NCBI GenBank assembly: GCA_900230115.1
Contig: LT907983.1
Coordinates: forward strand, 2,976,001 to 3,040,000
Length of the DNA stretch: 64,000 bases
Direction: 5' to 3'
Source of the DNA: Spirosomataceae bacterium TFI 002
Lineage (GTDB): Bacteria; Bacteroidota; Bacteroidia; Cytophagales; Spirosomataceae
A program made the translations under genes and the position numbers. Below are positions 1 through 64,000 of the stretch, one piece after another. Positions within the stretch are counted from its first letter, which is position 1. The number at the start of each line of letters is the position of its first letter. The notes below the pieces were generated by a model that saw only the letters and a list, made by a program, of their open reading frames with translations, had not been told where the DNA came from and made no database searches.

Positions 1-524
1 TTGGCTGCTGGGTTACTTTTGGCCAAAATGGTGATATCACAATTAAACCCTTTTAAAATGTCTCTTACACAAAGGCCTATGGTTCCAGCACCTAGAATCA
101 CTACTTTTTGTCCATAAAGTAATTTCATTTCTAACCTTAGTGGTTCTCCAACCCAGCTTTGGCTTGTCTGCAAAATTGCAAGTGTATCTACTTTGCGATA
201 AAGAGCGAGTATGCCAGCAATAATTGTTTCGGCACAGGGCTGAGCATAGTAATTGCCAACATTTGTTGTGATGGCATTAACTGTTAGGCTTTTATATTTG
301 TCAAATCCAGCCGACTCCAATTGCCACCATTTAAGGTGATCACTTTTTTCTTCTAACCAGTCTGCAGGTGCATTACCCATGAGGATATCAGCTTCTAAAA
401 AAGCTTTCTTCTGCTCTTCTTTTGCCAAATCACTTTTGAACACAGCCTTATAATTGGCGGGTAACTTATCTAGTAAAAAAGCTCTGTCCTCTTGATTTGC
501 TGGGGTAACTACAAAAATGTTCAT
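1..524 (-). CDS. D-2-hydroxyacid dehydrogenase, 5' part only (runs off the left edge)
   Basis: Translating the reverse strand from the ATG at 522-524 gives 174 uninterrupted residues beginning MNIFVVTPANQ and continuing past the window edge. An N-terminal substrate-binding half with several tryptophans (DWLEEKSDHLKWWQLESAG) is followed by VVILGAGTIG, the Rossmann GxGxxG nucleotide-binding loop, at about residues 149-158. That order is the one known for the D-isomer-specific 2-hydroxyacid dehydrogenases, which reduce 2-ketoacids with NAD(P)H in the cytoplasm. The catalytic Arg/Glu/His half lies outside the window, so substrate cannot be inferred. The next gene downstream is not visible; upstream lies a hairpin-containing spacer. 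Confidence 0.8.
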   Translation of the reverse strand, partial: MNIFVVTPANQEDRAFLLDKLPANYKAVFKSDLAKEEQKKAFLEADILMGNAPADWLEEKSDHLKWWQLESAGFDKYKSLTVNAITTNVGNYYAQPCAETIIAGILALYRKVDTLAILQTSQSWVGEPLRLEMKLLYGQKVVILGAGTIGLCVRDILKGFNCDITILAKSNPAA

Positions 525-614
525 TGTGAAGTTGGGCTAGGTTGATAACTACGATTTAGTTAAAAATACTTTTTTTAGAAAAATATGAATTGCATGAGGG
601 ATTGAAGCGGCATC

Positions 615-644
615 CTTATCACCCTTTGATAAAAGGGTGATAAG
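615..644. repeat. Perfect 13-bp hairpin in the spacer
   Basis: CTTATCACCCTTT (615-627) and AAAGGGTGATAAG (632-644) pair perfectly around a GATA loop. It lies between the sulfatase 3' end and the dehydrogenase start. It lacks a T-run on either side, so it may be an operator or a processing hairpin rather than a terminator. Confidence 0.55.
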
Positions 645-651
645 ATATAGC

Positions 652-679
652 AAAAAGCCCGGTGCCGTTATAACGGCAC
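652..679 (-). terminator. Probable intrinsic terminator of the GH2-sulfatase unit
   Basis: Read on the minus strand, the palindrome GTGCCGTTATAACGGCAC (662-679) is followed four bases later by a run of five T (652-656). It lies 17 bases beyond the sulfatase stop codon. The T-run is short and slightly displaced, so efficiency is uncertain. Confidence 0.5.
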
Positions 680-695
680 ATGCCCCAGAAAGCGT

Positions 696-2243
696 TTATT
701 TCAATTCCACATCTTTGGTAGCCGTGGCATAACCCGAAGTGATACGATTGAAAACATCCATTAGCTCTTGTAATTTTTCAGGCTCCTCATCCCCAACACT
801 TGATTGTTGTGAAGGGTCTGTAATCACATTATACAATCTTGCTTTAGGATCATTTCCAATTTCAATATTTACAGCTTTTAAGATTGCACTTCCAGTATTT
901 GCGGGAATAAAGGCATAGTCGCCACTGCGTAAAGCAAGTCTACCGGTCGCCTCCAAGATTACTTCTTTTCTGCCTTCTTTAGTTTTACCCAAAAAGGTAT
1001 CCAAATAGTTTTCAGAATCATCAAATTTTGTGTCGTCGCCTATCAATGCTGCAAAAGATGCGGCAAGGTCAAGCTGAGAAACTAAAGCATCGGAAATGGC
1101 TGGTTTTACTTTGCCCTTCCAGTATACAATGAAGGGTACTTTTGTGCCTGCTTCGAAAAGACTATATTTTCCACCGCGAAGTTTTCCGCCTGGTGTATGA
1201 TCTCCTATAAGTTCAACTGCTTGGTCAAAATAACCATCATTTAATACGGGGCCATTATCGCTAGAGAAAACTACCAAGGTATTTTCGAGTAAGCCTTCGT
1301 TTTCTAGATGTTCCATGATTTGACCTACGCACCAGTCAGCTTCTAGAATTGCGTCACCTCTAGGTCCTAGGCCTGATTTTCCTACAAATCGCTCATGAGG
1401 TACTCTTGGTACATGTGGCTCATGAAGTGCATAGTACATAAAAAATGGTTTTCCTGTTTTTTCAGAATTGTTAGTAGTGATAAATTCCTTCGCTTTTGCC
1501 AAAAAGTCATCAGCCATGTTTTCGTCTACCCAAAGAGCAGACTTGCCGCCTTTCATGTATCCGATACGTGGAACGCCATTATGCACACTTTGATTGTGAC
1601 CGTGGTGCCACTTCATCTTAGTCATAAGTTCTGGGTTAGAAATCGCCGTAGGTTCGCCTTCAAAATTCTCTTTGTAACTCACATAAAGTGGATCGTTTGC
1701 CTCTAGGCCAACGACCTTTCTGTTTTCCACATACACTGTAGGTGTACGGTCGTTTGTTGCTGCCATAATGTATGACAAATCGAATCCAATATCATTAGGC
1801 GTGATGGATATGTCTTTGTTCCAGTCTATGTTACCATCGCCAAGCCCCATGTGCCATTTTCCTACTACTGCAGTTTCGTAACCGTTGTTTTTGAACATAT
1901 CCGCCATTGTCGCTCGCGATGAATCAAAAAGCATTGGAGCATCTCCAGCGAGTATTTTAGCTCTTTCGTTTTTCCATGGGTATTGACCACTTAGCAAAGC
2001 GTATCTACTTGGAGAGCAAGTTGCGGAGGTAGCATAGCCGTTGGTGAATTTAATGCCACCTTTTGCCAGCTGATCAATATTTTGGGTTTCAAGAGTTCCC
2101 TGCTTGTAGGCCGAAACATCACCATAACCAAGGTCATCCATGTAAATGATAAGAACATTGGGTTTTTGCTTTTCTTCGCTATTAGAGTTGCACGAAAGAA
2201 AACCAACGGCAAGAAACGCAAAGGATAATAATCTCATTTTCAT
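696..2243 (-). CDS. Secreted lipoprotein sulfatase (formylglycine-dependent, S1-type)
   Basis: 515 residues. The N-terminus has a hydrophobic signal segment ending in LSCN, a lipobox with Cys18, so an outer-membrane or periplasmic lipoprotein is expected. NVLIIYMDDLGYGD (from residue 29) supplies the paired Asp of the metal site, and C76-S-P-S-R80 is the type I sulfatase signature whose Cys is converted to formylglycine by known family chemistry. Histidines at KWHMG and ALHEPHVP and the SSDNGP segment are also typical of the fold. It should hydrolyse sulfate esters, probably on a polysaccharide. The gene begins 14 bases after the stop of the GH2 gene upstream, so the two are likely cotranscribed. 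The exact sugar cannot be read from sequence. Confidence 0.93.
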   Translation of the reverse strand: MKMRLLSFAFLAVGFLSCNSNSEEKQKPNVLIIYMDDLGYGDVSAYKQGTLETQNIDQLAKGGIKFTNGYATSATCSPSRYALLSGQYPWKNERAKILAGDAPMLFDSSRATMADMFKNNGYETAVVGKWHMGLGDGNIDWNKDISITPNDIGFDLSYIMAATNDRTPTVYVENRKVVGLEANDPLYVSYKENFEGEPTAISNPELMTKMKWHHGHNQSVHNGVPRIGYMKGGKSALWVDENMADDFLAKAKEFITTNNSEKTGKPFFMYYALHEPHVPRVPHERFVGKSGLGPRGDAILEADWCVGQIMEHLENEGLLENTLVVFSSDNGPVLNDGYFDQAVELIGDHTPGGKLRGGKYSLFEAGTKVPFIVYWKGKVKPAISDALVSQLDLAASFAALIGDDTKFDDSENYLDTFLGKTKEGRKEVILEATGRLALRSGDYAFIPANTGSAILKAVNIEIGNDPKARLYNVITDPSQQSSVGDEEPEKLQELMDVFNRITSGYATATKDVELK

Positions 2244-2257
2244 ATAGGGTTCTTTAT

Positions 2258-4993
2258 TTATTTTTTAACAACAACAATTGAAGGATTGAAAGCATACCTG
2301 CCAAAATCCTTTCCATAAATAGCTAATCCTCCTCCGTTGGTAGAAGCCAAGCGTACTCTTATTTTACCTTCTTTTTTAAGTGTTTTTACTTGATCTGATG
2401 TGAACGGAACCTTAATCAAATATCCATAGCTACCAGCTTCGTGAAGAGTTTTGTCCTTATTTTGGCGGTGCCAGCTTAATATTCCTCTGTGGTCAGCTGG
2501 ATCATCTGGCAATTCTTGGGCAAATAAGAAACTACCGTCTATGCTGACTCCAAGTTGTGAAGGCTTCATGTCTGCATCCGACATTGGATAAGAGTTTTTG
2601 TTTTTGCTTGGTTCAGCTTTGCCGCCAAGCATGTATTCTACCGTTCCTAATTCTTTTTCGTCCCTATCTTTTGCAAATAGTTGTTTTCCACCTAGCTCAG
2701 CAAGGAAATATATTTCCTCAATTCTCTTTGGGTCACCGGTGAATTCATATTCTATGTAGCCATTGCCGGCAGCATTCATTTTTGCTCCTTCCATTTCGCT
2801 CCACACTTTATTGCTCCAGTTTTCTTTTTTCCAATCGGTTGGTTTTACTTCAAAAACCTGATAAGCTTCTTCGTCTCTACCAAAAGGAACATCTAAGCTA
2901 AAGAAGTTTCTATGATGGACTTTTCCATTCGCATCTTTTACTTCAAAAATAACTTGGTATACGCCCTGTAGGCTAGGAGTCTGAATCGAAATGGGCTTTA
3001 GCGTTTCTTGCATCCACGACTTGTAAGGGATGGTGAAGGATTTTTTTTCTGTAGTTATCGTGTTGCCTACATAGTTGACCCCGTTGATCCAATAATCCAC
3101 CGTTAGTTGATCTCCTTCTACTCCTTGATCAGTCATAGATGAAAAATAGAGAGGGATTTCTACTGTAGTGTTGGGTTCTACTGTTCTTGTGATTTCATTT
3201 CCAGTACTTATATATATGAGTGAGTGAAAGTCACTGTCCTTCATTCCGTTTCCTAGTTCTTCTAATCCCGTATACTTGGGAGATCTATCAAACCTCCAGT
3301 AGCCATTCCATTCATTGATGACGTCATGGTGTTCGGTATATAGCCAGCCTGCCATTTGTGGATATTTACGAAATACATTCATCATTTGGTGGTAATCGTA
3401 GCTCCAATCCACATCACCAGTGCTGCCCTCATAACCCCATACGTTTCCGCATTCGGAATTAATCATAGGCTGATTTCCTTGAGTGAATCCTTTTTCAAAA
3501 TGAAATTGGCTACCGGGATAGGTGTTTTTAACCAAATTACTCATGTGGTCTTCCCAAGCATAACCTGGCAAATATTCGTGCCATGAGTTTATGTCTGTTT
3601 CGGTATGACCTGCTCCACAGCAAATGGAATTGTCCTCAACCAGCCTTGTTTGGTCAAGAGACTTTGCCAAATAATACATTGAAGCAACCCAGTATTGAGT
3701 TTCGGGAAGGTAAATATTGCTGCTTTTCTTTGTTTTGGGATCTACGGTTTTAGTTCTTAAGCCCCAAGATTCGTTAAAAGTAATCCAAGAGAAAATGGCT
3801 GGATGATTGAAGTCTCTTTTGATCATTTCTCTCAGCGTATACTCGGACTCTTTTTGCATTGCAAGGTCTGGTTCTCCCCAGCTATTGGGCAAGTCCGCCA
3901 TTACAAGCAGGCCAAGCTTATCTGCCCAATAAAGTTTCCTTGGAATATCAACTTTGATGTGGGTTCTCAATCCATTGAGGCCAATATCTTTACAAAGCTG
4001 AATTTCGTTTTTCATAAACTCATCACTGGGGAAAGTATAAAAGCCATCGGGGTGATAAGACTGGTCAAGTGTGAGCTGCAAATAGATAGGCTTATTGTTA
4101 AGGGCTATATAAGGGATGTCAGTTCCTGGTAGGTTAACAACCGATATTTTACGCATCCCGAAGTAGGTTTTCACTTCGTCGTCCTTCACACTAAGTGTAG
4201 CATCGTACAAGAATGGGTCTTCAAGTGTCCATAATCGAGCATCAGTAATTGGAAATGTGAAACTGAATTTGCCGTCTTTTTTGATGCTGTTTTTTATTGT
4301 AAACCTTTTCTTATTAAAGGCAAATTTCAATTCATCTTGATCGTCAACTTCGCCTATGATTTCTCCTTTGATAGTTACTTCGCTGCTATCAATATTAGGG
4401 ACGAAGTGAATGTGGTCGAAATGCGTTTTCCCTCTAGCCTCTAAATAGGCAGTTTGCCATATTCCTCTTGCATTGCCATAACCTTGCTTGCCGTAAAGCG
4501 TAAACATACGGCGAGCATCATCTACTCTTACGACTAGTTTTTGGTTTTGACCATATACTAGATATGGACTCAAGTCGAATGAAAATGGCGTATATCCACC
4601 TTTGTGCTCGCCAAGCAAATTACCATCAAGCCACACAGTTGTATGCCAATCAGAAGCACCAATTGTAAAAAATGTCTTTTTGTTTTGCCAGCTTTCTGGT
4701 ACGTTAATGTTTCTGCCATACCAAGCTATGTCGGCTTCATCTTTGACTCCAGATAGTTTTGAACCCCATGGGAAAGGTACCGTGATTGTTTTCGTATATA
4801 ATTCAGATTTTGATTCCCAGTTTTGGTCTATGCCTTTATTTAGGCTGTCAAATTCGAATTTCCAGCTTCCATTTAAGTTGATCCATTCGCTTCGCTCAAA
4901 GTCTGGGCGAGGATGTTCGGGTAAAGGTATTGTTTGGGCTTTTAGTGTCACTATTGAAAAAAATAGTAGACAAAATGTTGCTAGTTTTTTCAT
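2258..4993 (-). CDS. Secreted glycoside hydrolase family 2 (beta-galactosidase/glucuronidase-like)
   Basis: From the ATG at 4991-4993 the protein has 911 residues; I chose it because it starts directly with a signal peptide (MKKLATFCLLFFSIVTLKAQ), while the longer frame adds 14 unlikely residues. The N-terminal jelly-roll sugar-binding domain (WINLNGSWKFEFD, then ASDWHTTVWLDG) and immunoglobulin-like domain precede a TIM barrel with TFNESWG (general acid Glu about residue 408) and INSECGNVWGYEG (candidate nucleophile Glu about 514). A C-terminal extension of roughly 300 residues is not recognised. The family removes beta-linked sugars from polysaccharide chains. Its partner is the sulfatase 14 bases downstream, suggesting a sulfated (possibly algal) glycan as substrate; this is inference. 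Confidence 0.9.
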   Translation of the reverse strand: MKKLATFCLLFFSIVTLKAQTIPLPEHPRPDFERSEWINLNGSWKFEFDSLNKGIDQNWESKSELYTKTITVPFPWGSKLSGVKDEADIAWYGRNINVPESWQNKKTFFTIGASDWHTTVWLDGNLLGEHKGGYTPFSFDLSPYLVYGQNQKLVVRVDDARRMFTLYGKQGYGNARGIWQTAYLEARGKTHFDHIHFVPNIDSSEVTIKGEIIGEVDDQDELKFAFNKKRFTIKNSIKKDGKFSFTFPITDARLWTLEDPFLYDATLSVKDDEVKTYFGMRKISVVNLPGTDIPYIALNNKPIYLQLTLDQSYHPDGFYTFPSDEFMKNEIQLCKDIGLNGLRTHIKVDIPRKLYWADKLGLLVMADLPNSWGEPDLAMQKESEYTLREMIKRDFNHPAIFSWITFNESWGLRTKTVDPKTKKSSNIYLPETQYWVASMYYLAKSLDQTRLVEDNSICCGAGHTETDINSWHEYLPGYAWEDHMSNLVKNTYPGSQFHFEKGFTQGNQPMINSECGNVWGYEGSTGDVDWSYDYHQMMNVFRKYPQMAGWLYTEHHDVINEWNGYWRFDRSPKYTGLEELGNGMKDSDFHSLIYISTGNEITRTVEPNTTVEIPLYFSSMTDQGVEGDQLTVDYWINGVNYVGNTITTEKKSFTIPYKSWMQETLKPISIQTPSLQGVYQVIFEVKDANGKVHHRNFFSLDVPFGRDEEAYQVFEVKPTDWKKENWSNKVWSEMEGAKMNAAGNGYIEYEFTGDPKRIEEIYFLAELGGKQLFAKDRDEKELGTVEYMLGGKAEPSKNKNSYPMSDADMKPSQLGVSIDGSFLFAQELPDDPADHRGILSWHRQNKDKTLHEAGSYGYLIKVPFTSDQVKTLKKEGKIRVRLASTNGGGLAIYGKDFGRYAFNPSIVVVKK

Positions 4994-5152
4994 TTTCGAG
5001 GAGTAAGAATATTTCATCATTTCAAATATCTTCAAAAATCTTGTATCCTACCACTTTTAAACCAATAACAGTCAAAATATGGTGCTTTTGAGCTAAAATA
5101 GGAGTTCTTGTATTTCTTTATAGGGATGACCTATACTATTAACTTTAAGCTT

Positions 5153-5181
5153 ATTGTCCTTCTAAAAAAATCGTATCTTTG
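5153..5181 (+). promoter_or_regulatory. Bacteroidota-type promoter for the ABC-F gene
   Basis: TATCTTTG (5174-5181) fits the TAnnTTTG -7 consensus of this phylum, with a weak -33 element ATTG at 5153-5156 and a 17-base spacer. Transcription would start near 5188, about 58 bases before the start codon at 5246. Confidence 0.55.
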
Positions 5182-5245
5182 CACCCGTTTTGGGGGGGTA
5201 AATTGTATTCTTTCAAAACATCATATCATAAAATAAGCAATAGTA

Positions 5246-6865
5246 ATGTTAAGTGTTTCTAATATTTCCCTTCAGTTTGGCAAGCGAGTACTCTTCGATG
5301 ATGTAAATCTAAAGTTCGTGCCAGGTAACGTTTATGGCCTTATAGGTGCAAATGGAGCGGGAAAATCAACTTTTGTAAAAATTCTTTCGGGAGAACTAGA
5401 TCCTACAACCGGTCAGGTTAGCCTTGATGCAGGTGAGAGACTTTCGATTTTGAATCAAAACCAGAACGCCTTTGATAACACTCCAGTATTGGAAACTGTG
5501 ATGAGAGGAAATGAGCGTCTCATGGAGGTAATGCTTGAGAAAGATGCCATTTACATGAAAGAAGACTTCACAGAAGAAGATGGTAACAAAGCGGCAGAGC
5601 TAGAAGGCGAATTTGCAGAAATGAATGGTTGGGAAGCAGAATCGGACGCTGCATCATTACTTTCGGGTCTTGGGGTAAAAGAAGAATACCACCAAACGCT
5701 TATGAGTGAGATCAATCCATCGGAGAAAGTAAAAGTTTTGCTTGCTCAGGCTTTATTTGGTAATCCAGATGTGCTTTTGCTTGATGAGCCTACCAACAAC
5801 TTGGATATCGAGTCTATCTTGTGGTTAGAAAACTTCTTGATGAATTTCAAGAATACTGTAATCGTAGTTTCGCACGATCGACACTTCTTAGATAATGTAT
5901 GTACCTATATTGCCGATCTTGATTATAAGAAAATCAATATTTATGGTGGTAATTATAGTTTCTGGTATGAGTCTAGTCAGCTGGCCGCTCGTCAACGTCA
6001 AGATCAAAACAAGAAAGCTGAAGATAAAAAGAAGGAATTAGAAGACTTCATTCGTAGATTCTCTGCAAACGTTGCAAAATCTAAGCAAGCAACTGCTCGT
6101 CAGAAAATGATTGATAAGTTGGATGTAAGTAAAATTCAACCATCGTCTAGAAGATATCCATACATAGGATTCAAGCCAGAAAGAGAAGTGGGAGACCAAA
6201 TCTTGATGGTAGAAAACCTTAGTTATAAGAACGAAGAAGGACAGTATCTTTTCAAAGATGCAACTTTCCAGGTTATGAAGAATGACAAGATTGCATTCTT
6301 GAGTAAAGACAGCTTGGCAGTTACTGCAATGTTTGATATTCTATCTGGAAAGAAAAAAGCCTCTTCAGGCGAATTCAAATGGGGAGTAACTATTACTAAA
6401 GATTACTTACCAAACGACAATACAGACTTTTTTACGGATAAGGGTTTGAACCTTGTAGATTGGCTTCGTCAGTTCTCAACTGAAAAGGACGAAACTTTTA
6501 TAAGAAACTTCTTAGGAAGAATGCTTTTCTCAGGAGAGGAGGCTCTTAAACAATGTACAGTATTGAGTGGAGGCGAGAAGCAACGTTGTATGTTCTCCAA
6601 AATGATGCTTTCAAATAGCAACGTTTTGCTTTTTGATGAGCCTACCAACCACTTGGACTTGGAATCTATTCAAGCTTTGAACAAAGGAATGGAGGAGTTT
6701 GATAGCAATATCCTGTTTACTTGTCATGATCACCAGTTGACTAACTCGGTTGCAAATAGAATTATAGAATTAACTCCGAATGGAATTCTTGATAAGCTGA
6801 TGACTTTCGATGAGTTCTTGACAGACGAAACTGTTAAGGTTCAGAAGAAGGAGCTTTACGGGTAA
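5246..6865 (+). CDS. ABC-F family ATPase, YbiT-like, with one degenerate ATP site
   Basis: 539 residues with two ABC domains and no membrane segments. Domain 1 has a good Walker A (GANGAGKST, 34-42), Walker B (VLLLDEPTNNLD) and SHDRHF switch. The linker (about 245-305) is charged and helical, including RRFSANVAKSKQATAR as in YbiT relatives. Domain 2 keeps the signature LSGGEKQR (440-447), Walker B (VLLFDEPTNHLD) and CHDHQ, but where Walker A should be it reads AFLSKDSLAVTAMFD, which has no P-loop glycines or Lys-Ser/Thr. Domain 1 likewise lacks an LSGG signature (INPSEKVK). So one composite site is intact and the other lost. The family acts on the ribosome (translation factor or antibiotic protection); which applies here is unknown. 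A terminator follows. Confidence 0.92.
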   Translation: MLSVSNISLQFGKRVLFDDVNLKFVPGNVYGLIGANGAGKSTFVKILSGELDPTTGQVSLDAGERLSILNQNQNAFDNTPVLETVMRGNERLMEVMLEKDAIYMKEDFTEEDGNKAAELEGEFAEMNGWEAESDAASLLSGLGVKEEYHQTLMSEINPSEKVKVLLAQALFGNPDVLLLDEPTNNLDIESILWLENFLMNFKNTVIVVSHDRHFLDNVCTYIADLDYKKINIYGGNYSFWYESSQLAARQRQDQNKKAEDKKKELEDFIRRFSANVAKSKQATARQKMIDKLDVSKIQPSSRRYPYIGFKPEREVGDQILMVENLSYKNEEGQYLFKDATFQVMKNDKIAFLSKDSLAVTAMFDILSGKKKASSGEFKWGVTITKDYLPNDNTDFFTDKGLNLVDWLRQFSTEKDETFIRNFLGRMLFSGEEALKQCTVLSGGEKQRCMFSKMMLSNSNVLLFDEPTNHLDLESIQALNKGMEEFDSNILFTCHDHQLTNSVANRIIELTPNGILDKLMTFDEFLTDETVKVQKKELYG

Positions 6866-6883
6866 TACATGCTCTTTAAACCT

Positions 6884-6904
6884 CACAGGTTTCAAAAACC
6901 TGTG
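6884..6904. repeat. 9-bp inverted repeat after the ABC-F gene
   Basis: CACAGGTTT (6884-6892) and AAACCTGTG (6896-6904) pair around a CAA loop. Palindromes of this wording are familiar in Bacteroidota spacers; here it stands just upstream of the main terminator. Confidence 0.5.
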
Positions 6905-6928
6905 TTTAAAACTAAAGACTTAAAATAC

Positions 6929-6963
6929 AAAGCCTTGTTTCAGAAATGGAGCAAGGCTTTTTT
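6929..6963 (+). terminator. Intrinsic terminator of the ABC-F gene
   Basis: AAAGCCTTG (6929-6937) pairs with CAAGGCTTT (6952-6960) and the right arm runs into six T. An A-rich left flank could let it serve the convergent GNAT gene as well. Confidence 0.8.
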
Positions 6964-6968
6964 GTGAA

Positions 6969-7475
6969 TTAGCCTACAACCTTCTCCAATACCAAGAACT
7001 CCAAAAACTTCTTTGGCTCACCAAATTTTGGATCTCCCATAGGGAACGGAAGTGTTTCGCCAGTTTTAGCGTAACCATGTCTTTCGTACCAAGCGATTAG
7101 TTCTGAACGGTCAGAGATGACTGTCATTTCTAGTTTAGAAAGCCCTTTTTTAATGGCAAAATCTTCTGAAGCTTTTAGCAGCTTTTTGCCCAAACCAGCA
7201 TTTTGTAAATTTGGCTTTACTGTTAACATTCCAACGTAGAGCGATTGCTCTTTCTCCATCAGTTGTACACAAGCGACAAGTTCGTTGTCAAGAAAGTCTA
7301 TTAGAATAGTGGTTCCTGTCGTTGCAATTGTTTCTTGCAATGACTCCTCCGAAGTACGTATTCCACCTAACAGACTTTCTTCTGTGGTCCAGCCTAGTTT
7401 GCTGCTTTCGCCACGGTAAGCACTATTTATTAACATGTTGAGTGCTGGAATATCTTTTAATTCTGCTGGTCTCAT
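6969..7475 (-). CDS. GNAT family N-acetyltransferase
   Basis: 168 residues with the GNAT order: N-terminal strand-helix (MRPAELKDIPALNMLINSAY), then VGMLTVKPNLQNAGLGKKLL (about 101-120), which holds the Q/RxxGxG acetyl-CoA pyrophosphate loop, and a C-terminal YERHGYAKTGETLPF strand. It should transfer an acyl group from acyl-CoA to an amine in the cytoplasm; substrate unknown. Its start codon overlaps the upstream stop codon as TAATG (shared A at 7475), so translation is probably coupled to the molybdopterin enzyme gene. Length is normal for a single-domain GNAT. Confidence 0.88.
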   Translation of the reverse strand: MRPAELKDIPALNMLINSAYRGESSKLGWTTEESLLGGIRTSEESLQETIATTGTTILIDFLDNELVACVQLMEKEQSLYVGMLTVKPNLQNAGLGKKLLKASEDFAIKKGLSKLEMTVISDRSELIAWYERHGYAKTGETLPFPMGDPKFGEPKKFLEFLVLEKVVG

Positions 7476-8161
7476 TAGCTATATCTATCATTTTGCCAAG
7501 GGTATGCAGTATCGCTATATCCTCTTTCTTCCCAAAATCCTTTTTTATTTGCATCCAAAAACTGAATTCTCTTGATCCACTTACTGCCTTTCCATGCATA
7601 AAGTTGTGGAGTAATCATTCTCGCAGGGCCTCCATGTTCTTTGGCCAATGGTTCATTAAAAACAGTGTGAGCGATAAGCACATCTTCTTTTAGTGCCTCT
7701 TCTATACTCAAGTTGGTTGTATATGTGTCGTAGCCATAACACAATATGTGTGTTGCGTTTTCTTTTGGCATAACCAATGCGGCTAAGTCCAAAAGTCGAA
7801 CTCCTACCCATGGCATATCTAGTTTTGACCAAGTGGTTACACAGTGAAAATCACTTGTGTCTTTGGTTTGAGGTAGGGCCATGAAATCTTTCCATTTCAA
7901 TACAAGAGGTTCTTCTACTTCACCGTCAATCGTGAGTCGCCATCTATCCGTAGTAAGTTCTGGATGGTAACCTAAATCTAGGATTGGCCACTTCTCGGTG
8001 ACTGTTTGGCCTACAGGTACTTGAGGCATTCCATGACGATTTAGAGGGCCCTTACCTTGAGCAAGGTCGTCGCTTATAGATGGGGTTGCAGTCATTTTGG
8101 ACTCAAAACGTTTCTTGAGTTTCATTCGGGCATCCACTATGCGTTTTAACTTGTCCTCCAT
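7475..8161 (-). CDS. Sulfite oxidase-like molybdopterin oxidoreductase, cytoplasmic type
   Basis: The longest frame reaches 8293, but its first 44 residues look non-coding; starting at the ATG at 8159-8161 gives 228 residues beginning MEDKLKRIVDARMKLKKRFE. The core matches the sulfite-oxidase catalytic fold: TDRWRLTIDGEVEEPLVL, then DFHCVTTWSKLDMPWVGV with Cys107 as the expected molybdenum ligand, then GYDTYTTNL and HGGPARMITPQLYAWKGSKW. There is no Tat or Sec signal, unlike MsrP, and no haem or dimerisation domain. The physiological substrate of these short proteins is not established. It is divergent from the DUF937 gene and translationally coupled to the GNAT gene. Confidence 0.85.
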   Translation of the reverse strand: MEDKLKRIVDARMKLKKRFESKMTATPSISDDLAQGKGPLNRHGMPQVPVGQTVTEKWPILDLGYHPELTTDRWRLTIDGEVEEPLVLKWKDFMALPQTKDTSDFHCVTTWSKLDMPWVGVRLLDLAALVMPKENATHILCYGYDTYTTNLSIEEALKEDVLIAHTVFNEPLAKEHGGPARMITPQLYAWKGSKWIKRIQFLDANKKGFWEERGYSDTAYPWQNDRYS

Positions 8162-8294
8162 AATTATTGAAATATTAATTTTTAGCGTTACTTTTAGGAG
8201 TAGTTGGTGTCTAACTAAGTGAAGAGTGCAATTTACTCTCAAACAATGGTTTTTCACAATGACAAACCTCAAACAATAAAAACAAATAAACAAA

Positions 8295-8948
8295 ATGGCC
8301 GGAATATTAGACCTATTAAACAGTGATTTAGGAAAAACATTAATTCAAGGAGCAAGTAGCCAAGCTGGTGCCCCTGCGAATAAAACTGCTGATGTGTTGA
8401 GCATGGCACTACCCGTTTTAATGGGAGCAATGAAAAAAAATGCAGCCACTCCTGATGGTGCTGCTGGATTAATGGGTGCCCTACAAGGCAAGCACGACGG
8501 AAGCATACTAGATAACCTTGGTGGTTTATTTGGTGGTGGCGTTGATGACAACGTTATGCAAGACGGTGCGGGAATCTTAAATCACGTACTAGGTGGAAAG
8601 CAAAACAATGTTCAGAATGCATTGGGTAAGCAGTCGGGTTTAGACTCGGATACTATTGGAACAATACTTAAAGTTGCAGCTCCAATTTTGATGGGATATC
8701 TAGGAAAACAAACAAGACAAAGCAATGTATCTGATTCTAACGGAATCGGTGATTTGTTGGGTGGATTGTTAGGAGGCAACTCTGGACAAGGTGTACAGCA
8801 ACAAAGTATGATAGAGTCTTTCTTGGATGCAGATGGCGACGGTAGTATCGTTGACGATCTTGCTGGAATGCTACTTAATCAAGGTGGAAACAAAGGTGGC
8901 GGAGGAATGCTAGGAGGTCTTTTAGGAGGTCTTTTTGGTAAGAAATAA
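8295..8948 (+). CDS. DUF937 family protein (YidB-like) with a calcium-loop-like motif
   Basis: 217 residues, glycine- and leucine-rich. Two related segments, LSMALPVLMGAMKKNA (about 35-50) and ILKVAAPILMGYLGKQT (about 124-140), mark the DUF937 repeat. DADGDGSIVDD (178-188) resembles an EF-hand or dockerin-type calcium loop. The C-terminus is a run of GGLLGG units. No signal peptide is visible. The molecular function of this family is not known to me. It has its own strong terminator and is probably monocistronic; its promoter region is shared with the divergent molybdopterin gene. Confidence 0.85.
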   Translation: MAGILDLLNSDLGKTLIQGASSQAGAPANKTADVLSMALPVLMGAMKKNAATPDGAAGLMGALQGKHDGSILDNLGGLFGGGVDDNVMQDGAGILNHVLGGKQNNVQNALGKQSGLDSDTIGTILKVAAPILMGYLGKQTRQSNVSDSNGIGDLLGGLLGGNSGQGVQQQSMIESFLDADGDGSIVDDLAGMLLNQGGNKGGGGMLGGLLGGLFGKK

Positions 8949-8969
8949 TCAGCCATTATTACGATATAG

Positions 8970-8997
8970 AGCCAGACAGCAATGTCTGGCTTTTTTT
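8970..8997 (+). terminator. Intrinsic terminator of the DUF937 gene
   Basis: AGCCAGACA (8970-8978) and TGTCTGGCT (8983-8991) form a 9-bp stem around GCAA, followed by seven T. Confidence 0.9.
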
Positions 8998-9035
8998 ATG
9001 TCTAAACAGTTGGGCGAAATGTGTGTTTATATAGT

Positions 9036-9632
9036 ATGAAAATATTCATCATTATAGCAAGCGTCATAATTGCTGCTTTTGGAGCAATACAATATTATAC
9101 AATGAGCAGTACAAACAATACCGAAAGGCAACCTTACAATACAGAAGAAAAGGAAGGTCAATTTGAAATAAGGTTTTATCCTTCGAGCACCATTGCAAGT
9201 GTAACCAAGGAAGGAGACTTCAAGAGTATGAGCAATGCTGGATTTAAGGATTTGGCAGGTTACATTTTTGGTGGAAATGCAACAGGTCAAAAAATTGCAA
9301 TGACCTCTCCAGTCATTATGGAAGAGGAGAGCAGTGAAACTAGGATGAGCTTTGTGATGCCTAGTAAATACAATAAAGAGGATTTGCCGTTGCCTAATAA
9401 CTCAAGTGTAACCTTTTCCAAAACAGAACCTGTTTATATGGCAACCATTACTTATGGTGGATTTTCTTCTGCAGACAAAGTTGAAAAGTACAAAACGGAG
9501 TTAACAAATTGGTTAGCCGAAAAAGGATTGGAGCACAAAGCACAACATATCATTATGTCTTACAACCCTCCTTATCAGTTAGTGGGTAGGGAAAATGAAG
9601 TTGCTTTCGAATTAATAGGTTATAAAAAATAA
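9036..9632 (+). CDS. SOUL family haem-binding-like protein, membrane-anchored
   Basis: I start at the ATG at 9036 rather than the GTG at 9021, since it opens with MKIFIIIASVIIAAFGAIQYY, an N-terminal signal or anchor. The protein is 198 residues. The SOUL fold is shown by FEIRFYPSSTIASV, then GFKDLAGYIFGGN, KIAMTSPVIME, TRMSFVMPSKYNKEDLPLP and YNPPYQLVGRENEVAFEL. Known relatives bind haem or tetrapyrroles; bacterial members are poorly studied. The gene stands alone between a terminator and the convergent DUF1684 gene. Confidence 0.88.
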   Translation: MKIFIIIASVIIAAFGAIQYYTMSSTNNTERQPYNTEEKEGQFEIRFYPSSTIASVTKEGDFKSMSNAGFKDLAGYIFGGNATGQKIAMTSPVIMEEESSETRMSFVMPSKYNKEDLPLPNNSSVTFSKTEPVYMATITYGGFSSADKVEKYKTELTNWLAEKGLEHKAQHIIMSYNPPYQLVGRENEVAFELIGYKK

Positions 9633-9665
9633 GTCGAAAGCACTATTGTCGCAGTTAAATCAAGA

Positions 9666-10292
9666 TTAATGCTCTTTCAGGTATTTTTTTTCACCAGCTA
9701 AAATCTCAATCTTAAGATGGTTTTCCTGTGGTGGAATAGGGCAATTGTAACCATCCGAGTAAGCACAATAAGGATTGTACGCTTTGTTGAAATCGATCAC
9801 AATAGGTTTAGATTCTAAGTCTTTCATTCTCAGGTCTAGATACTTTCCACCTCCGTAGGTTGATTTAGCATTCGTGAGGTCTTTGAAAGGCAGAAATATA
9901 TAGTCTCTATACAATGGGTTTTGTGCCAAAGCCAAACTTCTGTAAACTGCCAAAGTTTGCTTTTTGCCATTAATCTTAAAATGGAGTGTACCGAATTTTT
10001 GGTATGTCTTAGTTATTCCTGAATAGGTGGGTAGCTCAAAAGGAAGGCTGTTTTTGTCAAACTTAAATTTACACTTTACTTTATAAGCCTCATCAGCATC
10101 ATAGAAATCTAAATATGCTAAATCATCTTCTTTAAGAGGGGAATTTGGGCTTTTGAGAAACTCAGCTTTATACTCTTTTCGGTGTTCGGCTATTTCGTGA
10201 GCATAGTCTTGAGCAATTAAATTACTAAAGCTTCCCACAAAAAGGCACAATAATAGAAAACGCAGCATTCTTTTAGTATTTTTCGAGTTCAT
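9666..10292 (-). CDS. DUF1684 family secreted protein
   Basis: 208 residues with a signal peptide ending near FSNLIAQ. The mature part shows the DUF1684 pattern: HRKEYKAEFLKSPNSPL, LDFYDADEAYKVKCKF, FLPFKDLTNAKSTYGGGKYLDL and the strongly typical NPYCAYSDGYNCPIPPQENH near the C-terminus. Function of the family is unknown. It is convergent with the SOUL gene (33-base gap, no obvious terminator) and its start is only 18 bases from the start of the divergent rhomboid gene. Confidence 0.87.
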   Translation of the reverse strand: MNSKNTKRMLRFLLLCLFVGSFSNLIAQDYAHEIAEHRKEYKAEFLKSPNSPLKEDDLAYLDFYDADEAYKVKCKFKFDKNSLPFELPTYSGITKTYQKFGTLHFKINGKKQTLAVYRSLALAQNPLYRDYIFLPFKDLTNAKSTYGGGKYLDLRMKDLESKPIVIDFNKAYNPYCAYSDGYNCPIPPQENHLKIEILAGEKKYLKEH

Positions 10293-10310
10293 ATTTCAAA
10301 GCTAATCAAA

Positions 10311-10934
10311 ATGAATATTTCCCTCACTATTATTCTCATTGCTATTACGATTGCTGCAAGTTTTGTGGCATGGAAACGCAGAGATCTTAGAGATAAATGG
10401 ATACACAATCCATATAGTGCCAATAAATACAATGAATACTGGAGATTACTTACCTCAGGTTTTATTCATGCCGACTATATGCACATATTCTTTAATATGT
10501 GGGCTTTTTACCTTTTTGGAGGTTTAGTGGAGCAATACTTTACAGTGTTTTTTGGAGGGAAAGCGATTCTGATGTTTTTACTTATTTACCTAGGTGGAAT
10601 TGTCGTTGCGAATATTCCTGATTTTATTCAACATAAAAATAACCCATCTTTTAACTCATTAGGTGCATCAGGAGGTGTTTCATCTATCGTATTTTGTGCA
10701 GTTATTTTGCAGCCAACAATGGAGCTCATGATTTTTCCAATCCCAATTCCGATGCCCGCATATATTTTCGCATTACTCTATGTTGCCTATTCGGTATACA
10801 TGGAAAAACGACAAATGGATAATGTAAATCACATGGCACACTTGTGGGGAGCAATATGGGGAGTGGTGTTTATAGCAGCAACTCAGCCACAAACTTTGGG
10901 TAACTTTATGAACCAAATAACGAGCTCTTTCTAA
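10311..10934 (+). CDS. Rhomboid family intramembrane serine protease
   Basis: 207 residues with about six hydrophobic segments. The expected catalytic pieces are present: HIFFN (58-62, the conserved loop/TM2 His and Asn), GASGG with nucleophile Ser120, and NHMAHLWGAIWG with catalytic His177. It should cleave membrane-spanning substrates in the inner membrane. The next gene, a membrane LytTR regulator, begins three bases after its stop codon, so the two form an operon; a proteolysis-linked regulatory role is only a guess. Confidence 0.9.
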   Translation: MNISLTIILIAITIAASFVAWKRRDLRDKWIHNPYSANKYNEYWRLLTSGFIHADYMHIFFNMWAFYLFGGLVEQYFTVFFGGKAILMFLLIYLGGIVVANIPDFIQHKNNPSFNSLGASGGVSSIVFCAVILQPTMELMIFPIPIPMPAYIFALLYVAYSVYMEKRQMDNVNHMAHLWGAIWGVVFIAATQPQTLGNFMNQITSSF

Positions 10935-10937
10935 AGG

Positions 10938-11795
10938 ATGAAAAAGGTATTTTCGGTCTTGAGTCAACCCTATCCTTTTGAGAGTTATAAAAATAGGTCA
11001 CATGTCAGAAAACTTATAGGTATTTTGGCTCAAGGGGCATTTATTGCACTTTTTTTAATTTTATTCAAGCCCTTTGATATCTCTCGTTGGAATCATCCAC
11101 ACCTAACACTTACTTTGATAGGTTTTGGGCTTGTTACTTCTTTGGCAGGACTATTCATCCAATTTATTATTGTACCCGCTTTTCCGAAATATTTTACAGA
11201 AGATAAATGGACTGTGGGTAGAGAAATCCTGCTGCTATTGTTGCTTATACTCTTTATTGCTTTGGGGAATTTAGCTTTACTCATATTTGTGGGTGCTCAG
11301 AGCTTTACCTTTTGGAACTTCATAAACAATGTTTTATCGGTTGTTATATTGGGGGCTTTTCCTATCAGTTTTGGGATACTAATCAATTATATTTTTCAAC
11401 TTCGAAAGTTTCAAAAACAAGTACAGGTTCGACCTCACGAGCAGTCGATCAATAGTTTTAAAGAAATAAAATTGGTTGCAGAAAATGAGAAAGACAGCTT
11501 GACTTTTAAATTGGAAAATCTTCAGTATATTGAGTCGGCAGATAATTATGCGATTATTTATCTTATTGAAAACGGAGCTCAGCGTAAAGAGATGTTACGT
11601 AGCAGTCTTACTAGATTGTTAAGTCAAATAAACGATTCGGAAGTTGTAAGATGTCATAGATCTTATATTGTAAACCTCTCGCAAGTGCAAGAAGTTAGTG
11701 GCAATGCTCAAGGATATAAACTCCACCTCGAAAACTGTGATGCACTTGTTCCGGTGGCTCGTAAATACTCCGAAATTGTTGAAAAGCTAAAGTGA
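10938..11795 (+). CDS. Membrane-anchored LytTR transcription regulator
   Basis: 285 residues. Four hydrophobic helices occupy about residues 25-150 (for example LIGILAQGAFIALFLILF and ILLLLLLILFIALGNLALLI). A short coiled linker follows, then a LytTR DNA-binding domain (about 170-285) with LENLQYIESADNYAIIYL, VRCHRSYIVNLSQVQEV and LVPVARKYSEIV. There is no receiver domain, so the signal probably comes through the membrane part. It follows the rhomboid gene by three bases. Targets are unknown. Confidence 0.88.
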   Translation: MKKVFSVLSQPYPFESYKNRSHVRKLIGILAQGAFIALFLILFKPFDISRWNHPHLTLTLIGFGLVTSLAGLFIQFIIVPAFPKYFTEDKWTVGREILLLLLLILFIALGNLALLIFVGAQSFTFWNFINNVLSVVILGAFPISFGILINYIFQLRKFQKQVQVRPHEQSINSFKEIKLVAENEKDSLTFKLENLQYIESADNYAIIYLIENGAQRKEMLRSSLTRLLSQINDSEVVRCHRSYIVNLSQVQEVSGNAQGYKLHLENCDALVPVARKYSEIVEKLK

Positions 11796-11891
11796 TTTTT
11801 AGCTAAATCGCTTTGTCAAACATCCCAAAAGCTTACTAAATAGCCCTTTCCTTTGTCATTGAGCCCCAATCATTGACCAACACCCCTTTCT

Positions 11892-11923
11892 TTTGTTTCG
11901 AGGTTTTGAGCCCCTTATGTTTG
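11892..11923 (+). promoter_or_regulatory. Bacteroidota-type promoter for the DUF2141 gene
   Basis: TTTG (11892-11895), a 20-base spacer, then TATGTTTG (11916-11923), both matching the phylum consensus. Transcription would start near 11930, about 33 bases before the chosen start codon. Confidence 0.65.
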
Positions 11924-11962
11924 CCAATGTCAATAACGACAAGTACTAACAAACATAAAAAA

Positions 11963-12373
11963 ATGAAAAATTTACTAAGTCTTATCGCCTTCTTATTTAT
12001 AACAAACATTGCATTCGGTCAGGAGAAATATAAAGTTACTGTGAAGGTAATGGCACCGGGAGAAAATTTCGTGGCATACCTAATAGATGGAGATCAAAAC
12101 TTCCCAGGCCCAACACCAACAAGTAAATTATTGAAAGTAAAAGGTGATGGTACGTCTGCAACATTTGAGTTTGAAGAAGTATTAACTGGCACCTACGCTG
12201 TGTTCGTATTTAATGATAAAAATAATAATAGCTCACTGGATATGAATGGACAAATGCCAGCTGAACCATTTGGGTATTCAAAATACATTGTAATGGGGCC
12301 TCCAATGTGGGAAGATTGTTCTTTTACTGTTGAGGAAGATGTCGAAATAAGTGTAAGACTCGTGACATTGTAA
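11963..12373 (+). CDS. DUF2141 family secreted protein
   Basis: The frame opens at 11873, but the start at 11963 fits both the promoter and the signal peptide (MKNLLSLIAFLFITNIAFGQ), giving 136 residues. The mature part shows DUF2141 features: LKVKGDGTSATFEFEEVLTGTYAVFVFNDKNNNSSLDMN, that is a beta-strand module with an Asp/Asn-rich loop, then PAEPFGYS. Family function is unknown; it is a small beta-sandwich in the periplasm or outside. A membrane-protein gene follows after 37 bases. Confidence 0.85.
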   Translation: MKNLLSLIAFLFITNIAFGQEKYKVTVKVMAPGENFVAYLIDGDQNFPGPTPTSKLLKVKGDGTSATFEFEEVLTGTYAVFVFNDKNNNSSLDMNGQMPAEPFGYSKYIVMGPPMWEDCSFTVEEDVEISVRLVTL

Positions 12374-12410
12374 ATCGGATTTTTGATAGCTCATTTAAAC
12401 CATACATATT

Positions 12411-13130
12411 ATGAAAACGCTCGTTTTTCAATCTGTTCTTTTTCTTCATGTCATTGCAGGGGTTATTGCACTCGTCACTGGGTTAGTTGCAATGTTTGCA
12501 CCCAAGAAAGGTGGTAAGCTGCACAATGTTACTGGGTTGATGTTTTACTACTCAATGGCTTTTGTTTTTGTTTCTTCAGTGATATTTTTCATTCTTGAAC
12601 CAAGTAGCCTGAAGTACCAGTTTTTTCTAGCAATAGGTGTGGTGAGTTTTTATCCTATCTATACTGGGAGGAGTGTACTGTACATGAAAAAGCAAATCAA
12701 TACTGGCTTGTTTCATAAAAGCTTGGCGGTTTTGGCCGTATTAACAGGAATTGGAATGCTTGTGTATGGCAACCTTGGGGCGGCTCCTTCTCAGTATCAA
12801 ATTCTGTTTAATGTATTTGGCGTAATTTTAATTCTGAATGGACTGGGGGATGTAAGGGTTTATTTTGGACTAAAACCTACAGCGAAAAACTACTGGTTAA
12901 TGGCTCATATTGGTAAAATGCTTGGTGGGTATTCTGCTGCACTTACAGCTTTTATGGTCAATGTGGTACCACGTTATTTACCCGCACATACTTCTATGTT
13001 TGTTTTTATTGCGATGTGGACCTTGCCAGCAATCGTGCTTACCTTTTATGCTGCTTTTGTAAGAAAAAAATATAGTCCTAAAGTAAAAGCTTCACCAAGG
13101 GTTAAGAAACTAGAATTGGAAATTGCTTAA
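12411..13130 (+). CDS. Multi-pass membrane protein, DUF2306-like
   Basis: 239 residues with about seven hydrophobic helices. LFLHVIAGVIALVTGLVAMFAPKKGGKLHNVTGLMFYY at the N-terminus puts conserved His residues in helix 1 and before helix 2, and a matching MAHIGKMLGGYSAALTAF helix comes later, a pattern I associate with DUF2306-like proteins. The paired His residues could hold a cofactor such as haem, but this is inference. It ends in a short basic tail. It is probably cotranscribed with the DUF2141 gene. Confidence 0.6.
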   Translation: MKTLVFQSVLFLHVIAGVIALVTGLVAMFAPKKGGKLHNVTGLMFYYSMAFVFVSSVIFFILEPSSLKYQFFLAIGVVSFYPIYTGRSVLYMKKQINTGLFHKSLAVLAVLTGIGMLVYGNLGAAPSQYQILFNVFGVILILNGLGDVRVYFGLKPTAKNYWLMAHIGKMLGGYSAALTAFMVNVVPRYLPAHTSMFVFIAMWTLPAIVLTFYAAFVRKKYSPKVKASPRVKKLELEIA

Positions 13131-13210
13131 GATACTTTTCACATTAGAAAGATTTCTTTTGATAACAATTTATTGAATCTGAAAAACGGACTTTAGTGCT
13201 TCTAAATAAG

Positions 13211-13218
13211 TAGGTTTG
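13211..13218 (+). promoter_or_regulatory. Possible -7 element for the secreted nuclease gene
   Basis: TAGGTTTG matches TAnnTTTG and lies 20 bases before the start codon at 13239. No convincing -33 element is seen at the usual spacing. Confidence 0.35.
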
Positions 13219-13238
13219 TAGGCAAATTCGAATCAACA

Positions 13239-16013
13239 ATGCTTAGAAGCTTTCCTTTAATCATTCTCGTACTCCTTGGGAGTATTTCTATCTCTTTTGC
13301 CCAGGTTAATCTAACAGGTACAAGTTATAATGAAAATTTTGATGGACTAAATACAGGTTTGCCAGTTGGCTGGACAGTTAGAACGGGAGCCTCTGCAAGT
13401 AGTCTGGGAAATGAAGAAGTTTTTGACCCAGCACACAAAACATGGGCTAGTACAAGTGGTGGTTATAGGAATTGTGGCTCAGGCGATCTCACGCTAACAA
13501 GTTCAAACAAAGATACAAACCCAAATCGTGGCTTAGCAATTAGACAATCGGGTGTTTTTGGAGATCCTGGTGCTGCCTTTACGGTACAATTTGCCAATAC
13601 TTTGGGATTTGAAAATTTTCAATTATCGTTTAAGCTACAATCTCTCAATAGTACAAGTCCTAGAGTAACAGAGTGGCAAGTTCAGTGGGCTAGCGGAGCG
13701 AATCCAACCGTTTTTAATACTGTAATTTGCACACCAGCATTCAATAGTACAGGTGGAAATACGATTTCAAATACAACTGTTTCTTGCTTTTTGCCTGCTA
13801 GTTTTGAAGATATCTCTTCACCTGTTTGGGTAAGAATAGTTGCTTTAAGTAGCACGACAGGGGCTGGTAATAGGGTAACTTCAGGAATTGACGATTTTCA
13901 ATTGACGTACAATGTGATTGATCCACTAGCACCGAAAGTTAAAATAGTTTCAAATTTTAATTCTTTCTCAGCAATTGAAAATAGCCCATCTCCAATTCAA
14001 GATTTTGTTTTCTCTGCAGTTAACCTAACTGATACTGCTAAAATATTTGCCCCTACGGGTTACGAAATTGCTTTTGATAATACTTTCAATGACACTTTGT
14101 TTTTAATTCCTCCAGTTTCAGGAACAATAGAAGATACTCTTGTAAAAATAAGACTTGCCGGAATTACAGCTGGTACTTATAACGGAAATTTGATGTCCCA
14201 AAGCCCTGGGGCTAATACCTTAAATGTGCCTTTGACTGGGGTTTCGAATGCAGCAATTGTAGGATTGAATAGTATCTCAGTCATAAAAGGAATGGTAGCG
14301 GGAACTACTGTTGCAGCCAGTGGACGTGTAAGTGTTGCCCGACAATTTGGTGGAAATCAAATATTCATTCAGGATAACACAGGCGGAATATCCGTTTATA
14401 AATATTCAGGAAACTTAGTTTACGAAAACGGTTTGGTCATAGGTGACTCAGTACTTGTAGAAGGAGAATTGGGCGTTTTTAATGGTTTAACGCAGATAAA
14501 CCTTACCAATATTAACAAGGTGAATGTTCCTGCAATAGCACCCACTCCATTGCTTATAGATGAATCAGATATTTTACTTCATGAGGGTGAGCTTGTGAAA
14601 GTCAATGGAGTTCTTATTCCTGGAATTCTGGAAATGGATGGGCAGCGAAATTATACTTTTGATCCAGTGGATGTAAGAATTGCTAGTCCAAATAACTCAC
14701 TAGGTTATGTAAATCCACTTGTAGGTTCATTTGTAGCCTCTGGAACTGGGGAAGTTATTGGGGTTGCTGGACGATTCTACGACAATTCGCAATTGTTGCC
14801 AAGATTATTAAGTGACATTGTTGTCACTGGTCCTCCTCCTCCTGGAGCCTCTGATGAAACTTTTGAAACGAGTGAGTCTTTGGATGTTGTTGCATGGAAC
14901 TTGGAATGGTTTGGTTCTTCAAATTATGGGCCCACAAACGAAGCTCTTCAAAAATCGAATATCAAAACAACTATCAAAACCTTAAATGCTGACCTTTTTA
15001 CTTTTACGGAAGTTTCCAATTTGATTGAGTTTGAAAGCTTAGTTGCTGAGTTGAATTCAGAAGGATACACTTATAATGATACCTGTAGCTCTCGATTGTC
15101 ATATGAGGATCTTGGTGAGGATGGACAACGAATTTGCTTTTTGTACAAACCTTCTGTCTTTAGTAATGTCACTGCAAAGCATATGTTCCAAAGCTTGGAC
15201 GATTCACTCAATAATATGCTTATCCCAACTGTCTTGACCAGCTTTCCTGATGATGAGAAATCGCGTTTTTGGGCATCAGGTAGACTGCCATTTATACTCA
15301 CTGCCGATGTTAGCTTGCCTAGTCAGCCAGTAACCAACATTAGTTTTGTAGGGGTTCATGCAAGAGCAAATACTAGTACGAATCCTACCGAGGCTTTGAG
15401 TAGGTACAATATGAGGAAGTTTGATGTAGAAGCTCTCAAAGATAGTTTGACAGCATATTATCCTGATAGTGCTATCATTATGCTCGGAGACTTTAACGAC
15501 GATTTGGATTTTACGGTTGCAAACAATGCTGGAGTGCCAGATAATGTGTCGAGTTATGAGGCGTACATAAATGATCCCACTTCATATAAATTAGTCTCTA
15601 GAGAACTGAGTCTAAAAGGGAAGAAAAGTACAACAGGCTTTAGTGACATGATTGATCATCTTATTACGAGTAATGAACTCTCAAGTCAATATATCCCTAC
15701 TTCGGTGCGAGTAGGTAACCCAGAAGCTTATATTGCAGCCTACGCCTCTACTACTACTGACCACTATCCAGTTATGGCGAGATTTAACCTTGCAAATATT
15801 TGTGCAAGTGCCGTGGTAGAAACAGTAGCCATTTCAACTGGCACGTCGAAAGTTGAAGCTGGTTATAGTGTAACCGCAAGCAATAGTATTTCGGGCGGAG
15901 CAAATGTGACTTACGATGCTAATAACTTTGTATTGCTTGAACCTGGCTTTACTATTTCAGCTGCTGATAATACAGTTTTTAAAGCTGTGATAGATGGTTG
16001 TGGTGGTAATTGA
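13239..16013 (+). CDS. Secreted endonuclease/exonuclease/phosphatase-family protein with OB-fold and coathanger domains
   Basis: 924 residues. The order is a signal peptide (ending near SISFAQ), an N-terminal beta-rich domain (YNENFDGLNTGLPVGWTV), a second beta domain, an OB-fold-like segment (IFIQDNTGGISVY...GDSVLVEGELGVFNGL, about 345-430), a catalytic EEP domain (about 550-850) with DVVAWNLEWFG, FVGVHARANT, MLGDFNDDLDF and TTDHYPVMARF, and a C-terminal module (853-924; VEAGYSVTASNSI, LLEPGFTI, VIDGC) like the three-coathanger stack domain of Cytophaga relatives. It should cleave phosphodiester bonds outside the cell, perhaps extracellular DNA. The C-terminal module suggests delivery to the surface, possibly by type IX secretion; this is inference. 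Confidence 0.85.
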   Translation: MLRSFPLIILVLLGSISISFAQVNLTGTSYNENFDGLNTGLPVGWTVRTGASASSLGNEEVFDPAHKTWASTSGGYRNCGSGDLTLTSSNKDTNPNRGLAIRQSGVFGDPGAAFTVQFANTLGFENFQLSFKLQSLNSTSPRVTEWQVQWASGANPTVFNTVICTPAFNSTGGNTISNTTVSCFLPASFEDISSPVWVRIVALSSTTGAGNRVTSGIDDFQLTYNVIDPLAPKVKIVSNFNSFSAIENSPSPIQDFVFSAVNLTDTAKIFAPTGYEIAFDNTFNDTLFLIPPVSGTIEDTLVKIRLAGITAGTYNGNLMSQSPGANTLNVPLTGVSNAAIVGLNSISVIKGMVAGTTVAASGRVSVARQFGGNQIFIQDNTGGISVYKYSGNLVYENGLVIGDSVLVEGELGVFNGLTQINLTNINKVNVPAIAPTPLLIDESDILLHEGELVKVNGVLIPGILEMDGQRNYTFDPVDVRIASPNNSLGYVNPLVGSFVASGTGEVIGVAGRFYDNSQLLPRLLSDIVVTGPPPPGASDETFETSESLDVVAWNLEWFGSSNYGPTNEALQKSNIKTTIKTLNADLFTFTEVSNLIEFESLVAELNSEGYTYNDTCSSRLSYEDLGEDGQRICFLYKPSVFSNVTAKHMFQSLDDSLNNMLIPTVLTSFPDDEKSRFWASGRLPFILTADVSLPSQPVTNISFVGVHARANTSTNPTEALSRYNMRKFDVEALKDSLTAYYPDSAIIMLGDFNDDLDFTVANNAGVPDNVSSYEAYINDPTSYKLVSRELSLKGKKSTTGFSDMIDHLITSNELSSQYIPTSVRVGNPEAYIAAYASTTTDHYPVMARFNLANICASAVVETVAISTGTSKVEAGYSVTASNSISGGANVTYDANNFVLLEPGFTISAADNTVFKAVIDGCGGN

Positions 16014-16072
16014 ATCAAACCTTAAAAAACTAAAACAGCGAAAATGGTTGTTGAAATTTCTTAAATTTAATT

Positions 16073-17164
16073 ATGGAAAACAGACGTTCATTTATCAAAA
16101 AAGCTGGGTTAGGGCTTGGGGCAATGACAATTGCTGGTAGTTCATTTTCTTTTTTTGAAGGGAAAAAGTTAAATGTTGCATTAGTTGGGTTAGGTCGATA
16201 TGCCAATTATATGGCAGAAGGAATTGCAGTTTCCAAATATTGTAAGGTTGCTGGAATAGTTACTGGCAGCCCAGAGAAAGTGCCTATTTGGAGAGAAAAA
16301 TATAATATACCTCTCAAGAATTGTTACAATTACGACAACTTCGATTCTATAGCTAATAATCCAGATATCGATGTCATTTACGTCATCTTGCCTAATGCGA
16401 TGCATAAGGAATATGTGATTCGTGCTGCTCAAGCTGGTAAACACGTAATTGTAGAAAAACCTATGGCAACCAATGCTCAAGATTGCCTAGAGATGATTGA
16501 AGCTTGTAAAAAAGCAAAAGTTCAGTTAGCCGTAGGTTATCGATTGCACTTTGAACCATATAATATGGAAATGATGCGTCTCGGTCAAGAGAAGGTATTT
16601 GGGCAAGTTAAACTAGTAGAGGCATCTCTCGGCTATAATATTTCCGCAAGGGCAGATGCCGATGATTGGCATTTTAAGAAAGCACTTTCTGGTGGCGGAC
16701 CACTTCAAAACCTTGGTGTATATTGTGTACAAGCTGCTAGGTATATTACTGGAGAAGAACCAGTTTCTGTTACAGCACAGTTTGGGCCTGTAACAAACAA
16801 AGAACTTTACAAAGAAGTGGAAGAGTCAATTTACTGGCAAATGGAGTTTCCTAGTGGTGCTGTGTCCACTTCTTCCAGTACCAATGCCTGTGGGATTGAT
16901 AGGTTATTTGCTAGTGCCGAAAATGGAAACTTTGAACTCAGTCCAGCAATTAGTTATGGACCATTTGTAGGAAAGTCAAGTAATGGCCCTTTTGATTTCC
17001 CTCAAACCAATCAGCAACAGGTTCAAATGGATGAAATGGCGAAAATTCTACTAAATAAAAAAACTTTTCCTGATCACATAAGCGGACTTGAAGGCTGGAA
17101 AGACATGAAAGTTATTGATGCGGTTTATAAGGCTGCTGAGACGGGGGAAAGGGTGATTTTATAA
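16073..17164 (+). CDS. Gfo/Idh/MocA family oxidoreductase with Tat-type signal
   Basis: 363 residues. The N-terminus NRRSFIKKAGLGLGAMTIAGSS carries the twin-arginine pattern, so folded export with bound NAD(P) is likely. The Rossmann segment LNVALVGLGRYA follows (33-44), then ILPNAMHKEYVIRAAQAGKHVIVEKPMATNAQ, where EKPMA (128-132) holds the catalytic-region Lys, and GGGPLQNLGVYCVQAARYITG in the C-terminal substrate domain. Close family members include glucose-fructose oxidoreductase. The substrate is probably a sugar. It starts 59 bases after the secreted nuclease gene and ends before a strong terminator. Confidence 0.9.
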   Translation: MENRRSFIKKAGLGLGAMTIAGSSFSFFEGKKLNVALVGLGRYANYMAEGIAVSKYCKVAGIVTGSPEKVPIWREKYNIPLKNCYNYDNFDSIANNPDIDVIYVILPNAMHKEYVIRAAQAGKHVIVEKPMATNAQDCLEMIEACKKAKVQLAVGYRLHFEPYNMEMMRLGQEKVFGQVKLVEASLGYNISARADADDWHFKKALSGGGPLQNLGVYCVQAARYITGEEPVSVTAQFGPVTNKELYKEVEESIYWQMEFPSGAVSTSSSTNACGIDRLFASAENGNFELSPAISYGPFVGKSSNGPFDFPQTNQQQVQMDEMAKILLNKKTFPDHISGLEGWKDMKVIDAVYKAAETGERVIL

Positions 17165-17228
17165 GCAGTCAAAATTCACTATTTTTTTTAAAAAGCAGAA
17201 AAGCATTTTATGAAGACGTATTAATACT

Positions 17229-17259
17229 AAAGAACACCGCTTTTGAGGCGGTGTTCTTT
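17229..17259. terminator. Bidirectional terminator between convergent genes
   Basis: AAAGAACACCGC (17229-17240) and GCGGTGTTCTTT (17248-17259) form a perfect 12-bp stem around a 7-base loop. The flanks are only moderately A/T-rich. It separates the oxidoreductase gene from the convergent secreted-protein gene. Confidence 0.75.
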
Positions 17260-17285
17260 GAATTAGACATTTGACCAATAAGATA

Positions 17286-18275
17286 TTATTCTTCGTAGGT
17301 AATTAGAATTGTCACGGGTTTACTTAAAATGTTGGCACTATTACCTGCAACATTGTAAACTCTTATGTTTGAATTGTCGTGTATATAATCAAATTGATAA
17401 TTATTATGATAAAGATGACTTTTTGAAACATAAGCTGTTGTCGAATAATTAACATGAATATCGACAGCCAAAATCTTGTGAGTCCCAAGTATACCGTGCG
17501 GAATATTTACCGAAGCCCCCTCGGTACTGGCGGTTGTTCCGGTTATTTTTTTCATCTTAATAAGTGGGGCATCTGATGCAGAACTTCCTAGTCGTGTATA
17601 TCCTTCGTGAATAATTTTCCCATCTCCTGTTAGAGATATAATATTTCCTACTGGTGCATCTTTACTATATAGGTGTAGTCGTGAATCACTTGCATTGGTT
17701 TCAATTTTAGATGCAATTACGAAATTACCTGTTTTGCCTAGAGACTCAAATGCAATCCGGTTAAATCCACTTGATGTGTGCAATAACCTTAAACTCGCGT
17801 AGTCGTCGTTTGTTGATCCATTAGGAATGTCCAGTTTGGCACCTGGGTTTAAGCTTCCTAGACCGACATCACCACTACTTTTGATGGTTAAAACCTCGGT
17901 GTCTAATAATCCACCACTAACTCTTCCAAGTCTCAATCTAAAATCCGTCCCGATTGCGGATCCCGTCCAGTTCTCAGCTGCTTCAAAAGTCATTTGCCCA
18001 CCTGTTTGAAAACCTGACAATCCAGTAAATCCTTTAGACGCAATGGTTAGCAAATCTTGCCCGTTTGTAACTGCGGCGTCATTTCCACTTAACTCCCTAC
18101 TCCTAAATCCGGTCAGTTGTGCACCAACAAAAGAGTTCGTTTTAAGCTTTTTTATTTCAACTTCGGCATCGATACCTTCTGCAGTGGTTTCATTTGGTGT
18201 GATGGTCACACTCTGTCCGTACGCTATAAATGTGCTTAGAAATAGAGCACCAAAAAGTAGTTTAATTCTTTTCAT
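17286..18275 (-). CDS. Secreted beta-rich protein of unknown function (tail-fibre-like wording)
   Basis: 329 residues with a signal peptide (MKRIKLLFGALFLSTFIAYG). The body holds low-complexity beta phrases such as LTIKSSGDVGLGSLNPGAKLDI, LRLLHTSSGFNRIAFES and ISLTGDGKIIHEGYTRLGSS, a style seen in Bacteroidota surface proteins that resemble phage tail-fibre shafts. No catalytic motif or S74-type chaperone is seen, and no phage genes are nearby. The C-terminal 90 residues (ILGTHKILAVDIHVNYST...) may be a separate globular domain. It lies 11 bases after the LytTR gene's stop codon and so may be cotranscribed with it. I cannot assign a function. Confidence 0.7.
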   Translation of the reverse strand: MKRIKLLFGALFLSTFIAYGQSVTITPNETTAEGIDAEVEIKKLKTNSFVGAQLTGFRSRELSGNDAAVTNGQDLLTIASKGFTGLSGFQTGGQMTFEAAENWTGSAIGTDFRLRLGRVSGGLLDTEVLTIKSSGDVGLGSLNPGAKLDIPNGSTNDDYASLRLLHTSSGFNRIAFESLGKTGNFVIASKIETNASDSRLHLYSKDAPVGNIISLTGDGKIIHEGYTRLGSSASDAPLIKMKKITGTTASTEGASVNIPHGILGTHKILAVDIHVNYSTTAYVSKSHLYHNNYQFDYIHDNSNIRVYNVAGNSANILSKPVTILITYEE

Positions 18276-18286
18276 CGTTTTATTAT

Positions 18287-18613
18287 TTAGTTATTCGTAA
18301 TGTTCATTAATGCATATAGATTTTCTCTTCTCCTTCTCGAAATAGGAAGCTTTACGCCGTTTTTTAAGGTCACTTGAGTTTCGCTTATGTTTTTAAGAAA
18401 TCGCTTATTAATAAGGTGAGACCTACAGGGCCTCAAAAAGAACTTAGGATCAAGCATGGCTTGAAACTGCTTCAAGGTTTTGGCAAGTGTTAATTTTTTG
18501 CCGCCTTTAAGATGGATGATACTGTAGTTCTCATCAGCCTCTATTCTTATGATATCGGGTGGGATAATTTGTGCTTTTTGTATTGCACGAACATCTGTAA
18601 AGTTTGTTCTCAT
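18287..18613 (-). CDS. Stand-alone LytTR DNA-binding regulator
   Basis: 108 residues, essentially only a LytTR domain: IIRIEADENYSIIHLKGGKKLTLAKTLKQFQ, FLRPCRSHLINKRFLKNIS and VTLKNGVKLPISRRRRENL. There is no receiver domain, membrane helix or signal peptide. It probably regulates itself and/or the secreted-protein gene that follows after 11 bases. A perfect 22-bp palindrome lies 75 bases upstream of its start and recurs in the regulator/kinase intergenic region. Confidence 0.85.
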   Translation of the reverse strand: MRTNFTDVRAIQKAQIIPPDIIRIEADENYSIIHLKGGKKLTLAKTLKQFQAMLDPKFFLRPCRSHLINKRFLKNISETQVTLKNGVKLPISRRRRENLYALMNITNN

Positions 18614-19259
18614 GTCATGGGGTGTTTTGTTCTAACAAAGTTGGAAAACATGACAATAGTGATCAATGCTCTGATCTTGTGATTTTTATGTCACCTGATG
18701 TGGTGACATTTAGGGTTAAATAGTTCGACAAGCTCACTACAAGTGTTGAAAGATGAAGGTTGCTTATTGTTAAGGCTTACCCATGGATTTTTTTGGGAAG
18801 GTCTATCTTTTGATCCTCCGTTTGCGGCATAAAGGAATAAGTTGCAAAGCTGAATGGCTTGCGGGAGAGTTTTCTATAAAAAGACCTCGTCCGACCGAAG
18901 GTGCTGACGATACTTTGGTAAAAATAGCTCTGAGAAACTCCGTGGTTAACCTTGTATGGTAAAATTTTGTCGAACTAGTAATGTTAGCAAGTACATTACA
19001 CTAATAGGAATACGGATTGAACGGATCCGACTGATTTATTTGAATAGGCTATTGGCAATTAGAGCTTTAACTTTCCTTAGTACCGTGGTGGCAAAAAAAG
19101 CTGTCGGCTTTGGGCTGTGAGCTTAAAAAAACAAAAACTTCATGACTTTGGGTCTTGGTGGCGAAAAAATGAAAGAACCCCGAAAAGTCGAGACAGGCTA
19201 GTTTTAAAGAAAGTACTGAGATTTTAACATAGTACCTGGTGGCAAAAATAGATGAATAC
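18614..19259. other. 646-bp gene-free stretch with degenerate repeat words
   Basis: No frame here looks coding. Besides the palindrome at 18688-18709, the stretch holds three copies of TGGTGGCAAAAA or near it (19086-19097, 19156-19168, 19237-19249), spaced 70 and 81 bases apart; the first and third are both preceded by AGTACC. The block 19138-19163 resembles, on the opposite strand, the block at 57291-57316 (about 23 of 30 positions). It looks like a graveyard of dispersed spacer repeats, not a decayed gene I can name. Confidence 0.6.
18688..18709. promoter_or_regulatory. Perfect palindrome ATGTCACC-N6-GGTGACAT upstream of the LytTR gene
   Basis: ATGTCACC (18688-18695) and GGTGACAT (18702-18709) are exact inverted arms around TGATGT. 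The core TGTCAC-N8-GTGACA recurs at 19955-19974. It lies 75 bases upstream of the LytTR start codon, a plausible operator distance. Confidence 0.6.
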
Positions 19260-19889
19260 CTACTTCAACCAGCCCTTTTGAATACCTAAGGTTACCAGCT
19301 CTTGTAAGCTATTAATCCCTAGTTTTCCATAAATACGCCTGCGATGGGTGTTGACTGTGTTTATTGAGATAAAAAACGACTTGGCAATATCGGGTCCAGA
19401 AAGACCACGAGTCAAAGCTTTTGCAATTTTTAGTTCTTGAACAGAAAGAGACTTTGTATCCAGAAGTGGATTTTCTAGTCCAATAATTAAGTCCTGTACG
19501 ATGGAGGAGGAAAAGTATTTTTCACCATTAAACACTTTCTGTATTGCTACTATAAACTCCTCCTTTCCCGAGTTTTTTAAGATGTAACCATCTGCTTTGT
19601 CTTTTAGTAGTTCTATGATGTCCGCAATTTCTTCGTGCATGCTAAGAATCAGCACTTTTGTTTCGGGGAATTTTTCCTTTACCTCTCGTAGTAATTCCTG
19701 ACCATTCATTTTGGGCATATGATAGTCTGTTATGAGTAGGTCAGGTTTTAAAAGCGGAATTTTTTCAAGTGTACTTTGAGCGGATTGTGCTATACCTACA
19801 ATTTCAATCCCTTCTATGGATTCTAGTATTGCTGATAACCCTTCCAGAATCAATAAGTGATCGTCAGTAATAAAAACTTTGATTGACAT
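19260..19889 (-). CDS. NarL/LuxR-family response regulator
   Basis: The frame begins at 19919, but the ATG at 19887-19889 (MSIKVFITDDHLLILEGL) is the natural start, giving 209 residues. The receiver domain has the acidic pair D9-D10, phospho-acceptor Asp55 in LLITDYHMPKMNG, and the conserved Ser (LILSMH) and Lys (GYILKNSGKEE). The C-terminal LuxR helix-turn-helix reads SVQELKIAKALTRGLSGPDIAKSFFISINTVNTHRRRIYGKL. It is divergent from the TPR sensor kinase at 20073, which is its obvious partner. The intergenic palindrome at 19954-19975 is a candidate binding site, since LuxR-type domains bind dyads. Confidence 0.93.
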   Translation of the reverse strand: MSIKVFITDDHLLILEGLSAILESIEGIEIVGIAQSAQSTLEKIPLLKPDLLITDYHMPKMNGQELLREVKEKFPETKVLILSMHEEIADIIELLKDKADGYILKNSGKEEFIVAIQKVFNGEKYFSSSIVQDLIIGLENPLLDTKSLSVQELKIAKALTRGLSGPDIAKSFFISINTVNTHRRRIYGKLGINSLQELVTLGIQKGWLK

Positions 19890-19953
19890 AACTTTTGGTT
19901 GTAAAGGTGATAAAGGCAAATTAACAATTCAATACAGCATCTCTATGATTTAT

Positions 19954-19975
19954 TTGTCACTATATCTGGTGACAA
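19954..19975. promoter_or_regulatory. Palindrome TTGTCAC-N8-GTGACAA between regulator and kinase genes
   Basis: TTGTCAC (19954-19960) and GTGACAA (19969-19975) are exact inverted arms. The core TGTCAC-N8-GTGACA and part of the spacer (ATNTG) match the palindrome at 18688-18709. It lies 65 bases from the regulator start and 98 from the kinase start. Confidence 0.6.
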
Positions 19976-20072
19976 TCTTTAAGTTTCTTAAGCGTATTGC
20001 ATTCGTTTTAGTAATTTATACTTTAATTGTAATTGAGGACCTCGCAACCCAATCACTCTATAAAAGTAATAA

Positions 20073-21941
20073 ATGAACCAACGACTTAGCAAAACGGCTC
20101 GTCTTTCTTATTCGAGCATGATGTTCAATCTTCTGATTGTTGTTTTTAACCTTATTTCTTTAAGCAGTTTTTCACAGCCACCTTCTGGCAATGCCGAAAT
20201 TGATCGTCTAAATAAACTTGCTTATAAACTAGTCTATGACGAAGCCAAAGCGGATTCTCTCTTTTTAGTTGCTACTCAAATGAAAACTTTGGGGGAGAAT
20301 AAAAATAACGAAATTGGATTACTCTATGGTCTGCGATTTGGGGGTTTGGCCCTGTCAAATAATGGAAAATACGAGGAATCACTAAAAGAGGTATTCTTGT
20401 TTCTTGACTTAGCTAAAAAGCTTGACCTGTCAGAAGAACAATTGAAGGCTTATGGAGATATGGGCAATATTTACATGCAAACCAATCGAATTCAAGAGGC
20501 AAAGACGATTTACTTGGAACCTACCCGAAATGAGGTTTTGATTAAAGCTAACCCCAAAAGAGCCTCGGCGTTTTTTACAAATTTAGGAGTCGTTTATAAG
20601 CGAGAAAACAAGCTCGATAGTGCATTAATGATGTACAAAAAATCAGTAGAGTTAAAGTCAATTGCAAACGACACCTTAGGAATGCTGGGTGTGAATACTA
20701 ATATAGCAACTTTATATGGGGATTTGGGAGAGTTAAGAAAAGCCAAGGTACTTTTCAAGGAAAACATTGCTATTGCTCGCAAGATTAAAAATAAGGGTGA
20801 CTTTTGGCACAATTTAGCTGGTTTAGGGAGACTACTCATTCAAAGTGGAGATCTTGAGGAATCTTTGAAAATGTTGAACGAAGCACTATCCGTTGCAATT
20901 GAAATAGAATCAAAGAATTTTCAATTTCAATCACTCGACCTAATTGCTCTGAATTATGAAAAATCCAAGCAATTTGAAAAAGCTCACGAATACTACAAAA
21001 AAGCAAGAGAGATATCCGAGTCATTGCTAAATGAAAATACAAACAATGCGGTAAGCAAACTGAGAGAAGAGTTCAATGCTGAAGAAAGAGAAAAGGAAAA
21101 CAAACTTTTGAGTCAGGAGCTTGAAATTCAAAAAACAAGACAGGTCTTACTAGGAGGTGGATTAGGAATAGCAGCGTTAGTAGGTCTGTTGGCATTTTTT
21201 GCTTGGAGAAAAAATGAAAAGAAAAATAGGCAAATTGAAATTCAGAAAAATGAAATTGAACTCTTGAATACATCTCTCGAAAAGAAAGTAGAAAAGAGAA
21301 CTTCGGAGCTAATGCTGGCACTAGAGGAAGTAAAAGATGCTTCACATAAAGGCGAGCAAAAAGAAAGAAAACGCTTAGCATCTGACTTACATGATAACCT
21401 AGGTTCTGTGCTTTCTGCAATTAGTATGCATCTAGAAGCACTTGATCCCAAATCATTAACGGCTGGGGAGAATAAGTTGTATGCTAATATTAAATCTATG
21501 ACTTCGGATGCATACAATGAAATAAGGCTCATTTCTCACAACCTTTCGCCTAAAGAACTTGAGAAAGAAGGAGGCCTTGCCAAAGCGATGGAAAGGCTTG
21601 TACTTAAGCTAAATGCTGCAAAGAAGACGAATTTCAAAATGAATTTCAGCTTAAAACATCGGCTACCGCAAAGAATGGAAGTCAATATATATGCGATTGT
21701 GCTAGAACTCACCAACAATGTACTTCGCCATGCGAAGGCAAAAAATGCAGAAATCAGCCTGAAAGGAGAAGGTGATTTACTTCGGCTTATTGTTACCGAT
21801 GACGGAACAGGTTTTGTGAACAATAATTCTACAGGCTTAGGGCTAAACAGCATCCAAGTAAGAGTAGAAGAGCTGAATGGAAATTTAAAGATAGATAATG
21901 ACAAAGGTGGTCATGTCGAAATTGAAATTCCTTTAACGTAA
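20073..21941 (+). CDS. TPR-containing sensor histidine kinase (HisKA_3 type)
   Basis: 622 residues. A signal or first membrane segment (about 17-35) precedes a sensor of several tetratricopeptide repeats (about 40-330), then one membrane helix (about 357-378), a coiled coil (about 380-425) and the kinase core. The H-box ERKRLASDLHDNLGSVLSA places the phosphorylated His at residue 440; ELTNNVLRHAKAKNAEI is the N-box and TDDGTGFVNNNSTGLGL the G-box. This is the two-component kinase class that pairs with NarL-type regulators, and the divergent regulator at 19260 fits. The signal sensed by the periplasmic TPR part is unknown. Confidence 0.93.
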   Translation: MNQRLSKTARLSYSSMMFNLLIVVFNLISLSSFSQPPSGNAEIDRLNKLAYKLVYDEAKADSLFLVATQMKTLGENKNNEIGLLYGLRFGGLALSNNGKYEESLKEVFLFLDLAKKLDLSEEQLKAYGDMGNIYMQTNRIQEAKTIYLEPTRNEVLIKANPKRASAFFTNLGVVYKRENKLDSALMMYKKSVELKSIANDTLGMLGVNTNIATLYGDLGELRKAKVLFKENIAIARKIKNKGDFWHNLAGLGRLLIQSGDLEESLKMLNEALSVAIEIESKNFQFQSLDLIALNYEKSKQFEKAHEYYKKAREISESLLNENTNNAVSKLREEFNAEEREKENKLLSQELEIQKTRQVLLGGGLGIAALVGLLAFFAWRKNEKKNRQIEIQKNEIELLNTSLEKKVEKRTSELMLALEEVKDASHKGEQKERKRLASDLHDNLGSVLSAISMHLEALDPKSLTAGENKLYANIKSMTSDAYNEIRLISHNLSPKELEKEGGLAKAMERLVLKLNAAKKTNFKMNFSLKHRLPQRMEVNIYAIVLELTNNVLRHAKAKNAEISLKGEGDLLRLIVTDDGTGFVNNNSTGLGLNSIQVRVEELNGNLKIDNDKGGHVEIEIPLT

Positions 21942-22020
21942 AATTTAAGAGGCAAATCTTTCGAAAATATTTTAGTACAAAACCCAGTTTAACTAAAGTT
22001 CTGAAATTTTACATTTTAAA

Positions 22021-22045
22021 AGCATATTAAAACAAACAATATGCT
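22021..22045. promoter_or_regulatory. Candidate HipB operator
   Basis: AGCATATT (22021-22028) and AATATGCT (22038-22045) are perfect inverted arms with a 9-base spacer. A further half-site AATATGC stands at 22071-22077, just before the hipB start codon. HipB proteins are known to bind dyads upstream of their own operon. Confidence 0.55.
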
Positions 22046-22083
22046 TAAAATACTTATTATTGTATATTATAATATGCAGTGCA

Positions 22084-22353
22084 ATGTTTTCGGATCGAGT
22101 AAAAATTAAGGATGTTAAATTGGAAATAGGGGGTCTTGTGAGATCATTGAGAAAAAAGAACAAACTTTCTCAACAAGATTTGGCTGATCTATTAGGTTTG
22201 TCTCGTTTAACTATCCAAAACTTAGAATCTGGTAAAAACTTTACCATTGATACGCTACTTAAGGTTTTACAAAATTTTGAAATGTTGCCTAACCTTCAGG
22301 ACCTAATTCTCTCTCAAAGAAAGGAAAATGAAGAAACCATTAATTTGTACTAA
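22084..22353 (+). CDS. hipB: HipB-like antitoxin, Xre-type helix-turn-helix repressor
   Basis: I start at the ATG at 22084 (MFSDRVKIKD), giving 89 residues; the longer frame uses TTG at 22060 and would run over the operator half-site. VRSLRKKNKLSQQDLADLLGLSRLTIQNLESGKNFTIDTLLKVLQ is a clear Xre/Cro helix-turn-helix. The gene is followed after five bases by the HipA kinase gene, the standard antitoxin-toxin order. Known HipB proteins neutralise HipA and repress the operon. Confidence 0.88.
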   Translation: MFSDRVKIKDVKLEIGGLVRSLRKKNKLSQQDLADLLGLSRLTIQNLESGKNFTIDTLLKVLQNFEMLPNLQDLILSQRKENEETINLY

Positions 22354-22358
22354 GGACA

Positions 22359-23642
22359 ATGGCTAAGAACGAACTCATATCAGTTTTTTGTTTTGGAGTA
22401 GAAATTGGAAGGCTCGGTTTTGACCAGAATCAGGATAAATCTTTTTTTCAATACAACGAAGCATACTTAAAGAGCGAAAAGTACAAGTCAATATTTCCTG
22501 ACACAGGAATCTTGAAAAGGATAAATCAAACTCAAGTATTTAGTCAATTTGCAGGCGAAACTTTCAGGAGTTTGCCACCAATGATTGCAGACTCTTTACC
22601 AGATATGTTTGGTAATATGGTTTTTAAGGAATGGCTTGAGTTTAACAATAAAGACTTGTCCAAGATTTCTGTTTTGGAACAATTAGCGTATGTGGGGAAT
22701 AGAGGAATGGGAGCTTTGGAATATCTTCCCAGTAAAGACATTCCTGAAACGAGTGAAATTGATTTGACAGAGATTATTTCAATTTTAAAAGAAGTGCTCC
22801 AAAATAAATCTCAGACGAGGGCGTCAAAATTTAATAGTGAAGGATTATTGAATGTATTTAAGATTGGGACTTCTGCCGGAGGGGTTCGTCCTAAGATATT
22901 AATTTCTGAGCATAAAAAAACTGGCGAGGTTAGTCCAGGTGACATAAATTATTCTAGTGAATTTAACCACTATTTGGTAAAGCTAGCCATAGATGAAGAA
23001 TTAGGCTATGATAGAGAAGTTATAGAGTACTGTTACTATATTATTGCCACCCACCTTGGTATTAACATCATGCCTTCAAAGCTGATTGAAGAAAAACACT
23101 TTGCTACCCTGAGATATGATAGACAAAATGGTTCAAAACAACATGTACTTACCGCCTCGGGTCTCACTGGTTGGGATTTTAAAAGTACGAAGGATTCGAG
23201 CTATGAAAACCTTTTTGAGTTAGCACTTTTTTTGAAAATTCCTCATGCCGAAATAGAAGAACTGTTCCAAAGAATGGTGTTTAATGTTGTTTTTTGTAAT
23301 ACAGATGACCATTTGAAAAATCACTCATTTATATACAATGAAAAGGAGGATAAGTGGAATTTGGCACCTGCTTATGACCTTACCTACTCTTTGAATCCAT
23401 TGATCAATTATAATCGTGTGAGTAGAGCACTTTCTATTAATAACAAGCGAATTAATATCACAATGAAAGACATCCTATTGATTGGCGATCGCTATACTAT
23501 CAAAAATGCCAAGAAAGTGATAGAAGAAGTACTGATTGCGGTTTCTTTATGGAAAACTCAAGCAAAAAGTTTAAATATTCAAGACCTGATAGTTGAGCGG
23601 ATTTACAGTGATTTTAATTTGTTGGAAAGTAAACCCGGATAA
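22359..23642 (+). CDS. hipA: HipA-like serine/threonine kinase toxin
   Basis: 427 residues, near the usual HipA length. The N-terminal subdomain is present (IFPDTGILKRINQTQVFSQFAGETFRSLPPMIADSLPD). The kinase part has GTSAGGVRPK (170-179) as the P-loop-like segment, FVLVK-type strand at HYLVKLA, the catalytic loop CNTDDHLKNHSF (Asp316/317, Asn321) and the metal-binding LAPAYDLT (Asp340). By known family biology it phosphorylates a target such as an aminoacyl-tRNA synthetase and slows growth. It has a single HipA chain, not the split HipS/HipT form. No internal break is seen, so it should be active. Confidence 0.92.
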   Translation: MAKNELISVFCFGVEIGRLGFDQNQDKSFFQYNEAYLKSEKYKSIFPDTGILKRINQTQVFSQFAGETFRSLPPMIADSLPDMFGNMVFKEWLEFNNKDLSKISVLEQLAYVGNRGMGALEYLPSKDIPETSEIDLTEIISILKEVLQNKSQTRASKFNSEGLLNVFKIGTSAGGVRPKILISEHKKTGEVSPGDINYSSEFNHYLVKLAIDEELGYDREVIEYCYYIIATHLGINIMPSKLIEEKHFATLRYDRQNGSKQHVLTASGLTGWDFKSTKDSSYENLFELALFLKIPHAEIEELFQRMVFNVVFCNTDDHLKNHSFIYNEKEDKWNLAPAYDLTYSLNPLINYNRVSRALSINNKRINITMKDILLIGDRYTIKNAKKVIEEVLIAVSLWKTQAKSLNIQDLIVERIYSDFNLLESKPG

Positions 23643-23703
23643 CTCAGTAAGAAATCTTTTCCAATTTAGGCTCTCATAACGAAGTCCTGAAGAATAATTC
23701 GGC

Positions 23704-24864
23704 TTAATATCCACTCCCAGCTCCACCGCCACCAAAGTTACCGCCACTAAATTCAAAACCATCTTGGTTTGGATTGTTTCCTAGGTTGTTTTGTATCAAT
23801 TCGTTGATGATTAGCCCTTCCGCATCTTTATTTCCTTTTGTTTGGAGGGAAGTGATTCCTTTTCGCTCAATTTTGAGCCACCTACTCAGCAAAACTGAAG
23901 AAAGAACTAAGATTACTCCAATGATACAGATCTCTATTTCTATAGGAAGTAAAGGGTAGTAATTGTGAAAAGTAAATAGACTTGCCGCCACTGCCAGTAT
24001 GCCCAAATGAAGCATTAAGCGGTCTTTGTTTCGAAGTGAGAAAACCAAATAGAAAATAGGAACTCCAAAGGTGAAAATCCAGAATAGCCAATAGTATGGA
24101 ATTTCGATAGAATCGCTTAATCCGGCTAAAAAGGCGTTTCCTTCTCGTACTACGAAATAATTACCGCTAACATAAAAGAGAATCAAAGCACATGTTTTGA
24201 AAACTTTATGGCAGCTATGATAATAAATTGATGTCAGCCATTTATCATTAACAAAAGAGATAACTGCTGCAATAGACATCAACAAAAACGGAATAATCAT
24301 TTTGCCAATTTCACTTTTGGTAACAACAGAAAATATGAATCCAATAATTGCAACAAAAAAGCATAGACTCACGAATGGGTCTCCGTACCGTATCGTCACG
24401 AGTGAAAGCACGATAGCGGCAATTAAGAAATAATATTCCAGCTCAAAATTGAGACCCAAAATGAAAAATAGGCCAAAGGTCAAAGTACTTGTAGCGGTGT
24501 ACAAAAGCAGATTGTCTGCTCCAGACCGATAGAAATTGCCTTTTTTGATTATAATTTCCAAGAGTACAAAAAGCAGCAGACCTGTTATTATTGATAAGAA
24601 CTTTAGGGCGGTTTCACTTTCATTTATGACTCTAAAAATAAAAAGTGCTAAAATACTACCAACAGAAGATAGAGCGATCCAAGTAAAAATGAAGAGACCA
24701 ATTTTGGCAAAAATATTATAGTTTTTATAGCCTACTTTTAGCTTTTCGTTGGCTTTTTCAAGTTTTGAGGCTGGTAGGACTCCTGCATTTTCCCAACTTT
24801 CCATTTTTTCTAAAATGTACTTATTGTTAATCCAGCCTTCGTTGTAAGCTTTTAAGTTTTTCAT
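23704..24864 (-). CDS. Multi-pass membrane protein with glycine-rich tail
   Basis: 386 residues. A soluble N-terminal segment (about 1-55, helical) is followed by about ten hydrophobic helices, then a C-terminal tail ending SGGNFGGGGAGSGY. Such tails are seen on some membrane proteins with a TPM-type or DUF4401-like context, but I do not recognise the family. Its ATG overlaps the upstream DUF2157 stop by four bases (24861-24864), so the two products are made together and may form one complex. Confidence 0.7.
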   Translation of the reverse strand: MKNLKAYNEGWINNKYILEKMESWENAGVLPASKLEKANEKLKVGYKNYNIFAKIGLFIFTWIALSSVGSILALFIFRVINESETALKFLSIITGLLLFVLLEIIIKKGNFYRSGADNLLLYTATSTLTFGLFFILGLNFELEYYFLIAAIVLSLVTIRYGDPFVSLCFFVAIIGFIFSVVTKSEIGKMIIPFLLMSIAAVISFVNDKWLTSIYYHSCHKVFKTCALILFYVSGNYFVVREGNAFLAGLSDSIEIPYYWLFWIFTFGVPIFYLVFSLRNKDRLMLHLGILAVAASLFTFHNYYPLLPIEIEICIIGVILVLSSVLLSRWLKIERKGITSLQTKGNKDAEGLIINELIQNNLGNNPNQDGFEFSGGNFGGGGAGSGY

Positions 24865-25829
24865 GACTTTCCTTTTACAAGTTTTTTTAAATTGATTAAA
24901 AAGAAAATCACTCCACCAGCACTAGCAAGGAAGTAAAATTGGTAAAGGAATATTGATTCAAACTTGTTCATAAGTTGGATGAAGAAGTAAGAAATTGCCA
25001 CGTATCCATATATAACGCCTAAAAGCATGAAAATATAGGATTTTGATTGCCTCGAATACCATATTGAGCCTATTGCTAAGACAATTACAATCAATCCATA
25101 AATGACATTCAAGTTAAAATTGAAGACTCCTGATAAGGCGGCAATTGCTGCTAGGTTGATTCCAAAAAACAAATAGGTAAATGAAAAGTGAGCTTTCATT
25201 TTTCTCTTTTCCATGAAGAAAGAAAAGAAAATTAAACTAGCACCTAATATGATTGCACTCACAACCAATTCCTGACTTAAGAAGTCATTGTCTTTTAATA
25301 GTCTGGTTGGGGTAATACTAAGGCCAATACTTGAAGCAAGCGAAGTAATTCCCATTGAAAGTACTCCTCTATGATCAAATCGATAGGCTAAACCAAAGAA
25401 AACAACAGCAGGGATCATAGTTGCAAGACCATATCTTTCACCGAAAATATTGTATTGAAACTGAAGGTATCCACCTAGGATAAGAAAGGAAATACAAGCA
25501 CCAAGAAGGGCAAAATCTTTAAATTTTTCTTGGTCCTCTACGAGCTCCCAAGAAAACGACTTTGCGTTTTTGAAAGTAAAATAGAAAAGGGAAATGCAAA
25601 TCAGTGCAATCAAGCCAATTAGGACATTGTGTCCAATTGATTCAATGTTTTGATAAATCAATATACCGAGTCCACTTGAAAGCAAACTAATGCCGACATA
25701 TAACAAAGTACGAAGCTCCCAATGGATGGAAAGTGCTTGCTTTTCAACTTTGTTTGCTATAGTTGTACTTTCCTCCGAAGTGAAAATCTCATGCTCCTCT
25801 AGAAAATCAAACAGCTCAGTTTTTTTCAA
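24861..25829 (-). CDS. DUF2157-type multi-pass membrane protein
   Basis: 322 residues. The soluble N-terminal helical part (LFDFLEEHEIFTSEESTTIANKVEKQ) followed by WELRTLLYVGISLLSSGLGILIYQNI is the layout of DUF2157 proteins; about nine further hydrophobic helices follow. Function is unknown. It overlaps the following membrane gene by ATGA, which indicates tight translational coupling. Confidence 0.72.
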   Translation of the reverse strand: MKKTELFDFLEEHEIFTSEESTTIANKVEKQALSIHWELRTLLYVGISLLSSGLGILIYQNIESIGHNVLIGLIALICISLFYFTFKNAKSFSWELVEDQEKFKDFALLGACISFLILGGYLQFQYNIFGERYGLATMIPAVVFFGLAYRFDHRGVLSMGITSLASSIGLSITPTRLLKDNDFLSQELVVSAIILGASLIFFSFFMEKRKMKAHFSFTYLFFGINLAAIAALSGVFNFNLNVIYGLIVIVLAIGSIWYSRQSKSYIFMLLGVIYGYVAISYFFIQLMNKFESIFLYQFYFLASAGGVIFFLINLKKLVKGKS

Positions 25830-25907
25830 TGGAATTGGAATTAATTTATTCCAAATTAACTCATTCCTTCTAACAAATACTATTCATTAGTTTACAGGAA
25901 ATACTTA

Positions 25908-26666
25908 TCACCTTACAAAAATCAACTCGGTTTCGGTAGATGCTTTTACATCAAACTCGTAGTTTCCGTAATTGAAGGTTTTGAGATCTTCTGCTTGTTC
26001 CAAGTTATTATCAAGAATGTAACGAACCATCATTCCACGAGCTTTTTTAGCATGGAAACTCACTACTTTAAGATTACCATTTACCCAGTCTTTAAATACT
26101 GGAGTAATCACAGGAGTTTTTAGTAATTCAGGTTTTACAGCTCCAAAATACTCTTGGCTGGCAAGGTTAACGAAAGTTTCGCCTTCATTAAGTTCTGCCT
26201 TAAGAGCCTGTGTAATTTTTTTGTCCCAAAACTTATATAGGTTTTCTCTTCTTCCCACTTTGAGACTTGTCCCCATTTCGAGGCGGTATGGTTGAATCAA
26301 ATCCAATGGTTTTAGCAAGCCATATAGTCCAGATAGAATTCTGAGCTTTTCTTGCATTTGAGAGATCTTACTTTCGTCCAATGAGTAAGCATCTAAACCC
26401 AAGTATACGTCTCCTTTAAAAGCAAAAACCGCTTGTCTAGCGTTATCTGTAGTGTATTCGTTACTTCGGCTTTGATTTCTTTCGCGATTAAGCTGGGCCA
26501 ATGCTTTCGAAATACTCATTAAATCTTCCAATTTTTTTACTGACTGTCTGCGTAGAGCAGCGTTCAACTTCTCAGTTTCTTCGCTAAATTGTGGAAGTGT
26601 GAAATCCGCAGTTGGAAGTGGGCTTTCGTAGTCTAATGTTTTGGCCGGAGATATTACTATTTTCAT
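25908..26666 (-). CDS. yaaA: YaaA (UPF0246/DUF328) peroxide-stress protein
   Basis: The frame could begin at 26774, but family members begin MKIVISPAKTLDY, which corresponds to the ATG at 26664-26666; this gives 252 residues, the usual length. Further hallmarks are FKGDVYLGLDAYSL, RILSGLYGLLKPLDLIQPYRLEMGTSL and the C-terminal FHAKKARGMMVRYI. In E. coli, YaaA lowers free intracellular iron during hydrogen peroxide stress. The 36 extra residues of the long frame fall on the tandem palindromes at 26738-26773, another reason to reject them. Confidence 0.93.
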   Translation of the reverse strand: MKIVISPAKTLDYESPLPTADFTLPQFSEETEKLNAALRRQSVKKLEDLMSISKALAQLNRERNQSRSNEYTTDNARQAVFAFKGDVYLGLDAYSLDESKISQMQEKLRILSGLYGLLKPLDLIQPYRLEMGTSLKVGRRENLYKFWDKKITQALKAELNEGETFVNLASQEYFGAVKPELLKTPVITPVFKDWVNGNLKVVSFHAKKARGMMVRYILDNNLEQAEDLKTFNYGNYEFDVKASTETELIFVR

Positions 26667-26737
26667 TGATAAGGTACACTGATTCAATAGGCAAACAAGA
26701 AATGGCTTTGGGTGGTTTCTGTTTTTATTATTTTTCC

Positions 26738-26773
26738 TGTTCGAGAGCGAACAAAATCGTTCGAAAACGGACA
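26738..26773 (+). promoter_or_regulatory. Tandem activator boxes A (upstream of the lone plus-strand permease)
   Basis: TGTTCGAGAGCGAACA (26738-26753) and CGTTCGAAAACGGACA (26758-26773) are 16-bp dyads with a 20-bp period. Exactly 56 bases separate the second box from the GG of the TGGCAT element at 26829. Same layout as boxes B, C and D. Confidence 0.8.
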
Positions 26774-26828
26774 TTTTTATGAATTTGATAAACTCGTAAT
26801 TGTCTAATAATTAGATATTTAGATAATG

Positions 26829-26843
26829 TGGCATAGTTTAGGA
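26829..26843 (+). promoter_or_regulatory. Sigma-54-like promoter A
   Basis: TGGCATAGTTTAGGA: a TGGCAT -24 element and a G at the position expected for the -12 element. The canonical GC of the -12 is GA here. Predicted start of transcription is near 26855, leaving a very short leader. Confidence 0.6.
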
Positions 26844-26857
26844 ATTCTTTATATTAA

Positions 26858-29245
26858 ATGAGCACCATTATGATCTTAAAAACTGCTTGGCGAGATTTAA
26901 AAAAAGGTAAAGTTTATTCCGCAATAACTATAGCGGGACTGGGAATTGCAATGGCTGCAGTGACGTTGATTTTTCTTTGGGTTCAAAACGAATATCGTTT
27001 TGACTCTTACCATAGCAAAGCGGATCGAATTTATCGCTTGAATACGCATTTGCAAATAGGAAGTAATGATACTTGGCATTGGCCTCATACTCCATTGTTG
27101 CTAGCAGAAAGCGTGGAAGCAAAAATTCCTGAAATTACAGACTTCACTAGAATGACCATGTCCTATGGAAATGAAGTTTTGAAATATAATAATGCCCTCA
27201 TAAAGAATAAAAACTTGGTCTTTGTGGATCAAAACTGGTTGGAAGTTTTCGATTACAAGTTTTTAAAAGGCAATGTTGAAAGTTTTAAGGCTAATCCTTT
27301 TGGGATTGTGTTGACTGAGTCTCGTGCACAGGAGGTTTTTGGCTCTAGTGATCCAATTGGCAAAATCATTCAAATGGATGATAAAAACTTAGAAGTAGCT
27401 GGGGTTGTGGAGGATAATCCAAGTAATTCTAGTTTTCAATTCGAAGCCTTTGCTCCTATAGGGTCTCAATATCCGAATGAAGAACAAAAGAAAAATGATC
27501 GCGAACTGAATAATTTCAATTATCAGACTTTCCTTGTTGCCAGTAATCAAAGTATAAACGAATCAAAGGTTAGCGAAAAGATCACAACTTTATTTGCCGA
27601 AATGAGAGCAGATACAAGTAAAGATACCAGCTTGGAGCTTGCTCAGCTGAAAGGTATTCATTTTGACAATGTAGTTGTTTCAGAGGATTTGGTAAGTCCT
27701 GTGGATACTAAAAACCTAATGATTTTTGGCCTGATAGCTATTTTCATTCTCATGATTGCTTGTATCAATTATGTAAACCTCACTACAGCCAGAGCGAATC
27801 AGAAAAGCAAAGAAGTTGGAATCAAGAAGATCATTGGTGCATCTAGGACCCATTTGTTTTGGCAATTTATTGGCAGTTCGGCATTGATGAGTGTTATAGC
27901 TGCACTGCTTGCAGCACTTTTGATAGTTTTGCTTTTACCTTATCAGGAACTACTTTTTGCAACCAAATTTTCATTGGCCAATAATCCTTCTATTTGGTTA
28001 ATTTTATTTGGAACAACCCTGACAGCCATTGTTTTATCTGGTATTTACCCTTCTTTATTATTATCGGGTATAAAACCTATAAAGCTTTTTAGCGGCGGAG
28101 GAAAGGGAGGCAACAATGGACTTTTTAGAAAAGGTCTTGTCATTTTCCAGTTTACATTCTCAATTGTAATGTTGATGTGTACATTCATCGTATTTCAGCA
28201 ATATTATTATTTACAGAATAAGGACCTAGGATATAAAACTGATCACGTTTTCACGTTTACCATTCCTTGGAATTTGTCCAAAAACGAGGGAGTGTTGGAT
28301 AATTTTAAACAAAAATTGGCTGCTGAGTCCGCAATAAGTGATTTTACATTTACCAATAGCCAAATTGTACGAATTGGCAATACACATAGTGGCAGCTTAA
28401 AATGGGAAGGGAAGGATGAAAACTATGAGCCCACGGTAACTCAATTATCTGTGGATATGGCTTTTAAAGATTTTTATGGAATTAAACTTGCTTCGGGAAG
28501 ATGGTTCAATGGTGATAGTGAAGGTGAGAAAAAGAATATTATCATGAACGAAACGGCAGTGAAGGAATTCAATATCCCAAAGCCGGTCATTGGGCAAGCT
28601 TTTGAATTTCATGGTAAAAAAGGGCAGATAGTGGGAATAGTTAAAGACTTTCATTTTCAAAGTCCAAAACAAAAGATAACCCCTCTTATTTTGTTCAGAG
28701 GGGGATATTCAGGTAATGTAAACGTAAAGTCGAGCACCGAGAACTACGCAAAATCTCTTGCCATTGCAGAAAAGACTTGGAATGAACTGATTCCAAATAA
28801 GCCTTTTGAATACTCATTTTTAGAGGATACTTACCAAAAGATGCATAAAAGCGAGGAAAAGCAATTATTGATGTTCAACCTTTTTGGTGGAGTTGTTTTG
28901 CTTATTTCTTGTTTTGGTTTGTTTGGGTTGGCAACTTTTGCAACCGAAGTTAGGATAAAGGAAATAGGTGTAAGAAAAGTACTGGGTGCAGGAGTTTTAG
29001 GAATACTCACTTTGCTGAATAAAGAATTCATGAAATTAGTGGGCGTTGCCATGTTGATCTCCTTTCCTATTGCATGGTGGTTGATGAATATTTGGCTTAC
29101 TGATTATGCCTATCATATTGAAATTCAATGGTGGTTTTTCGCTGCTGTTGCAGCTGGGGTTATGGGTGTTACTTTATTGACAGTAAGCTATCAAACCATG
29201 AAAGCGGCAATGGCAAATCCTGTTACTTCGCTTAAAAGCGACTAA
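26858..29245 (+). CDS. FtsX/MacB-type ABC permease 0 (plus strand)
   Basis: 795 residues. It has the layout shared by all twelve permeases in this window: N-terminal amphipathic segment (ILKTAWRDL), first membrane helix (about 20-42), a large periplasmic domain, three helices with the first FtsX motif KSKEVGIKKIIGAS, a second MacB-type half, and a last FtsX domain with RIKEIGVRKVLGAG. It ends NPVTSLKSD. The start could be the ATG at 26858 or the one at 26870; the predicted transcription start leaves 3 or 15 leader bases. It carries no ATPase of its own and is 31 kb from the cluster's ATPase gene, but shares the box-and-promoter architecture. Confidence 0.92.
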   Translation: MSTIMILKTAWRDLKKGKVYSAITIAGLGIAMAAVTLIFLWVQNEYRFDSYHSKADRIYRLNTHLQIGSNDTWHWPHTPLLLAESVEAKIPEITDFTRMTMSYGNEVLKYNNALIKNKNLVFVDQNWLEVFDYKFLKGNVESFKANPFGIVLTESRAQEVFGSSDPIGKIIQMDDKNLEVAGVVEDNPSNSSFQFEAFAPIGSQYPNEEQKKNDRELNNFNYQTFLVASNQSINESKVSEKITTLFAEMRADTSKDTSLELAQLKGIHFDNVVVSEDLVSPVDTKNLMIFGLIAIFILMIACINYVNLTTARANQKSKEVGIKKIIGASRTHLFWQFIGSSALMSVIAALLAALLIVLLLPYQELLFATKFSLANNPSIWLILFGTTLTAIVLSGIYPSLLLSGIKPIKLFSGGGKGGNNGLFRKGLVIFQFTFSIVMLMCTFIVFQQYYYLQNKDLGYKTDHVFTFTIPWNLSKNEGVLDNFKQKLAAESAISDFTFTNSQIVRIGNTHSGSLKWEGKDENYEPTVTQLSVDMAFKDFYGIKLASGRWFNGDSEGEKKNIIMNETAVKEFNIPKPVIGQAFEFHGKKGQIVGIVKDFHFQSPKQKITPLILFRGGYSGNVNVKSSTENYAKSLAIAEKTWNELIPNKPFEYSFLEDTYQKMHKSEEKQLLMFNLFGGVVLLISCFGLFGLATFATEVRIKEIGVRKVLGAGVLGILTLLNKEFMKLVGVAMLISFPIAWWLMNIWLTDYAYHIEIQWWFFAAVAAGVMGVTLLTVSYQTMKAAMANPVTSLKSD

Positions 29246-29332
29246 TTCTTAGAAGTGAAGCAACCTTTTGAATATAAGCAACATCTAAAACACAACTTAT
29301 AAGCATTACTCAAAACTATTACTATAAAAATT

Positions 29333-30352
29333 ATGAAAAAGCTATTTACAACATTATCGATTTTATTTATCTCTATTTATGTTTTTGCCGACGATCAAAA
29401 ACCTTATTCCGTTAAAACTTTCAACGCTTCGGCGATAGAGAATATAGGTGTAAGAACTTCGGGTGGTGGCATCTCTGTTTTTGGCTCTAATGATTCAAAA
29501 GCAAGAGTGGAGGTTTATATCAAAGGAAATAACTGGAAGGATATTGACAAGGAGGAAATTGAAGAAAGACTTAAGGATTATGACCTTAAAATTGCCTTGG
29601 AAGGAAATACACTTGTTTGTACAGCCAAGCCAAAAAGTAATAGCATGAATTGGAAAAATGGACTTAGCATCAGCTTTAAAGTTTATTCTCCAATTGATGT
29701 AAATACAGACTTGAGTACATCTGGTGGAGGTATTAAAATGACAAACCTAGCCGGAAATTTGAAATTTAGAACCAGTGGTGGTGGATTAGATCTTGAAGAC
29801 TTGAAGGGAAATATCAAGGGCTCTACTTCTGGCGGTGGCATTGATGTCGTGAATTGTGATCAAAATGTAGAACTAAGCACTTCTGGTGGTGGTATCAATG
29901 CTAGAGATTGTGATGGTGAAATCAACTTGAACACAAGTGGCGGTGGTATTGGACTTAAGAAAATGAGCGGAAATATAAATGCAAGAACTAGCGGTGGTGG
30001 AATCAGCGTAGAATATTTGGACGGTGATTTAGTAGCTTCTACTTCTGGTGGAGGAATAAGCCTAGAGCATATTGCAGGTAGTGTAAAGGCGAGAACAAGT
30101 GCAGGTAGTATCAATGCAAGTATTGACGAACTGGGCGATTTTCTAGAGCTTTCTACAACAGCAGGCGGAATAGATATTGATGTTCCAAATGGCAAAGGAT
30201 ATAATTTAGACTTATCAGGAAATAAGGTAAACTTGAGCGGATTGGGTAGCTTCAATGGTAGCAAATCTGATGACAGAATGAAAGGATCAGTAAATGGTGG
30301 TGGAGCAGTTATTACTGCAAGAGCAAGCTCAGGTAGAGTTAGCGTTCATTAA
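29333..30352 (+). CDS. Secreted DUF4097-type solenoid protein with TSGGG repeats
   Basis: 339 residues with a signal peptide (ending near YVFAD). About eight repeats of 18-19 residues each begin TSGGG (for example RTSGGGISV, STSGGGIKM, RTSGGGLDL, NTSGGGIGL), followed by two altered copies (RTSAGSINA, STTAGGIDI). This matches the putative adhesin DUF4097 class, a right-handed beta-solenoid with glycine turns. No catalytic residues are evident. It starts 87 bases after permease 0, with no terminator between, so it likely belongs to the same sigma-54 unit and may work at the envelope with the transporter. Confidence 0.85.
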   Translation: MKKLFTTLSILFISIYVFADDQKPYSVKTFNASAIENIGVRTSGGGISVFGSNDSKARVEVYIKGNNWKDIDKEEIEERLKDYDLKIALEGNTLVCTAKPKSNSMNWKNGLSISFKVYSPIDVNTDLSTSGGGIKMTNLAGNLKFRTSGGGLDLEDLKGNIKGSTSGGGIDVVNCDQNVELSTSGGGINARDCDGEINLNTSGGGIGLKKMSGNINARTSGGGISVEYLDGDLVASTSGGGISLEHIAGSVKARTSAGSINASIDELGDFLELSTTAGGIDIDVPNGKGYNLDLSGNKVNLSGLGSFNGSKSDDRMKGSVNGGGAVITARASSGRVSVH

Positions 30353-30376
30353 TTTTACAAGTGAGATATTTTATTA

Positions 30377-30412
30377 CCCTCATTGACTTCGGTCGATGAG
30401 GGTTTTCTTTTT
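30377..30412 (+). terminator. Terminator after the DUF4097 gene
   Basis: CCCTCAT (30377-30383) and ATGAGGG (30396-30402), extended by GAC/GTC closing a TTCG tetraloop, then a T-rich tail (TTTTCTTTTTG). Confidence 0.85.
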
Positions 30413-30670
30413 GTAGAATTCTAAATAGCTTTTTGTTATCCGAATCTTCTTACGACGAATTCGACTTTATTTGGGCTAAAGCCGCGTGGTAACTTTTTAA
30501 GTACTCGAAGAATGTTAAAACTTTCCACTGATTAGCCCCGTGGATTTATATAAATAACAAAATCCTAAGGGCTTGAGCCGAGAGATCAACTGTTGTTTGC
30601 TAATTGACGATTGGATATATCAATTGATTACTAAAGGTCTAAAAATGACTATTGTTGATTGAAGCATTGC
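30413..30670. other. Gene-free stretch between convergent units
   Basis: No coding frame or RNA gene is seen. The words GGGCTAAAGCCGCGTGG and GATTAGCCCCGTGG form a loose inverted pair typical of degenerate Bacteroidota spacer repeats. No T-run terminator was found for permease 11, whose stop is at 30671. Confidence 0.5.
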
Positions 30671-33046
30671 TCAGTCCTTCAAATTCTCAACTGGATTTAC
30701 CAAAGCAGCTTTTATTGCTTGATAACTTACCGTCAGTATAGTGATGGCAATGATGCTGAAGAATGATATTGCATAAATAGAGAAGTCTATATCAGTCTTG
30801 TAAGCGTACTTGTTCAACCAGCTATTGATTCCATACCAGCTCAGCGGAAATGCTATAAGAACAGCAACGAGAGCGAGTTTGATAAAGTCTTTTGAAAGCA
30901 TAATTACCACTGTATTTATGGAAGCTCCAAGCACTTTTCTCACGCTTATTTCTTTAGCACGTTGTTGAGCATTGAACATCGCAAGCCCAAATAGTCCCAA
31001 ACATGAAATCAGAATTGCTAGGCCTGCGAAGTATTTGGAAAGTGTGGCTACTCTACGTTCCGATGTATACAGTTTTTGGAAATTATCATCCATAAAAGTA
31101 TAATTGAATGGATAGCCTGGGTTAAACTCGGCATATATTTCATTCAGTTTAGAAATAGCCTCCGCATTCTTTCCAGGAGCAATCTTTATCACAACTTGCG
31201 AAGTTCTTTCAGGCGAGTACCTAAATAATGTAGGTCGAATTTTCTCATGAACTGAGTTTGCGAAAAAGTCTTTTGTGATACCTACAATTATCTTTTCTTC
31301 GCCCCACATATTTACTTTTTTGCCAATTGGGTTTTGTAAGCCCATAGCTTTGATTGCTGTTTCATTAAAAATGAGCTTGTCGCCTTCTGCACCAAAATCG
31401 CTTGAAAAACTGCGACCTTCGGCCATGTCGATATTTAGTGTTTCTATGAGATTATAATCTACTGTTTTAATCGAAAAAACTACATCTATGTTTGGCTCAG
31501 AGCCTTCCCAACTTAAGCCAGATGTGTTTGAGTTATCACCTTCTTGGGCAATAGCACCTTGTATCGATGAGGCGTTCAACACTTCGGGCAGTGCTTTTAT
31601 TTGATTTAAAAATGCCTCCGAATTCTCCATCAATCCTCCGTCACGTTCTATATAAAGTATGTTTTCTTTATCGTAACCAAGGTTCATGTTTTGAATAAAC
31701 TGTACTTGCTTGTAAACAGCTAAAACAGCAACTATCAAGAAAAGCGATACTGCAAACTGAAAAACAACTAATCCTTTACGAGCCAGTAATTCGCTGAATG
31801 AAGTTTTCACTTTTCCCTTCAAAATACCAATTGTATTAATACCTGATAGATAAAATGCTGGATAATAACCTGAAATGATACCAGTGATCAAAGCTCCACA
31901 AAGGAGAATTAAAATGTTGTTGGTACTCAATTGAAATATGATTGATTTTCCAGTAATGTTGTTGAATTGAGGTAGAAGAATTTGAACCAAAACAAGGGCG
32001 ATGACCAATGAAATAAAAACGGTAATTACCGATTCAGTAAGAAATTGAGCGATCAAGCTTCTTCTTGAGGAGCCAACGGCTTTTTTGATCCCAATCTCTT
32101 TCTCTCTCTTGGAGGCGGTTGCCGTACTAAGATTTATAAAGTTGATGCAAGCGATAATTAGGATAAATAAACCAATGATAAAGAACAGCTTTACATAGGC
32201 TATGCGGCCTCCTGCCTGTTGGCCATTTTCATATGACCCGTACAAATACGCAGAAGAATAAGGTCTTACAAAAAGAGTAAACCGTGTGTCCTTGCTATAT
32301 GCATGCACGAAGTTTTTGATTTTAGCATTAAAAGCATCAATATCGGTTCCACTTTTTAGGGTAAGGAAGGTATTGGTGCCTTCATTGCTCCACTCCTTAA
32401 AGTTGGGTACCATGTCGAAAAGCGTTCCTTTTGTGAGCACGAAATCGAATTTCATGGTGCTATTTTCTGGTACATCTTCCATTACACCAGTAACTTTTGC
32501 CAAAACACCCATCCCGAAGAATTTGCAGTCAATAGTTTTGCCTAGCACATCTGTAGAACCAAACATTTTCTTTGCAAGGCTTTGAGAAATAACTACAGAC
32601 TCTTTATCATTAAATACTTGAGAAGCATTCCCTTCAATTAGCGGATAGCTGAAGATTTCGAAGAATGGTTTATCGGCAAAAATGGCTCCTGCTTTCACAA
32701 TCTTATTGTCGGGAGTAGTGAGATTGAAGTCGTACCCTTCATTCACCAATGAGAAAAAAGTGGTTGCCTTTTCAACTTCTGGCAGGTCTTTTACAATGGT
32801 TTCGGCTAATAGTCCTTGGGTGTCTGGATTTACTGAGATTGCTCCATTTGCATCCATAACTTCCATTACCTGGTAAAGTTGTTGGTCATTTTTATGAAAT
32901 TTATCCACTTTGAGTTCATCATTGACCCAAAGGAAAATCATAATCACACAAGCAATACCAGTAGAAAGCCCTGCTAAATTGATAGCAAAGGTGCTTTTAT
33001 TTTTCAGGGTATTTCTGAAGGCTATTTTGATGTAGTTTTTTAACAT
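30671..33046 (-). CDS. FtsX/MacB-type ABC permease 11
   Basis: 791 residues starting MLKNYIKIAFRN. First FtsX motif KREKEIGIKKAVGSS, second QRAKEISVRKVLGAS; ends NPVENLKD without the usual final Ser-Glu/Asp. Both halves carry MacB-like periplasmic domains (for instance KIIVGITKDFFANSVHEKIRPTLF, the motif seen in almost all members). It is the last gene of the five-permease unit that begins at 43062, and lies 105 bases after permease 10 with a TTGAAAG-type repeat in the gap. Without a matching ATPase gene next to it, it presumably uses the single ATPase at 59898. Confidence 0.92.
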   Translation of the reverse strand: MLKNYIKIAFRNTLKNKSTFAINLAGLSTGIACVIMIFLWVNDELKVDKFHKNDQQLYQVMEVMDANGAISVNPDTQGLLAETIVKDLPEVEKATTFFSLVNEGYDFNLTTPDNKIVKAGAIFADKPFFEIFSYPLIEGNASQVFNDKESVVISQSLAKKMFGSTDVLGKTIDCKFFGMGVLAKVTGVMEDVPENSTMKFDFVLTKGTLFDMVPNFKEWSNEGTNTFLTLKSGTDIDAFNAKIKNFVHAYSKDTRFTLFVRPYSSAYLYGSYENGQQAGGRIAYVKLFFIIGLFILIIACINFINLSTATASKREKEIGIKKAVGSSRRSLIAQFLTESVITVFISLVIALVLVQILLPQFNNITGKSIIFQLSTNNILILLCGALITGIISGYYPAFYLSGINTIGILKGKVKTSFSELLARKGLVVFQFAVSLFLIVAVLAVYKQVQFIQNMNLGYDKENILYIERDGGLMENSEAFLNQIKALPEVLNASSIQGAIAQEGDNSNTSGLSWEGSEPNIDVVFSIKTVDYNLIETLNIDMAEGRSFSSDFGAEGDKLIFNETAIKAMGLQNPIGKKVNMWGEEKIIVGITKDFFANSVHEKIRPTLFRYSPERTSQVVIKIAPGKNAEAISKLNEIYAEFNPGYPFNYTFMDDNFQKLYTSERRVATLSKYFAGLAILISCLGLFGLAMFNAQQRAKEISVRKVLGASINTVVIMLSKDFIKLALVAVLIAFPLSWYGINSWLNKYAYKTDIDFSIYAISFFSIIAITILTVSYQAIKAALVNPVENLKD

Positions 33047-33088
33047 TGAAATTTTATTTTAATTTTTTTCGAGTGGTTGATCTTGAAT

Positions 33089-33131
33089 ATTAAAGGTTCA
33101 CCTTCAACTTTTGACTTTCAACCTTCAACAA
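33089..33131. repeat. CCTTCAAC/TTTTGACTTTCAAC word repeat between permeases 10 and 11
   Basis: The words TTCACCTTCAACTTTTGAC and TTTCAACCTTCAAC follow each other here. Their reverse complements (GTTGAAGG, GTCAAAAG) recur at 35531-35547 and 59757-59898. No gene fits. Confidence 0.5.
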
Positions 33132-33151
33132 AGTCTTCAAAAACGAAACTA

Positions 33152-35518
33152 TTAGTCATTACTTAATGATTCTGTTGGGTTGGCAATGGACGAAGTGTAA
33201 GCGGTGGCTAAAACAAGGCATATTGCGATTCCAATGATGGAAAAGGCAAGGACTGCCATGTATAAATAGTTGATACCATTATTGAAAGTAAATAGAAAAC
33301 TGGTAATCATGTATCCCACAAGCCAGCCCAATGGCAAAGCAATAACCGCTGCAATAAGAAGCAGCTTAACAAAGCTTTTTGACATTAAAGCCATTATTTG
33401 TGTGATGGTTGCTCCCATTACTTTTCTAATTCCAATCTCCTTCACTCTTTTTTGACTTGTATAAGTCAGAATTCCTATGAGTCCCATTATTCCAATTAGA
33501 AAAATAACACCACATGCCCAAGCCATCACTTTCATGTCTTCTGATGGGTAATACCTCTCATATAGTTCCCTACTGAACCATGAACCCACTGCCTTGTCAA
33601 AAGGATAAAATCCAGACCAAGTTGCTGCTACGTCTTCTTCAAAATCATTTTCGATTGAAACATTATTTGTTTGTAAACTAGCCACCCTAAACATGCTCGG
33701 GTTGTATTGTAACACAATTGGTTGTATTTCGTATTGATAATTGAAATTGCAAAAGTCTTCTACCACGCCATATATTTGGACTTTTTGATTATTGTTCAAT
33801 ATGAGTTGCTGGCCAATAGCATCTTTTGGATTACCTAGATTTAGTCGGTTTAAGGTATTTCTATTCACCACAACAAAGCTACTTGCCGAGTCTGAAAGGC
33901 TATTTGGGATATTTTCTCCTGCAATTATTTCCAATTTCATGTTCTCAATGAAATTGTGGTCGACTGCGTAATAAAATGAAGCGATGTTTTCGTCTGTTTC
34001 TTCTATTTTAATGGCCGATTCAGCTGGGAGATTGCCAAAGGTTTGCGAAGTATAACCAATACTAGAAACCTCTTTTAACTCATTCAAGTCTTTTTCAAGG
34101 TTGCGATTAAGCCCTTCATGCAAAGACAAGTTGTAAATCCCTTTTCTATTGAAATTTTCGTTTTCTTTCGCCATGTAATTGAACTGGTTGTACATGTGCC
34201 CGATTTGAAAAACGAAAACGAGGGTAACTACAAATTGTAAAACGGTGAGAACTTGACGAAAGTTGAATTTGCCTAAAGTAGAAGGGCCTATTGAACCCTT
34301 TAGTATTTTTGCTGGGTCATATTTCGATAAGATTAGGGCGGGAAAAATTCCTGCTGCAGAACCCAGCAATATGGCAAAACAAAAGAACAAGAAATATACG
34401 ATATAGGTATTGTCAACTTCCCAAGTGATCCATTGGACATGAATATATTGACGCATTGTTGCAAGAATGAAAAGACCTAAAACAAGTGCCAAAAGTGAAA
34501 TAATGATTGCCTCGGCAAGAAATTGAAATACCAATTGGGAGCGTTTTGCACCCATAACTTTTCTTATTCCTACTTCCTGAGAGCGGCTGAGAGATCTTGC
34601 CAAAGTGAGGTTGGTGTAGTTAAATCCGGCAAGCAAGAGTATCATTAAAGGAATACTGAAGTTGAAATATATGTCTTGCATATCCTCCACATAAGGGTTG
34701 AACTCCAGCTTTTTTACAGCAGGTGAGATATCTTTAAATGCTTGAAGACTAAAAGCCAGAGTTTTGTGATCTTTGGCTGTAAAACCTTTACTTATTTTGG
34801 CTCCCAAAAGAGATAATGAGCTTTGAAGATTGTCTGCCTTTGCGTTTTGAGAAAGTTTAATAAATGTATGACTATCCAAGTCTCCCCATTCTTTAATCAA
34901 ATCATTGCTAGGGTGGAGGCTTTCATATGTAGCCATCGAAAGCATGATATCTGACTTGAATTGGGTTTTTGGTTTAAATGGCTTCAAAACTCCAACGATT
35001 TTAAACTCTCCATGGGTTACATGCTCCAATGATTTTCCTATTGGACTCACATCTCCAAAGTACCACTCAGCTTTTTCCTGACTAATCACGAGCGTATTTG
35101 GCTCCACAGGATATTGGCCTATTTCAAGTGGAAAGTTGAAGACTTGAAAGAAGCTAGTATCAACGAAAATGGTATTTAAATTACTGTTCTTTAGTACATT
35201 GTTTAGCTCCCATCCGTAATCACGTACTACATGAGTAGTGGTCTCTATACTAGGGTATTGGTCCATTTCTTTGGCCAATAAATATGGTGAAGAAGCAAAC
35301 GATTTTGTACTCCCGCCTTGGGAGGTTTCATCAGTAATTATTCTGAAAATGCGGTTTCTATCCTCATGCCAATTGTCAAACTCAAAAGAACTTTGGAGCT
35401 GGAGCAAAGAAAGTAATGCAAAAGGAATTGCGATTCCTAAGCCTACAATATTTATAAAAGAGAATAACTTGAACTTAATCAGGTTTCTCCAGGCAATTTT
35501 GATGTAGTTTTTTAACAT
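33152..35518 (-). CDS. FtsX/MacB-type ABC permease 10
   Basis: 788 residues starting MLKNYIKIAWRN. First FtsX motif SRSQEVGIRKVMGAK; second KRVKEIGIRKVMGAT; ends NPTESLSND. Its periplasmic segments differ more from the others: the first half has the FNYTNLTLARSLSRS helix and the second half lacks the common VGVIKDFH wording, having VYGVVEDFCNFNYQ instead. Otherwise the eight-helix layout is intact. It is flanked on both sides by spacers with TTGAAGG-type repeats. Confidence 0.92.
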   Translation of the reverse strand: MLKNYIKIAWRNLIKFKLFSFINIVGLGIAIPFALLSLLQLQSSFEFDNWHEDRNRIFRIITDETSQGGSTKSFASSPYLLAKEMDQYPSIETTTHVVRDYGWELNNVLKNSNLNTIFVDTSFFQVFNFPLEIGQYPVEPNTLVISQEKAEWYFGDVSPIGKSLEHVTHGEFKIVGVLKPFKPKTQFKSDIMLSMATYESLHPSNDLIKEWGDLDSHTFIKLSQNAKADNLQSSLSLLGAKISKGFTAKDHKTLAFSLQAFKDISPAVKKLEFNPYVEDMQDIYFNFSIPLMILLLAGFNYTNLTLARSLSRSQEVGIRKVMGAKRSQLVFQFLAEAIIISLLALVLGLFILATMRQYIHVQWITWEVDNTYIVYFLFFCFAILLGSAAGIFPALILSKYDPAKILKGSIGPSTLGKFNFRQVLTVLQFVVTLVFVFQIGHMYNQFNYMAKENENFNRKGIYNLSLHEGLNRNLEKDLNELKEVSSIGYTSQTFGNLPAESAIKIEETDENIASFYYAVDHNFIENMKLEIIAGENIPNSLSDSASSFVVVNRNTLNRLNLGNPKDAIGQQLILNNNQKVQIYGVVEDFCNFNYQYEIQPIVLQYNPSMFRVASLQTNNVSIENDFEEDVAATWSGFYPFDKAVGSWFSRELYERYYPSEDMKVMAWACGVIFLIGIMGLIGILTYTSQKRVKEIGIRKVMGATITQIMALMSKSFVKLLLIAAVIALPLGWLVGYMITSFLFTFNNGINYLYMAVLAFSIIGIAICLVLATAYTSSIANPTESLSND

Positions 35519-35530
35519 TTCATACTTTTT

Positions 35531-35547
35531 TGTTGAAGGTCAAAGGT
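35531..35547. repeat. TTGAAGGTCAAAGG repeat between permeases 9 and 10
   Basis: TTGAAGGTCAAAGGTT matches the wording at 59776-59788 and, inverted, at 33089-33131. Confidence 0.4.
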
Positions 35548-35648
35548 TTTTTGTTCGGGTTAACTTTCCTATTTACAGTTTCCTGGGCGTGGACTTTATA
35601 CACTAGCAGTCTTGTAAAAACTTTCTACTTCACTTTCCCAACTAATAA

Positions 35649-38048
35649 TCACTCCGATTTTAAACTCTTTACAGGATCCATCACTGCTGCTTTAATGGCT
35701 TGAAAACTAACCGTTAATAATGCAATTGAAATTGCAAGTATTGCAGCAATGAGAAATACCCACCATTCAATATTAATTCTATAAGCAAAGTCTTGTAGCC
35801 AAAAGTTGACCGCATACCACGCAATTGGTGATGCTATCAAAATGGAAACTAACACAAGCTTAATAAAGTCTTTGGAAAGTAAAGCCACTATGCTACCTAC
35901 TGATGAGCCTAATACCTTTCTTACCCCAATTTCTTTGACACGACGTTTGGCAGCAAAGGAAGCCAAACCGAATAAGCCAAGACATGAAACAAAGATGGCT
36001 AAGCCAGCTAAGACACCCACAATCTCACTTACTTGCCCGTCGGCTCTATAAAGCTCGTCAAAATGCTCATCTAAAAAACTGTAACGAAACTCTTGGTTGG
36101 GCATTAAATCAGTCCATACAGATTGTAAACTGGCAATTGCTTGCTGAGCATCTCTGCCTTTTATTCTCACGGATATTTCGCCATAGCCCCAATTTGATTG
36201 GTTAAAAATACACAAGGTTTCAATTTTGTTGTGCAGAGAATTAAAATTGAAATCCTGAGAAACCCCAACGATTGTTCCTAATGAATCCATACCTCCAAAT
36301 CTGAAACCTTTGCCTATTAAGGATTCATAAGTTTTTACACGCTGGTCTTTGAGTAGTTCTTTTGCCAATGATTCATTTACGATGTAAGTTTTGGCATTAT
36401 CTGCGGGGCCTTCTTGAAAGTTTCTGCCAGCGAGGATATTAATTTTGTACAATCTGAGATAGTCAGGATCTACAATTACTCTTGACGATGCTAAGCTTTT
36501 TAAAGGACCATCTCCCTGAAACTCAACTCCTGTTTGATGAAAATTATTACCAAGAGTTTGACCAGAGGCTGTAACTGCTTCTACCAAAGCATTAGATAGG
36601 AACTCCTGTTTAATCGTAGTATATAATGGGCGAGACTTATAGTTTAATGGAATTACGATTACCTGATTTTTGTCAAAACCCGGATCTTTGTCTTGCATAT
36701 AGTTTAATTGCTTCACAGCAAAAAACGTTGCAATTATTAAAAAGACTGCACAGGTAAATTGAGCAACAACTAGTGCATTTCGGAAATTACTTTTTCCAAC
36801 AGAAAATGTTCCCTTGAGGACCTTAATTGGGTTGAAACTGGAAAGATAAAATGCAGGATAAATACCAGAAAGTAACCCGATGAGAAGGGTTCCTCCTAGT
36901 AGTGAGAATAGTAGTTTTATATTCGATAATAATGGAAACTCGAGATTACGACCACTCAGGTTGGACATGTAAGGCAATACCAACCAAACAATGAGTACTG
37001 CAAAAAGCATGGCCATAATTGCCAAAAGAATAGATTCTCCTATAAACTGAATGATTAATTGAGACCTATGTGCTCCTATGGATTTTCTTAGACCAACTTC
37101 TTGGGCTCTGCTCATTGACTTTGCTGTCGACAAATTCATAAAATTGACACAAGCAATAATCAAAATTATAATTGCTATAATTGAAAAAATGTAGGTGTAA
37201 GTCTGATCAAATTTTTGAAAGTTGATATAGTCATGTGTAATGTCTGAGGAGTTGGAATGAACTTTGGACAAGGGTTGCAAAAATAATTCATACCATTCCC
37301 AGCTATCACCATTCATATGGCGTTTAAGGTATTCTGGAAACTTGCTTTCTAATTCAGCAATTTGGGTGTCATGGGCAAGTTCTAAATAAGTCACTAGCCA
37401 GTTGCGACCCCAGCTATCCATACTTTCGGGGTTGGTAATGGAGCTGAATGAAAACACAGCATCAAATTGTAAATGTGAAGAGCTTGGCACATTTTCCATG
37501 ATTCCAGTCACTTTGAATGTGAGTGTGTCGTCTTCGTAACGAACAACACTTTTTCCAATTGGATTTTCAGTTCCAAATATTTTCTGAGCAGATTCTTTGG
37601 ATAACACTGCTGTGTTAGGCTCTTTTAGTGAACTTGTTTCATCGCCTTCTATAAGTTTAAAATCAAAAAGCTGAAAGAAGTTTTCATCAACCCAAAGTAC
37701 TTGTTCAAGTTCCACTTTTTTATTTCCTAATGTAAGAGGCACATTTGTGTTCTGTCTTATTCTACAAAAGTCTTTTATTTCAGGAAACTCTTCTTTTAAG
37801 GTGGGCCCCATAGGGAACATGGATAGGGCTACTTTTTGCGGAGCTACCATTCCAGGGAAACTCTGAACCTCATCTAAACGATAAATATTCTTTGAATGAA
37901 ATGAATCAAAGCTTTTTTCAAAAAACACAAATAGTAAAATTACAATGCTGGCCGCCATTCCTATGGCCAAGCCAACAATGTTGATCATTGAAAAAACCTT
38001 ATTATTCCAAATGTTTCTCCAGGCTATTTTAAAGTAATTCTTAATCAT
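35649..38048 (-). CDS. FtsX/MacB-type ABC permease 9
   Basis: 799 residues starting MIKNYFKIAWRN. First FtsX motif SRAQEVGLRKSIGAH; second RRVKEIGVRKVLGSS; ends DPVKSLKSE. The region before the second FtsX domain contains LMPNQEFRYSFLDEHFDELY, the recurring segment that links the periplasmic domain to the last helices (in other copies FSYEFVDE or FNYTFMDD). It follows permease 8 by only 68 bases, with no repeat element in that gap. Confidence 0.93.
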   Translation of the reverse strand: MIKNYFKIAWRNIWNNKVFSMINIVGLAIGMAASIVILLFVFFEKSFDSFHSKNIYRLDEVQSFPGMVAPQKVALSMFPMGPTLKEEFPEIKDFCRIRQNTNVPLTLGNKKVELEQVLWVDENFFQLFDFKLIEGDETSSLKEPNTAVLSKESAQKIFGTENPIGKSVVRYEDDTLTFKVTGIMENVPSSSHLQFDAVFSFSSITNPESMDSWGRNWLVTYLELAHDTQIAELESKFPEYLKRHMNGDSWEWYELFLQPLSKVHSNSSDITHDYINFQKFDQTYTYIFSIIAIIILIIACVNFMNLSTAKSMSRAQEVGLRKSIGAHRSQLIIQFIGESILLAIMAMLFAVLIVWLVLPYMSNLSGRNLEFPLLSNIKLLFSLLGGTLLIGLLSGIYPAFYLSSFNPIKVLKGTFSVGKSNFRNALVVAQFTCAVFLIIATFFAVKQLNYMQDKDPGFDKNQVIVIPLNYKSRPLYTTIKQEFLSNALVEAVTASGQTLGNNFHQTGVEFQGDGPLKSLASSRVIVDPDYLRLYKINILAGRNFQEGPADNAKTYIVNESLAKELLKDQRVKTYESLIGKGFRFGGMDSLGTIVGVSQDFNFNSLHNKIETLCIFNQSNWGYGEISVRIKGRDAQQAIASLQSVWTDLMPNQEFRYSFLDEHFDELYRADGQVSEIVGVLAGLAIFVSCLGLFGLASFAAKRRVKEIGVRKVLGSSVGSIVALLSKDFIKLVLVSILIASPIAWYAVNFWLQDFAYRINIEWWVFLIAAILAISIALLTVSFQAIKAAVMDPVKSLKSE

Positions 38049-38116
38049 AATTATACAATTTAATTTCTCAAACTGTCAGTTTGAGAATAGTCTAGAATCT
38101 CTTGTTAACCATTAGA

Positions 38117-40498
38117 TTAGTCACTTTTTAAGCTCTCTACAGGATTTACTATCGCTGCCTTAATACTTTGATAACTAACTGTGGCTAATGTTATAGCAAG
38201 TGCTCCAAAACCTGTTACAGCAAATGTCCACCAAGCGATGTCTGTTTTATAATCAAAAGAGCTAAGCCAATCAGTCATAAAATATGCTGAAAGCGGAGCC
38301 GCAATAAGCATAGAAATGCATATTAGAATGATGAAATCTTTTGAAAGCATAGCCCATAAGTTGGCAACAGTCGCCCCCAACACTTTTCTTACACCAATCT
38401 CTTTTGATCTTTGTTTAGCCATAAAACTCGCTAAACCAAAAAGTCCCAAACAGCTAATAAGAATAGCCAGTGTTGCGAAAATATTGATAAGCTTACTCAA
38501 CCTTCTTAGGATATCAAACTTGGTCGCATATGCTTCATCCACAAATTCATAGCTAAAGGGAGTTTCTGGATCAAATTTTTGGAAAATACTTTCTACTCCA
38601 GCTAAAGACTTGTCAATACTTTTATCACCAGATAGTTTTAGGTCAAAAAGCTGCATCCCCGAGTTGTCTACCAAGTAAAACATTGGTTTTGATTGCTCGT
38701 AGGGAGAGTCAATTATCATGTTTTTTACCACACCTACAATCTCAAACGATTCACCGTCCCAACGGGTCATTTGACCGATGACATTGTCTTTGTTGAAAAG
38801 TGCTGCTGCGGCTTCATTGACAATAAAAGATTTTCTTTCATCGTCAAAATCTTTGGAGAAATCGCGGCCCTGAATTATTTCCCAATCGATAGTTTTTCCA
38901 TAATCTTCAGAAACGTAAAAGAAAGGAACTTCTAAACTTTGAGAATTATCTCTGCCATCCCAGTCTATACCTGTGGTGGTACTTCCTATGTAGGTAGGCG
39001 GGGTGGAGGATGCTGCCATTTCTTCAATATGGCCAGCATTCTTTAATTCTGTTTTTATCGCTTCAAAATTCTGATGTGTTTGAGGAGTAACTCTAATATA
39101 AATGAGGTTGTCTTGGCTATAACCAAGTGCTCGGTTTTTGGCAAAATTGATTTGCTGGAAAACCACTAAAGTACCAATAATGAGGCCGATGCTCACCGTA
39201 AACTGAACTACGACCAAGGCTTTTCTAGGTAAAGCAACAAATCTACTAGCCTTAAACGTCCCTTTCAAAACCTTAACAGGCTTAAAAGAAGATAAATACA
39301 AAGCAGGGTAACTGCCAGATAGCAAGCCAACAAAAAGAGTAAAAGCTATCAGGATGCTCCAAAAGATAGGATTTAGCCATTCAATTGTGATTTGTTTTCC
39401 TGCGATTTCATTAAAGCTAGGTAATAATGCAAAGCATAAAACTATGGATATGATTAAGGCAAAAGTGGCTGTTAAAACTGATTCGCTTAAATATTGAAAA
39501 ACTAATTGTTTTTGCTTGGAGCCAATAGCTTTTCTGATGCCCACTTCTTTCGCTTTTCGTTCTGACTGTGCTGTGCTCAAATTCATGAAGTTTATGCAAG
39601 CCAAAAACAAAACAAATAAACCAACAATACCAAAAAGCCAAACATACTCTATGCTCCCGCCGGCGTTAACTCCGTTTTCAAATTTTTCGTATAAATGCCA
39701 TTTAGACATTGGGTGAAGGAAAACTTCTGGCTCTTGTAGGGCAAGTCTTTCGTTCAAATTACGAAGCCTAGTGTCTTTGATTTTTGCAGAAACCGTTTCT
39801 AAATCAGCATTCTTGGCCAATAAACCGTAAGTGAAAGTAAAATTTGGTCGCCATGGGTCTTCCATGGTATTTATCCACTCGGCTTCTCTTATTTGAAAAA
39901 GCTTCCATGGCATCACGTAAGCCAAATCTTTAAAAGTCGAGTTTTCAGGAAAGTCGCTATAAACGGCGGTAACTTTTACATCATATTTATCGTCAATGCT
40001 GATGACTTTATCCAGTGCACTTTCGTTTCCAAAGAGTGACTTGGCAACACGCTCCGAAAGCATGATGGAGTAAGGTTCTTTTAATGCGGTTTTTGTTCCG
40101 CTTATGAAATCAAATGTTAGAATGTCAGTTATTTCTTCTTCAAAAAAACTACCCTGATTGAACGCTTTTTTACTTCCAGACTTTAGCACTTCATAACTGC
40201 CAGTAGACTGAGCGAGGTGCTCAAAATCGGAAGAATATAGTTTTCTGATTTCTGAGGCCATTGGGTAGGGATTCCATGGCTGGGTTTTCTTTTCGCCATT
40301 TCGTTTCATGTGCTGCATGACCTGAACGATACGGTCTTTCTTCTCATGCGAACTGTCAAACGACACCTCATCATAAACCCACAAACCTATCAAAATGGCG
40401 ACAGTCATGCCTAAAGCCAAGCCACCAATATTTATGATAGAGAAGCCTTTGTTTTTAAGAAGGTTTCGCCAAGCGATTTTTAGGTAATTACGTATCAT
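38117..40498 (-). CDS. FtsX/MacB-type ABC permease 8
   Basis: The frame opens at 40528; I start at the ATG at 40496-40498 (MIRNYLKIAWRN), matching all paralogues, for 793 residues. First FtsX motif RKAKEVGIRKAIGSK; second QRSKEIGVRKVLGAT; ends NPVESLKSD. It is visibly the closest relative of permease 3: both carry FEHLA, ENGVxAGGxIExVWLFGI and LFLACINFMNLSTA in register, and both have a GGAACA-type hairpin repeat just upstream. Confidence 0.93.
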   Translation of the reverse strand: MIRNYLKIAWRNLLKNKGFSIINIGGLALGMTVAILIGLWVYDEVSFDSSHEKKDRIVQVMQHMKRNGEKKTQPWNPYPMASEIRKLYSSDFEHLAQSTGSYEVLKSGSKKAFNQGSFFEEEITDILTFDFISGTKTALKEPYSIMLSERVAKSLFGNESALDKVISIDDKYDVKVTAVYSDFPENSTFKDLAYVMPWKLFQIREAEWINTMEDPWRPNFTFTYGLLAKNADLETVSAKIKDTRLRNLNERLALQEPEVFLHPMSKWHLYEKFENGVNAGGSIEYVWLFGIVGLFVLFLACINFMNLSTAQSERKAKEVGIRKAIGSKQKQLVFQYLSESVLTATFALIISIVLCFALLPSFNEIAGKQITIEWLNPIFWSILIAFTLFVGLLSGSYPALYLSSFKPVKVLKGTFKASRFVALPRKALVVVQFTVSIGLIIGTLVVFQQINFAKNRALGYSQDNLIYIRVTPQTHQNFEAIKTELKNAGHIEEMAASSTPPTYIGSTTTGIDWDGRDNSQSLEVPFFYVSEDYGKTIDWEIIQGRDFSKDFDDERKSFIVNEAAAALFNKDNVIGQMTRWDGESFEIVGVVKNMIIDSPYEQSKPMFYLVDNSGMQLFDLKLSGDKSIDKSLAGVESIFQKFDPETPFSYEFVDEAYATKFDILRRLSKLINIFATLAILISCLGLFGLASFMAKQRSKEIGVRKVLGATVANLWAMLSKDFIILICISMLIAAPLSAYFMTDWLSSFDYKTDIAWWTFAVTGFGALAITLATVSYQSIKAAIVNPVESLKSD

Positions 40499-40521
40499 AA
40501 TTTTAATGTTTTCTATTATTT

Positions 40522-40607
40522 GGAACAAGGAAAAAGTACATCGGAGAATGGTTGTTTTGGACAGTCGATCGTTATACCCTTTTCCTTAATTCCTTGTTCC
40601 TTTCTCC
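40522..40607. repeat. Hairpin repeat (MITE-like) between permeases 7 and 8
   Basis: GGAACAAGGAA (40522-40532) and TTCCTTGTTCC (40590-40600) are perfect 11-bp inverted arms around about 57 bases; TTTCTCC follows the right arm. No gene inside. The wording matches the tracts at 52109, 54697 and the ends of the four-helix-bundle element at 60591-61101. Confidence 0.65.
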
Positions 40608-40635
40608 ATTTTACCAATGTTTTTAAAACTCACTT

Positions 40636-43062
40636 TTACTCACTCCTCAAACTATCCACTGGATTCATCAAAGCAGTTGTTATTGTTTTTCCACTAATTG
40701 AAATGATTACCAAAAGCAGAATCAATACAGATGGTAATGCAAATAGCCACCAACTAACTTCCATGTGGTTGGCAAAATTCTCTAACCACTTATTGACCAA
40801 TAAATAGGAGATAGGTATGCCTATGAGCATAGAGAATAGGACTGTTTTAACAAAGTCTTTTGAAAGCAATAGCAATACATTGGAGGTGCTTGCACCAATA
40901 CTCTTTCTTATTCCAATTTCTTTTGTTCGCTTTACAACAGTGAAAGTTGCAAGTCCAAACAAACCAAGACAGGCAATGAAAATTGCAAATAATGTCAAAG
41001 CTCCAAATACCCGTTGAAAGCGTTCATCTGCTTTGTATTGTTGGTCGTATTTGGTGTCTAGGAAAAAGTAACTTATTGGCTTCCCGGGAAAGACCTTGGC
41101 GTATTCGGCTTTTACTGTTTCTAACTGTTCTTGTGCACCGCCAGAATTGAACTTTATACTCGCTACATCCCAATTATTTGGTGAATAAATATGAATCATT
41201 GGGATTTGAGGCAGTTTAGGCGACAATTGGTTGTAGTTTTTTACAACTCCTATAATTAGGGTTCTTGTATCCCAAAAATTAAGTTCTTGCCCTATAGCTT
41301 CTTTCGCGGTTGGAATTCCCCAGAGACGAAGTGCTTCCTCGTTTACTATGACTTCATTTGTTTCATCATCATTTATACCTTTTACAGTGTTTGAATTAAA
41401 ATTACTGCCAGCAATGACACTTATTTCCATCAAATCGAAATAAGCAGAATCAACCACATTGAGGTAAAAGTTATAGTTAGTTTCCTTATCTACTTTAGCC
41501 AAGTTAATTCCTGTAGTTGTGCCTAGCTCATATTCTGGTTGACCTGGAACCGCACTAGAAACAGCAACCGAAGAGACTTTCGAATTTGCGAGTAAATTTT
41601 GTTTGAAAGAATTAAATTGATCTTTGATTCCTTCTCCTTGAGGGGCATTTATAACAATAGTTTTTTCAGTATTTATACCGATATCTGAATCTCGAAGAAA
41701 ATGGAGTTGGTTGTAAACCGCGTATGCTTGTACCATTAAAATGATGGTAATTCCAAACTGAAATACAACAAGTGATTTACGAAGTAAAGTCCCTTTTTTG
41801 GAATGTGAAAAACTTCCTTTCAACACCGAAGAAGGCTTAAAGGAAGACAATACATAAGCTGGATATATAGCCGAAAGCAAAATACTTACACTAATAAAAA
41901 CTACGAGACTTAGCCAAAAAAACGAATCGGAGAAAATGCTAAAAGTGGTTGGTAGACCTGCCGTTTCTATAAATATGTCTTTGATAGTTATAATAAGGAC
42001 AATTGCCAATACCCCAGCAGAAACATTAATTAAAATGGATTCTATAAAAACCTGTGCTTTGATTTGGCTTTGGGTTGAGCCTACAACTTTTCGCATACCC
42101 ATCTCTTTTGCCCTGTCGAGTGCTTTGGAGGTTGTGAGGTTTACATAGTTTACCAATGCACTAATAATGACAAGAAAAGCGATGATTAATAATAGATAAA
42201 CAGACTGAGCATCATTGTTTGGTTCTGTTTCAAAGTCCTTTTTGGAGTACAAATGAATATCTCCAATTTTTTGACCGATAAACTGCTCGTCTGTGGCAAG
42301 GTCTTTTTCGTGGAGCCTATCTGTAAAACTATTTAAGCCGGTAACGAATTTGTCGTAATCAGCATTCTTATTAAGCTCAAGGTAAGTGAGGGTATTGTTG
42401 CCACTCCAGTTGTTTTCTCTTTCGCCAAAATCTGAAAACATGGTAGGGTATGAAACTAACATGTCAAACTTCAAATGAGTATTTGCTGGACTATCAGGCA
42501 CCACAGCAACAACGGTCATGAGAGTTTTTCCTTTGTTGCGAATTACATTTAGTGTTTTTCCTACTGCATTGGTGGTGTTAAAGTAGCTCATCGCAAGCTT
42601 CTCGGTAAGAACCACTTCTCGCAACCCAGTCATTATTCCTTTTTTTGTTCCTGCCAAAAGTTGGAAATCGAAAATATCGAAGAAAGAAGAGTCAACAGCA
42701 AAAACCTTGTTGATTGTGTACTGTTTATTGTTAATCTCAACGTCAACGGCTGGATCACCAAAAGGGTATGCCCTTGTGCTATTTGAAACCTCAGGGATTT
42801 CTGCCTTTAGCATAGCAGCCATGGGCGGATAAGTTTCGCAGTCTTGAGAAATTAGTGATTCACCATTATAAATATCCGTTGTGACTCTAACTATTTGATC
42901 AGCTTTTGGATAAACATCTTCATAACTCAACTCAAAACGGACATACTGCACAATCATCAAAGTGATGGCCAATCCGGAAGCCAAACCCAATAAATTTATG
43001 GCTGTAAAAGACTTATCCTTGATAATTGTTCTCCACGCGATTTTGAAATAGTTTTTTAGCAT
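40636..43062 (-). CDS. FtsX/MacB-type ABC permease 7 (first gene of the five-permease unit)
   Basis: 808 residues starting MLKNYFKIAWRT. First FtsX motif DRAKEMGMRKVVGST; second KRTKEIGIRKSIGAS; ends NPVDSLRSE. The first periplasmic domain contains TSYPTMFSDFGERENNWSGNNTLTYLEL-like wording, with the second carrying AKEAIGQELNFWDTRTLIIGVVKNYNQ. It is the promoter-proximal gene behind boxes B and sigma-54-like promoter B, whose leader is about 34 bases and contains a 12-bp inverted repeat. Confidence 0.93.
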   Translation of the reverse strand: MLKNYFKIAWRTIIKDKSFTAINLLGLASGLAITLMIVQYVRFELSYEDVYPKADQIVRVTTDIYNGESLISQDCETYPPMAAMLKAEIPEVSNSTRAYPFGDPAVDVEINNKQYTINKVFAVDSSFFDIFDFQLLAGTKKGIMTGLREVVLTEKLAMSYFNTTNAVGKTLNVIRNKGKTLMTVVAVVPDSPANTHLKFDMLVSYPTMFSDFGERENNWSGNNTLTYLELNKNADYDKFVTGLNSFTDRLHEKDLATDEQFIGQKIGDIHLYSKKDFETEPNNDAQSVYLLLIIAFLVIISALVNYVNLTTSKALDRAKEMGMRKVVGSTQSQIKAQVFIESILINVSAGVLAIVLIITIKDIFIETAGLPTTFSIFSDSFFWLSLVVFISVSILLSAIYPAYVLSSFKPSSVLKGSFSHSKKGTLLRKSLVVFQFGITIILMVQAYAVYNQLHFLRDSDIGINTEKTIVINAPQGEGIKDQFNSFKQNLLANSKVSSVAVSSAVPGQPEYELGTTTGINLAKVDKETNYNFYLNVVDSAYFDLMEISVIAGSNFNSNTVKGINDDETNEVIVNEEALRLWGIPTAKEAIGQELNFWDTRTLIIGVVKNYNQLSPKLPQIPMIHIYSPNNWDVASIKFNSGGAQEQLETVKAEYAKVFPGKPISYFFLDTKYDQQYKADERFQRVFGALTLFAIFIACLGLFGLATFTVVKRTKEIGIRKSIGASTSNVLLLLSKDFVKTVLFSMLIGIPISYLLVNKWLENFANHMEVSWWLFALPSVLILLLVIISISGKTITTALMNPVDSLRSE

Positions 43063-43068
43063 AATTTG

Positions 43069-43113
43069 GTATGAATTTAAATGTACCCTTTGCTTACACT
43101 ATTAAATTCATAC
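43069..43113. repeat. 12-bp inverted repeat across leader and -12 region of promoter B
   Basis: GTATGAATTTAA (43069-43080) and TTAAATTCATAC (43102-43113) are exact inverted arms with 21 bases between. The right arm overlaps the -12 side of promoter B and the left arm ends near the start codon of permease 7, so it could fold in the mRNA or be an operator. Confidence 0.5.
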
Positions 43114-43122
43114 ACCATGCCA
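43108..43122 (-). promoter_or_regulatory. Sigma-54-like promoter B
   Basis: Read on the minus strand: TGGCATGGTGTATGA, with TGGCAT at 43122-43117 and the conserved G at the -12 position. Canonical GC is GA. Predicted start near 43096, 34 bases before permease 7. Confidence 0.6.
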
Positions 43123-43177
43123 TGTCTGCTAAGTGTTTGTTGTTTAGAGAGTTGAGGTTTGTGGCTTTTTGCTAAAA

Positions 43178-43213
43178 TGTCCGAAAGCGAACAATTTTGT
43201 TTGCATTCGGACA
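43178..43213 (-). promoter_or_regulatory. Tandem activator boxes B
   Basis: TGTCCGAAAGCGAACA (43178-43193) and TGTTTGCATTCGGACA (43198-43213), 20-bp period. The promoter-side edge is 56 bases from the GG of promoter B, identical to boxes A and D. Confidence 0.8.
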
Positions 43214-43262
43214 GGGTGAAGTTTAGGGTATGTGCTGTTTAGGATAATATTCTTCAAAGAGT

Positions 43263-44105
43263 TTATTGATAAACCCGCACATAATCTACCTCATATTTTA
43301 TGGTCTTGGTTTCTTGACTTGGTTCACCACCATTATTGCCACCAATGGCAAGGTTTAAAAGGAAATAATGTGGCTGTTTGAAAGGATTAAAACCGTCGGG
43401 GTTTATGGTTTCCGATAGTTTTACCTCATTGATAAGTTCACCGTCTATGAAAATTTTGATGTCGTTTTCTGTCCAGTCCATTCGCCAAATATGAAATTTG
43501 TTTATCCAATCCGGGTCTTGTTCAAGAAAGTGTGTCAATGGAATTTTACGGTTATCCCATTTTGCTTTATAGGCTTGGTCTGTTCCCCATGCCATGTTGC
43601 CTAAGATGGTGGCTTCGCCGTTTACGCGATATAATTCCATGATGTCTATTTCGCCATTTGAAGGCCATGGCTTCTCAACACCTAAAGTCCAAATGGCAGG
43701 CCAAGAGCCCAAGGTGCTATCTAATTTTGCTCGAATAAGAAATGTGCCAAACTGGAATTGCTTTTTATTTCTAGTATGGATGCTAGCCGAGGTAAAAGTA
43801 ATTGCTGGTCTACTGTAACGCCAATCTTTGCTACCTTCTTGATAGGTTGGGTTGTCTCTTTTTACGCTATTCGCAGTGATTTTTAGTAATCCATTTTCAC
43901 AAATAGCATTTTTTTCCTGATACCACTGTAATTCATTGTTTCTTTTAAAACCTTCTTCAAAGCTCCAGTTTTCAGGATTAGGTTTTCCTTCAATGTTAAA
44001 TTCATCATTCCAAACCAGCTTTTTGCCTTCAAAGGAAATGGGAGCTGTATTTTGAGAAAAGCTTGAATAGCAGAGAAGTAAGAGAAATAGTATTTTGAAG
44101 GGCAT
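43263..44105 (-). CDS. Secreted GH16 glycoside hydrolase (laminarinase/agarase-like)
   Basis: 280 residues with a signal peptide (MPFKILFLLLLCYSSFSQ). The jelly-roll catalytic core has LVWNDEFNIEGKPNPENWSFEEG at the front, SWPAIWTLG, then GEIDIMEL (151-158), in which Glu152, Asp154 and Glu157 form the ExDxxE catalytic motif of the beta-bulge type GH16 enzymes; WRMDWTENDIKIFIDGE and FLLNLAIGGNNGG complete the fold. It should cut beta-1,3- or related glucans or galactans outside the cell. It lies 81 bases after permease 6 and before boxes B, so it may be transcribed from promoter C with two permeases, an unusual partner for a glycosidase. Confidence 0.93.
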   Translation of the reverse strand: MPFKILFLLLLCYSSFSQNTAPISFEGKKLVWNDEFNIEGKPNPENWSFEEGFKRNNELQWYQEKNAICENGLLKITANSVKRDNPTYQEGSKDWRYSRPAITFTSASIHTRNKKQFQFGTFLIRAKLDSTLGSWPAIWTLGVEKPWPSNGEIDIMELYRVNGEATILGNMAWGTDQAYKAKWDNRKIPLTHFLEQDPDWINKFHIWRMDWTENDIKIFIDGELINEVKLSETINPDGFNPFKQPHYFLLNLAIGGNNGGEPSQETKTIKYEVDYVRVYQ

Positions 44106-44186
44106 TGTTTTTGAGTTTTACGCCTCAATTTAGGAATTATCTTAAAATGAAAAGTATCCTCTTTTACTTAATCAAAAACTGCTTGT

Positions 44187-46619
44187 CTATTCTGATTTCA
44201 AACTTTTAACAGGATCTACAATCGCAGCGTTTATACTTTGGTAACTCACTGTCAAAATAGAAATACAAATAGCAGAAATTGCAGCCAATATATAGATCCA
44301 TACGGGGATTTCAATTCTATACGAAAAGTCTTCCAACCACTTATTCATTACATACCAGCCCAATGGAAGAGCTATTACAATCGCAACACCTACTAACTTA
44401 AGGAAATCTATGGTAAGTCTGTAGCTAATTTGGCTCACACTTGCTCCCATAACTTTTCTTACTCCTATTTCTTTGGTTCGTTTTTCGGCATTAAAAGCTG
44501 CCAAACCAAATAATCCTAAACAGGCAATGAGCAATGATAAAATTGTAAAAGTGAAAAAGATACTACCTAGCCTTTGTTCCGATTCGTAGGTACTGTTATA
44601 AGAATCATCCATGAAGGAAAAATTGAATGGTTGACCTGGTGCTACAGCTTCCCATTTATCTTCTATTTCGGCAATGGTACTTTTAAAATCACCAGCCTTA
44701 AGCTTTACAGTTAGCTTATTTGCATAGCCACCAATATGCATACTGAGAGCTCCTATGTCATCTTTGAAGGATTCAAAATGGAAGTTTTTAACAACTCCAA
44801 TAATTGTAGAATATGTAGGGTGAGGAACACCAACATTTATTGAAAGCCGTTTTCCAATGGCTTCTTCGGGACTTAGTCCTAAAATTGACAATGCAGTTTC
44901 ATTGATTATGATTCCACTCGTGTCGGTACTAAAAGATTTGTCAAAAAAACGTCCTGTCACCATCTCCAAATTGAGTGTTTTGGCATAATCGTGATCTACA
45001 GCCCAGCTTTGCATTTGAACAGTATTATTTTCTTCACCTGTGCCCTCAAGCTCAAATCCGTTATCGCTTCTGTTGGATGGAGTAGGAAGAAAACTACTTA
45101 AGGTTGCAGCTTCTACTAAGTTCAGTTTACTTACTTGCTCTTTAAAAGAGACTACCGAATTTCCTGCTGCATATACATCGTCAATGATTAGAATTTGATC
45201 TTTTTGAAAACCCAAATCCTTATCCTGAATGAATTTTAATTGCTGAAATACTACCAAGGTACTGATGATCAAAAACACAGAAATGGCAAACTGAAAAACT
45301 ACTAAAGAGTTTCTTATGTTACCACCTCCAACACTTCGCTGACCACCACCTTTCAATACTTTGACTGGTAAAAACCTTGACAAAAAGAATGCTGGATAGC
45401 TTCCTGAGAAGAGTCCAAGAAGCAAAGTTGATAGAATTATAGTGAGCCAGAATAAAGGTTGAGAATATGGAATAACCATTTCCTTACCTGCCAATAGATT
45501 GAAATAAGGTAATGCGACTATTGCAATAAATAATGCGAGTATTAATGATAAAAAGGAGATAAGACTAGACTCGGTCAAAAACTGTCTAACTAAGCCAAGT
45601 TTGTTGGAACCCAACGTTTTTCTAATACCCACTTCTTTGGCTCTTTTTAATGATTGAGCTGTAGATAAATTCATGAAATTCACACAAGCCAGCGTAATGA
45701 GGAATAAAGCAATAAATGAAAGAATATAAATATTTTGCTTGTCGGAGTTGGTATTCATTTCTGCAACCCTGTTAGAGGCCAAATGTAGGTCTGATAAAGC
45801 TACAGTGCTGTATCGTATGTAATTTCCATCCGCCTCAAATTGCTCTCGGTTTAGACCGGGCATAAAAGAAGCGGCCCATGGCACCATGTATTTTTCAAAA
45901 ATAATTTGAAGAGGCTCTTGAAGATCTGCTGCTTTTACGGATGGAATGAGCTTAATAAATGTGTTGAAGTTATTGCTTCCCCATTCCTGACTTTTAGATT
46001 CTTCATAGCCTTCCATTGCCATAAAAACACTGTAGTTGCGTAAAAAAGAGTTTTTGGGCATATCTGGAATTACACCTGTAACCTTAAAATTATCTTCATT
46101 ATTGATGAGAATGCTTTTTCCAAGAGGGGAGGAGTCTCCAAAATATTTCTTTGCAGCAGTTTCACTCAAAACCACAGTGTTAGGATCAACCAAAGCAGTT
46201 GCGATATCTCCTTCTAAAAGCTTGATGCCAAAGAATTTCATAAAATTAGAATCGGCATAACTGCTTTTTTCTTCTTTTTGGTTTTCATTGGTTTCGGGTC
46301 TTCTAACCAGCATACTTCCCCAAGTTCTGAACCTGGTAGATTCTTCTATTTGAGAAAAGTCTTTTTTCAAAGCAGCTGCCATGGGAGGAACAGAAACAGC
46401 AAACTCCTGTGCTTGTCCGCCAAACTTAATATCAACATTTACTCGATGAATTCTTTCAAAATCGGCAAAGGTGTTGTCGAAGTTGAGTTCGTCATAAATA
46501 TACAAGCCAATGAGTAAACCACCAGCCATACCAATGGCCAATCCAAATGTATTGAGGAAGGTGAAAAAAGGCGATTTTTTAAGGCTACGCCATGCTATTT
46601 TTATATTATTCTTTATCAT
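44187..46619 (-). CDS. FtsX/MacB-type ABC permease 6
   Basis: 810 residues, the longest of the set, starting MIKNNIKIAWRS. First FtsX motif KRAKEVGIRKTLGSN; second KRTKEIGVRKVMGAS; ends DPVKSLKSE. The first periplasmic domain holds FGGQAQEFAVSVPPMAAALKKDF and the second PEEAIGKRLSINVG. It starts 12 bases after the stop of permease 5, the tightest spacing in the array, with no repeat between, so these two are certainly cotranscribed. The GH16 gene follows. Confidence 0.93.
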   Translation of the reverse strand: MIKNNIKIAWRSLKKSPFFTFLNTFGLAIGMAGGLLIGLYIYDELNFDNTFADFERIHRVNVDIKFGGQAQEFAVSVPPMAAALKKDFSQIEESTRFRTWGSMLVRRPETNENQKEEKSSYADSNFMKFFGIKLLEGDIATALVDPNTVVLSETAAKKYFGDSSPLGKSILINNEDNFKVTGVIPDMPKNSFLRNYSVFMAMEGYEESKSQEWGSNNFNTFIKLIPSVKAADLQEPLQIIFEKYMVPWAASFMPGLNREQFEADGNYIRYSTVALSDLHLASNRVAEMNTNSDKQNIYILSFIALFLITLACVNFMNLSTAQSLKRAKEVGIRKTLGSNKLGLVRQFLTESSLISFLSLILALFIAIVALPYFNLLAGKEMVIPYSQPLFWLTIILSTLLLGLFSGSYPAFFLSRFLPVKVLKGGGQRSVGGGNIRNSLVVFQFAISVFLIISTLVVFQQLKFIQDKDLGFQKDQILIIDDVYAAGNSVVSFKEQVSKLNLVEAATLSSFLPTPSNRSDNGFELEGTGEENNTVQMQSWAVDHDYAKTLNLEMVTGRFFDKSFSTDTSGIIINETALSILGLSPEEAIGKRLSINVGVPHPTYSTIIGVVKNFHFESFKDDIGALSMHIGGYANKLTVKLKAGDFKSTIAEIEDKWEAVAPGQPFNFSFMDDSYNSTYESEQRLGSIFFTFTILSLLIACLGLFGLAAFNAEKRTKEIGVRKVMGASVSQISYRLTIDFLKLVGVAIVIALPLGWYVMNKWLEDFSYRIEIPVWIYILAAISAICISILTVSYQSINAAIVDPVKSLKSE

Positions 46620-46631
46620 TTGAACTTATGT

Positions 46632-49016
46632 TTACTCTGATTTTAGACTAACTACAGGATTGACTAGAGCAGCTCTAATAACCTTGAATGACACGGAAAC
46701 CGTTGCAATCAAAACCGTCAAAACTAAAGCTGCTATAAATAATTCGGCACCTACTGGGACTCTGAAAGTGAAGTCTTGCAACCAAGCTGTACTTAAGTAC
46801 CAAGCCAATGGTGCCGCTATTAAAAAAGATACGACTATTAAAGCTGCGAACTCCTTTCCAAATAGCCATAAAATGTTTGCAACTGAACCGCCAAGTACTT
46901 TTCTGACTCCTATTTCTTTGGTTTTTCGCTCCACCATGAAGGACACTAGACCGTATAATCCCATAGCTCCAATAAAAATTGCAATAGCTGTAAAGAGCTG
47001 GATCAATGAAAGTAAGCGTTGTTCTGTTTCGTAAAATTCTTTGATGCTTTCATCTACAAATTCGTATGTGAAAACATTGTCGGGATAAACCGAATTCCAA
47101 ACATTTTCAATAGCCTTTAATCCATCACTCATATTCGCTGGATTTAGTTTTACAGCGTATGAGAATGACACATCTTGATGAGAGCCTATTCCTATGGCAG
47201 ATATGTCGCTATGCATACTTTGGTCGTGGAAATCTTTAATCACACCCACAATTGGAATTGCATTTTCCCCTGCAATTTCCATGTACTTTCCTATTGCCTC
47301 ATCAGGAGAAGCGAAGTTCATTTTCTTAAGGAAAGTTTGATTTACTAATATTTCATTTAGCGTGTCGGAGCGTCTGATGTTACGGCCAGCCACTAGCTCT
47401 AGGCCAAAGGTTTTTAAATAATCCTCATCACCCCCTTTTACATTCATGCGGAAGTCTTCCTGCTCATCTTTTCCTTTGAATTGAACACTTGCTCCCCAAT
47501 TGCTATTGGAAGCTGGAGGGGTAAAGCAAATAGTACTGTTAAGAATAGAAGATTGACTTAGCAACCTTTCTTTGAAAGCTCTTTTGTCCTCTGCATTTTG
47601 ACCAACAGGGATTGGTAGCATGACTAGGGCTTCTTTGTTAAAACCAAGGTCTTTTTGTTGATTAAAACGCATTTGTTTCACGATCACCAGCATGCCAATA
47701 ATTAGGACCTGCGATATCATAAACTGCGTTACAATCAATGCTTTTCTCAGATTTAGTCCAGCAACATTCACATTGCTCAGTTTTCCTTTAAGAGCTGCTA
47801 TAGGTTGAAACTTACTAAGTAAAATTCCAGGATATGTTCCAGATATAAAAGTTGCAAATGCGAACACTGCAAAAACAAAAGCAACTAGATTAAAATTAAG
47901 CATTTGCTCCGTGCTAATACTGGTTTCAAAAAGCTGATTGAGTTGCGGTAACATTAAAACCGCAAGTCCAAGAGCTATAATTGTAGCACATAGAGCTATT
48001 ATAGCAGTTTCGGTTAAGAATTGGCCAAAAAGTTGGCTTTTACGACTTCCCAAAGATTTACGAACACCCACTTCTTTAAGCCGATTCATAACCTGTGCTG
48101 TAGCTAAGTTGATAAAGTTTAAGCAAGCAGATATCAATAAGAAAAGACCAATTATACCTAATATCCAAAGTGTTCTTTTGGGCATTGGGCCATTGTAGTT
48201 TGCATTAAAATGCCAGTCATTGATTGGCTGCATTTTATAGGTGTGAACATTGGAGCTTTCTGGTCTGTATTTGGCTGGGAAGGGTGCCATGGACTGCTCT
48301 AATTGCTCTGGATTTACACCTGGTTTAAGTTTTGCGAAGCACTGAAGGCTAGAAGAAATTCCGCTCCATGAATCAGCTGCTACATACCAATTTTCATTCT
48401 TTTTTAAAGAAGCATATGATACGAAAATGTCGTTTTCTAAGAAACTATTCTCTGGAACATCTTTAAGAATTGCAATGACAGTTACTAGCTCGTTATTGTC
48501 AATTTTAAGGGTTTGACCAATTGCGGCGGATGCTTCACCAAAATATTTTTTGGCAATACTTTCTGTCAAAAATGCCTTGTTGGGCTCTTCAAACTCTTTT
48601 GTTAATGAACCTTCAAGAAAAGGGAAATTGAAGATGTTGAAAAAGTCAGATTCTGCGTAATAGATTCCGGCTTCTTCAATAATCTTTTTATTATCGGCAT
48701 AGGTAATTTGGCTATCACTAAATTTAACTGTTCTTGCTATGTTTTCGTCAAAATCAAAATTTTCTCTAACAACAATACCTAGAGCGGGTGGTACAGAAGC
48801 TTGATAGGATATGACATCACGTTTTTGTTCAGTGACAATTCGGTAAATCCTGTCGGAATCGCTATGAAAAGAGTCAAAATCTAAATGGAAGTTGATAAAG
48901 GTAAAAAGCAAGATTCCAGATGCGATGCTGAGAGTCAAACCAATTACGTTTATAAAACCATAGGTTTTGTTTTTTTTTAGACTTCGTATGGCAATTTTGA
49001 AATAGTTCTTGAGCAT
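46632..49016 (-). CDS. FtsX/MacB-type ABC permease 5 (first gene behind promoter C)
   Basis: I use the ATG at 49014-49016 (MLKNYFKIAIRS), matching paralogues, instead of the frame opening at 49046; this gives 794 residues. First FtsX motif NRLKEVGVRKSLGSR; second RKTKEIGVRKVLGGS; ends NPVVSLKSE. It has the FTYEFVDESIKEFYETEQR segment before the last helices. The ten extra residues of the longer frame would overlap the -12 side of promoter C, which supports the shorter start. Confidence 0.93.
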   Translation of the reverse strand: MLKNYFKIAIRSLKKNKTYGFINVIGLTLSIASGILLFTFINFHLDFDSFHSDSDRIYRIVTEQKRDVISYQASVPPALGIVVRENFDFDENIARTVKFSDSQITYADNKKIIEEAGIYYAESDFFNIFNFPFLEGSLTKEFEEPNKAFLTESIAKKYFGEASAAIGQTLKIDNNELVTVIAILKDVPENSFLENDIFVSYASLKKNENWYVAADSWSGISSSLQCFAKLKPGVNPEQLEQSMAPFPAKYRPESSNVHTYKMQPINDWHFNANYNGPMPKRTLWILGIIGLFLLISACLNFINLATAQVMNRLKEVGVRKSLGSRKSQLFGQFLTETAIIALCATIIALGLAVLMLPQLNQLFETSISTEQMLNFNLVAFVFAVFAFATFISGTYPGILLSKFQPIAALKGKLSNVNVAGLNLRKALIVTQFMISQVLIIGMLVIVKQMRFNQQKDLGFNKEALVMLPIPVGQNAEDKRAFKERLLSQSSILNSTICFTPPASNSNWGASVQFKGKDEQEDFRMNVKGGDEDYLKTFGLELVAGRNIRRSDTLNEILVNQTFLKKMNFASPDEAIGKYMEIAGENAIPIVGVIKDFHDQSMHSDISAIGIGSHQDVSFSYAVKLNPANMSDGLKAIENVWNSVYPDNVFTYEFVDESIKEFYETEQRLLSLIQLFTAIAIFIGAMGLYGLVSFMVERKTKEIGVRKVLGGSVANILWLFGKEFAALIVVSFLIAAPLAWYLSTAWLQDFTFRVPVGAELFIAALVLTVLIATVSVSFKVIRAALVNPVVSLKSE

Positions 49017-49041
49017 ATCAATTTCCTTTTTTAGAGTGTAT

Positions 49042-49056
49042 GCCAAAGAAATGCCA
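49042..49056 (-). promoter_or_regulatory. Sigma-54-like promoter C
   Basis: Read on the minus strand: TGGCATTTCTTTGGC, with GG-N10-GC exactly as in the sigma-54 consensus; the best of the four. Predicted start near 49031, about 15 bases before the chosen start codon of permease 5. Confidence 0.72.
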
Positions 49057-49109
49057 CAAATGTAAAGTGCTTATATAGTGCAGATTAAGAAGTGTATGGA
49101 TTGCATTTT

Positions 49110-49145
49110 TGTCCGAATGCGAACAGTAATGCACATTTGTGGACG
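49110..49145 (-). promoter_or_regulatory. Tandem activator boxes C
   Basis: Promoter-side box TGTCCGAATGCGAACA (49110-49125) is near-perfect; the distal one at 49130-49145 (TGCACATTTGTGGACG) is degenerate but keeps the 20-bp period. The gap to the GG of promoter C is 54 bases. Confidence 0.7.
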
Positions 49146-49216
49146 TTGAGTTTTAAAGTGATTTCAAAAAAATACCCCAGTATTATGAGGTATTTAATGT
49201 TTGATTTGAATGCTAA

Positions 49217-49507
49217 TTAGCTCAGCATGAGTTCTCTTTGCTTCTTGAGTTCGTCTTTTTTTACAAAAGTAATAGGAACAAATTCGTCTGTTGGTGAGCC
49301 TATAAAATACAAGCTCCAGTCTTGGTCGTAGTCCTTGAGTAGGTTTTTAATGCATTCAGCCCTGTCTACAGTGGGTATTGCACAATCTTCCCAGTAGAAT
49401 AACTCTACGCGGTAATGTAATTGCTGTTTCTGACCATTGATTGTTACTTCAATTTCAACGTCTTGCTTGCCTTTTCCTTGAGGCAATGGAATAGCTATGT
49501 GTGCCAT
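49217..49507 (-). CDS. Small cytoplasmic protein of unknown function, last gene of the adaptor operon
   Basis: 96 residues, no signal peptide and no membrane helix. It opens MAHIAIPLPQGKGKQDVEIEVTING, looks like a small beta protein (HYRVELFYWEDCAIP, WSLYFIGSPTDEFVPITFV) and ends in a charged helix (KKDELKKQRELMLS). The Cys in FYWEDCAIP and in RAECIKN are the only two. I do not recognise the family. It follows permease 4 by 169 bases without a terminator and precedes boxes C, so it may be the tail of the large operon, but its own promoter is not excluded. Coding status is supported by length and composition. Confidence 0.65.
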   Translation of the reverse strand: MAHIAIPLPQGKGKQDVEIEVTINGQKQQLHYRVELFYWEDCAIPTVDRAECIKNLLKDYDQDWSLYFIGSPTDEFVPITFVKKDELKKQRELMLS

Positions 49508-49511
49508 AATT

Positions 49512-49676
49512 TTTTTGTTAAAAGTTATAAGTCAAAAGTTTGAAATTTTACCTGTCGATAATTTTGAGGTAAGTATCTAAATTCTTTTGGTTAAAGTTAA
49601 GTGTTCAAAACACCTTTGAAACTTACCCTGAGTCTGCCAAAGGGTGTAACCTTCAACAATATGCTCCACTTCACAC
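49512..49676. other. Spacer with TTAAAAGTTATAAGTCAAAAG-type words
   Basis: The spacer holds AAAAGTTATAAGTCAAAAG (about 49517-49535) and AACCTTCAAC (near 49650-49660), similar in style to the TTGAAAG/CTTCAAC repeats at 33089 and 59757. No gene or terminator seen. Confidence 0.35.
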
Positions 49677-52082
49677 TCACTCACTCTTAATAGATTCCAC
49701 AGGATTCATATTTGCAGCCCTGTAGGCATGAAAACCTACTGTTAAAAATGCAATTGTAAGGGCTAAAGTACCAGCAACTCCAAAAGCTACCCAACCAATT
49801 TCGATTCGGAATGGAAACTCGGCGAGCCATAGGGTCATTGCATAGTATGCCATTGGGAAACCTATAAGCATGGCAACAAATACTAAAATGATAAAATCTC
49901 TACTTAGCAGACTTACTAATGTTTGTGTACTTGCTCCCAATACTTTTCTTAAACCTACTTCTTTTGTTCGCTGGCGAATTACCATCAGAGCAATTGCGAA
50001 AAGTCCAATGCATGATAATAAGATAGCCATTAGTGCTGCACTGATAAATATTTTGGAAATCCGCTCTTCTTTTTTGTATTGTGCATCAGTGTTTTCTTTC
50101 AAAAATGAACCAATAAACTCAGCGTCCGGACTAAAACTTTTCAAGGTTTTTTCCAATAAATTCATCGTAGCCAATGGTTCTTGATTGGCGACTTTGACAA
50201 AAATGTAATTGATCCCAAAACTAGGATTGAAAAAGAGTGTTTGAGATTCAACTTCTTGATGAAGAGATTCAAAATGAAAGTCTTTAACAATGCCTATGAT
50301 ATTGAGTCCATTTTCCAAGGCAAGGTTTTTACCGATTAAGTCCTTGCCTCCAAGTTGCTTTGCCATTCTCTCATTGATAATACATGCTTGACTACTATCT
50401 GTTGAGAATTTTCGATCAAATGATCGACCTTCAATAAGTTCTAGGCCCAAGGTTTCTACGTAGTCGAAATCGACATTCATGCCGTTGGTGAGGTATTCTT
50501 TACCATCCATGCTAAAGCCAAATACAGACCTATATCCACTTCCATCTTTTCCTTTACCTAGGTTGTCATCTGCCCCAGTGATACTCAGGACTTGGTTTTG
50601 CCCCCTTAGTTCATTTCTAAAATGATTCAAAACTCTATAACCATCCAAACTTCGAGGTACTGGAATGCTTATAACTTGAGCTTGGTCAAATCCAAGTGGC
50701 ATATTGCGGAGGTGGTTGATTTGCTTCCATATTAATAATGTACATGTGATAAGCATGACGGCAATGGAAAATTGAACAACGATTAAACCATTTCTCAGCC
50801 CGCCCTTGGAAAGACCTTTCTTAACTTTTCCTTTTAAGACTTCTACAGTATTGAATTTGGCAACAATCATAGCAGGGTAACCGCCAGCGAAGATGCTTAC
50901 AAGCAAGAATGTTGCTATGATTGTGAGTATAACTTTTGGCATCAATAATAAAGAAAATTCGATTTCTCCATCAATGATGCTATTGAATTCAGGAATTAAT
51001 AAATAGCTAGCACACAAACCAACAAAAAGGGCAATCACACAAATGAGTAAAGCTTCACCCCAAAACTGAAATACAACTTGCTTTTTGCTTGCTCCAAGGC
51101 TCTTTCTCATTCCTACTTCTTTGGCTCTTACCAAAGATCTCACGATGGAAAGGTTTATGAAGTTGATACTCGCAATGAGCAGGATCAAAAGTCCAATTCC
51201 TAGTAATAAATAAGGATAATAGGATTTAATTGAGCCGGTTCCTAAATCTGTATTGAAATGCTCTTCAAGAATGGGCAACAAACGCGTACTTATAACCTCT
51301 CCACGATCATCTACTATCATCCCGCTTTCTTTGCCGAATTCAATGTCGCCTTTATAATACTTTTCGGTAAATGCTTTTAAGCCAAGTTCAAACTTAATAG
51401 GGTCAATTTTTTCAGCCAAACGAATATAAACGTTGTGATTTGACCAATCCCAAGATTCTTTCGCTTCTTGATATCCAGGATAAGTGTCAAAACGCATTTT
51501 GCTACCTAGCTTTATAGAGGAGTTTTTAGGCGTGTCGTCTACCACAGCCGTGATTATAAATGACCTTTTCCCTCTTGTCTCTACTGTTTCGCCTACAACA
51601 TCTGTTTTGCCAAATATCTTAATGGCATCTTTTTTACCTAGTACCAAGCTATTGGTTTCATTCAGTGCACTCGATGGAGCACCCGATAAGAATTCTTGTG
51701 TAAAGATTTGGTAATAATCAGGGTCTACGTAATTGATATCTAGGTCATAGTTTTTGTTATTGTAAATGACCTGCATTCCTCCATCCATTATTCTTGTTGC
51801 GGCAACTATCTCTTCTGGATACTCGGCTTTAAGAGCTGGTGCCACTGGAGGTGCTTGAGAACTTCCGTATTCTGTCTTTTCGGGTCGGTTTACCTTCTTG
51901 TATAATTTAAAAATCTCGTTTTTATGAGTGTGAAAATCATCAAATGAAAAATGAAAGTTTGCGGTTAGAAAAAGTAGAATTGAACATGCAAAAGCAAGTG
52001 AAAGCCCCACCAAGTTGATACCCGACATGGTCTTCTCTTTCACTAAATTCCTCCAAGCGATTTTGATGTAATTTCGTATCAT
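49677..52082 (-). CDS. FtsX/MacB-type ABC permease 4
   Basis: 801 residues starting MIRNYIKIAWRN. First FtsX motif VRAKEVGMRKSLGAS; second QRTKEVGLRKVLGAS; ends NPVESIKSE. Its second periplasmic domain has the LNIIGIVKDFHFESLHQEVESQTLF segment and a SPDAEFIGSFLKENTDAQYKKEER link instead of the common FxYxFxD wording. It is the last permease of the unit that begins with the adaptor gene. A GGAACA-type hairpin repeat fills the gap to permease 3. Confidence 0.93.
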   Translation of the reverse strand: MIRNYIKIAWRNLVKEKTMSGINLVGLSLAFACSILLFLTANFHFSFDDFHTHKNEIFKLYKKVNRPEKTEYGSSQAPPVAPALKAEYPEEIVAATRIMDGGMQVIYNNKNYDLDINYVDPDYYQIFTQEFLSGAPSSALNETNSLVLGKKDAIKIFGKTDVVGETVETRGKRSFIITAVVDDTPKNSSIKLGSKMRFDTYPGYQEAKESWDWSNHNVYIRLAEKIDPIKFELGLKAFTEKYYKGDIEFGKESGMIVDDRGEVISTRLLPILEEHFNTDLGTGSIKSYYPYLLLGIGLLILLIASINFINLSIVRSLVRAKEVGMRKSLGASKKQVVFQFWGEALLICVIALFVGLCASYLLIPEFNSIIDGEIEFSLLLMPKVILTIIATFLLVSIFAGGYPAMIVAKFNTVEVLKGKVKKGLSKGGLRNGLIVVQFSIAVMLITCTLLIWKQINHLRNMPLGFDQAQVISIPVPRSLDGYRVLNHFRNELRGQNQVLSITGADDNLGKGKDGSGYRSVFGFSMDGKEYLTNGMNVDFDYVETLGLELIEGRSFDRKFSTDSSQACIINERMAKQLGGKDLIGKNLALENGLNIIGIVKDFHFESLHQEVESQTLFFNPSFGINYIFVKVANQEPLATMNLLEKTLKSFSPDAEFIGSFLKENTDAQYKKEERISKIFISAALMAILLSCIGLFAIALMVIRQRTKEVGLRKVLGASTQTLVSLLSRDFIILVFVAMLIGFPMAYYAMTLWLAEFPFRIEIGWVAFGVAGTLALTIAFLTVGFHAYRAANMNPVESIKSE

Positions 52083-52108
52083 TTTTTTTTATAGCTTTTT
52101 CATTTTTT

Positions 52109-52228
52109 GGAACAAGGAACAAGGAGAATAGAAAGTATCTTTCGCCTTTTTTATTTACCACTAATTTCTTCAATCCAACTTCAAAAAATATTATCTCCCT
52201 TTGTCCTTAATTCCTTGTTCCTTTCTCC
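52109..52228. repeat. Hairpin repeat (MITE-like) between permeases 3 and 4
   Basis: The left end GGAACAAGGAACAAGGAGAA (52109-52128) is answered by TTCCTTGTTCC at 52211-52221 and TTTCTCC after it. About 80 bases of unrelated sequence lie between. No gene. Same arms as at 40522. Confidence 0.65.
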
Positions 52229-52262
52229 AATGGAAAACATATTTATATCCAATACACCATCA

Positions 52263-54665
52263 CTACTCACTCTTCAAACTCTCCACGGGATTTTTCAAAG
52301 CTGCTTTTATAGCCTGAAAACTTACTGTGAATAAAGTGATAAGTACTGCTCCCAAGCCAGCACCAATAAATAGCCACCAAGCCATATTTGTTCTATAGGT
52401 ATATCTTGCCAAAAAGGTATTCATTCCAAACCAAGCCAAGGGAGCTGCGATTAAAATTGAAATGAAAACCAAAAGAACGAAGTCCTTAGATAGCATTGCC
52501 CATAGGTTACTCACTGATGCTCCTAATACTTTGCGTACTCCTATTTCTTTGGTACGTTGTTCTGCTACATATGATGCTAAACCAAACAAACCAAGGCAAC
52601 TTATCAATATTGCTAATACAGTAAATACGGTAGCCAAAGAGCCTATTCGCTCTTCAATCGCAAACTTTTTACCATATTCCTCATCTACAAATTGAAATTC
52701 GAAAGGGATATTGGGGAAGTGTTTTTTGAAAACACCTTCTATGGTTGCCAAGTTATCGGACGCTGACTTATCAGGATTCAACCTAAGGTTATAAAAACTA
52801 GCGTCATCATCTGAACCGAATACATAAATCGCTTGCTTAACTGGCTCATAGGGAGATTGAACCAAAATATCGTCCACCACTCCAACAATAGTGAGCGGGG
52901 GATTGGGGTCTTCATCATTATCATCTCTCAATTGCATTCCCACCACATCAGTTTTACCTATGTAGCTAAGAAAAGTTTTGTTGACCAATACCGAATTTGA
53001 ATCGCTTGACATTTCTCGCTTGAGATCTCTGCCGGCTATTATTTTTGCACCCAAAGTATTCATGTATTCTGGGGAAATAGCTGTCCAAGCAAAGTCTTCT
53101 TGAAAGCCTTCTTCTTTTCCGTCCCATCTATATCCAGATCTGTTGGAGTATATATCTGTAGATGGGCTACTTGAAGTTGCCATTTCCGTCACAGCCTCAC
53201 TTTTCAAGAATTGAGTTCGCATAAAATCAGCCTTTCCTGTAAACTCGTTGGACATGGCTGGTATTTGAATTAAGCCTTCTGTTGAGTAGCCAATTGGTCT
53301 GTTTTTAGTAAAATTGATCTGTTTCAATACCACAGAAGTTCCTATGATTAAGGCAATTGAAACTGTGAACTGCATTACTACAAGTACTTTGCGTGGCAAG
53401 GCAGAAAATCTTCCTGCTTTGAATGTGCCTTTAAGAACCTTAACAGGGCTAAAGGACGAAAGGTATAATGCTGGATAACTTCCAGAAATTAAGGAAGTAA
53501 ATAAAATAAAGCCTAAACAGATTGCCCAAAACGCTAAGCTAAACCAAGGGAAAACGATTTGTTTATCTGCGAGATTATTAAACCCAGGTAAGAACAGTAA
53601 AACCAATATAATTGCAATGATGAAGGAAAAGAGGACGACGATTACCGATTCACTTAAAAATTGATTAATTAATTGCGAACGAAAAGAACCAATTGACTTT
53701 CGTATCCCAACCTCTTTTGCTCTATTCTCCGACCTTGCTGTGCTCAAATTCATGAAATTGATACAGGCCAAAAACAGCACAAATGCTCCAATGATACCGA
53801 ATAACCAAACGAGTTCAATCCTGCCTCCAGCCTGAACACCATTCTCGAAGAGGTTTCTTAAGTACCAATCTTTCATTGGCAGTAATTGTAGGGTTGGGTT
53901 GTATTCATGATAATCCTCACCAGCCGCATCATACTTTGCCTTGGCTATTTTCTCCGAAACGCCGAGCACTGTTTGACCTTCAGCAACTTGGCCAAATAAC
54001 TGAAAAGAGTTATTACCCCAGCTATCAATGGAGTTTTGAACCCACTCTCTTTCAGCAACAAACTGGTCCCATGGAATAATGAACTTTGTGTCAAGAAAAC
54101 TAGAATTGAAAGGGAAATCCTCATATACAGCAGTGACCGCAACATCAGTGAAACCATTTACATTTACTATTTTTCCTATGGCATTCTCATTCCCGAATAA
54201 TGCCTCAGATGTTGACTTGGATATCATGATTGACTTGAGCTCTTGTAGCCCATCCTTTTGTCCTTCAATAATAGAAACATCCAACATTTCTGTAGCTGCT
54301 GGCTGCATGTAATTTCCGGTTGCTTTAATCGTCTTTTCGCCAACTCTTAAATACCTAGAATTGGTCCATGAACTCATCGCCAAATGTTCGAAATAGTCAT
54401 TAAAGTTATTTCTAAGTTCAAACTCTAAGGGACGAGGAATAGCTGTGCCTGTACTAACCTCTCCATTGAAAGTTTGATGTTGCCAGAACTGCCCTATTCT
54501 ATCGGCGTTTTTGAAATTACTATTAAAGTTAAGCTCGCCATGAACCCAAAGCCCAATGAGAATCGCAACCGCCATACCCAAAGCCAATCCAAAAATATTG
54601 ATAAAGGAATAGGAAGGGTGCTTTACAAGATTCCTCCAAGCGATTTTGATGTAGTTCTTTAACAT
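52263..54665 (-). CDS. FtsX/MacB-type ABC permease 3
   Basis: 800 residues starting MLKNYIKIAWRN. First FtsX motif NRAKEVGIRKSIGSF; second QRTKEIGVRKVLGAS; ends NPVESLKSE. Closest in wording to permease 8 across the whole length (for example VWLFGIIGAFVLFLACINFMNLSTARSE against VWLFGIVGLFVLFLACINFMNLSTAQSE). This suggests that the two units at 35-43 kb and 49-62 kb arose partly by segmental duplication. Hairpin repeats lie on both sides of this gene. Confidence 0.93.
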   Translation of the reverse strand: MLKNYIKIAWRNLVKHPSYSFINIFGLALGMAVAILIGLWVHGELNFNSNFKNADRIGQFWQHQTFNGEVSTGTAIPRPLEFELRNNFNDYFEHLAMSSWTNSRYLRVGEKTIKATGNYMQPAATEMLDVSIIEGQKDGLQELKSIMISKSTSEALFGNENAIGKIVNVNGFTDVAVTAVYEDFPFNSSFLDTKFIIPWDQFVAEREWVQNSIDSWGNNSFQLFGQVAEGQTVLGVSEKIAKAKYDAAGEDYHEYNPTLQLLPMKDWYLRNLFENGVQAGGRIELVWLFGIIGAFVLFLACINFMNLSTARSENRAKEVGIRKSIGSFRSQLINQFLSESVIVVLFSFIIAIILVLLFLPGFNNLADKQIVFPWFSLAFWAICLGFILFTSLISGSYPALYLSSFSPVKVLKGTFKAGRFSALPRKVLVVMQFTVSIALIIGTSVVLKQINFTKNRPIGYSTEGLIQIPAMSNEFTGKADFMRTQFLKSEAVTEMATSSSPSTDIYSNRSGYRWDGKEEGFQEDFAWTAISPEYMNTLGAKIIAGRDLKREMSSDSNSVLVNKTFLSYIGKTDVVGMQLRDDNDEDPNPPLTIVGVVDDILVQSPYEPVKQAIYVFGSDDDASFYNLRLNPDKSASDNLATIEGVFKKHFPNIPFEFQFVDEEYGKKFAIEERIGSLATVFTVLAILISCLGLFGLASYVAEQRTKEIGVRKVLGASVSNLWAMLSKDFVLLVFISILIAAPLAWFGMNTFLARYTYRTNMAWWLFIGAGLGAVLITLFTVSFQAIKAALKNPVESLKSE

Positions 54666-54696
54666 TTCTTTGATTTTTTAGCTTTTTCTTTTTTTT

Positions 54697-54787
54697 GGAA
54701 CAGGGAATTAAGGAACAAGGAGAATGCATTTTATATTTTATAGAAATTCTCCCTTCTCCCTTCTCCTTTTTCCTTTCTCCATGTTCC
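54697..54787. repeat. Hairpin repeat (MITE-like) between permeases 2 and 3
   Basis: Left end GGAACAGGGAATTAAGGAAC... (54697-54725, running on as AAGGAGAAT) and right end from ATTCTCCCTTCTCC (54746) to CATGTTCC (54780-54787) are imperfect inverted copies; the two outer bases GGAACA and TGTTCC match exactly. Only about 20 A/T-rich bases lie between the arms. Confidence 0.65.
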
Positions 54788-54801
54788 CTAAAACCTAATA
54801 C

Positions 54802-57210
54802 CTACTCCAGCCTCATCGCATTTACATGGTTTCCTATTGCCGCTTTTATGGAGTGGTATGAAACCGTGAGCATTGTAAGAGCAAGCACAATGAAGGCTGA
54901 GAAAACAAATACCATTGGATTTATACTTGTGTGATAGGTGAAAGTTTCAAGCCAACCAGATAAAAAGTAATAGGAAATAGGGAAGGCGAGTAAACATGCA
55001 ACTCCAACTAAAACAAAAAAGCTTTTTGCCATAAGGTAAACGATCTGACCACTTTCGGCTCCCATAATTTTACGTACAGCAATTTCTTTTTTTCTTTGTT
55101 GAGTGGTGTAGGCAATAAGTCCTAGAAGCCCTAAAAATGCCAACGCAATGGTCAAAATTGAGAATGTGGAGAATAATGTACCACGAGTTTGATCTTCTTG
55201 AAATTGAGCTTTAAAGTCTTCATCGGCGAAACTGTAGTCCATGGCCTCATCTGGAAAAGTTTCTTTAAAAAGTTTCTCAACAGAAGCTATCGTCTTATCT
55301 ATATTTTCATTGCTAACTTTTAATTGAATAGAGCCGTTGTTATGCGAATAAGTGAGCATTAATGGAGCAATAGGATTATAAAGCGACCTCATATGGAAAT
55401 CTTTTATTACACCTACCACATAGAGATAAGGCCTAGACTCATCGGGAAACTGACTTTTTATCCTCTTGCCAATTGCTTTATCTCCCCAATTTAAATGTTT
55501 TACCATTGCTTGATTGACAATTACACTTGTACTAGAATCAGGCTGATCGCTCAATCGAAAGTTTCGACCTTCTGCCAACTGAATGTTAAAGTTTTTCAAG
55601 AAGTTTTCGTCAATCCCAAAATTGTCTAAACCTTGTGACGTGAAGCCTTCATTATTTTCTACTTCGAACAAGTTGTAATTTTGACCAGTGGTTCCTGGTG
55701 TGTAAAATGAAGTAGAAGCTTCTTTTACTGTGGGTAATTCTAAAGCTCTGTTTTTTAATAAATTCACAGTATTGCCATTGCGACCATCTGTAAAAGGTAA
55801 ATTGACTATCAATATATTTTCCTTATCGTATCCTAGGTCTTTGGATTGTAAAAAACTTAATTGATTGTAGATAACCCATGTAGAAATCAACATAATAATG
55901 GAGATTGTAAACTGAACTACTACCAAACTTTTACGTAATCCAGCATTGGACGAAGCTTTAGAAAGCTTGCCTTTTAAAACCACCAAGGGATCAAATTTTG
56001 CTAAAAAGAATGCAGGGTAACTTCCACCAATAAAGCCAGCAGCTATTACAATGCCCAGCGTATATAGGAAGCTTTTGGTTTGGAGTAGAGAGCCAATTGT
56101 AAATGATTTTCCCGATAAGTCATTAAATGTAGGTAACAGTACAGCAATAAGCACAACACTTATTAAAAACGAAATACCTGCGAGCAACATAGACTCTGTG
56201 ATAAATTGAGCAATGAGTTGTGGTTGTAATGAACCTGAGACTTTGCGAATTCCAATTTCCCTTGCTCGTCGTGCAGATCTTGCCGTGGTGAGATTCATGT
56301 AGTTGATACAGGCAATAAGTAGTAACAATATAGCTACAGCAGAAAAAGTATAGATATAATCCATATTGCCCAATGGCTCGGCTTCATAAATTGCCTCGCT
56401 TGTCAAATGAATGTCTTCAACATTCATAACGGAATACTTCATTTTGACATTAAATTGCTCAAAAATAGACTTCTGATATTTAGGGTAAATCTGTGCTAAG
56501 CTTTTTTCAAATGCAGGTACATCCGTTTTAGGATACAAAAGAACATAAGTAAATGCTCCAAAGTTGCCCCAGTTTCCAGGTCCGCTTATATCATCTGCAA
56601 TGGTAGCCATTGATATTAAAGCATTATAAATCACATGTGATTTCTGAGGAATGTCTTCAAATACGCCTGTTACCAAGTACCTGTTTTCACCTTCTCCTTT
56701 TAATGATTTACCCAATGCTTTTTCAGAAGTAGTAAAGTACTTTTTTGCTATTGTTTCGGAGAGAACTATAGCATTGGGAGCATCTAAAGCAGTATTGGGG
56801 TCGCCCGCTAAGAAAGGAATAGTAAAAATGGAAAAGACGTTGCTATCTGCATAAAATACTTTTTCAACAAAACCTTCATTGTCATTGTAGGAGAGTGCAG
56901 TTTGCTGATCGCCATAAAGTAACCGTGCAGACTCTTCTACTTCTTTATAATCCAATTTTAACTGCGGGCTCATAATCATTGGGCTTATTGCAGTTAAATC
57001 AGTTTTGTCAGGCTCTATAAGGGTCGAGTTTACTCTATAAATACGGTTTCCTTTAGAATGATAATCATCGAAACTCAATTCGTCTTGAACATAATAAAAC
57101 AGTAGCAAACTAAAAGTTAGTCCAATGGTTAAACTTAGTACATTCAGAGCCGTGAAACCCTTATCGTGCATGAGCGTCCTCCAAGCGATTTTAATGTAGT
57201 TTCGTATCAT
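54802..57210 (-). CDS. FtsX/MacB-type ABC permease 2
   Basis: 802 residues starting MIRNYIKIAWRT. First FtsX motif RRAREIGIRKVSGSL; second QRKKEIAVRKIMGAE; both differ from the others (Arg for Lys in the first; Ala for Gly in the second). It ends NHVNAMRLE instead of the NPVxSLKSE of nearly all paralogues, so its cytoplasmic C-terminus may contact a different partner. Otherwise the layout is normal. Confidence 0.93.
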   Translation of the reverse strand: MIRNYIKIAWRTLMHDKGFTALNVLSLTIGLTFSLLLFYYVQDELSFDDYHSKGNRIYRVNSTLIEPDKTDLTAISPMIMSPQLKLDYKEVEESARLLYGDQQTALSYNDNEGFVEKVFYADSNVFSIFTIPFLAGDPNTALDAPNAIVLSETIAKKYFTTSEKALGKSLKGEGENRYLVTGVFEDIPQKSHVIYNALISMATIADDISGPGNWGNFGAFTYVLLYPKTDVPAFEKSLAQIYPKYQKSIFEQFNVKMKYSVMNVEDIHLTSEAIYEAEPLGNMDYIYTFSAVAILLLLIACINYMNLTTARSARRAREIGIRKVSGSLQPQLIAQFITESMLLAGISFLISVVLIAVLLPTFNDLSGKSFTIGSLLQTKSFLYTLGIVIAAGFIGGSYPAFFLAKFDPLVVLKGKLSKASSNAGLRKSLVVVQFTISIIMLISTWVIYNQLSFLQSKDLGYDKENILIVNLPFTDGRNGNTVNLLKNRALELPTVKEASTSFYTPGTTGQNYNLFEVENNEGFTSQGLDNFGIDENFLKNFNIQLAEGRNFRLSDQPDSSTSVIVNQAMVKHLNWGDKAIGKRIKSQFPDESRPYLYVVGVIKDFHMRSLYNPIAPLMLTYSHNNGSIQLKVSNENIDKTIASVEKLFKETFPDEAMDYSFADEDFKAQFQEDQTRGTLFSTFSILTIALAFLGLLGLIAYTTQQRKKEIAVRKIMGAESGQIVYLMAKSFFVLVGVACLLAFPISYYFLSGWLETFTYHTSINPMVFVFSAFIVLALTMLTVSYHSIKAAIGNHVNAMRLE

Positions 57211-57239
57211 AACTTGTGTTGTTTTATAGCTTCTTTTTT

Positions 57240-57338
57240 AGGAAGTATGGAAAAAGGAGAAAGGGTTTTTCGCTTTTGTCCTTGTTTTTTTACCACCAAG
57301 GCACAATGACACGAAGTTTTTTTATTTTCCTACTTCCT
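57240..57338. repeat. Compound repeat between permeases 1 and 2
   Basis: AGGAAGTA (57240-57247) and TACTTCCT (57331-57338) are inverted ends. Inside are GGAAAAAGGAGAAAGGG, then TACCACCAAGGCACAATGAC followed by ACGAAG (57291-57316), which resembles the reverse strand of 19138-19163. The right arm runs to within six bases of the permease 1 stop codon. Confidence 0.55.
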
Positions 57339-57343
57339 ACTTC

Positions 57344-59737
57344 CTATTCACTCCGCAAACTCCTTACTGGATCCAGAACTGCAGCTTTTAATGCCTGATA
57401 ACTTACTGTAAGCAATGAGACTAAAACGGTGACAAGCCCTGCCAGTGCAAAAGCCCACCACGGCATACTGACTCTAAATGCAAACCCATCGAGCCAACTG
57501 TTTAGATAATACCAAGCCAGTGGAGCTCCTATCGCGAATGATATTAAAACCAATGTCAGAAAGTTTTGAGAGAGCATTCCAAAAATACTGGTCACGCTTG
57601 CCCCCAATATTTTTCTGACACCTATTTCTTTGGTTCTTTTCTCAGCAGTATATGCTGCCAAGCCAAATAGACCTAGGCTAGCAATAAGTATTGCAGCAAG
57701 AGAAAAGAAGAGGATTATTCGAGACATTCTAGTCTCAGAAGCATAAAGTTTTGCTGTAAAATCATTCAAAAACATATATTCAAATGCAGAATTTGGCATT
57801 TGCTGACTGAATGTCTTTTCAATACTTTGTAAGTTGTCAGCGGTTTTTCCCCCTTCGCATCGAATCAAAAGATTAGGTCGTCCTTCGCTTTTATTATTGT
57901 GAAATGCATAAGCTCCTATTGGCTTATGAAAATCGGCATGGTGAAAATCTCTCATCACACCAACAATGGTAGCATTATTCCAGCCAAAGAGGTTATAGGC
58001 AGTTTTACCAATTGCTTCTTCTGGTGTGTAACCATAGAACTTTATCGCAGATTCGTTTAAAACTACCTGAACCATTGTGTCTTCAATAGCTTTATTGCTA
58101 GGTAAAGAATTACCAGCCAAAAGCTTAATATCAAGTGTTTCTAATACTTCTGGACCTGAAAAGTTAGTACTAATAGAAGCATAGACCTCTCTATCTTCTG
58201 GTTTTGACATTGTACGAGTACTTAAATTTCCCCCAGGGAGTGCTTGTACTCTAGCTGTGCTTTTTACAAAGCTTAATGCTTTTATCTCGTTGATCAATCC
58301 ATCGATTTGATCCTTGCTTTCTGCACCCTCTGTTGATATAGAAATTACTTGTTTGGCATTATATCCAAGGTCTTTCTCTTGCATAAATCGAAGTTGGACA
58401 TAGAAAACAAGCGTACATATAATGAGAACTATTGACGCCGAAAACTGTAGAACTACTAAGCCCTTTCTAGCAAATTCACCTGCTGCGTAAGATTTGTCTT
58501 TTCTGCCAAAAAGCGATAATGGTGAAAAAGAGGAGATCATTAATGCTGGATATGATCCTGCCAGAATTGTGAGAACAATGGTTATACCAACAATGGCGGT
58601 AAGAATTTCAGAACTAAGGGCCTCTGAAAAAGTCATGCTGTTCTCTGCTACGTAATTAAAAAGCGGCAAACCGACCATAAAAAGTATTAGACCAGATATC
58701 ATTGCTAGCGAAACCATAATAAATGCCTGAACGTAAAAACGCTTGATAAGGCTACCTTGGCTCGCACCCATCACTTTACTAATACCAACCTCTTTTTTGC
58801 TTTTTTGGGATTGGGCTGTAGCAAGGTTCATATAATTGATACAAGCAATTATTAGGATAGCAATGGCAAGGGCGATCAGGATATTTATTTGTTTGATATC
58901 GCCTATTCTAGTTGTAGAAGCATTGGTGATATTGGTTGAATATAAGTGCACCTCACTCAATGGCTGAACCCAAAAAGTAAACCATCGCTCGGGTTCTGGA
59001 ATATTCTTTTCCAATATGGAATTGACATTCTTAGTTAAGCTAATTAAACTAGTATTTTGACCCAAAAGAAAATAGGTTTCATAACTAGCATTACTCCAGT
59101 GTAGACTTTTTGAGGCCCACTGAATAGTGGCAAATGATCCCAAAATATTGGCATCTATTGTGGAGGTTTTAGGAAAGTCCTTGTATACTCCAGAAACCAA
59201 GACGTCAAATTCGTTATCTATTTTAAGTGTTTGACCAGTAGGGTCATTTGATCCAAAATACTTGTGAGCTATGCTTTCGCTCAATAGTACATTATTGGGG
59301 TCGTCTAAAGCAGTTTTAGCATTACCAAAAACCAAGTCGACATCAAAAATGTCAAAAAAACCTGCGTCTGTCCAATATAGTTTTTGTTCCGAAAACTTAT
59401 CGTTTTTAGAGTTTACAAAGGCTGTTTTGCCAAATGAGTGATGCAATAAGCGAGCATAGGTCTCAATTTCCGGAAGCTCCTTCGTCATTGTAGGCCCAAC
59501 AATATTTGGTACACAAGCCCAGTCTTCGGTTTGCCCATCAAAGCTTACTTCTTGGCCAATACGTACGATTCTGTCATAATTGGAATTATGCTTATCAAAC
59601 GAAAGCTCTTGCTTTGTATATAGGAATAAATACAAAAATATGGCGATGCCCATGGACAGGCCAAATAAGTTAAGAGCAGTAAACACCCCATTTTTAAAGG
59701 TATTTCTCCAGGCGATTTTGAAGTAGTTTCGTAGCAT
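57344..59737 (-). CDS. FtsX/MacB-type ABC permease 1
   Basis: 797 residues starting MLRNYFKIAWRN. First FtsX motif KSKKEVGISKVMGAS, where Ser replaces the usual Arg; second KRTKEIGVRKILGAS; ends DPVRSLRSE. Periplasmic segments contain GNAKTALDDPNNVLLSESIAHKYFGSNDPTGQTL, the recurring element (xSESxAxKYFG) seen in all twelve copies. As the first permease after the ATPase gene (161 bases downstream), it is the likeliest primary partner of that ATPase. Confidence 0.94.
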   Translation of the reverse strand: MLRNYFKIAWRNTFKNGVFTALNLFGLSMGIAIFLYLFLYTKQELSFDKHNSNYDRIVRIGQEVSFDGQTEDWACVPNIVGPTMTKELPEIETYARLLHHSFGKTAFVNSKNDKFSEQKLYWTDAGFFDIFDVDLVFGNAKTALDDPNNVLLSESIAHKYFGSNDPTGQTLKIDNEFDVLVSGVYKDFPKTSTIDANILGSFATIQWASKSLHWSNASYETYFLLGQNTSLISLTKNVNSILEKNIPEPERWFTFWVQPLSEVHLYSTNITNASTTRIGDIKQINILIALAIAILIIACINYMNLATAQSQKSKKEVGISKVMGASQGSLIKRFYVQAFIMVSLAMISGLILFMVGLPLFNYVAENSMTFSEALSSEILTAIVGITIVLTILAGSYPALMISSFSPLSLFGRKDKSYAAGEFARKGLVVLQFSASIVLIICTLVFYVQLRFMQEKDLGYNAKQVISISTEGAESKDQIDGLINEIKALSFVKSTARVQALPGGNLSTRTMSKPEDREVYASISTNFSGPEVLETLDIKLLAGNSLPSNKAIEDTMVQVVLNESAIKFYGYTPEEAIGKTAYNLFGWNNATIVGVMRDFHHADFHKPIGAYAFHNNKSEGRPNLLIRCEGGKTADNLQSIEKTFSQQMPNSAFEYMFLNDFTAKLYASETRMSRIILFFSLAAILIASLGLFGLAAYTAEKRTKEIGVRKILGASVTSIFGMLSQNFLTLVLISFAIGAPLAWYYLNSWLDGFAFRVSMPWWAFALAGLVTVLVSLLTVSYQALKAAVLDPVRSLRSE

Positions 59738-59756
59738 TGGTTTATTAGCTTTTTAA

Positions 59757-59898
59757 ACTGTTGAAAGTTAAATTTTGAAGGTCAAAAGCCCTTTTGACTC
59801 GTTTTTTGTTCTATTTAATAGAGGTTAAAAATCAAAGTTTGAATCAAATGATTTATTGCATATTTCGAATTGAAAGTTAAAACCTTCAACCCTTGACC
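59757..59898. repeat. TTGAAAGTTAAA/CCTTCAAC repeat between ATPase and permease 1
   Basis: TGTTGAAAGTTAAATTTTG with GAAGGTCAAAAG (59758-59788) is followed by CTTTTGAC (59790-59797), and ATTGAAAGTTAAAACCTTC with AACCCTTGACC (59869-59898) ends at the stop codon of the ATPase gene. GAAGGTCAA/TTGACCTTC-type arms give it an imperfect hairpin character. Related wording at 33089 and 35531. Confidence 0.5.
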
Positions 59899-60575
59899 TA
59901 CACATGAAAATTCTCAGTGACTATCTTTCCATCAAACAAGTTGATCACTTTGTGTGCGAAACCTGAATCGTATGGTGAGTGAGTAACCATGGCGATAGTA
60001 GTACCTTCATTATTCAGTTCTTGCAAAAGCTTCATCACATCTTCTCCATTGGCAGAGTCCAAGTTTCCAGTAGGCTCATCGGCAAGGATTAGTTTTGGCT
60101 TGGCAACAACAGCACGAGCAATTGCGACACGCTGCTGCTGTCCTCCAGATAGTTGCTGTGGAAAGTGGTTGCGGCGATGCATCATATTCATTCTTTCTAG
60201 TGCGGCTTCTACTTTTACTTTTCGCTCAGCAGTTGGTGTTTTTAGATAAAGTAAAGGAAGTTCTACGTTTTCAAACACAGTAAGTTCATCAATCAAGTTG
60301 AAGCTTTGGAATACAAAACCAATGTTTCCTTTACGCAATTGAGCTCTTTGTCTCTCGCTCATGCCAGCCACTTCGGTTTCGTAAAAGTTGTAACTACCGT
60401 CGCTAGGATTATCTAGCAAGCCAAGGATATTGAGTAGGGTAGACTTACCACAACCCGAAGGTCCCATGATGGCTACAAACTCTCCATCTTTAATTTCTAA
60501 ATCAATGCCATTCAAGGCCGTGGTCTCAATTTCTTCTGTGGTGAAGACTTTTTGAAGGTTGGTTGTTTTTATCAT
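59898..60575 (-). CDS. ABC transporter ATPase, MacB/LolD-type
   Basis: 225 residues, the only transport-type ABC ATPase in the window. Walker [10 protein letters not shown] (38-46), Q-loop [18 protein letters not shown], signature LSGGQQQR (142-149), Walker [13 protein letters not shown] and switch MVTHSPYD are all intact, and the short form is typical of the LolD/MacB/FtsE class that drives FtsX-domain permeases by mechanotransmission. It lies between the four-helix-bundle element and permease 1. With twelve permease genes and one ATPase gene in reach, it probably serves many or all of them; this is inference. Confidence 0.96.
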
Positions 60576-60590
60576 TTCTTTCTTTTTAAT

Positions 60591-61101
60591 GGAGAATGAA
60601 ACAAGGAAAAAGGAACAAAGAAAATTTCTAAAAACCTTTAACTTATCCTATATTTCATTTTTTAATAATTTTATAACTATGTCAAAAATTCAAACATTCG
60701 AAGACTTAACTGTTTACCAAAACGGGCTATCATTAGCAATCGAACTTTATAAAAAACTTGCTACCTGCAAGGACTATTCACTCAAAGACCAAATCTGTCG
60801 GTCGGCAGTTTCTATCCCTTCTAATATCGCAGAAGGTTTTGAAAGAGAATATAATCAAGAGTTCATCAGGTTTCTTCGTATTTCTAAAGGCTCTTCTGGT
60901 GAACTTCGAACTCAAATTTACATCGCTGAAGGAATTGGGATATTGGACTCTGAAACCGCTCAAGATCTAATATCAAAATGTAAACATATTTCCTCTATGC
61001 TTCGTAATCTTATTAAGACTCGTCAAGAAAGGTTTAGTTGAATTTAAATAAAACCAAAAAACATGTACCTGTCTTTCTCCTTTCTCCGTGTTCCATTCTC
61101 C
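60591..61101 (+). mobile_element. 511-bp element with imperfect terminal inverted repeats carrying a four-helix-bundle gene
   Basis: The left end begins GGAGAATGAAACAAGGAAAA (60591) and the right end, read on the opposite strand, begins GGAGAATGGAACACGGAGAA (from 61101 inward). About 31 bases align without gaps and with a handful of mismatches. The element lies between the adaptor stop (61137) and the ATPase start (60575); removing it leaves a 50-base gap, normal for this operon. No target-site duplication is obvious. The gene inside is on the plus strand, against the operon. 23S rRNA intervening sequences with a related gene are known to have paired ends, but a protein-gene operon is an unusual home. 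Confidence 0.65.
60679..61041 (+). CDS. Four-helix-bundle protein (23S rRNA intervening-sequence/S23 type)
   Basis: The frame opens upstream, but the ATG at 60679 ([17 protein letters not shown]) matches family starts and gives 120 residues. [19 protein letters not shown], then [19 protein letters not shown], are the family hallmarks; four amphipathic helices can be drawn. Relatives occur inside 23S rRNA intervening sequences and resemble the Avd accessory of diversity-generating retroelements. No biochemical role is firmly known. It is antisense to the flanking operon and bounded by inverted repeats at 60591 and 61101. Confidence 0.9.
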
Positions 61102-61136
61102 CCAAAAGCAAACTTAGCTTACGGAGATTAGGCAAA

Positions 61137-62387
61137 TCATTTCAAATCCAAAACCTCTTTATCTCCAAAGTTGCTATACGAACTCGTTACTACTACATCT
61201 CCTTCTTGCAATCCATCAAGCACTTCGTAGTATTGAGGGTTTTTTCTTCCCAGGGTGATGTTTCTCTTTACAGCCTTACCTCCCGTATTGTCCACAACAT
61301 ATACCCAGTTTCCACCTGTATCGCTAAAGAATCCACCTACAGCCAATAATGTAGCTTCAGATGACTTTCCAAGTTCAAGTCTAAGCGGAACAGACTGTCC
61401 TCTACGAATTCCATCTGGCGTTCCTTTTGTAAATACTAGATCAACTGCGAATCTCCCATTCAAAACTTCAGGATAAACTTTCACGATCTCCAAAGGGTGT
61501 GTTTTGCCATTGAAGTCAAAACCAGCATTTAGTCCAGCAAAAATTCTTGAAATATAATGTTCGTCGATTTCAGCTCTCATTTTGAAACCATTCATGTCAT
61601 CTATTTGGCCAATGTTTTGACCCTGATTGATATTTGACCCTACCTCTACGTCAATAGAGGAAAGCAAACCAGCTACTGGAGCTTTAACTACTAGGTTTTC
61701 CAGAGTTTGTCTCCATAAGTCAACATTTTTTTGAGTCCTTTCAAGCGTTCCTTCCAATTGCTTGATTTGCAATTTGGCATTGTCTTCTTGGTATTTTTGG
61801 GATTCAATTTCGATAGATCGCTGATTCTTAAGTCTCTCGTATTCTCTTTTAGAGGTATTGTACTCTAGCTGAGAAATCACTTTATCCTTTATCAGCATTT
61901 CATTTCTGTCAAATGCATCTTTTGCTTGAGCTGTTTGAAAGTCTAAGTCGGAGAGTGTTTTTTGCAAATTGAAACGCTCAACCTTCAGTCGCTGTCTGGT
62001 ATTTTGAAGGTCGTTTACCAACCTACTTGCTTCGGTTTCCGATTGTAAGAAGTTAAGTTTTAGTTGCTGGTTTTCAAGTCTCAAGATAATATCTCCTTTG
62101 CCAACCATATTACCACCCTCAACGAGTTTTTGGGTAACATAACCTCCAACTATTGCATCAAGTTGTATGGTTTTAAGTGGTTGTACATATCCTTGTATGA
62201 TGATGAATTCATCAAAATTTCCTTTTGCTACTGTGGAGGTAGTTATTTTTTCAGCATCCACATTGAGCTTAGAGCGTTTGTCGGCAAATACGAAACTATA
62301 TATCAGCAGACACAATATAGCTAGTCCTAGTAGCAGCCAACCTGCTTTTCTTTGTATCCACGATTTCTTTGCGATTATCTTATCCAT
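61137..62387 (-). CDS. HlyD/MacA-type periplasmic adaptor protein
   Basis: 416 residues. An N-terminal cytoplasmic stub (IIAKKSWIQRKAG) precedes a single membrane helix (about 16-34). Then come a biotinyl-lipoyl-like half (IIIQGYVQPLKTIQLDAIVGGYVTQ), a long coiled coil (about 110-220; NDLQNTRQRLKVERFNLQKTL...ERTQKNVDLWRQTLENL), the second lipoyl half (VVKAPVAGLLSSIDVEVGSNINQGQ) and beta-barrel and membrane-proximal domains (VPLRLELGKSSEATLLAVGGFF). It should link the inner-membrane permease to an outer-membrane channel, which is not in this window. It is the first gene behind boxes D and promoter D. Confidence 0.93.
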   Translation of the reverse strand: MDKIIAKKSWIQRKAGWLLLGLAILCLLIYSFVFADKRSKLNVDAEKITTSTVAKGNFDEFIIIQGYVQPLKTIQLDAIVGGYVTQKLVEGGNMVGKGDIILRLENQQLKLNFLQSETEASRLVNDLQNTRQRLKVERFNLQKTLSDLDFQTAQAKDAFDRNEMLIKDKVISQLEYNTSKREYERLKNQRSIEIESQKYQEDNAKLQIKQLEGTLERTQKNVDLWRQTLENLVVKAPVAGLLSSIDVEVGSNINQGQNIGQIDDMNGFKMRAEIDEHYISRIFAGLNAGFDFNGKTHPLEIVKVYPEVLNGRFAVDLVFTKGTPDGIRRGQSVPLRLELGKSSEATLLAVGGFFSDTGGNWVYVVDNTGGKAVKRNITLGRKNPQYYEVLDGLQEGDVVVTSSYSNFGDKEVLDLK

Positions 62388-62417
62388 TCAATTCTTCTTG
62401 TTTTCGTTTTATGTTAT

Positions 62418-62432
62418 ACTAACCCTATGCCA
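62418..62432 (-). promoter_or_regulatory. Sigma-54-like promoter D
   Basis: Read on the minus strand: TGGCATAGGGTTAGT, TGGCAT at 62432-62427 and the conserved G at the -12 position (GT in place of GC). Predicted start near 62406, about 19 bases before the adaptor gene. Confidence 0.6.
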
Positions 62433-62487
62433 AAAGAGTTAAGTGTCATAATATCAATATATTAGCATTGTGGGTGATTGATTCACT

Positions 62488-62523
62488 TGTTCGGCTGTGA
62501 ACAAAGATGTTCAAATACGGACA
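62488..62523 (-). promoter_or_regulatory. Tandem activator boxes D
   Basis: TGTTCGGCTGTGAACA (62488-62503) and TGTTCAAATACGGACA (62508-62523), 20-bp period; 56 bases separate the near edge from the GG of promoter D. The boxes lie between the adaptor gene and the divergent response regulator gene and could also influence the latter. Confidence 0.78.
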
Positions 62524-62650
62524 CTTTTGATTTTCATGTATTTTTGTGGGGATTTTGTACTCCCTTGATTACAAGAAATTTAGGGGCTTTATTATTCAAA
62601 GGAGTTTTTTTGGGAATATTTTTTGACCAATTTTAAGAAAATTATGAAAA

Positions 62651-63982
62651 ATGGCTAGAATACTAGTAATAGATGACGATGTTGACATATTAAGTGCTGC
62701 CAAACTGCTTCTCAAAAGGCATTACGATGAGGTCACGCTTGAAAAAAATCCTGATAAAATCCCTTTTCTGCTGAATAACTATGAATTTGACTTGATTCTT
62801 TTAGATATGAATTTCACTCAAGATGTGAATTCGGGTCGTGAAGGATTTTTGTGGTTAGATAAGATTTTGGATATAAAACCTAAAGCCAAAGTAGTTCTTT
62901 TTACTGCATATGGTGATGTGGAAATGGCTGTAAAGTCAATGAAGCTTGGTGCCAAAGATTTTGTTTTGAAACCTTGGGACAACGAAAAGTTATTAGAAAC
63001 ATTAAATACTGCCCTTGGCAAAGAAGCTGATGAGGGAAGTGTTAGTAAGTCTTCGCAAACAAATATAATTGGTAGCTCAGAAGCAATGCAAAAGGTTTTT
63101 GATACAATACAAAAAGTTGCAGAAACAGATGCCAACGTTTTGGTTCTTGGCGAAAATGGTACAGGTAAAGATTTAGTTGCTCGTCAACTACACGAATTTT
63201 CTAAACGAAAAGAGAATCATTTTGTTAGAGTGGACATTGCAGCTTTGCCGGAGACATTGGTGGAAAGTGAATTGTTTGGCCACGTAAAAGGAGCTTTTAC
63301 AGATGCTCGCGAAAATAGAGTAGGGAAGTTTGAAGATGCCAAGGGAGGGACTTTGTTTTTAGATGAAATTGGTAATTTAAATGCTACGGTTCAAAGTAAA
63401 TTGCTTAATGTACTTCAGAATCGAGAAGTTACGAGAATAGGCTCAAATAAAACTACCAAAGTTGATATTAGGCTCATTAGTGCCACCAATGCTAACATAG
63501 AACTGTCTGTTCAGGAAAAGGAATTCAGGCAAGATTTGTATTACCGAATTAATACAATTACGATTGAGTTGCCACCACTGAGAGAGCGTTATGGTGACAT
63601 TGAGTTGTTGGCTGAGTTCTTTTTAAATAAGTACAAGAAAAAATACAATCGCCAATTGGGCGGACTTTCCGCGGCATTGGTCAAGGAGCTCAACCATTAT
63701 CCATGGCCAGGAAATATACGGGAGTTGGAACATGCAATAGAGCGTGCAGTTATCATGAGTAGTGGTAGGCAACTTACTGCCGAAGATGTCTTTGGTAGCA
63801 TGAGTAAATCATCTATTCAAGCGGCAGAAAAAGAACTCAAGAGTTTTGATCTAGAGGAATTGGAACGAGACACTATAGTAAAGGCCTTGAAAAAATTCAA
63901 TGGTAATATCAGCGAAACAGCGAAGGAGCTAGGCCTTTCTCGAGCAGCATTATATCGTCGCATGGAAAAGTATAATATATAA
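62651..63982 (+). CDS. Sigma-54-dependent response regulator (NtrC family)
   Basis: 443 residues in the standard order. The receiver domain (1-120) has acidic residues D8-D10, phospho-acceptor Asp52 (LILLDMNF), Thr (VLFTAYG) and Lys (FVLKPW). The AAA+ domain (about 138-370) has Walker A GENGTGKD (167-174), the sigma-54 contact loop as GAFTDA (214-219; GAFTGA in the classical form), Walker B TLFLDEIG and YYRINTITIELPPLRER. The C-terminal Fis-type helix-turn-helix is NISETAKELGLSRAALYRRMEKYNI. It should bind dyads upstream of sigma-54 promoters when phosphorylated. It is divergent from the adaptor operon, and four pairs of identical dyads occur in the window. Its cognate kinase is not in view. 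Confidence 0.95.
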   Translation: MARILVIDDDVDILSAAKLLLKRHYDEVTLEKNPDKIPFLLNNYEFDLILLDMNFTQDVNSGREGFLWLDKILDIKPKAKVVLFTAYGDVEMAVKSMKLGAKDFVLKPWDNEKLLETLNTALGKEADEGSVSKSSQTNIIGSSEAMQKVFDTIQKVAETDANVLVLGENGTGKDLVARQLHEFSKRKENHFVRVDIAALPETLVESELFGHVKGAFTDARENRVGKFEDAKGGTLFLDEIGNLNATVQSKLLNVLQNREVTRIGSNKTTKVDIRLISATNANIELSVQEKEFRQDLYYRINTITIELPPLRERYGDIELLAEFFLNKYKKKYNRQLGGLSAALVKELNHYPWPGNIRELEHAIERAVIMSSGRQLTAEDVFGSMSKSSIQAAEKELKSFDLEELERDTIVKALKKFNGNISETAKELGLSRAALYRRMEKYNI

Positions 63983-63989
63983 GCCATAA

Positions 63990-64000
63990 ATGACTGGATT
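63990..64000 (+). other. Possible start of the next gene (cut by the window edge)
   Basis: An ATG at 63990 lies eight bases after the regulator stop codon and stays open for the last 11 bases. A partner histidine kinase is commonly encoded here, but eleven bases cannot show it. Confidence 0.25.

Follow-up and report, generated by a model that had tools for sequence, protein, structure and literature searches.

The 64-kb stretch of DNA analysed here (the window) comes from the genome of Spirosomataceae bacterium TFI 002 and carries a long run of duplicated ABC permease genes, together with the genes of a periplasmic adaptor, an ABC ATPase and a response regulator. The locus raises the question of whether these genes are switched on together, by which regulator, and what their products would build. 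An earlier note had proposed that four identical promoters, each made of paired activator boxes and a sigma-54-like element, form one regulon under the enhancer-binding protein (EBP) encoded at 62651. Here, it is argued from sequence comparisons that a membrane kinase and this NtrC-type regulator very probably control one sigma-54 regulon that would build a tripartite exporter.

Results

Box pairs and putative sigma-54 promoters

Four units with paired dyads are present in the window, each consisting of a box pair followed by a -24/-12 element:

26738..26773, plus strand: activator box pair A, 20-bp pitch
26829..26844, plus strand: sigma-54-type -24/-12 element A (TGGCAT, G at -13; predicted start at about 26855)
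43178..43213, minus strand: activator box pair B
43107..43122, minus strand: sigma-54-type element B
49110..49145, minus strand: activator box pair C (box 49110 good, box 49130 degenerate)
49041..49056, minus strand: sigma-54-type element C
62488..62523, minus strand: activator box pair D, between the regulator and adaptor genes
62417..62432, minus strand: sigma-54-type element D

Three of the boxes (26738, 43178 and 49110) match TGTYCG-N4-CGRACA exactly and four (26758, 43198, 62488 and 62508) with one mismatch, whereas the dyad at 49130, which in pair C lies farther from the promoter, departs from this strict consensus at five positions; pair C therefore combines a good box with a degenerate one, and the pairs resemble one another but are not identical, contrary to the earlier claim. 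The pitch between the dyads is 20 bp at all four pairs, against 21-22 bp in some relatives. From the end of the box pair to the T of TGGCA there are 55 (A), 55 (B), 53 (C) and 55 (D) bases, in agreement with the 56, 56, 54 and 56 bases before the GG reported in the earlier note, and the conserved T and G described there recur in all four promoters at offsets 10 and 13, that is, at -16 and -13 when the T of TGGCAT is taken as -26. Judged by its letters, the register of these TGGCAT elements is that of a sigma-54 promoter. The predicted starts precede the favoured start codons by 15 (A), 34 (B), 14 (C) and 19 (D) bases. Most permeases open with a short Met-(Leu/Ile)-(Lys/Arg)-Asn or similar stretch, on which basis the first codon was placed at 26870 in unit A and, for the permease behind promoter C, near 49016 and not at 49046; both placements differ from the longest open reading frame.

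The single dyad shows no enrichment in the 5.46-Mb genome, where it occurs 16 times with at most one mismatch against 29 times for the reversed-pattern control, and the analysis accordingly relied on pairs. The strict tandem pair, allowed up to three mismatches, occurs at three places of the whole genome (control 0), missing pair C and a fifth site, both of which are recovered by a relaxed pair, namely TGTYCR-N4-YGRACA twice at up to three mismatches. Relaxed pairs stand at five places of the whole genome (control 1): the four of the window and C1:2944639-2944674, which lies about 31 kb before the window and has the same layout. Downstream of this fifth pair by 53 bases, on the minus strand, is TGGCACAGTGTATG, in which positions -16 and -13 are again T and G, and the site precedes the genes of a 221-aa ABC ATPase and of a 428-aa outer-membrane efflux protein (Pfam OEP, 168.7 bits), here called unit E. 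After each of the five pairs of the source genome comes TGGCA[T/C], 53 or 55 bases on, with the T at -16 and the G at -13 conserved, and the -24/-12 register (TGGCA and a -12 element) is found at each of them. All five also stand before pump genes. The scan did not yield numerous matches in unrelated DNA, and the position of the fifth site is what the one-regulon hypothesis of the earlier note predicts. At the relaxed-pair threshold, none of the remaining permease genes in this cluster carries a box pair.

Genes of the units

The window genes behind these promoters are as follows:

26870..29245, plus strand: duplicated MacB/FtsX permease of unit A (start MILKTAWRDL; longest open reading frame from 26858)
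29333..30352, plus strand: DUF4097 (toastrack) protein of unit A
30376..30403, plus strand: terminator-like hairpin after unit A
30671..43062, minus strand: unit B, five duplicated permeases, presumed operon (first bases 43062, 40528, 38048, 35518 and 33046)
44187..49016, minus strand: unit C, two duplicated permeases
43263..44105, minus strand: glycosyl hydrolase of family GH16 closing unit C, of uncertain membership
61137..62387, minus strand: periplasmic adaptor of unit D (membrane fusion protein of HlyD type; closest NCBIfam model DarC)
59898..60575, minus strand: ABC ATPase of unit D (closest NCBIfam model DarD)
49677..59737, minus strand: rest of unit D, four duplicated permeases (first bases 59737, 57210, 54665 and 52082)

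With unit E included, the five units encode one adaptor, one channel and one DUF4097 protein, two ATPases that share 48% identity, and twelve duplicated permeases lacking an ATPase domain. Each of these permeases is about 800 aa long and contains MacB_PCD and two stretches of FtsX, and in a sequence comparison none of the twelve showed similarity to the regulon ATPases. The permease genes of the cluster resemble one another in sequence. A genome-wide MacB_PCD search returned only one other frame of permease length (4895322), which is adjoined by an ATPase gene of its own, the further matches elsewhere in the genome being frames of 398-465 aa. The part list of a tripartite exporter is complete: Pfam HlyD in the adaptor, MacB_PCD plus FtsX in the twelve permeases, ABC_tran in both ATPases and OEP in the unit-E channel. 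These parts are predicted to assemble into an exporter of the MacAB-TolC-like tripartite ABC type, and export is likewise a prediction.

The permeases that lack a box pair of their own would be operon members, units B, C and D each being probably a single transcript. Terminator scans returned a single gap hairpin, a weak one of five pairs on the minus strand (60771-60757), the others lying inside genes. Permease 38048 is preceded by a 10-pair hairpin without a T run and, immediately upstream, by a sigma-70-like match (11/12), such matches being no commoner there than in shuffles.

Recurrence in related genomes

Box pairs recur in other genomes, and there too they mostly stand before pump genes. 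In the kin sample they were found in 13 of 39 genomes, the source included, with a total of 51, the controls giving three matches in two of the 39; in the family sample, pairs with at most one mismatch occur in 35 of 121 genomes (control 0/121), and in the phylum sample in six of 198 (control 0), of which two belong to the same family as the source. The observation of the earlier note is confirmed, with the corrections given above, and tandem pairs exceed the reversed-pattern controls in the genome, in the relatives and in the family sample.

The neighbourhood was examined at 47 of the 48 relatives' sites of the kin sample (C11:231213 of genome G015 was left out), counting homologues of the window pump parts, of the DUF4097 protein and of the unit-E ATPase or channel. 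Such a homologue starts within 700 bp on one side at 39 of the 47 sites; on a stricter count, in which the match must begin near the protein start, 38 of the 47 sites qualify, compared with 13% (968 of 7276) of positions drawn at random from these loci. No pump homologue lies within 700 bp at eight of the 47 sites (L045, L049, L055, L059 at 5001, L062, L063 at 9514, L072 and L073). A further 28 loci from the family and phylum samples, which are a part of all matches and of which L111, L122 and L127 repeat kin-sample sites, have a pump homologue within 500 bp in 26 cases and within 850 bp in all 28, the weakest being L176, with 28% identity at 850 bp. In L046 and L121, two loci from genus g9, a box pair is followed by a DUF4097 homologue.

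The regulator and its kinase

The genes beyond box pair D are divergent from the adaptor:

62651..63982, plus strand: response regulator of NtrC type, with a receiver, an AAA+ domain carrying a GAFTDA loop, and a Fis-type HTH
63990..64000, plus strand: start of the sensor kinase gene, which runs on outside the window (L016:3990-5303)

In the regulator, Response_reg, Sigma54_activat and HTH_8 all score above cut-off, and the receiver Asp and Walker A are present. The contact loop reads GAFTDA, not GAFTGA, as it does in 26 of 30 relatives (the pattern was not found in four); in the portion of PMC4641369 drawn on here, GAFTDA is among the loop variants expected to keep activity. By this protein the nearest named relatives belong to the Cytophagales, among them Jiulongibacter (69%) and Dyadobacter (62%), and the best relatives of solved structure are ZraR (1ojl) and a protein of the NtrC family (4l4u). 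The kinase, directly downstream, has 437 aa, a HATPase_c domain and two predicted membrane segments; a domain search gave no HisKA match, and a candidate phospho-accepting His was seen by eye.

Association with the regulator gene was assessed through a composite, defined as a box pair with TGG[CT]A at a permitted distance from it (42-44, 51-56 or 63-67 bases, a restriction that makes this test uninformative on helical phasing, which rests on the matrix scan described below). The composite adjoins the regulator in 26 of 63 loci, several of which are identical or close kin (e.g. L076/L135 and L092/L154), against 0 of 1260 mononucleotide shuffles, and in every match listed it points away from the regulator and into an adaptor or permease gene. 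Among named records, those of Dyadobacter jejuensis, Siphonobacter and Roseivirga have a composite beside the regulator; of the 35 named regulator loci, L151 and L156 had been dropped before the count for having too little upstream DNA. No composite was found beside 37 of the 63 regulators, some of them clear orthologues, nor beside any of the four regulators of a paralogous group that are counted within the 63. The view that Roseivirga regulators lack boxes was considered and rejected, as the gaps show pairs with changed outer bases before permease genes; several Roseivirga loci passed the wider composite test. In L137, L139 and L143 (a Rhodothermia record and two divergent loci) box-like repeats and TGGCA were noticed by eye and kept out of the count.

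Across the family sample, with 14 candidates scored per genome, a regulator orthologue was detected in 33 of 35 box-positive against 59 of 86 box-negative genomes (Fisher p 0.0015, uncorrected for kinship, as are the other statistics given here). The two box-positive genomes in which it was not detected are G014 and G039 (66% complete); in G014, an assembly of 320 contigs that is 98% complete, the adaptor was likewise not found. Genomes G004, G008 and G028 have the regulator without an adjoining composite, yet carry pairs elsewhere.

The boxes and sigma-54 elements might be real and nonetheless be bound by another EBP, the 62651 regulator being merely a neighbour. Four further EBP-like matches in the source genome (E <= 1e-40), the two box-positive family genomes without a detected orthologue and the 37 regulator loci without a composite would all suit such a reading; it is nevertheless unlikely, since the composite fills the gap between regulator and adaptor or permease in 26 of 63 loci and in none of the four paralogous ones, and two of the other EBPs belong to sigma-54/EBP/kinase cassettes of their own. 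The source genome has three sigma-54 genes (Sigma54_DBD, rpoN), two of which lie in these tight rpoN-EBP-kinase cassettes, so that the third, at 4060643, would be the likelier partner of the regulon. The earlier claim that the 62651 protein controls all units is favoured by the composite beside the regulator and would now cover five units, not four, with binding and sigma-54 dependence as its presumptive parts.

Distance and helical phasing

A -24/-12 matrix, derived from 32 training matches at 53-55 bases with each site left out in turn, was scanned over as many as 220 bases to either side at 52 sites (the 47 relatives' sites, the four of the window and the one outside it). The best matches that exceeded the 98th percentile of mononucleotide shuffles numbered 43 and covered 42 of the 52 sites, the other ten having no above-threshold promoter match. 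Their distances are 43 (three matches), 53 (12), 54 (11), 55 (seven), 65 (six), 67 (one) and 107, 108 and 109 bases (one each); at the 52 sites and up to 220 bases, no above-threshold match was found at any other distance. The 13 matches outside the 53-55 class show a phase concentration of 0.92 at a period of 10.8-10.9 and are not 13 independent events, the six 65-base sites being orthologous adaptor promoters and the three 43-base sites all deriving from genome G017. Within the source family, the box-to-promoter distances are whole helical turns apart. At four sites outside the family TGG elements stand at 59, 63, 63 and 67 bases, of which 59 is about half a turn off, and Roseivirga-type loci mostly have 51-53 bases between boxes and promoter; the phasing is thus not universal: strict within the family, it is less strict, or set differently, outside it.

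These distances also bear on whether the dyads could be operators of a classical repressor, or of a sigma-70 activator of transport genes, next to which TGGCA would be incidental. A dyad with TGT and ACA ends is a common operator shape, and a PadR-type regulator gene lies behind one of the sites (L069). An unrelated operator, however, would not be expected to yield 43 above-threshold -24/-12 matches at a few distances set whole turns apart, and the boxes, some 82-117 bases before the predicted start, are far away for simple repression, which makes this explanation highly improbable. That the tandem dyads reflect chance or the duplication of the permease region can be dismissed almost entirely: the single dyad does fall below its control and the permease genes do repeat one another, but the relaxed-pair scan and the regulator-locus test contradict it, as do the 35 box-positive family genomes against none for the reversed-pattern pair, the sites before adaptor and ATPase genes, and the differences among the box-promoter stretches.

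Discussion

In the proposed mechanism, the membrane kinase would respond to a signal that is probably envelope stress or an export substrate, and the regulator, once phosphorylated, would bind the two neighbouring dyads centred near -89 and -109. It would then loop to the sigma-54 polymerase waiting at the TGGCA elements and spend ATP to open the promoter, whereupon the five units (A to D in the window, E elsewhere) would supply the parts of the exporter, namely the adaptor, two ATPases, the channel, twelve permeases and the DUF4097 protein.

As far as could be seen, the mechanism is of a known type, and the regulon, the site and the pump are new. The system resembles NtrC/ZraR/AtoC-type EBP regulons in domain order, upstream paired sites, -24/-12 promoters and an adjacent kinase. 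It differs from NtrC-family regulons in the GAFTDA loop, in its many-permease exporter targets and in the dyad TGTYCR-N4-YGRACA, and of the 75 NCBIfam models that match the regulator, the 25 listed all do so with scores under their cut-offs. Sigma-54 activation is known from the phage shock system, where it is exerted by PspF; the phage shock/Lia envelope-stress systems share with the present one this mode of activation and a DUF4097/LiaG-like protein, whereas the regulator here is a two-component EBP and the LiaG model gives the DUF4097 protein 46.8 bits against a cut-off of 285.

As to the pump, the adaptor, the ATPase and two scanned permeases match the models of the darobactin exporter DarBCD (NF038008, NF038010, NF038007) below their equivalog cut-offs (DarC 205.1 of 450 bits, DarD 276.8 of 375, DarB 134.7 and 127.9 of 700), and that exporter has one permease, in contrast to the twelve found here. 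ADOP permeases (TIGR03434) are alike in their length of about 800 aa, in two FtsX regions and in having no ATPase domain, the two of the twelve permeases that were scanned missing the cut-off with 280.7 and 251.5 against 622.3 bits.

No description of this regulon was found in the open-licence literature searched, where a single paper came up as directly relevant. This study from 2025 (PMC12316311) predicted, in the part considered here, an enrichment of sigma-54 promoters before COG0577/FtsX-like permeases in Bacteroidia, gamma-Proteobacteria and Opitutia, and called it the first evidence of a link between sigma-54 and COG0577 permeases; in that same part the activator, its site, the spacing rule and the membership of a regulon are not given for these permeases. 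The EBP motifs in the relevant portion of PMC4641369 have TGT and ACA half-sites 9, 11 or 12 bp apart, as opposed to 10 in the dyads described here.

If the preferred reading holds, with the kinase and the 62651 regulator in control of one sigma-54 regulon, a large and little-studied set of duplicated ABC permeases would gain a probable controller together with its binding site and a list of genes. Within the family, activator-to-promoter distances of 43, 54, 65 and about 108 bases also form a natural series in steps of whole turns. A more tentative proposal, which may well prove wrong, is that of a modular exporter, in which a shared adaptor, ATPase and channel would serve a dozen interchangeable ATPase-less permeases, all under one kinase-regulator pair; the dispersed genes would be kept together as a set by their co-regulation from phased sigma-54 promoters, in the source family and perhaps throughout the wider phylum. 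The regulon opens this idea of a shared ATPase to genetics and, if true, the modular exporter would explain how 'orphan' duplicated permeases are powered.

In the NtrC-type response regulator encoded at 62651-63982 (+), and in 26 of the 30 relatives examined, with paralogues counted in, the sigma-54 contact loop reads GAFTDA in place of GAFTGA. The genome has three sigma-54 genes, one at 4060643 and the other two as extra rpoN copies, each within one of two tight cassettes in which reading frames overlap by one to four bases:

C1:1136465-1140137 (own-genome positions), rpoN, NtrC-type regulator and histidine kinase (L172)
C1:1787674-1792084, the same three genes (L173)

Some spacers between the duplicated permease genes contain purine/pyrimidine-rich repeats (GGAACAAGGA and its complement), which could form long RNA hairpins, to about -38 kcal/mol:

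52082-52263, repeat-bearing spacer
54665-54802, repeat-bearing spacer
40528-40636, repeats in part only
57210-57344, repeats in part only

A further gene and a small ORF lie in or beside unit D, the minus-strand adaptor, ATPase and permease unit, the gene on the strand opposite to it, between those for adaptor and ATPase, and the ORF accompanied, by eye, by a hairpin followed by T residues:

60559-61041, +, 23S rRNA-intervening-sequence-type protein (PF05635)
about 49200-49510, -, small ORF, roughly 95 residues, in the interval that separates unit D from promoter C and also holds the hairpin

Among the relatives, a box pair (predicted activator sites) precedes each of two genes, from two genera, for 139-aa proteins with a weak DUF3244 match and similar starts, which are possibly further members of the regulon:

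L055:4463-4882
L062:4410-4829
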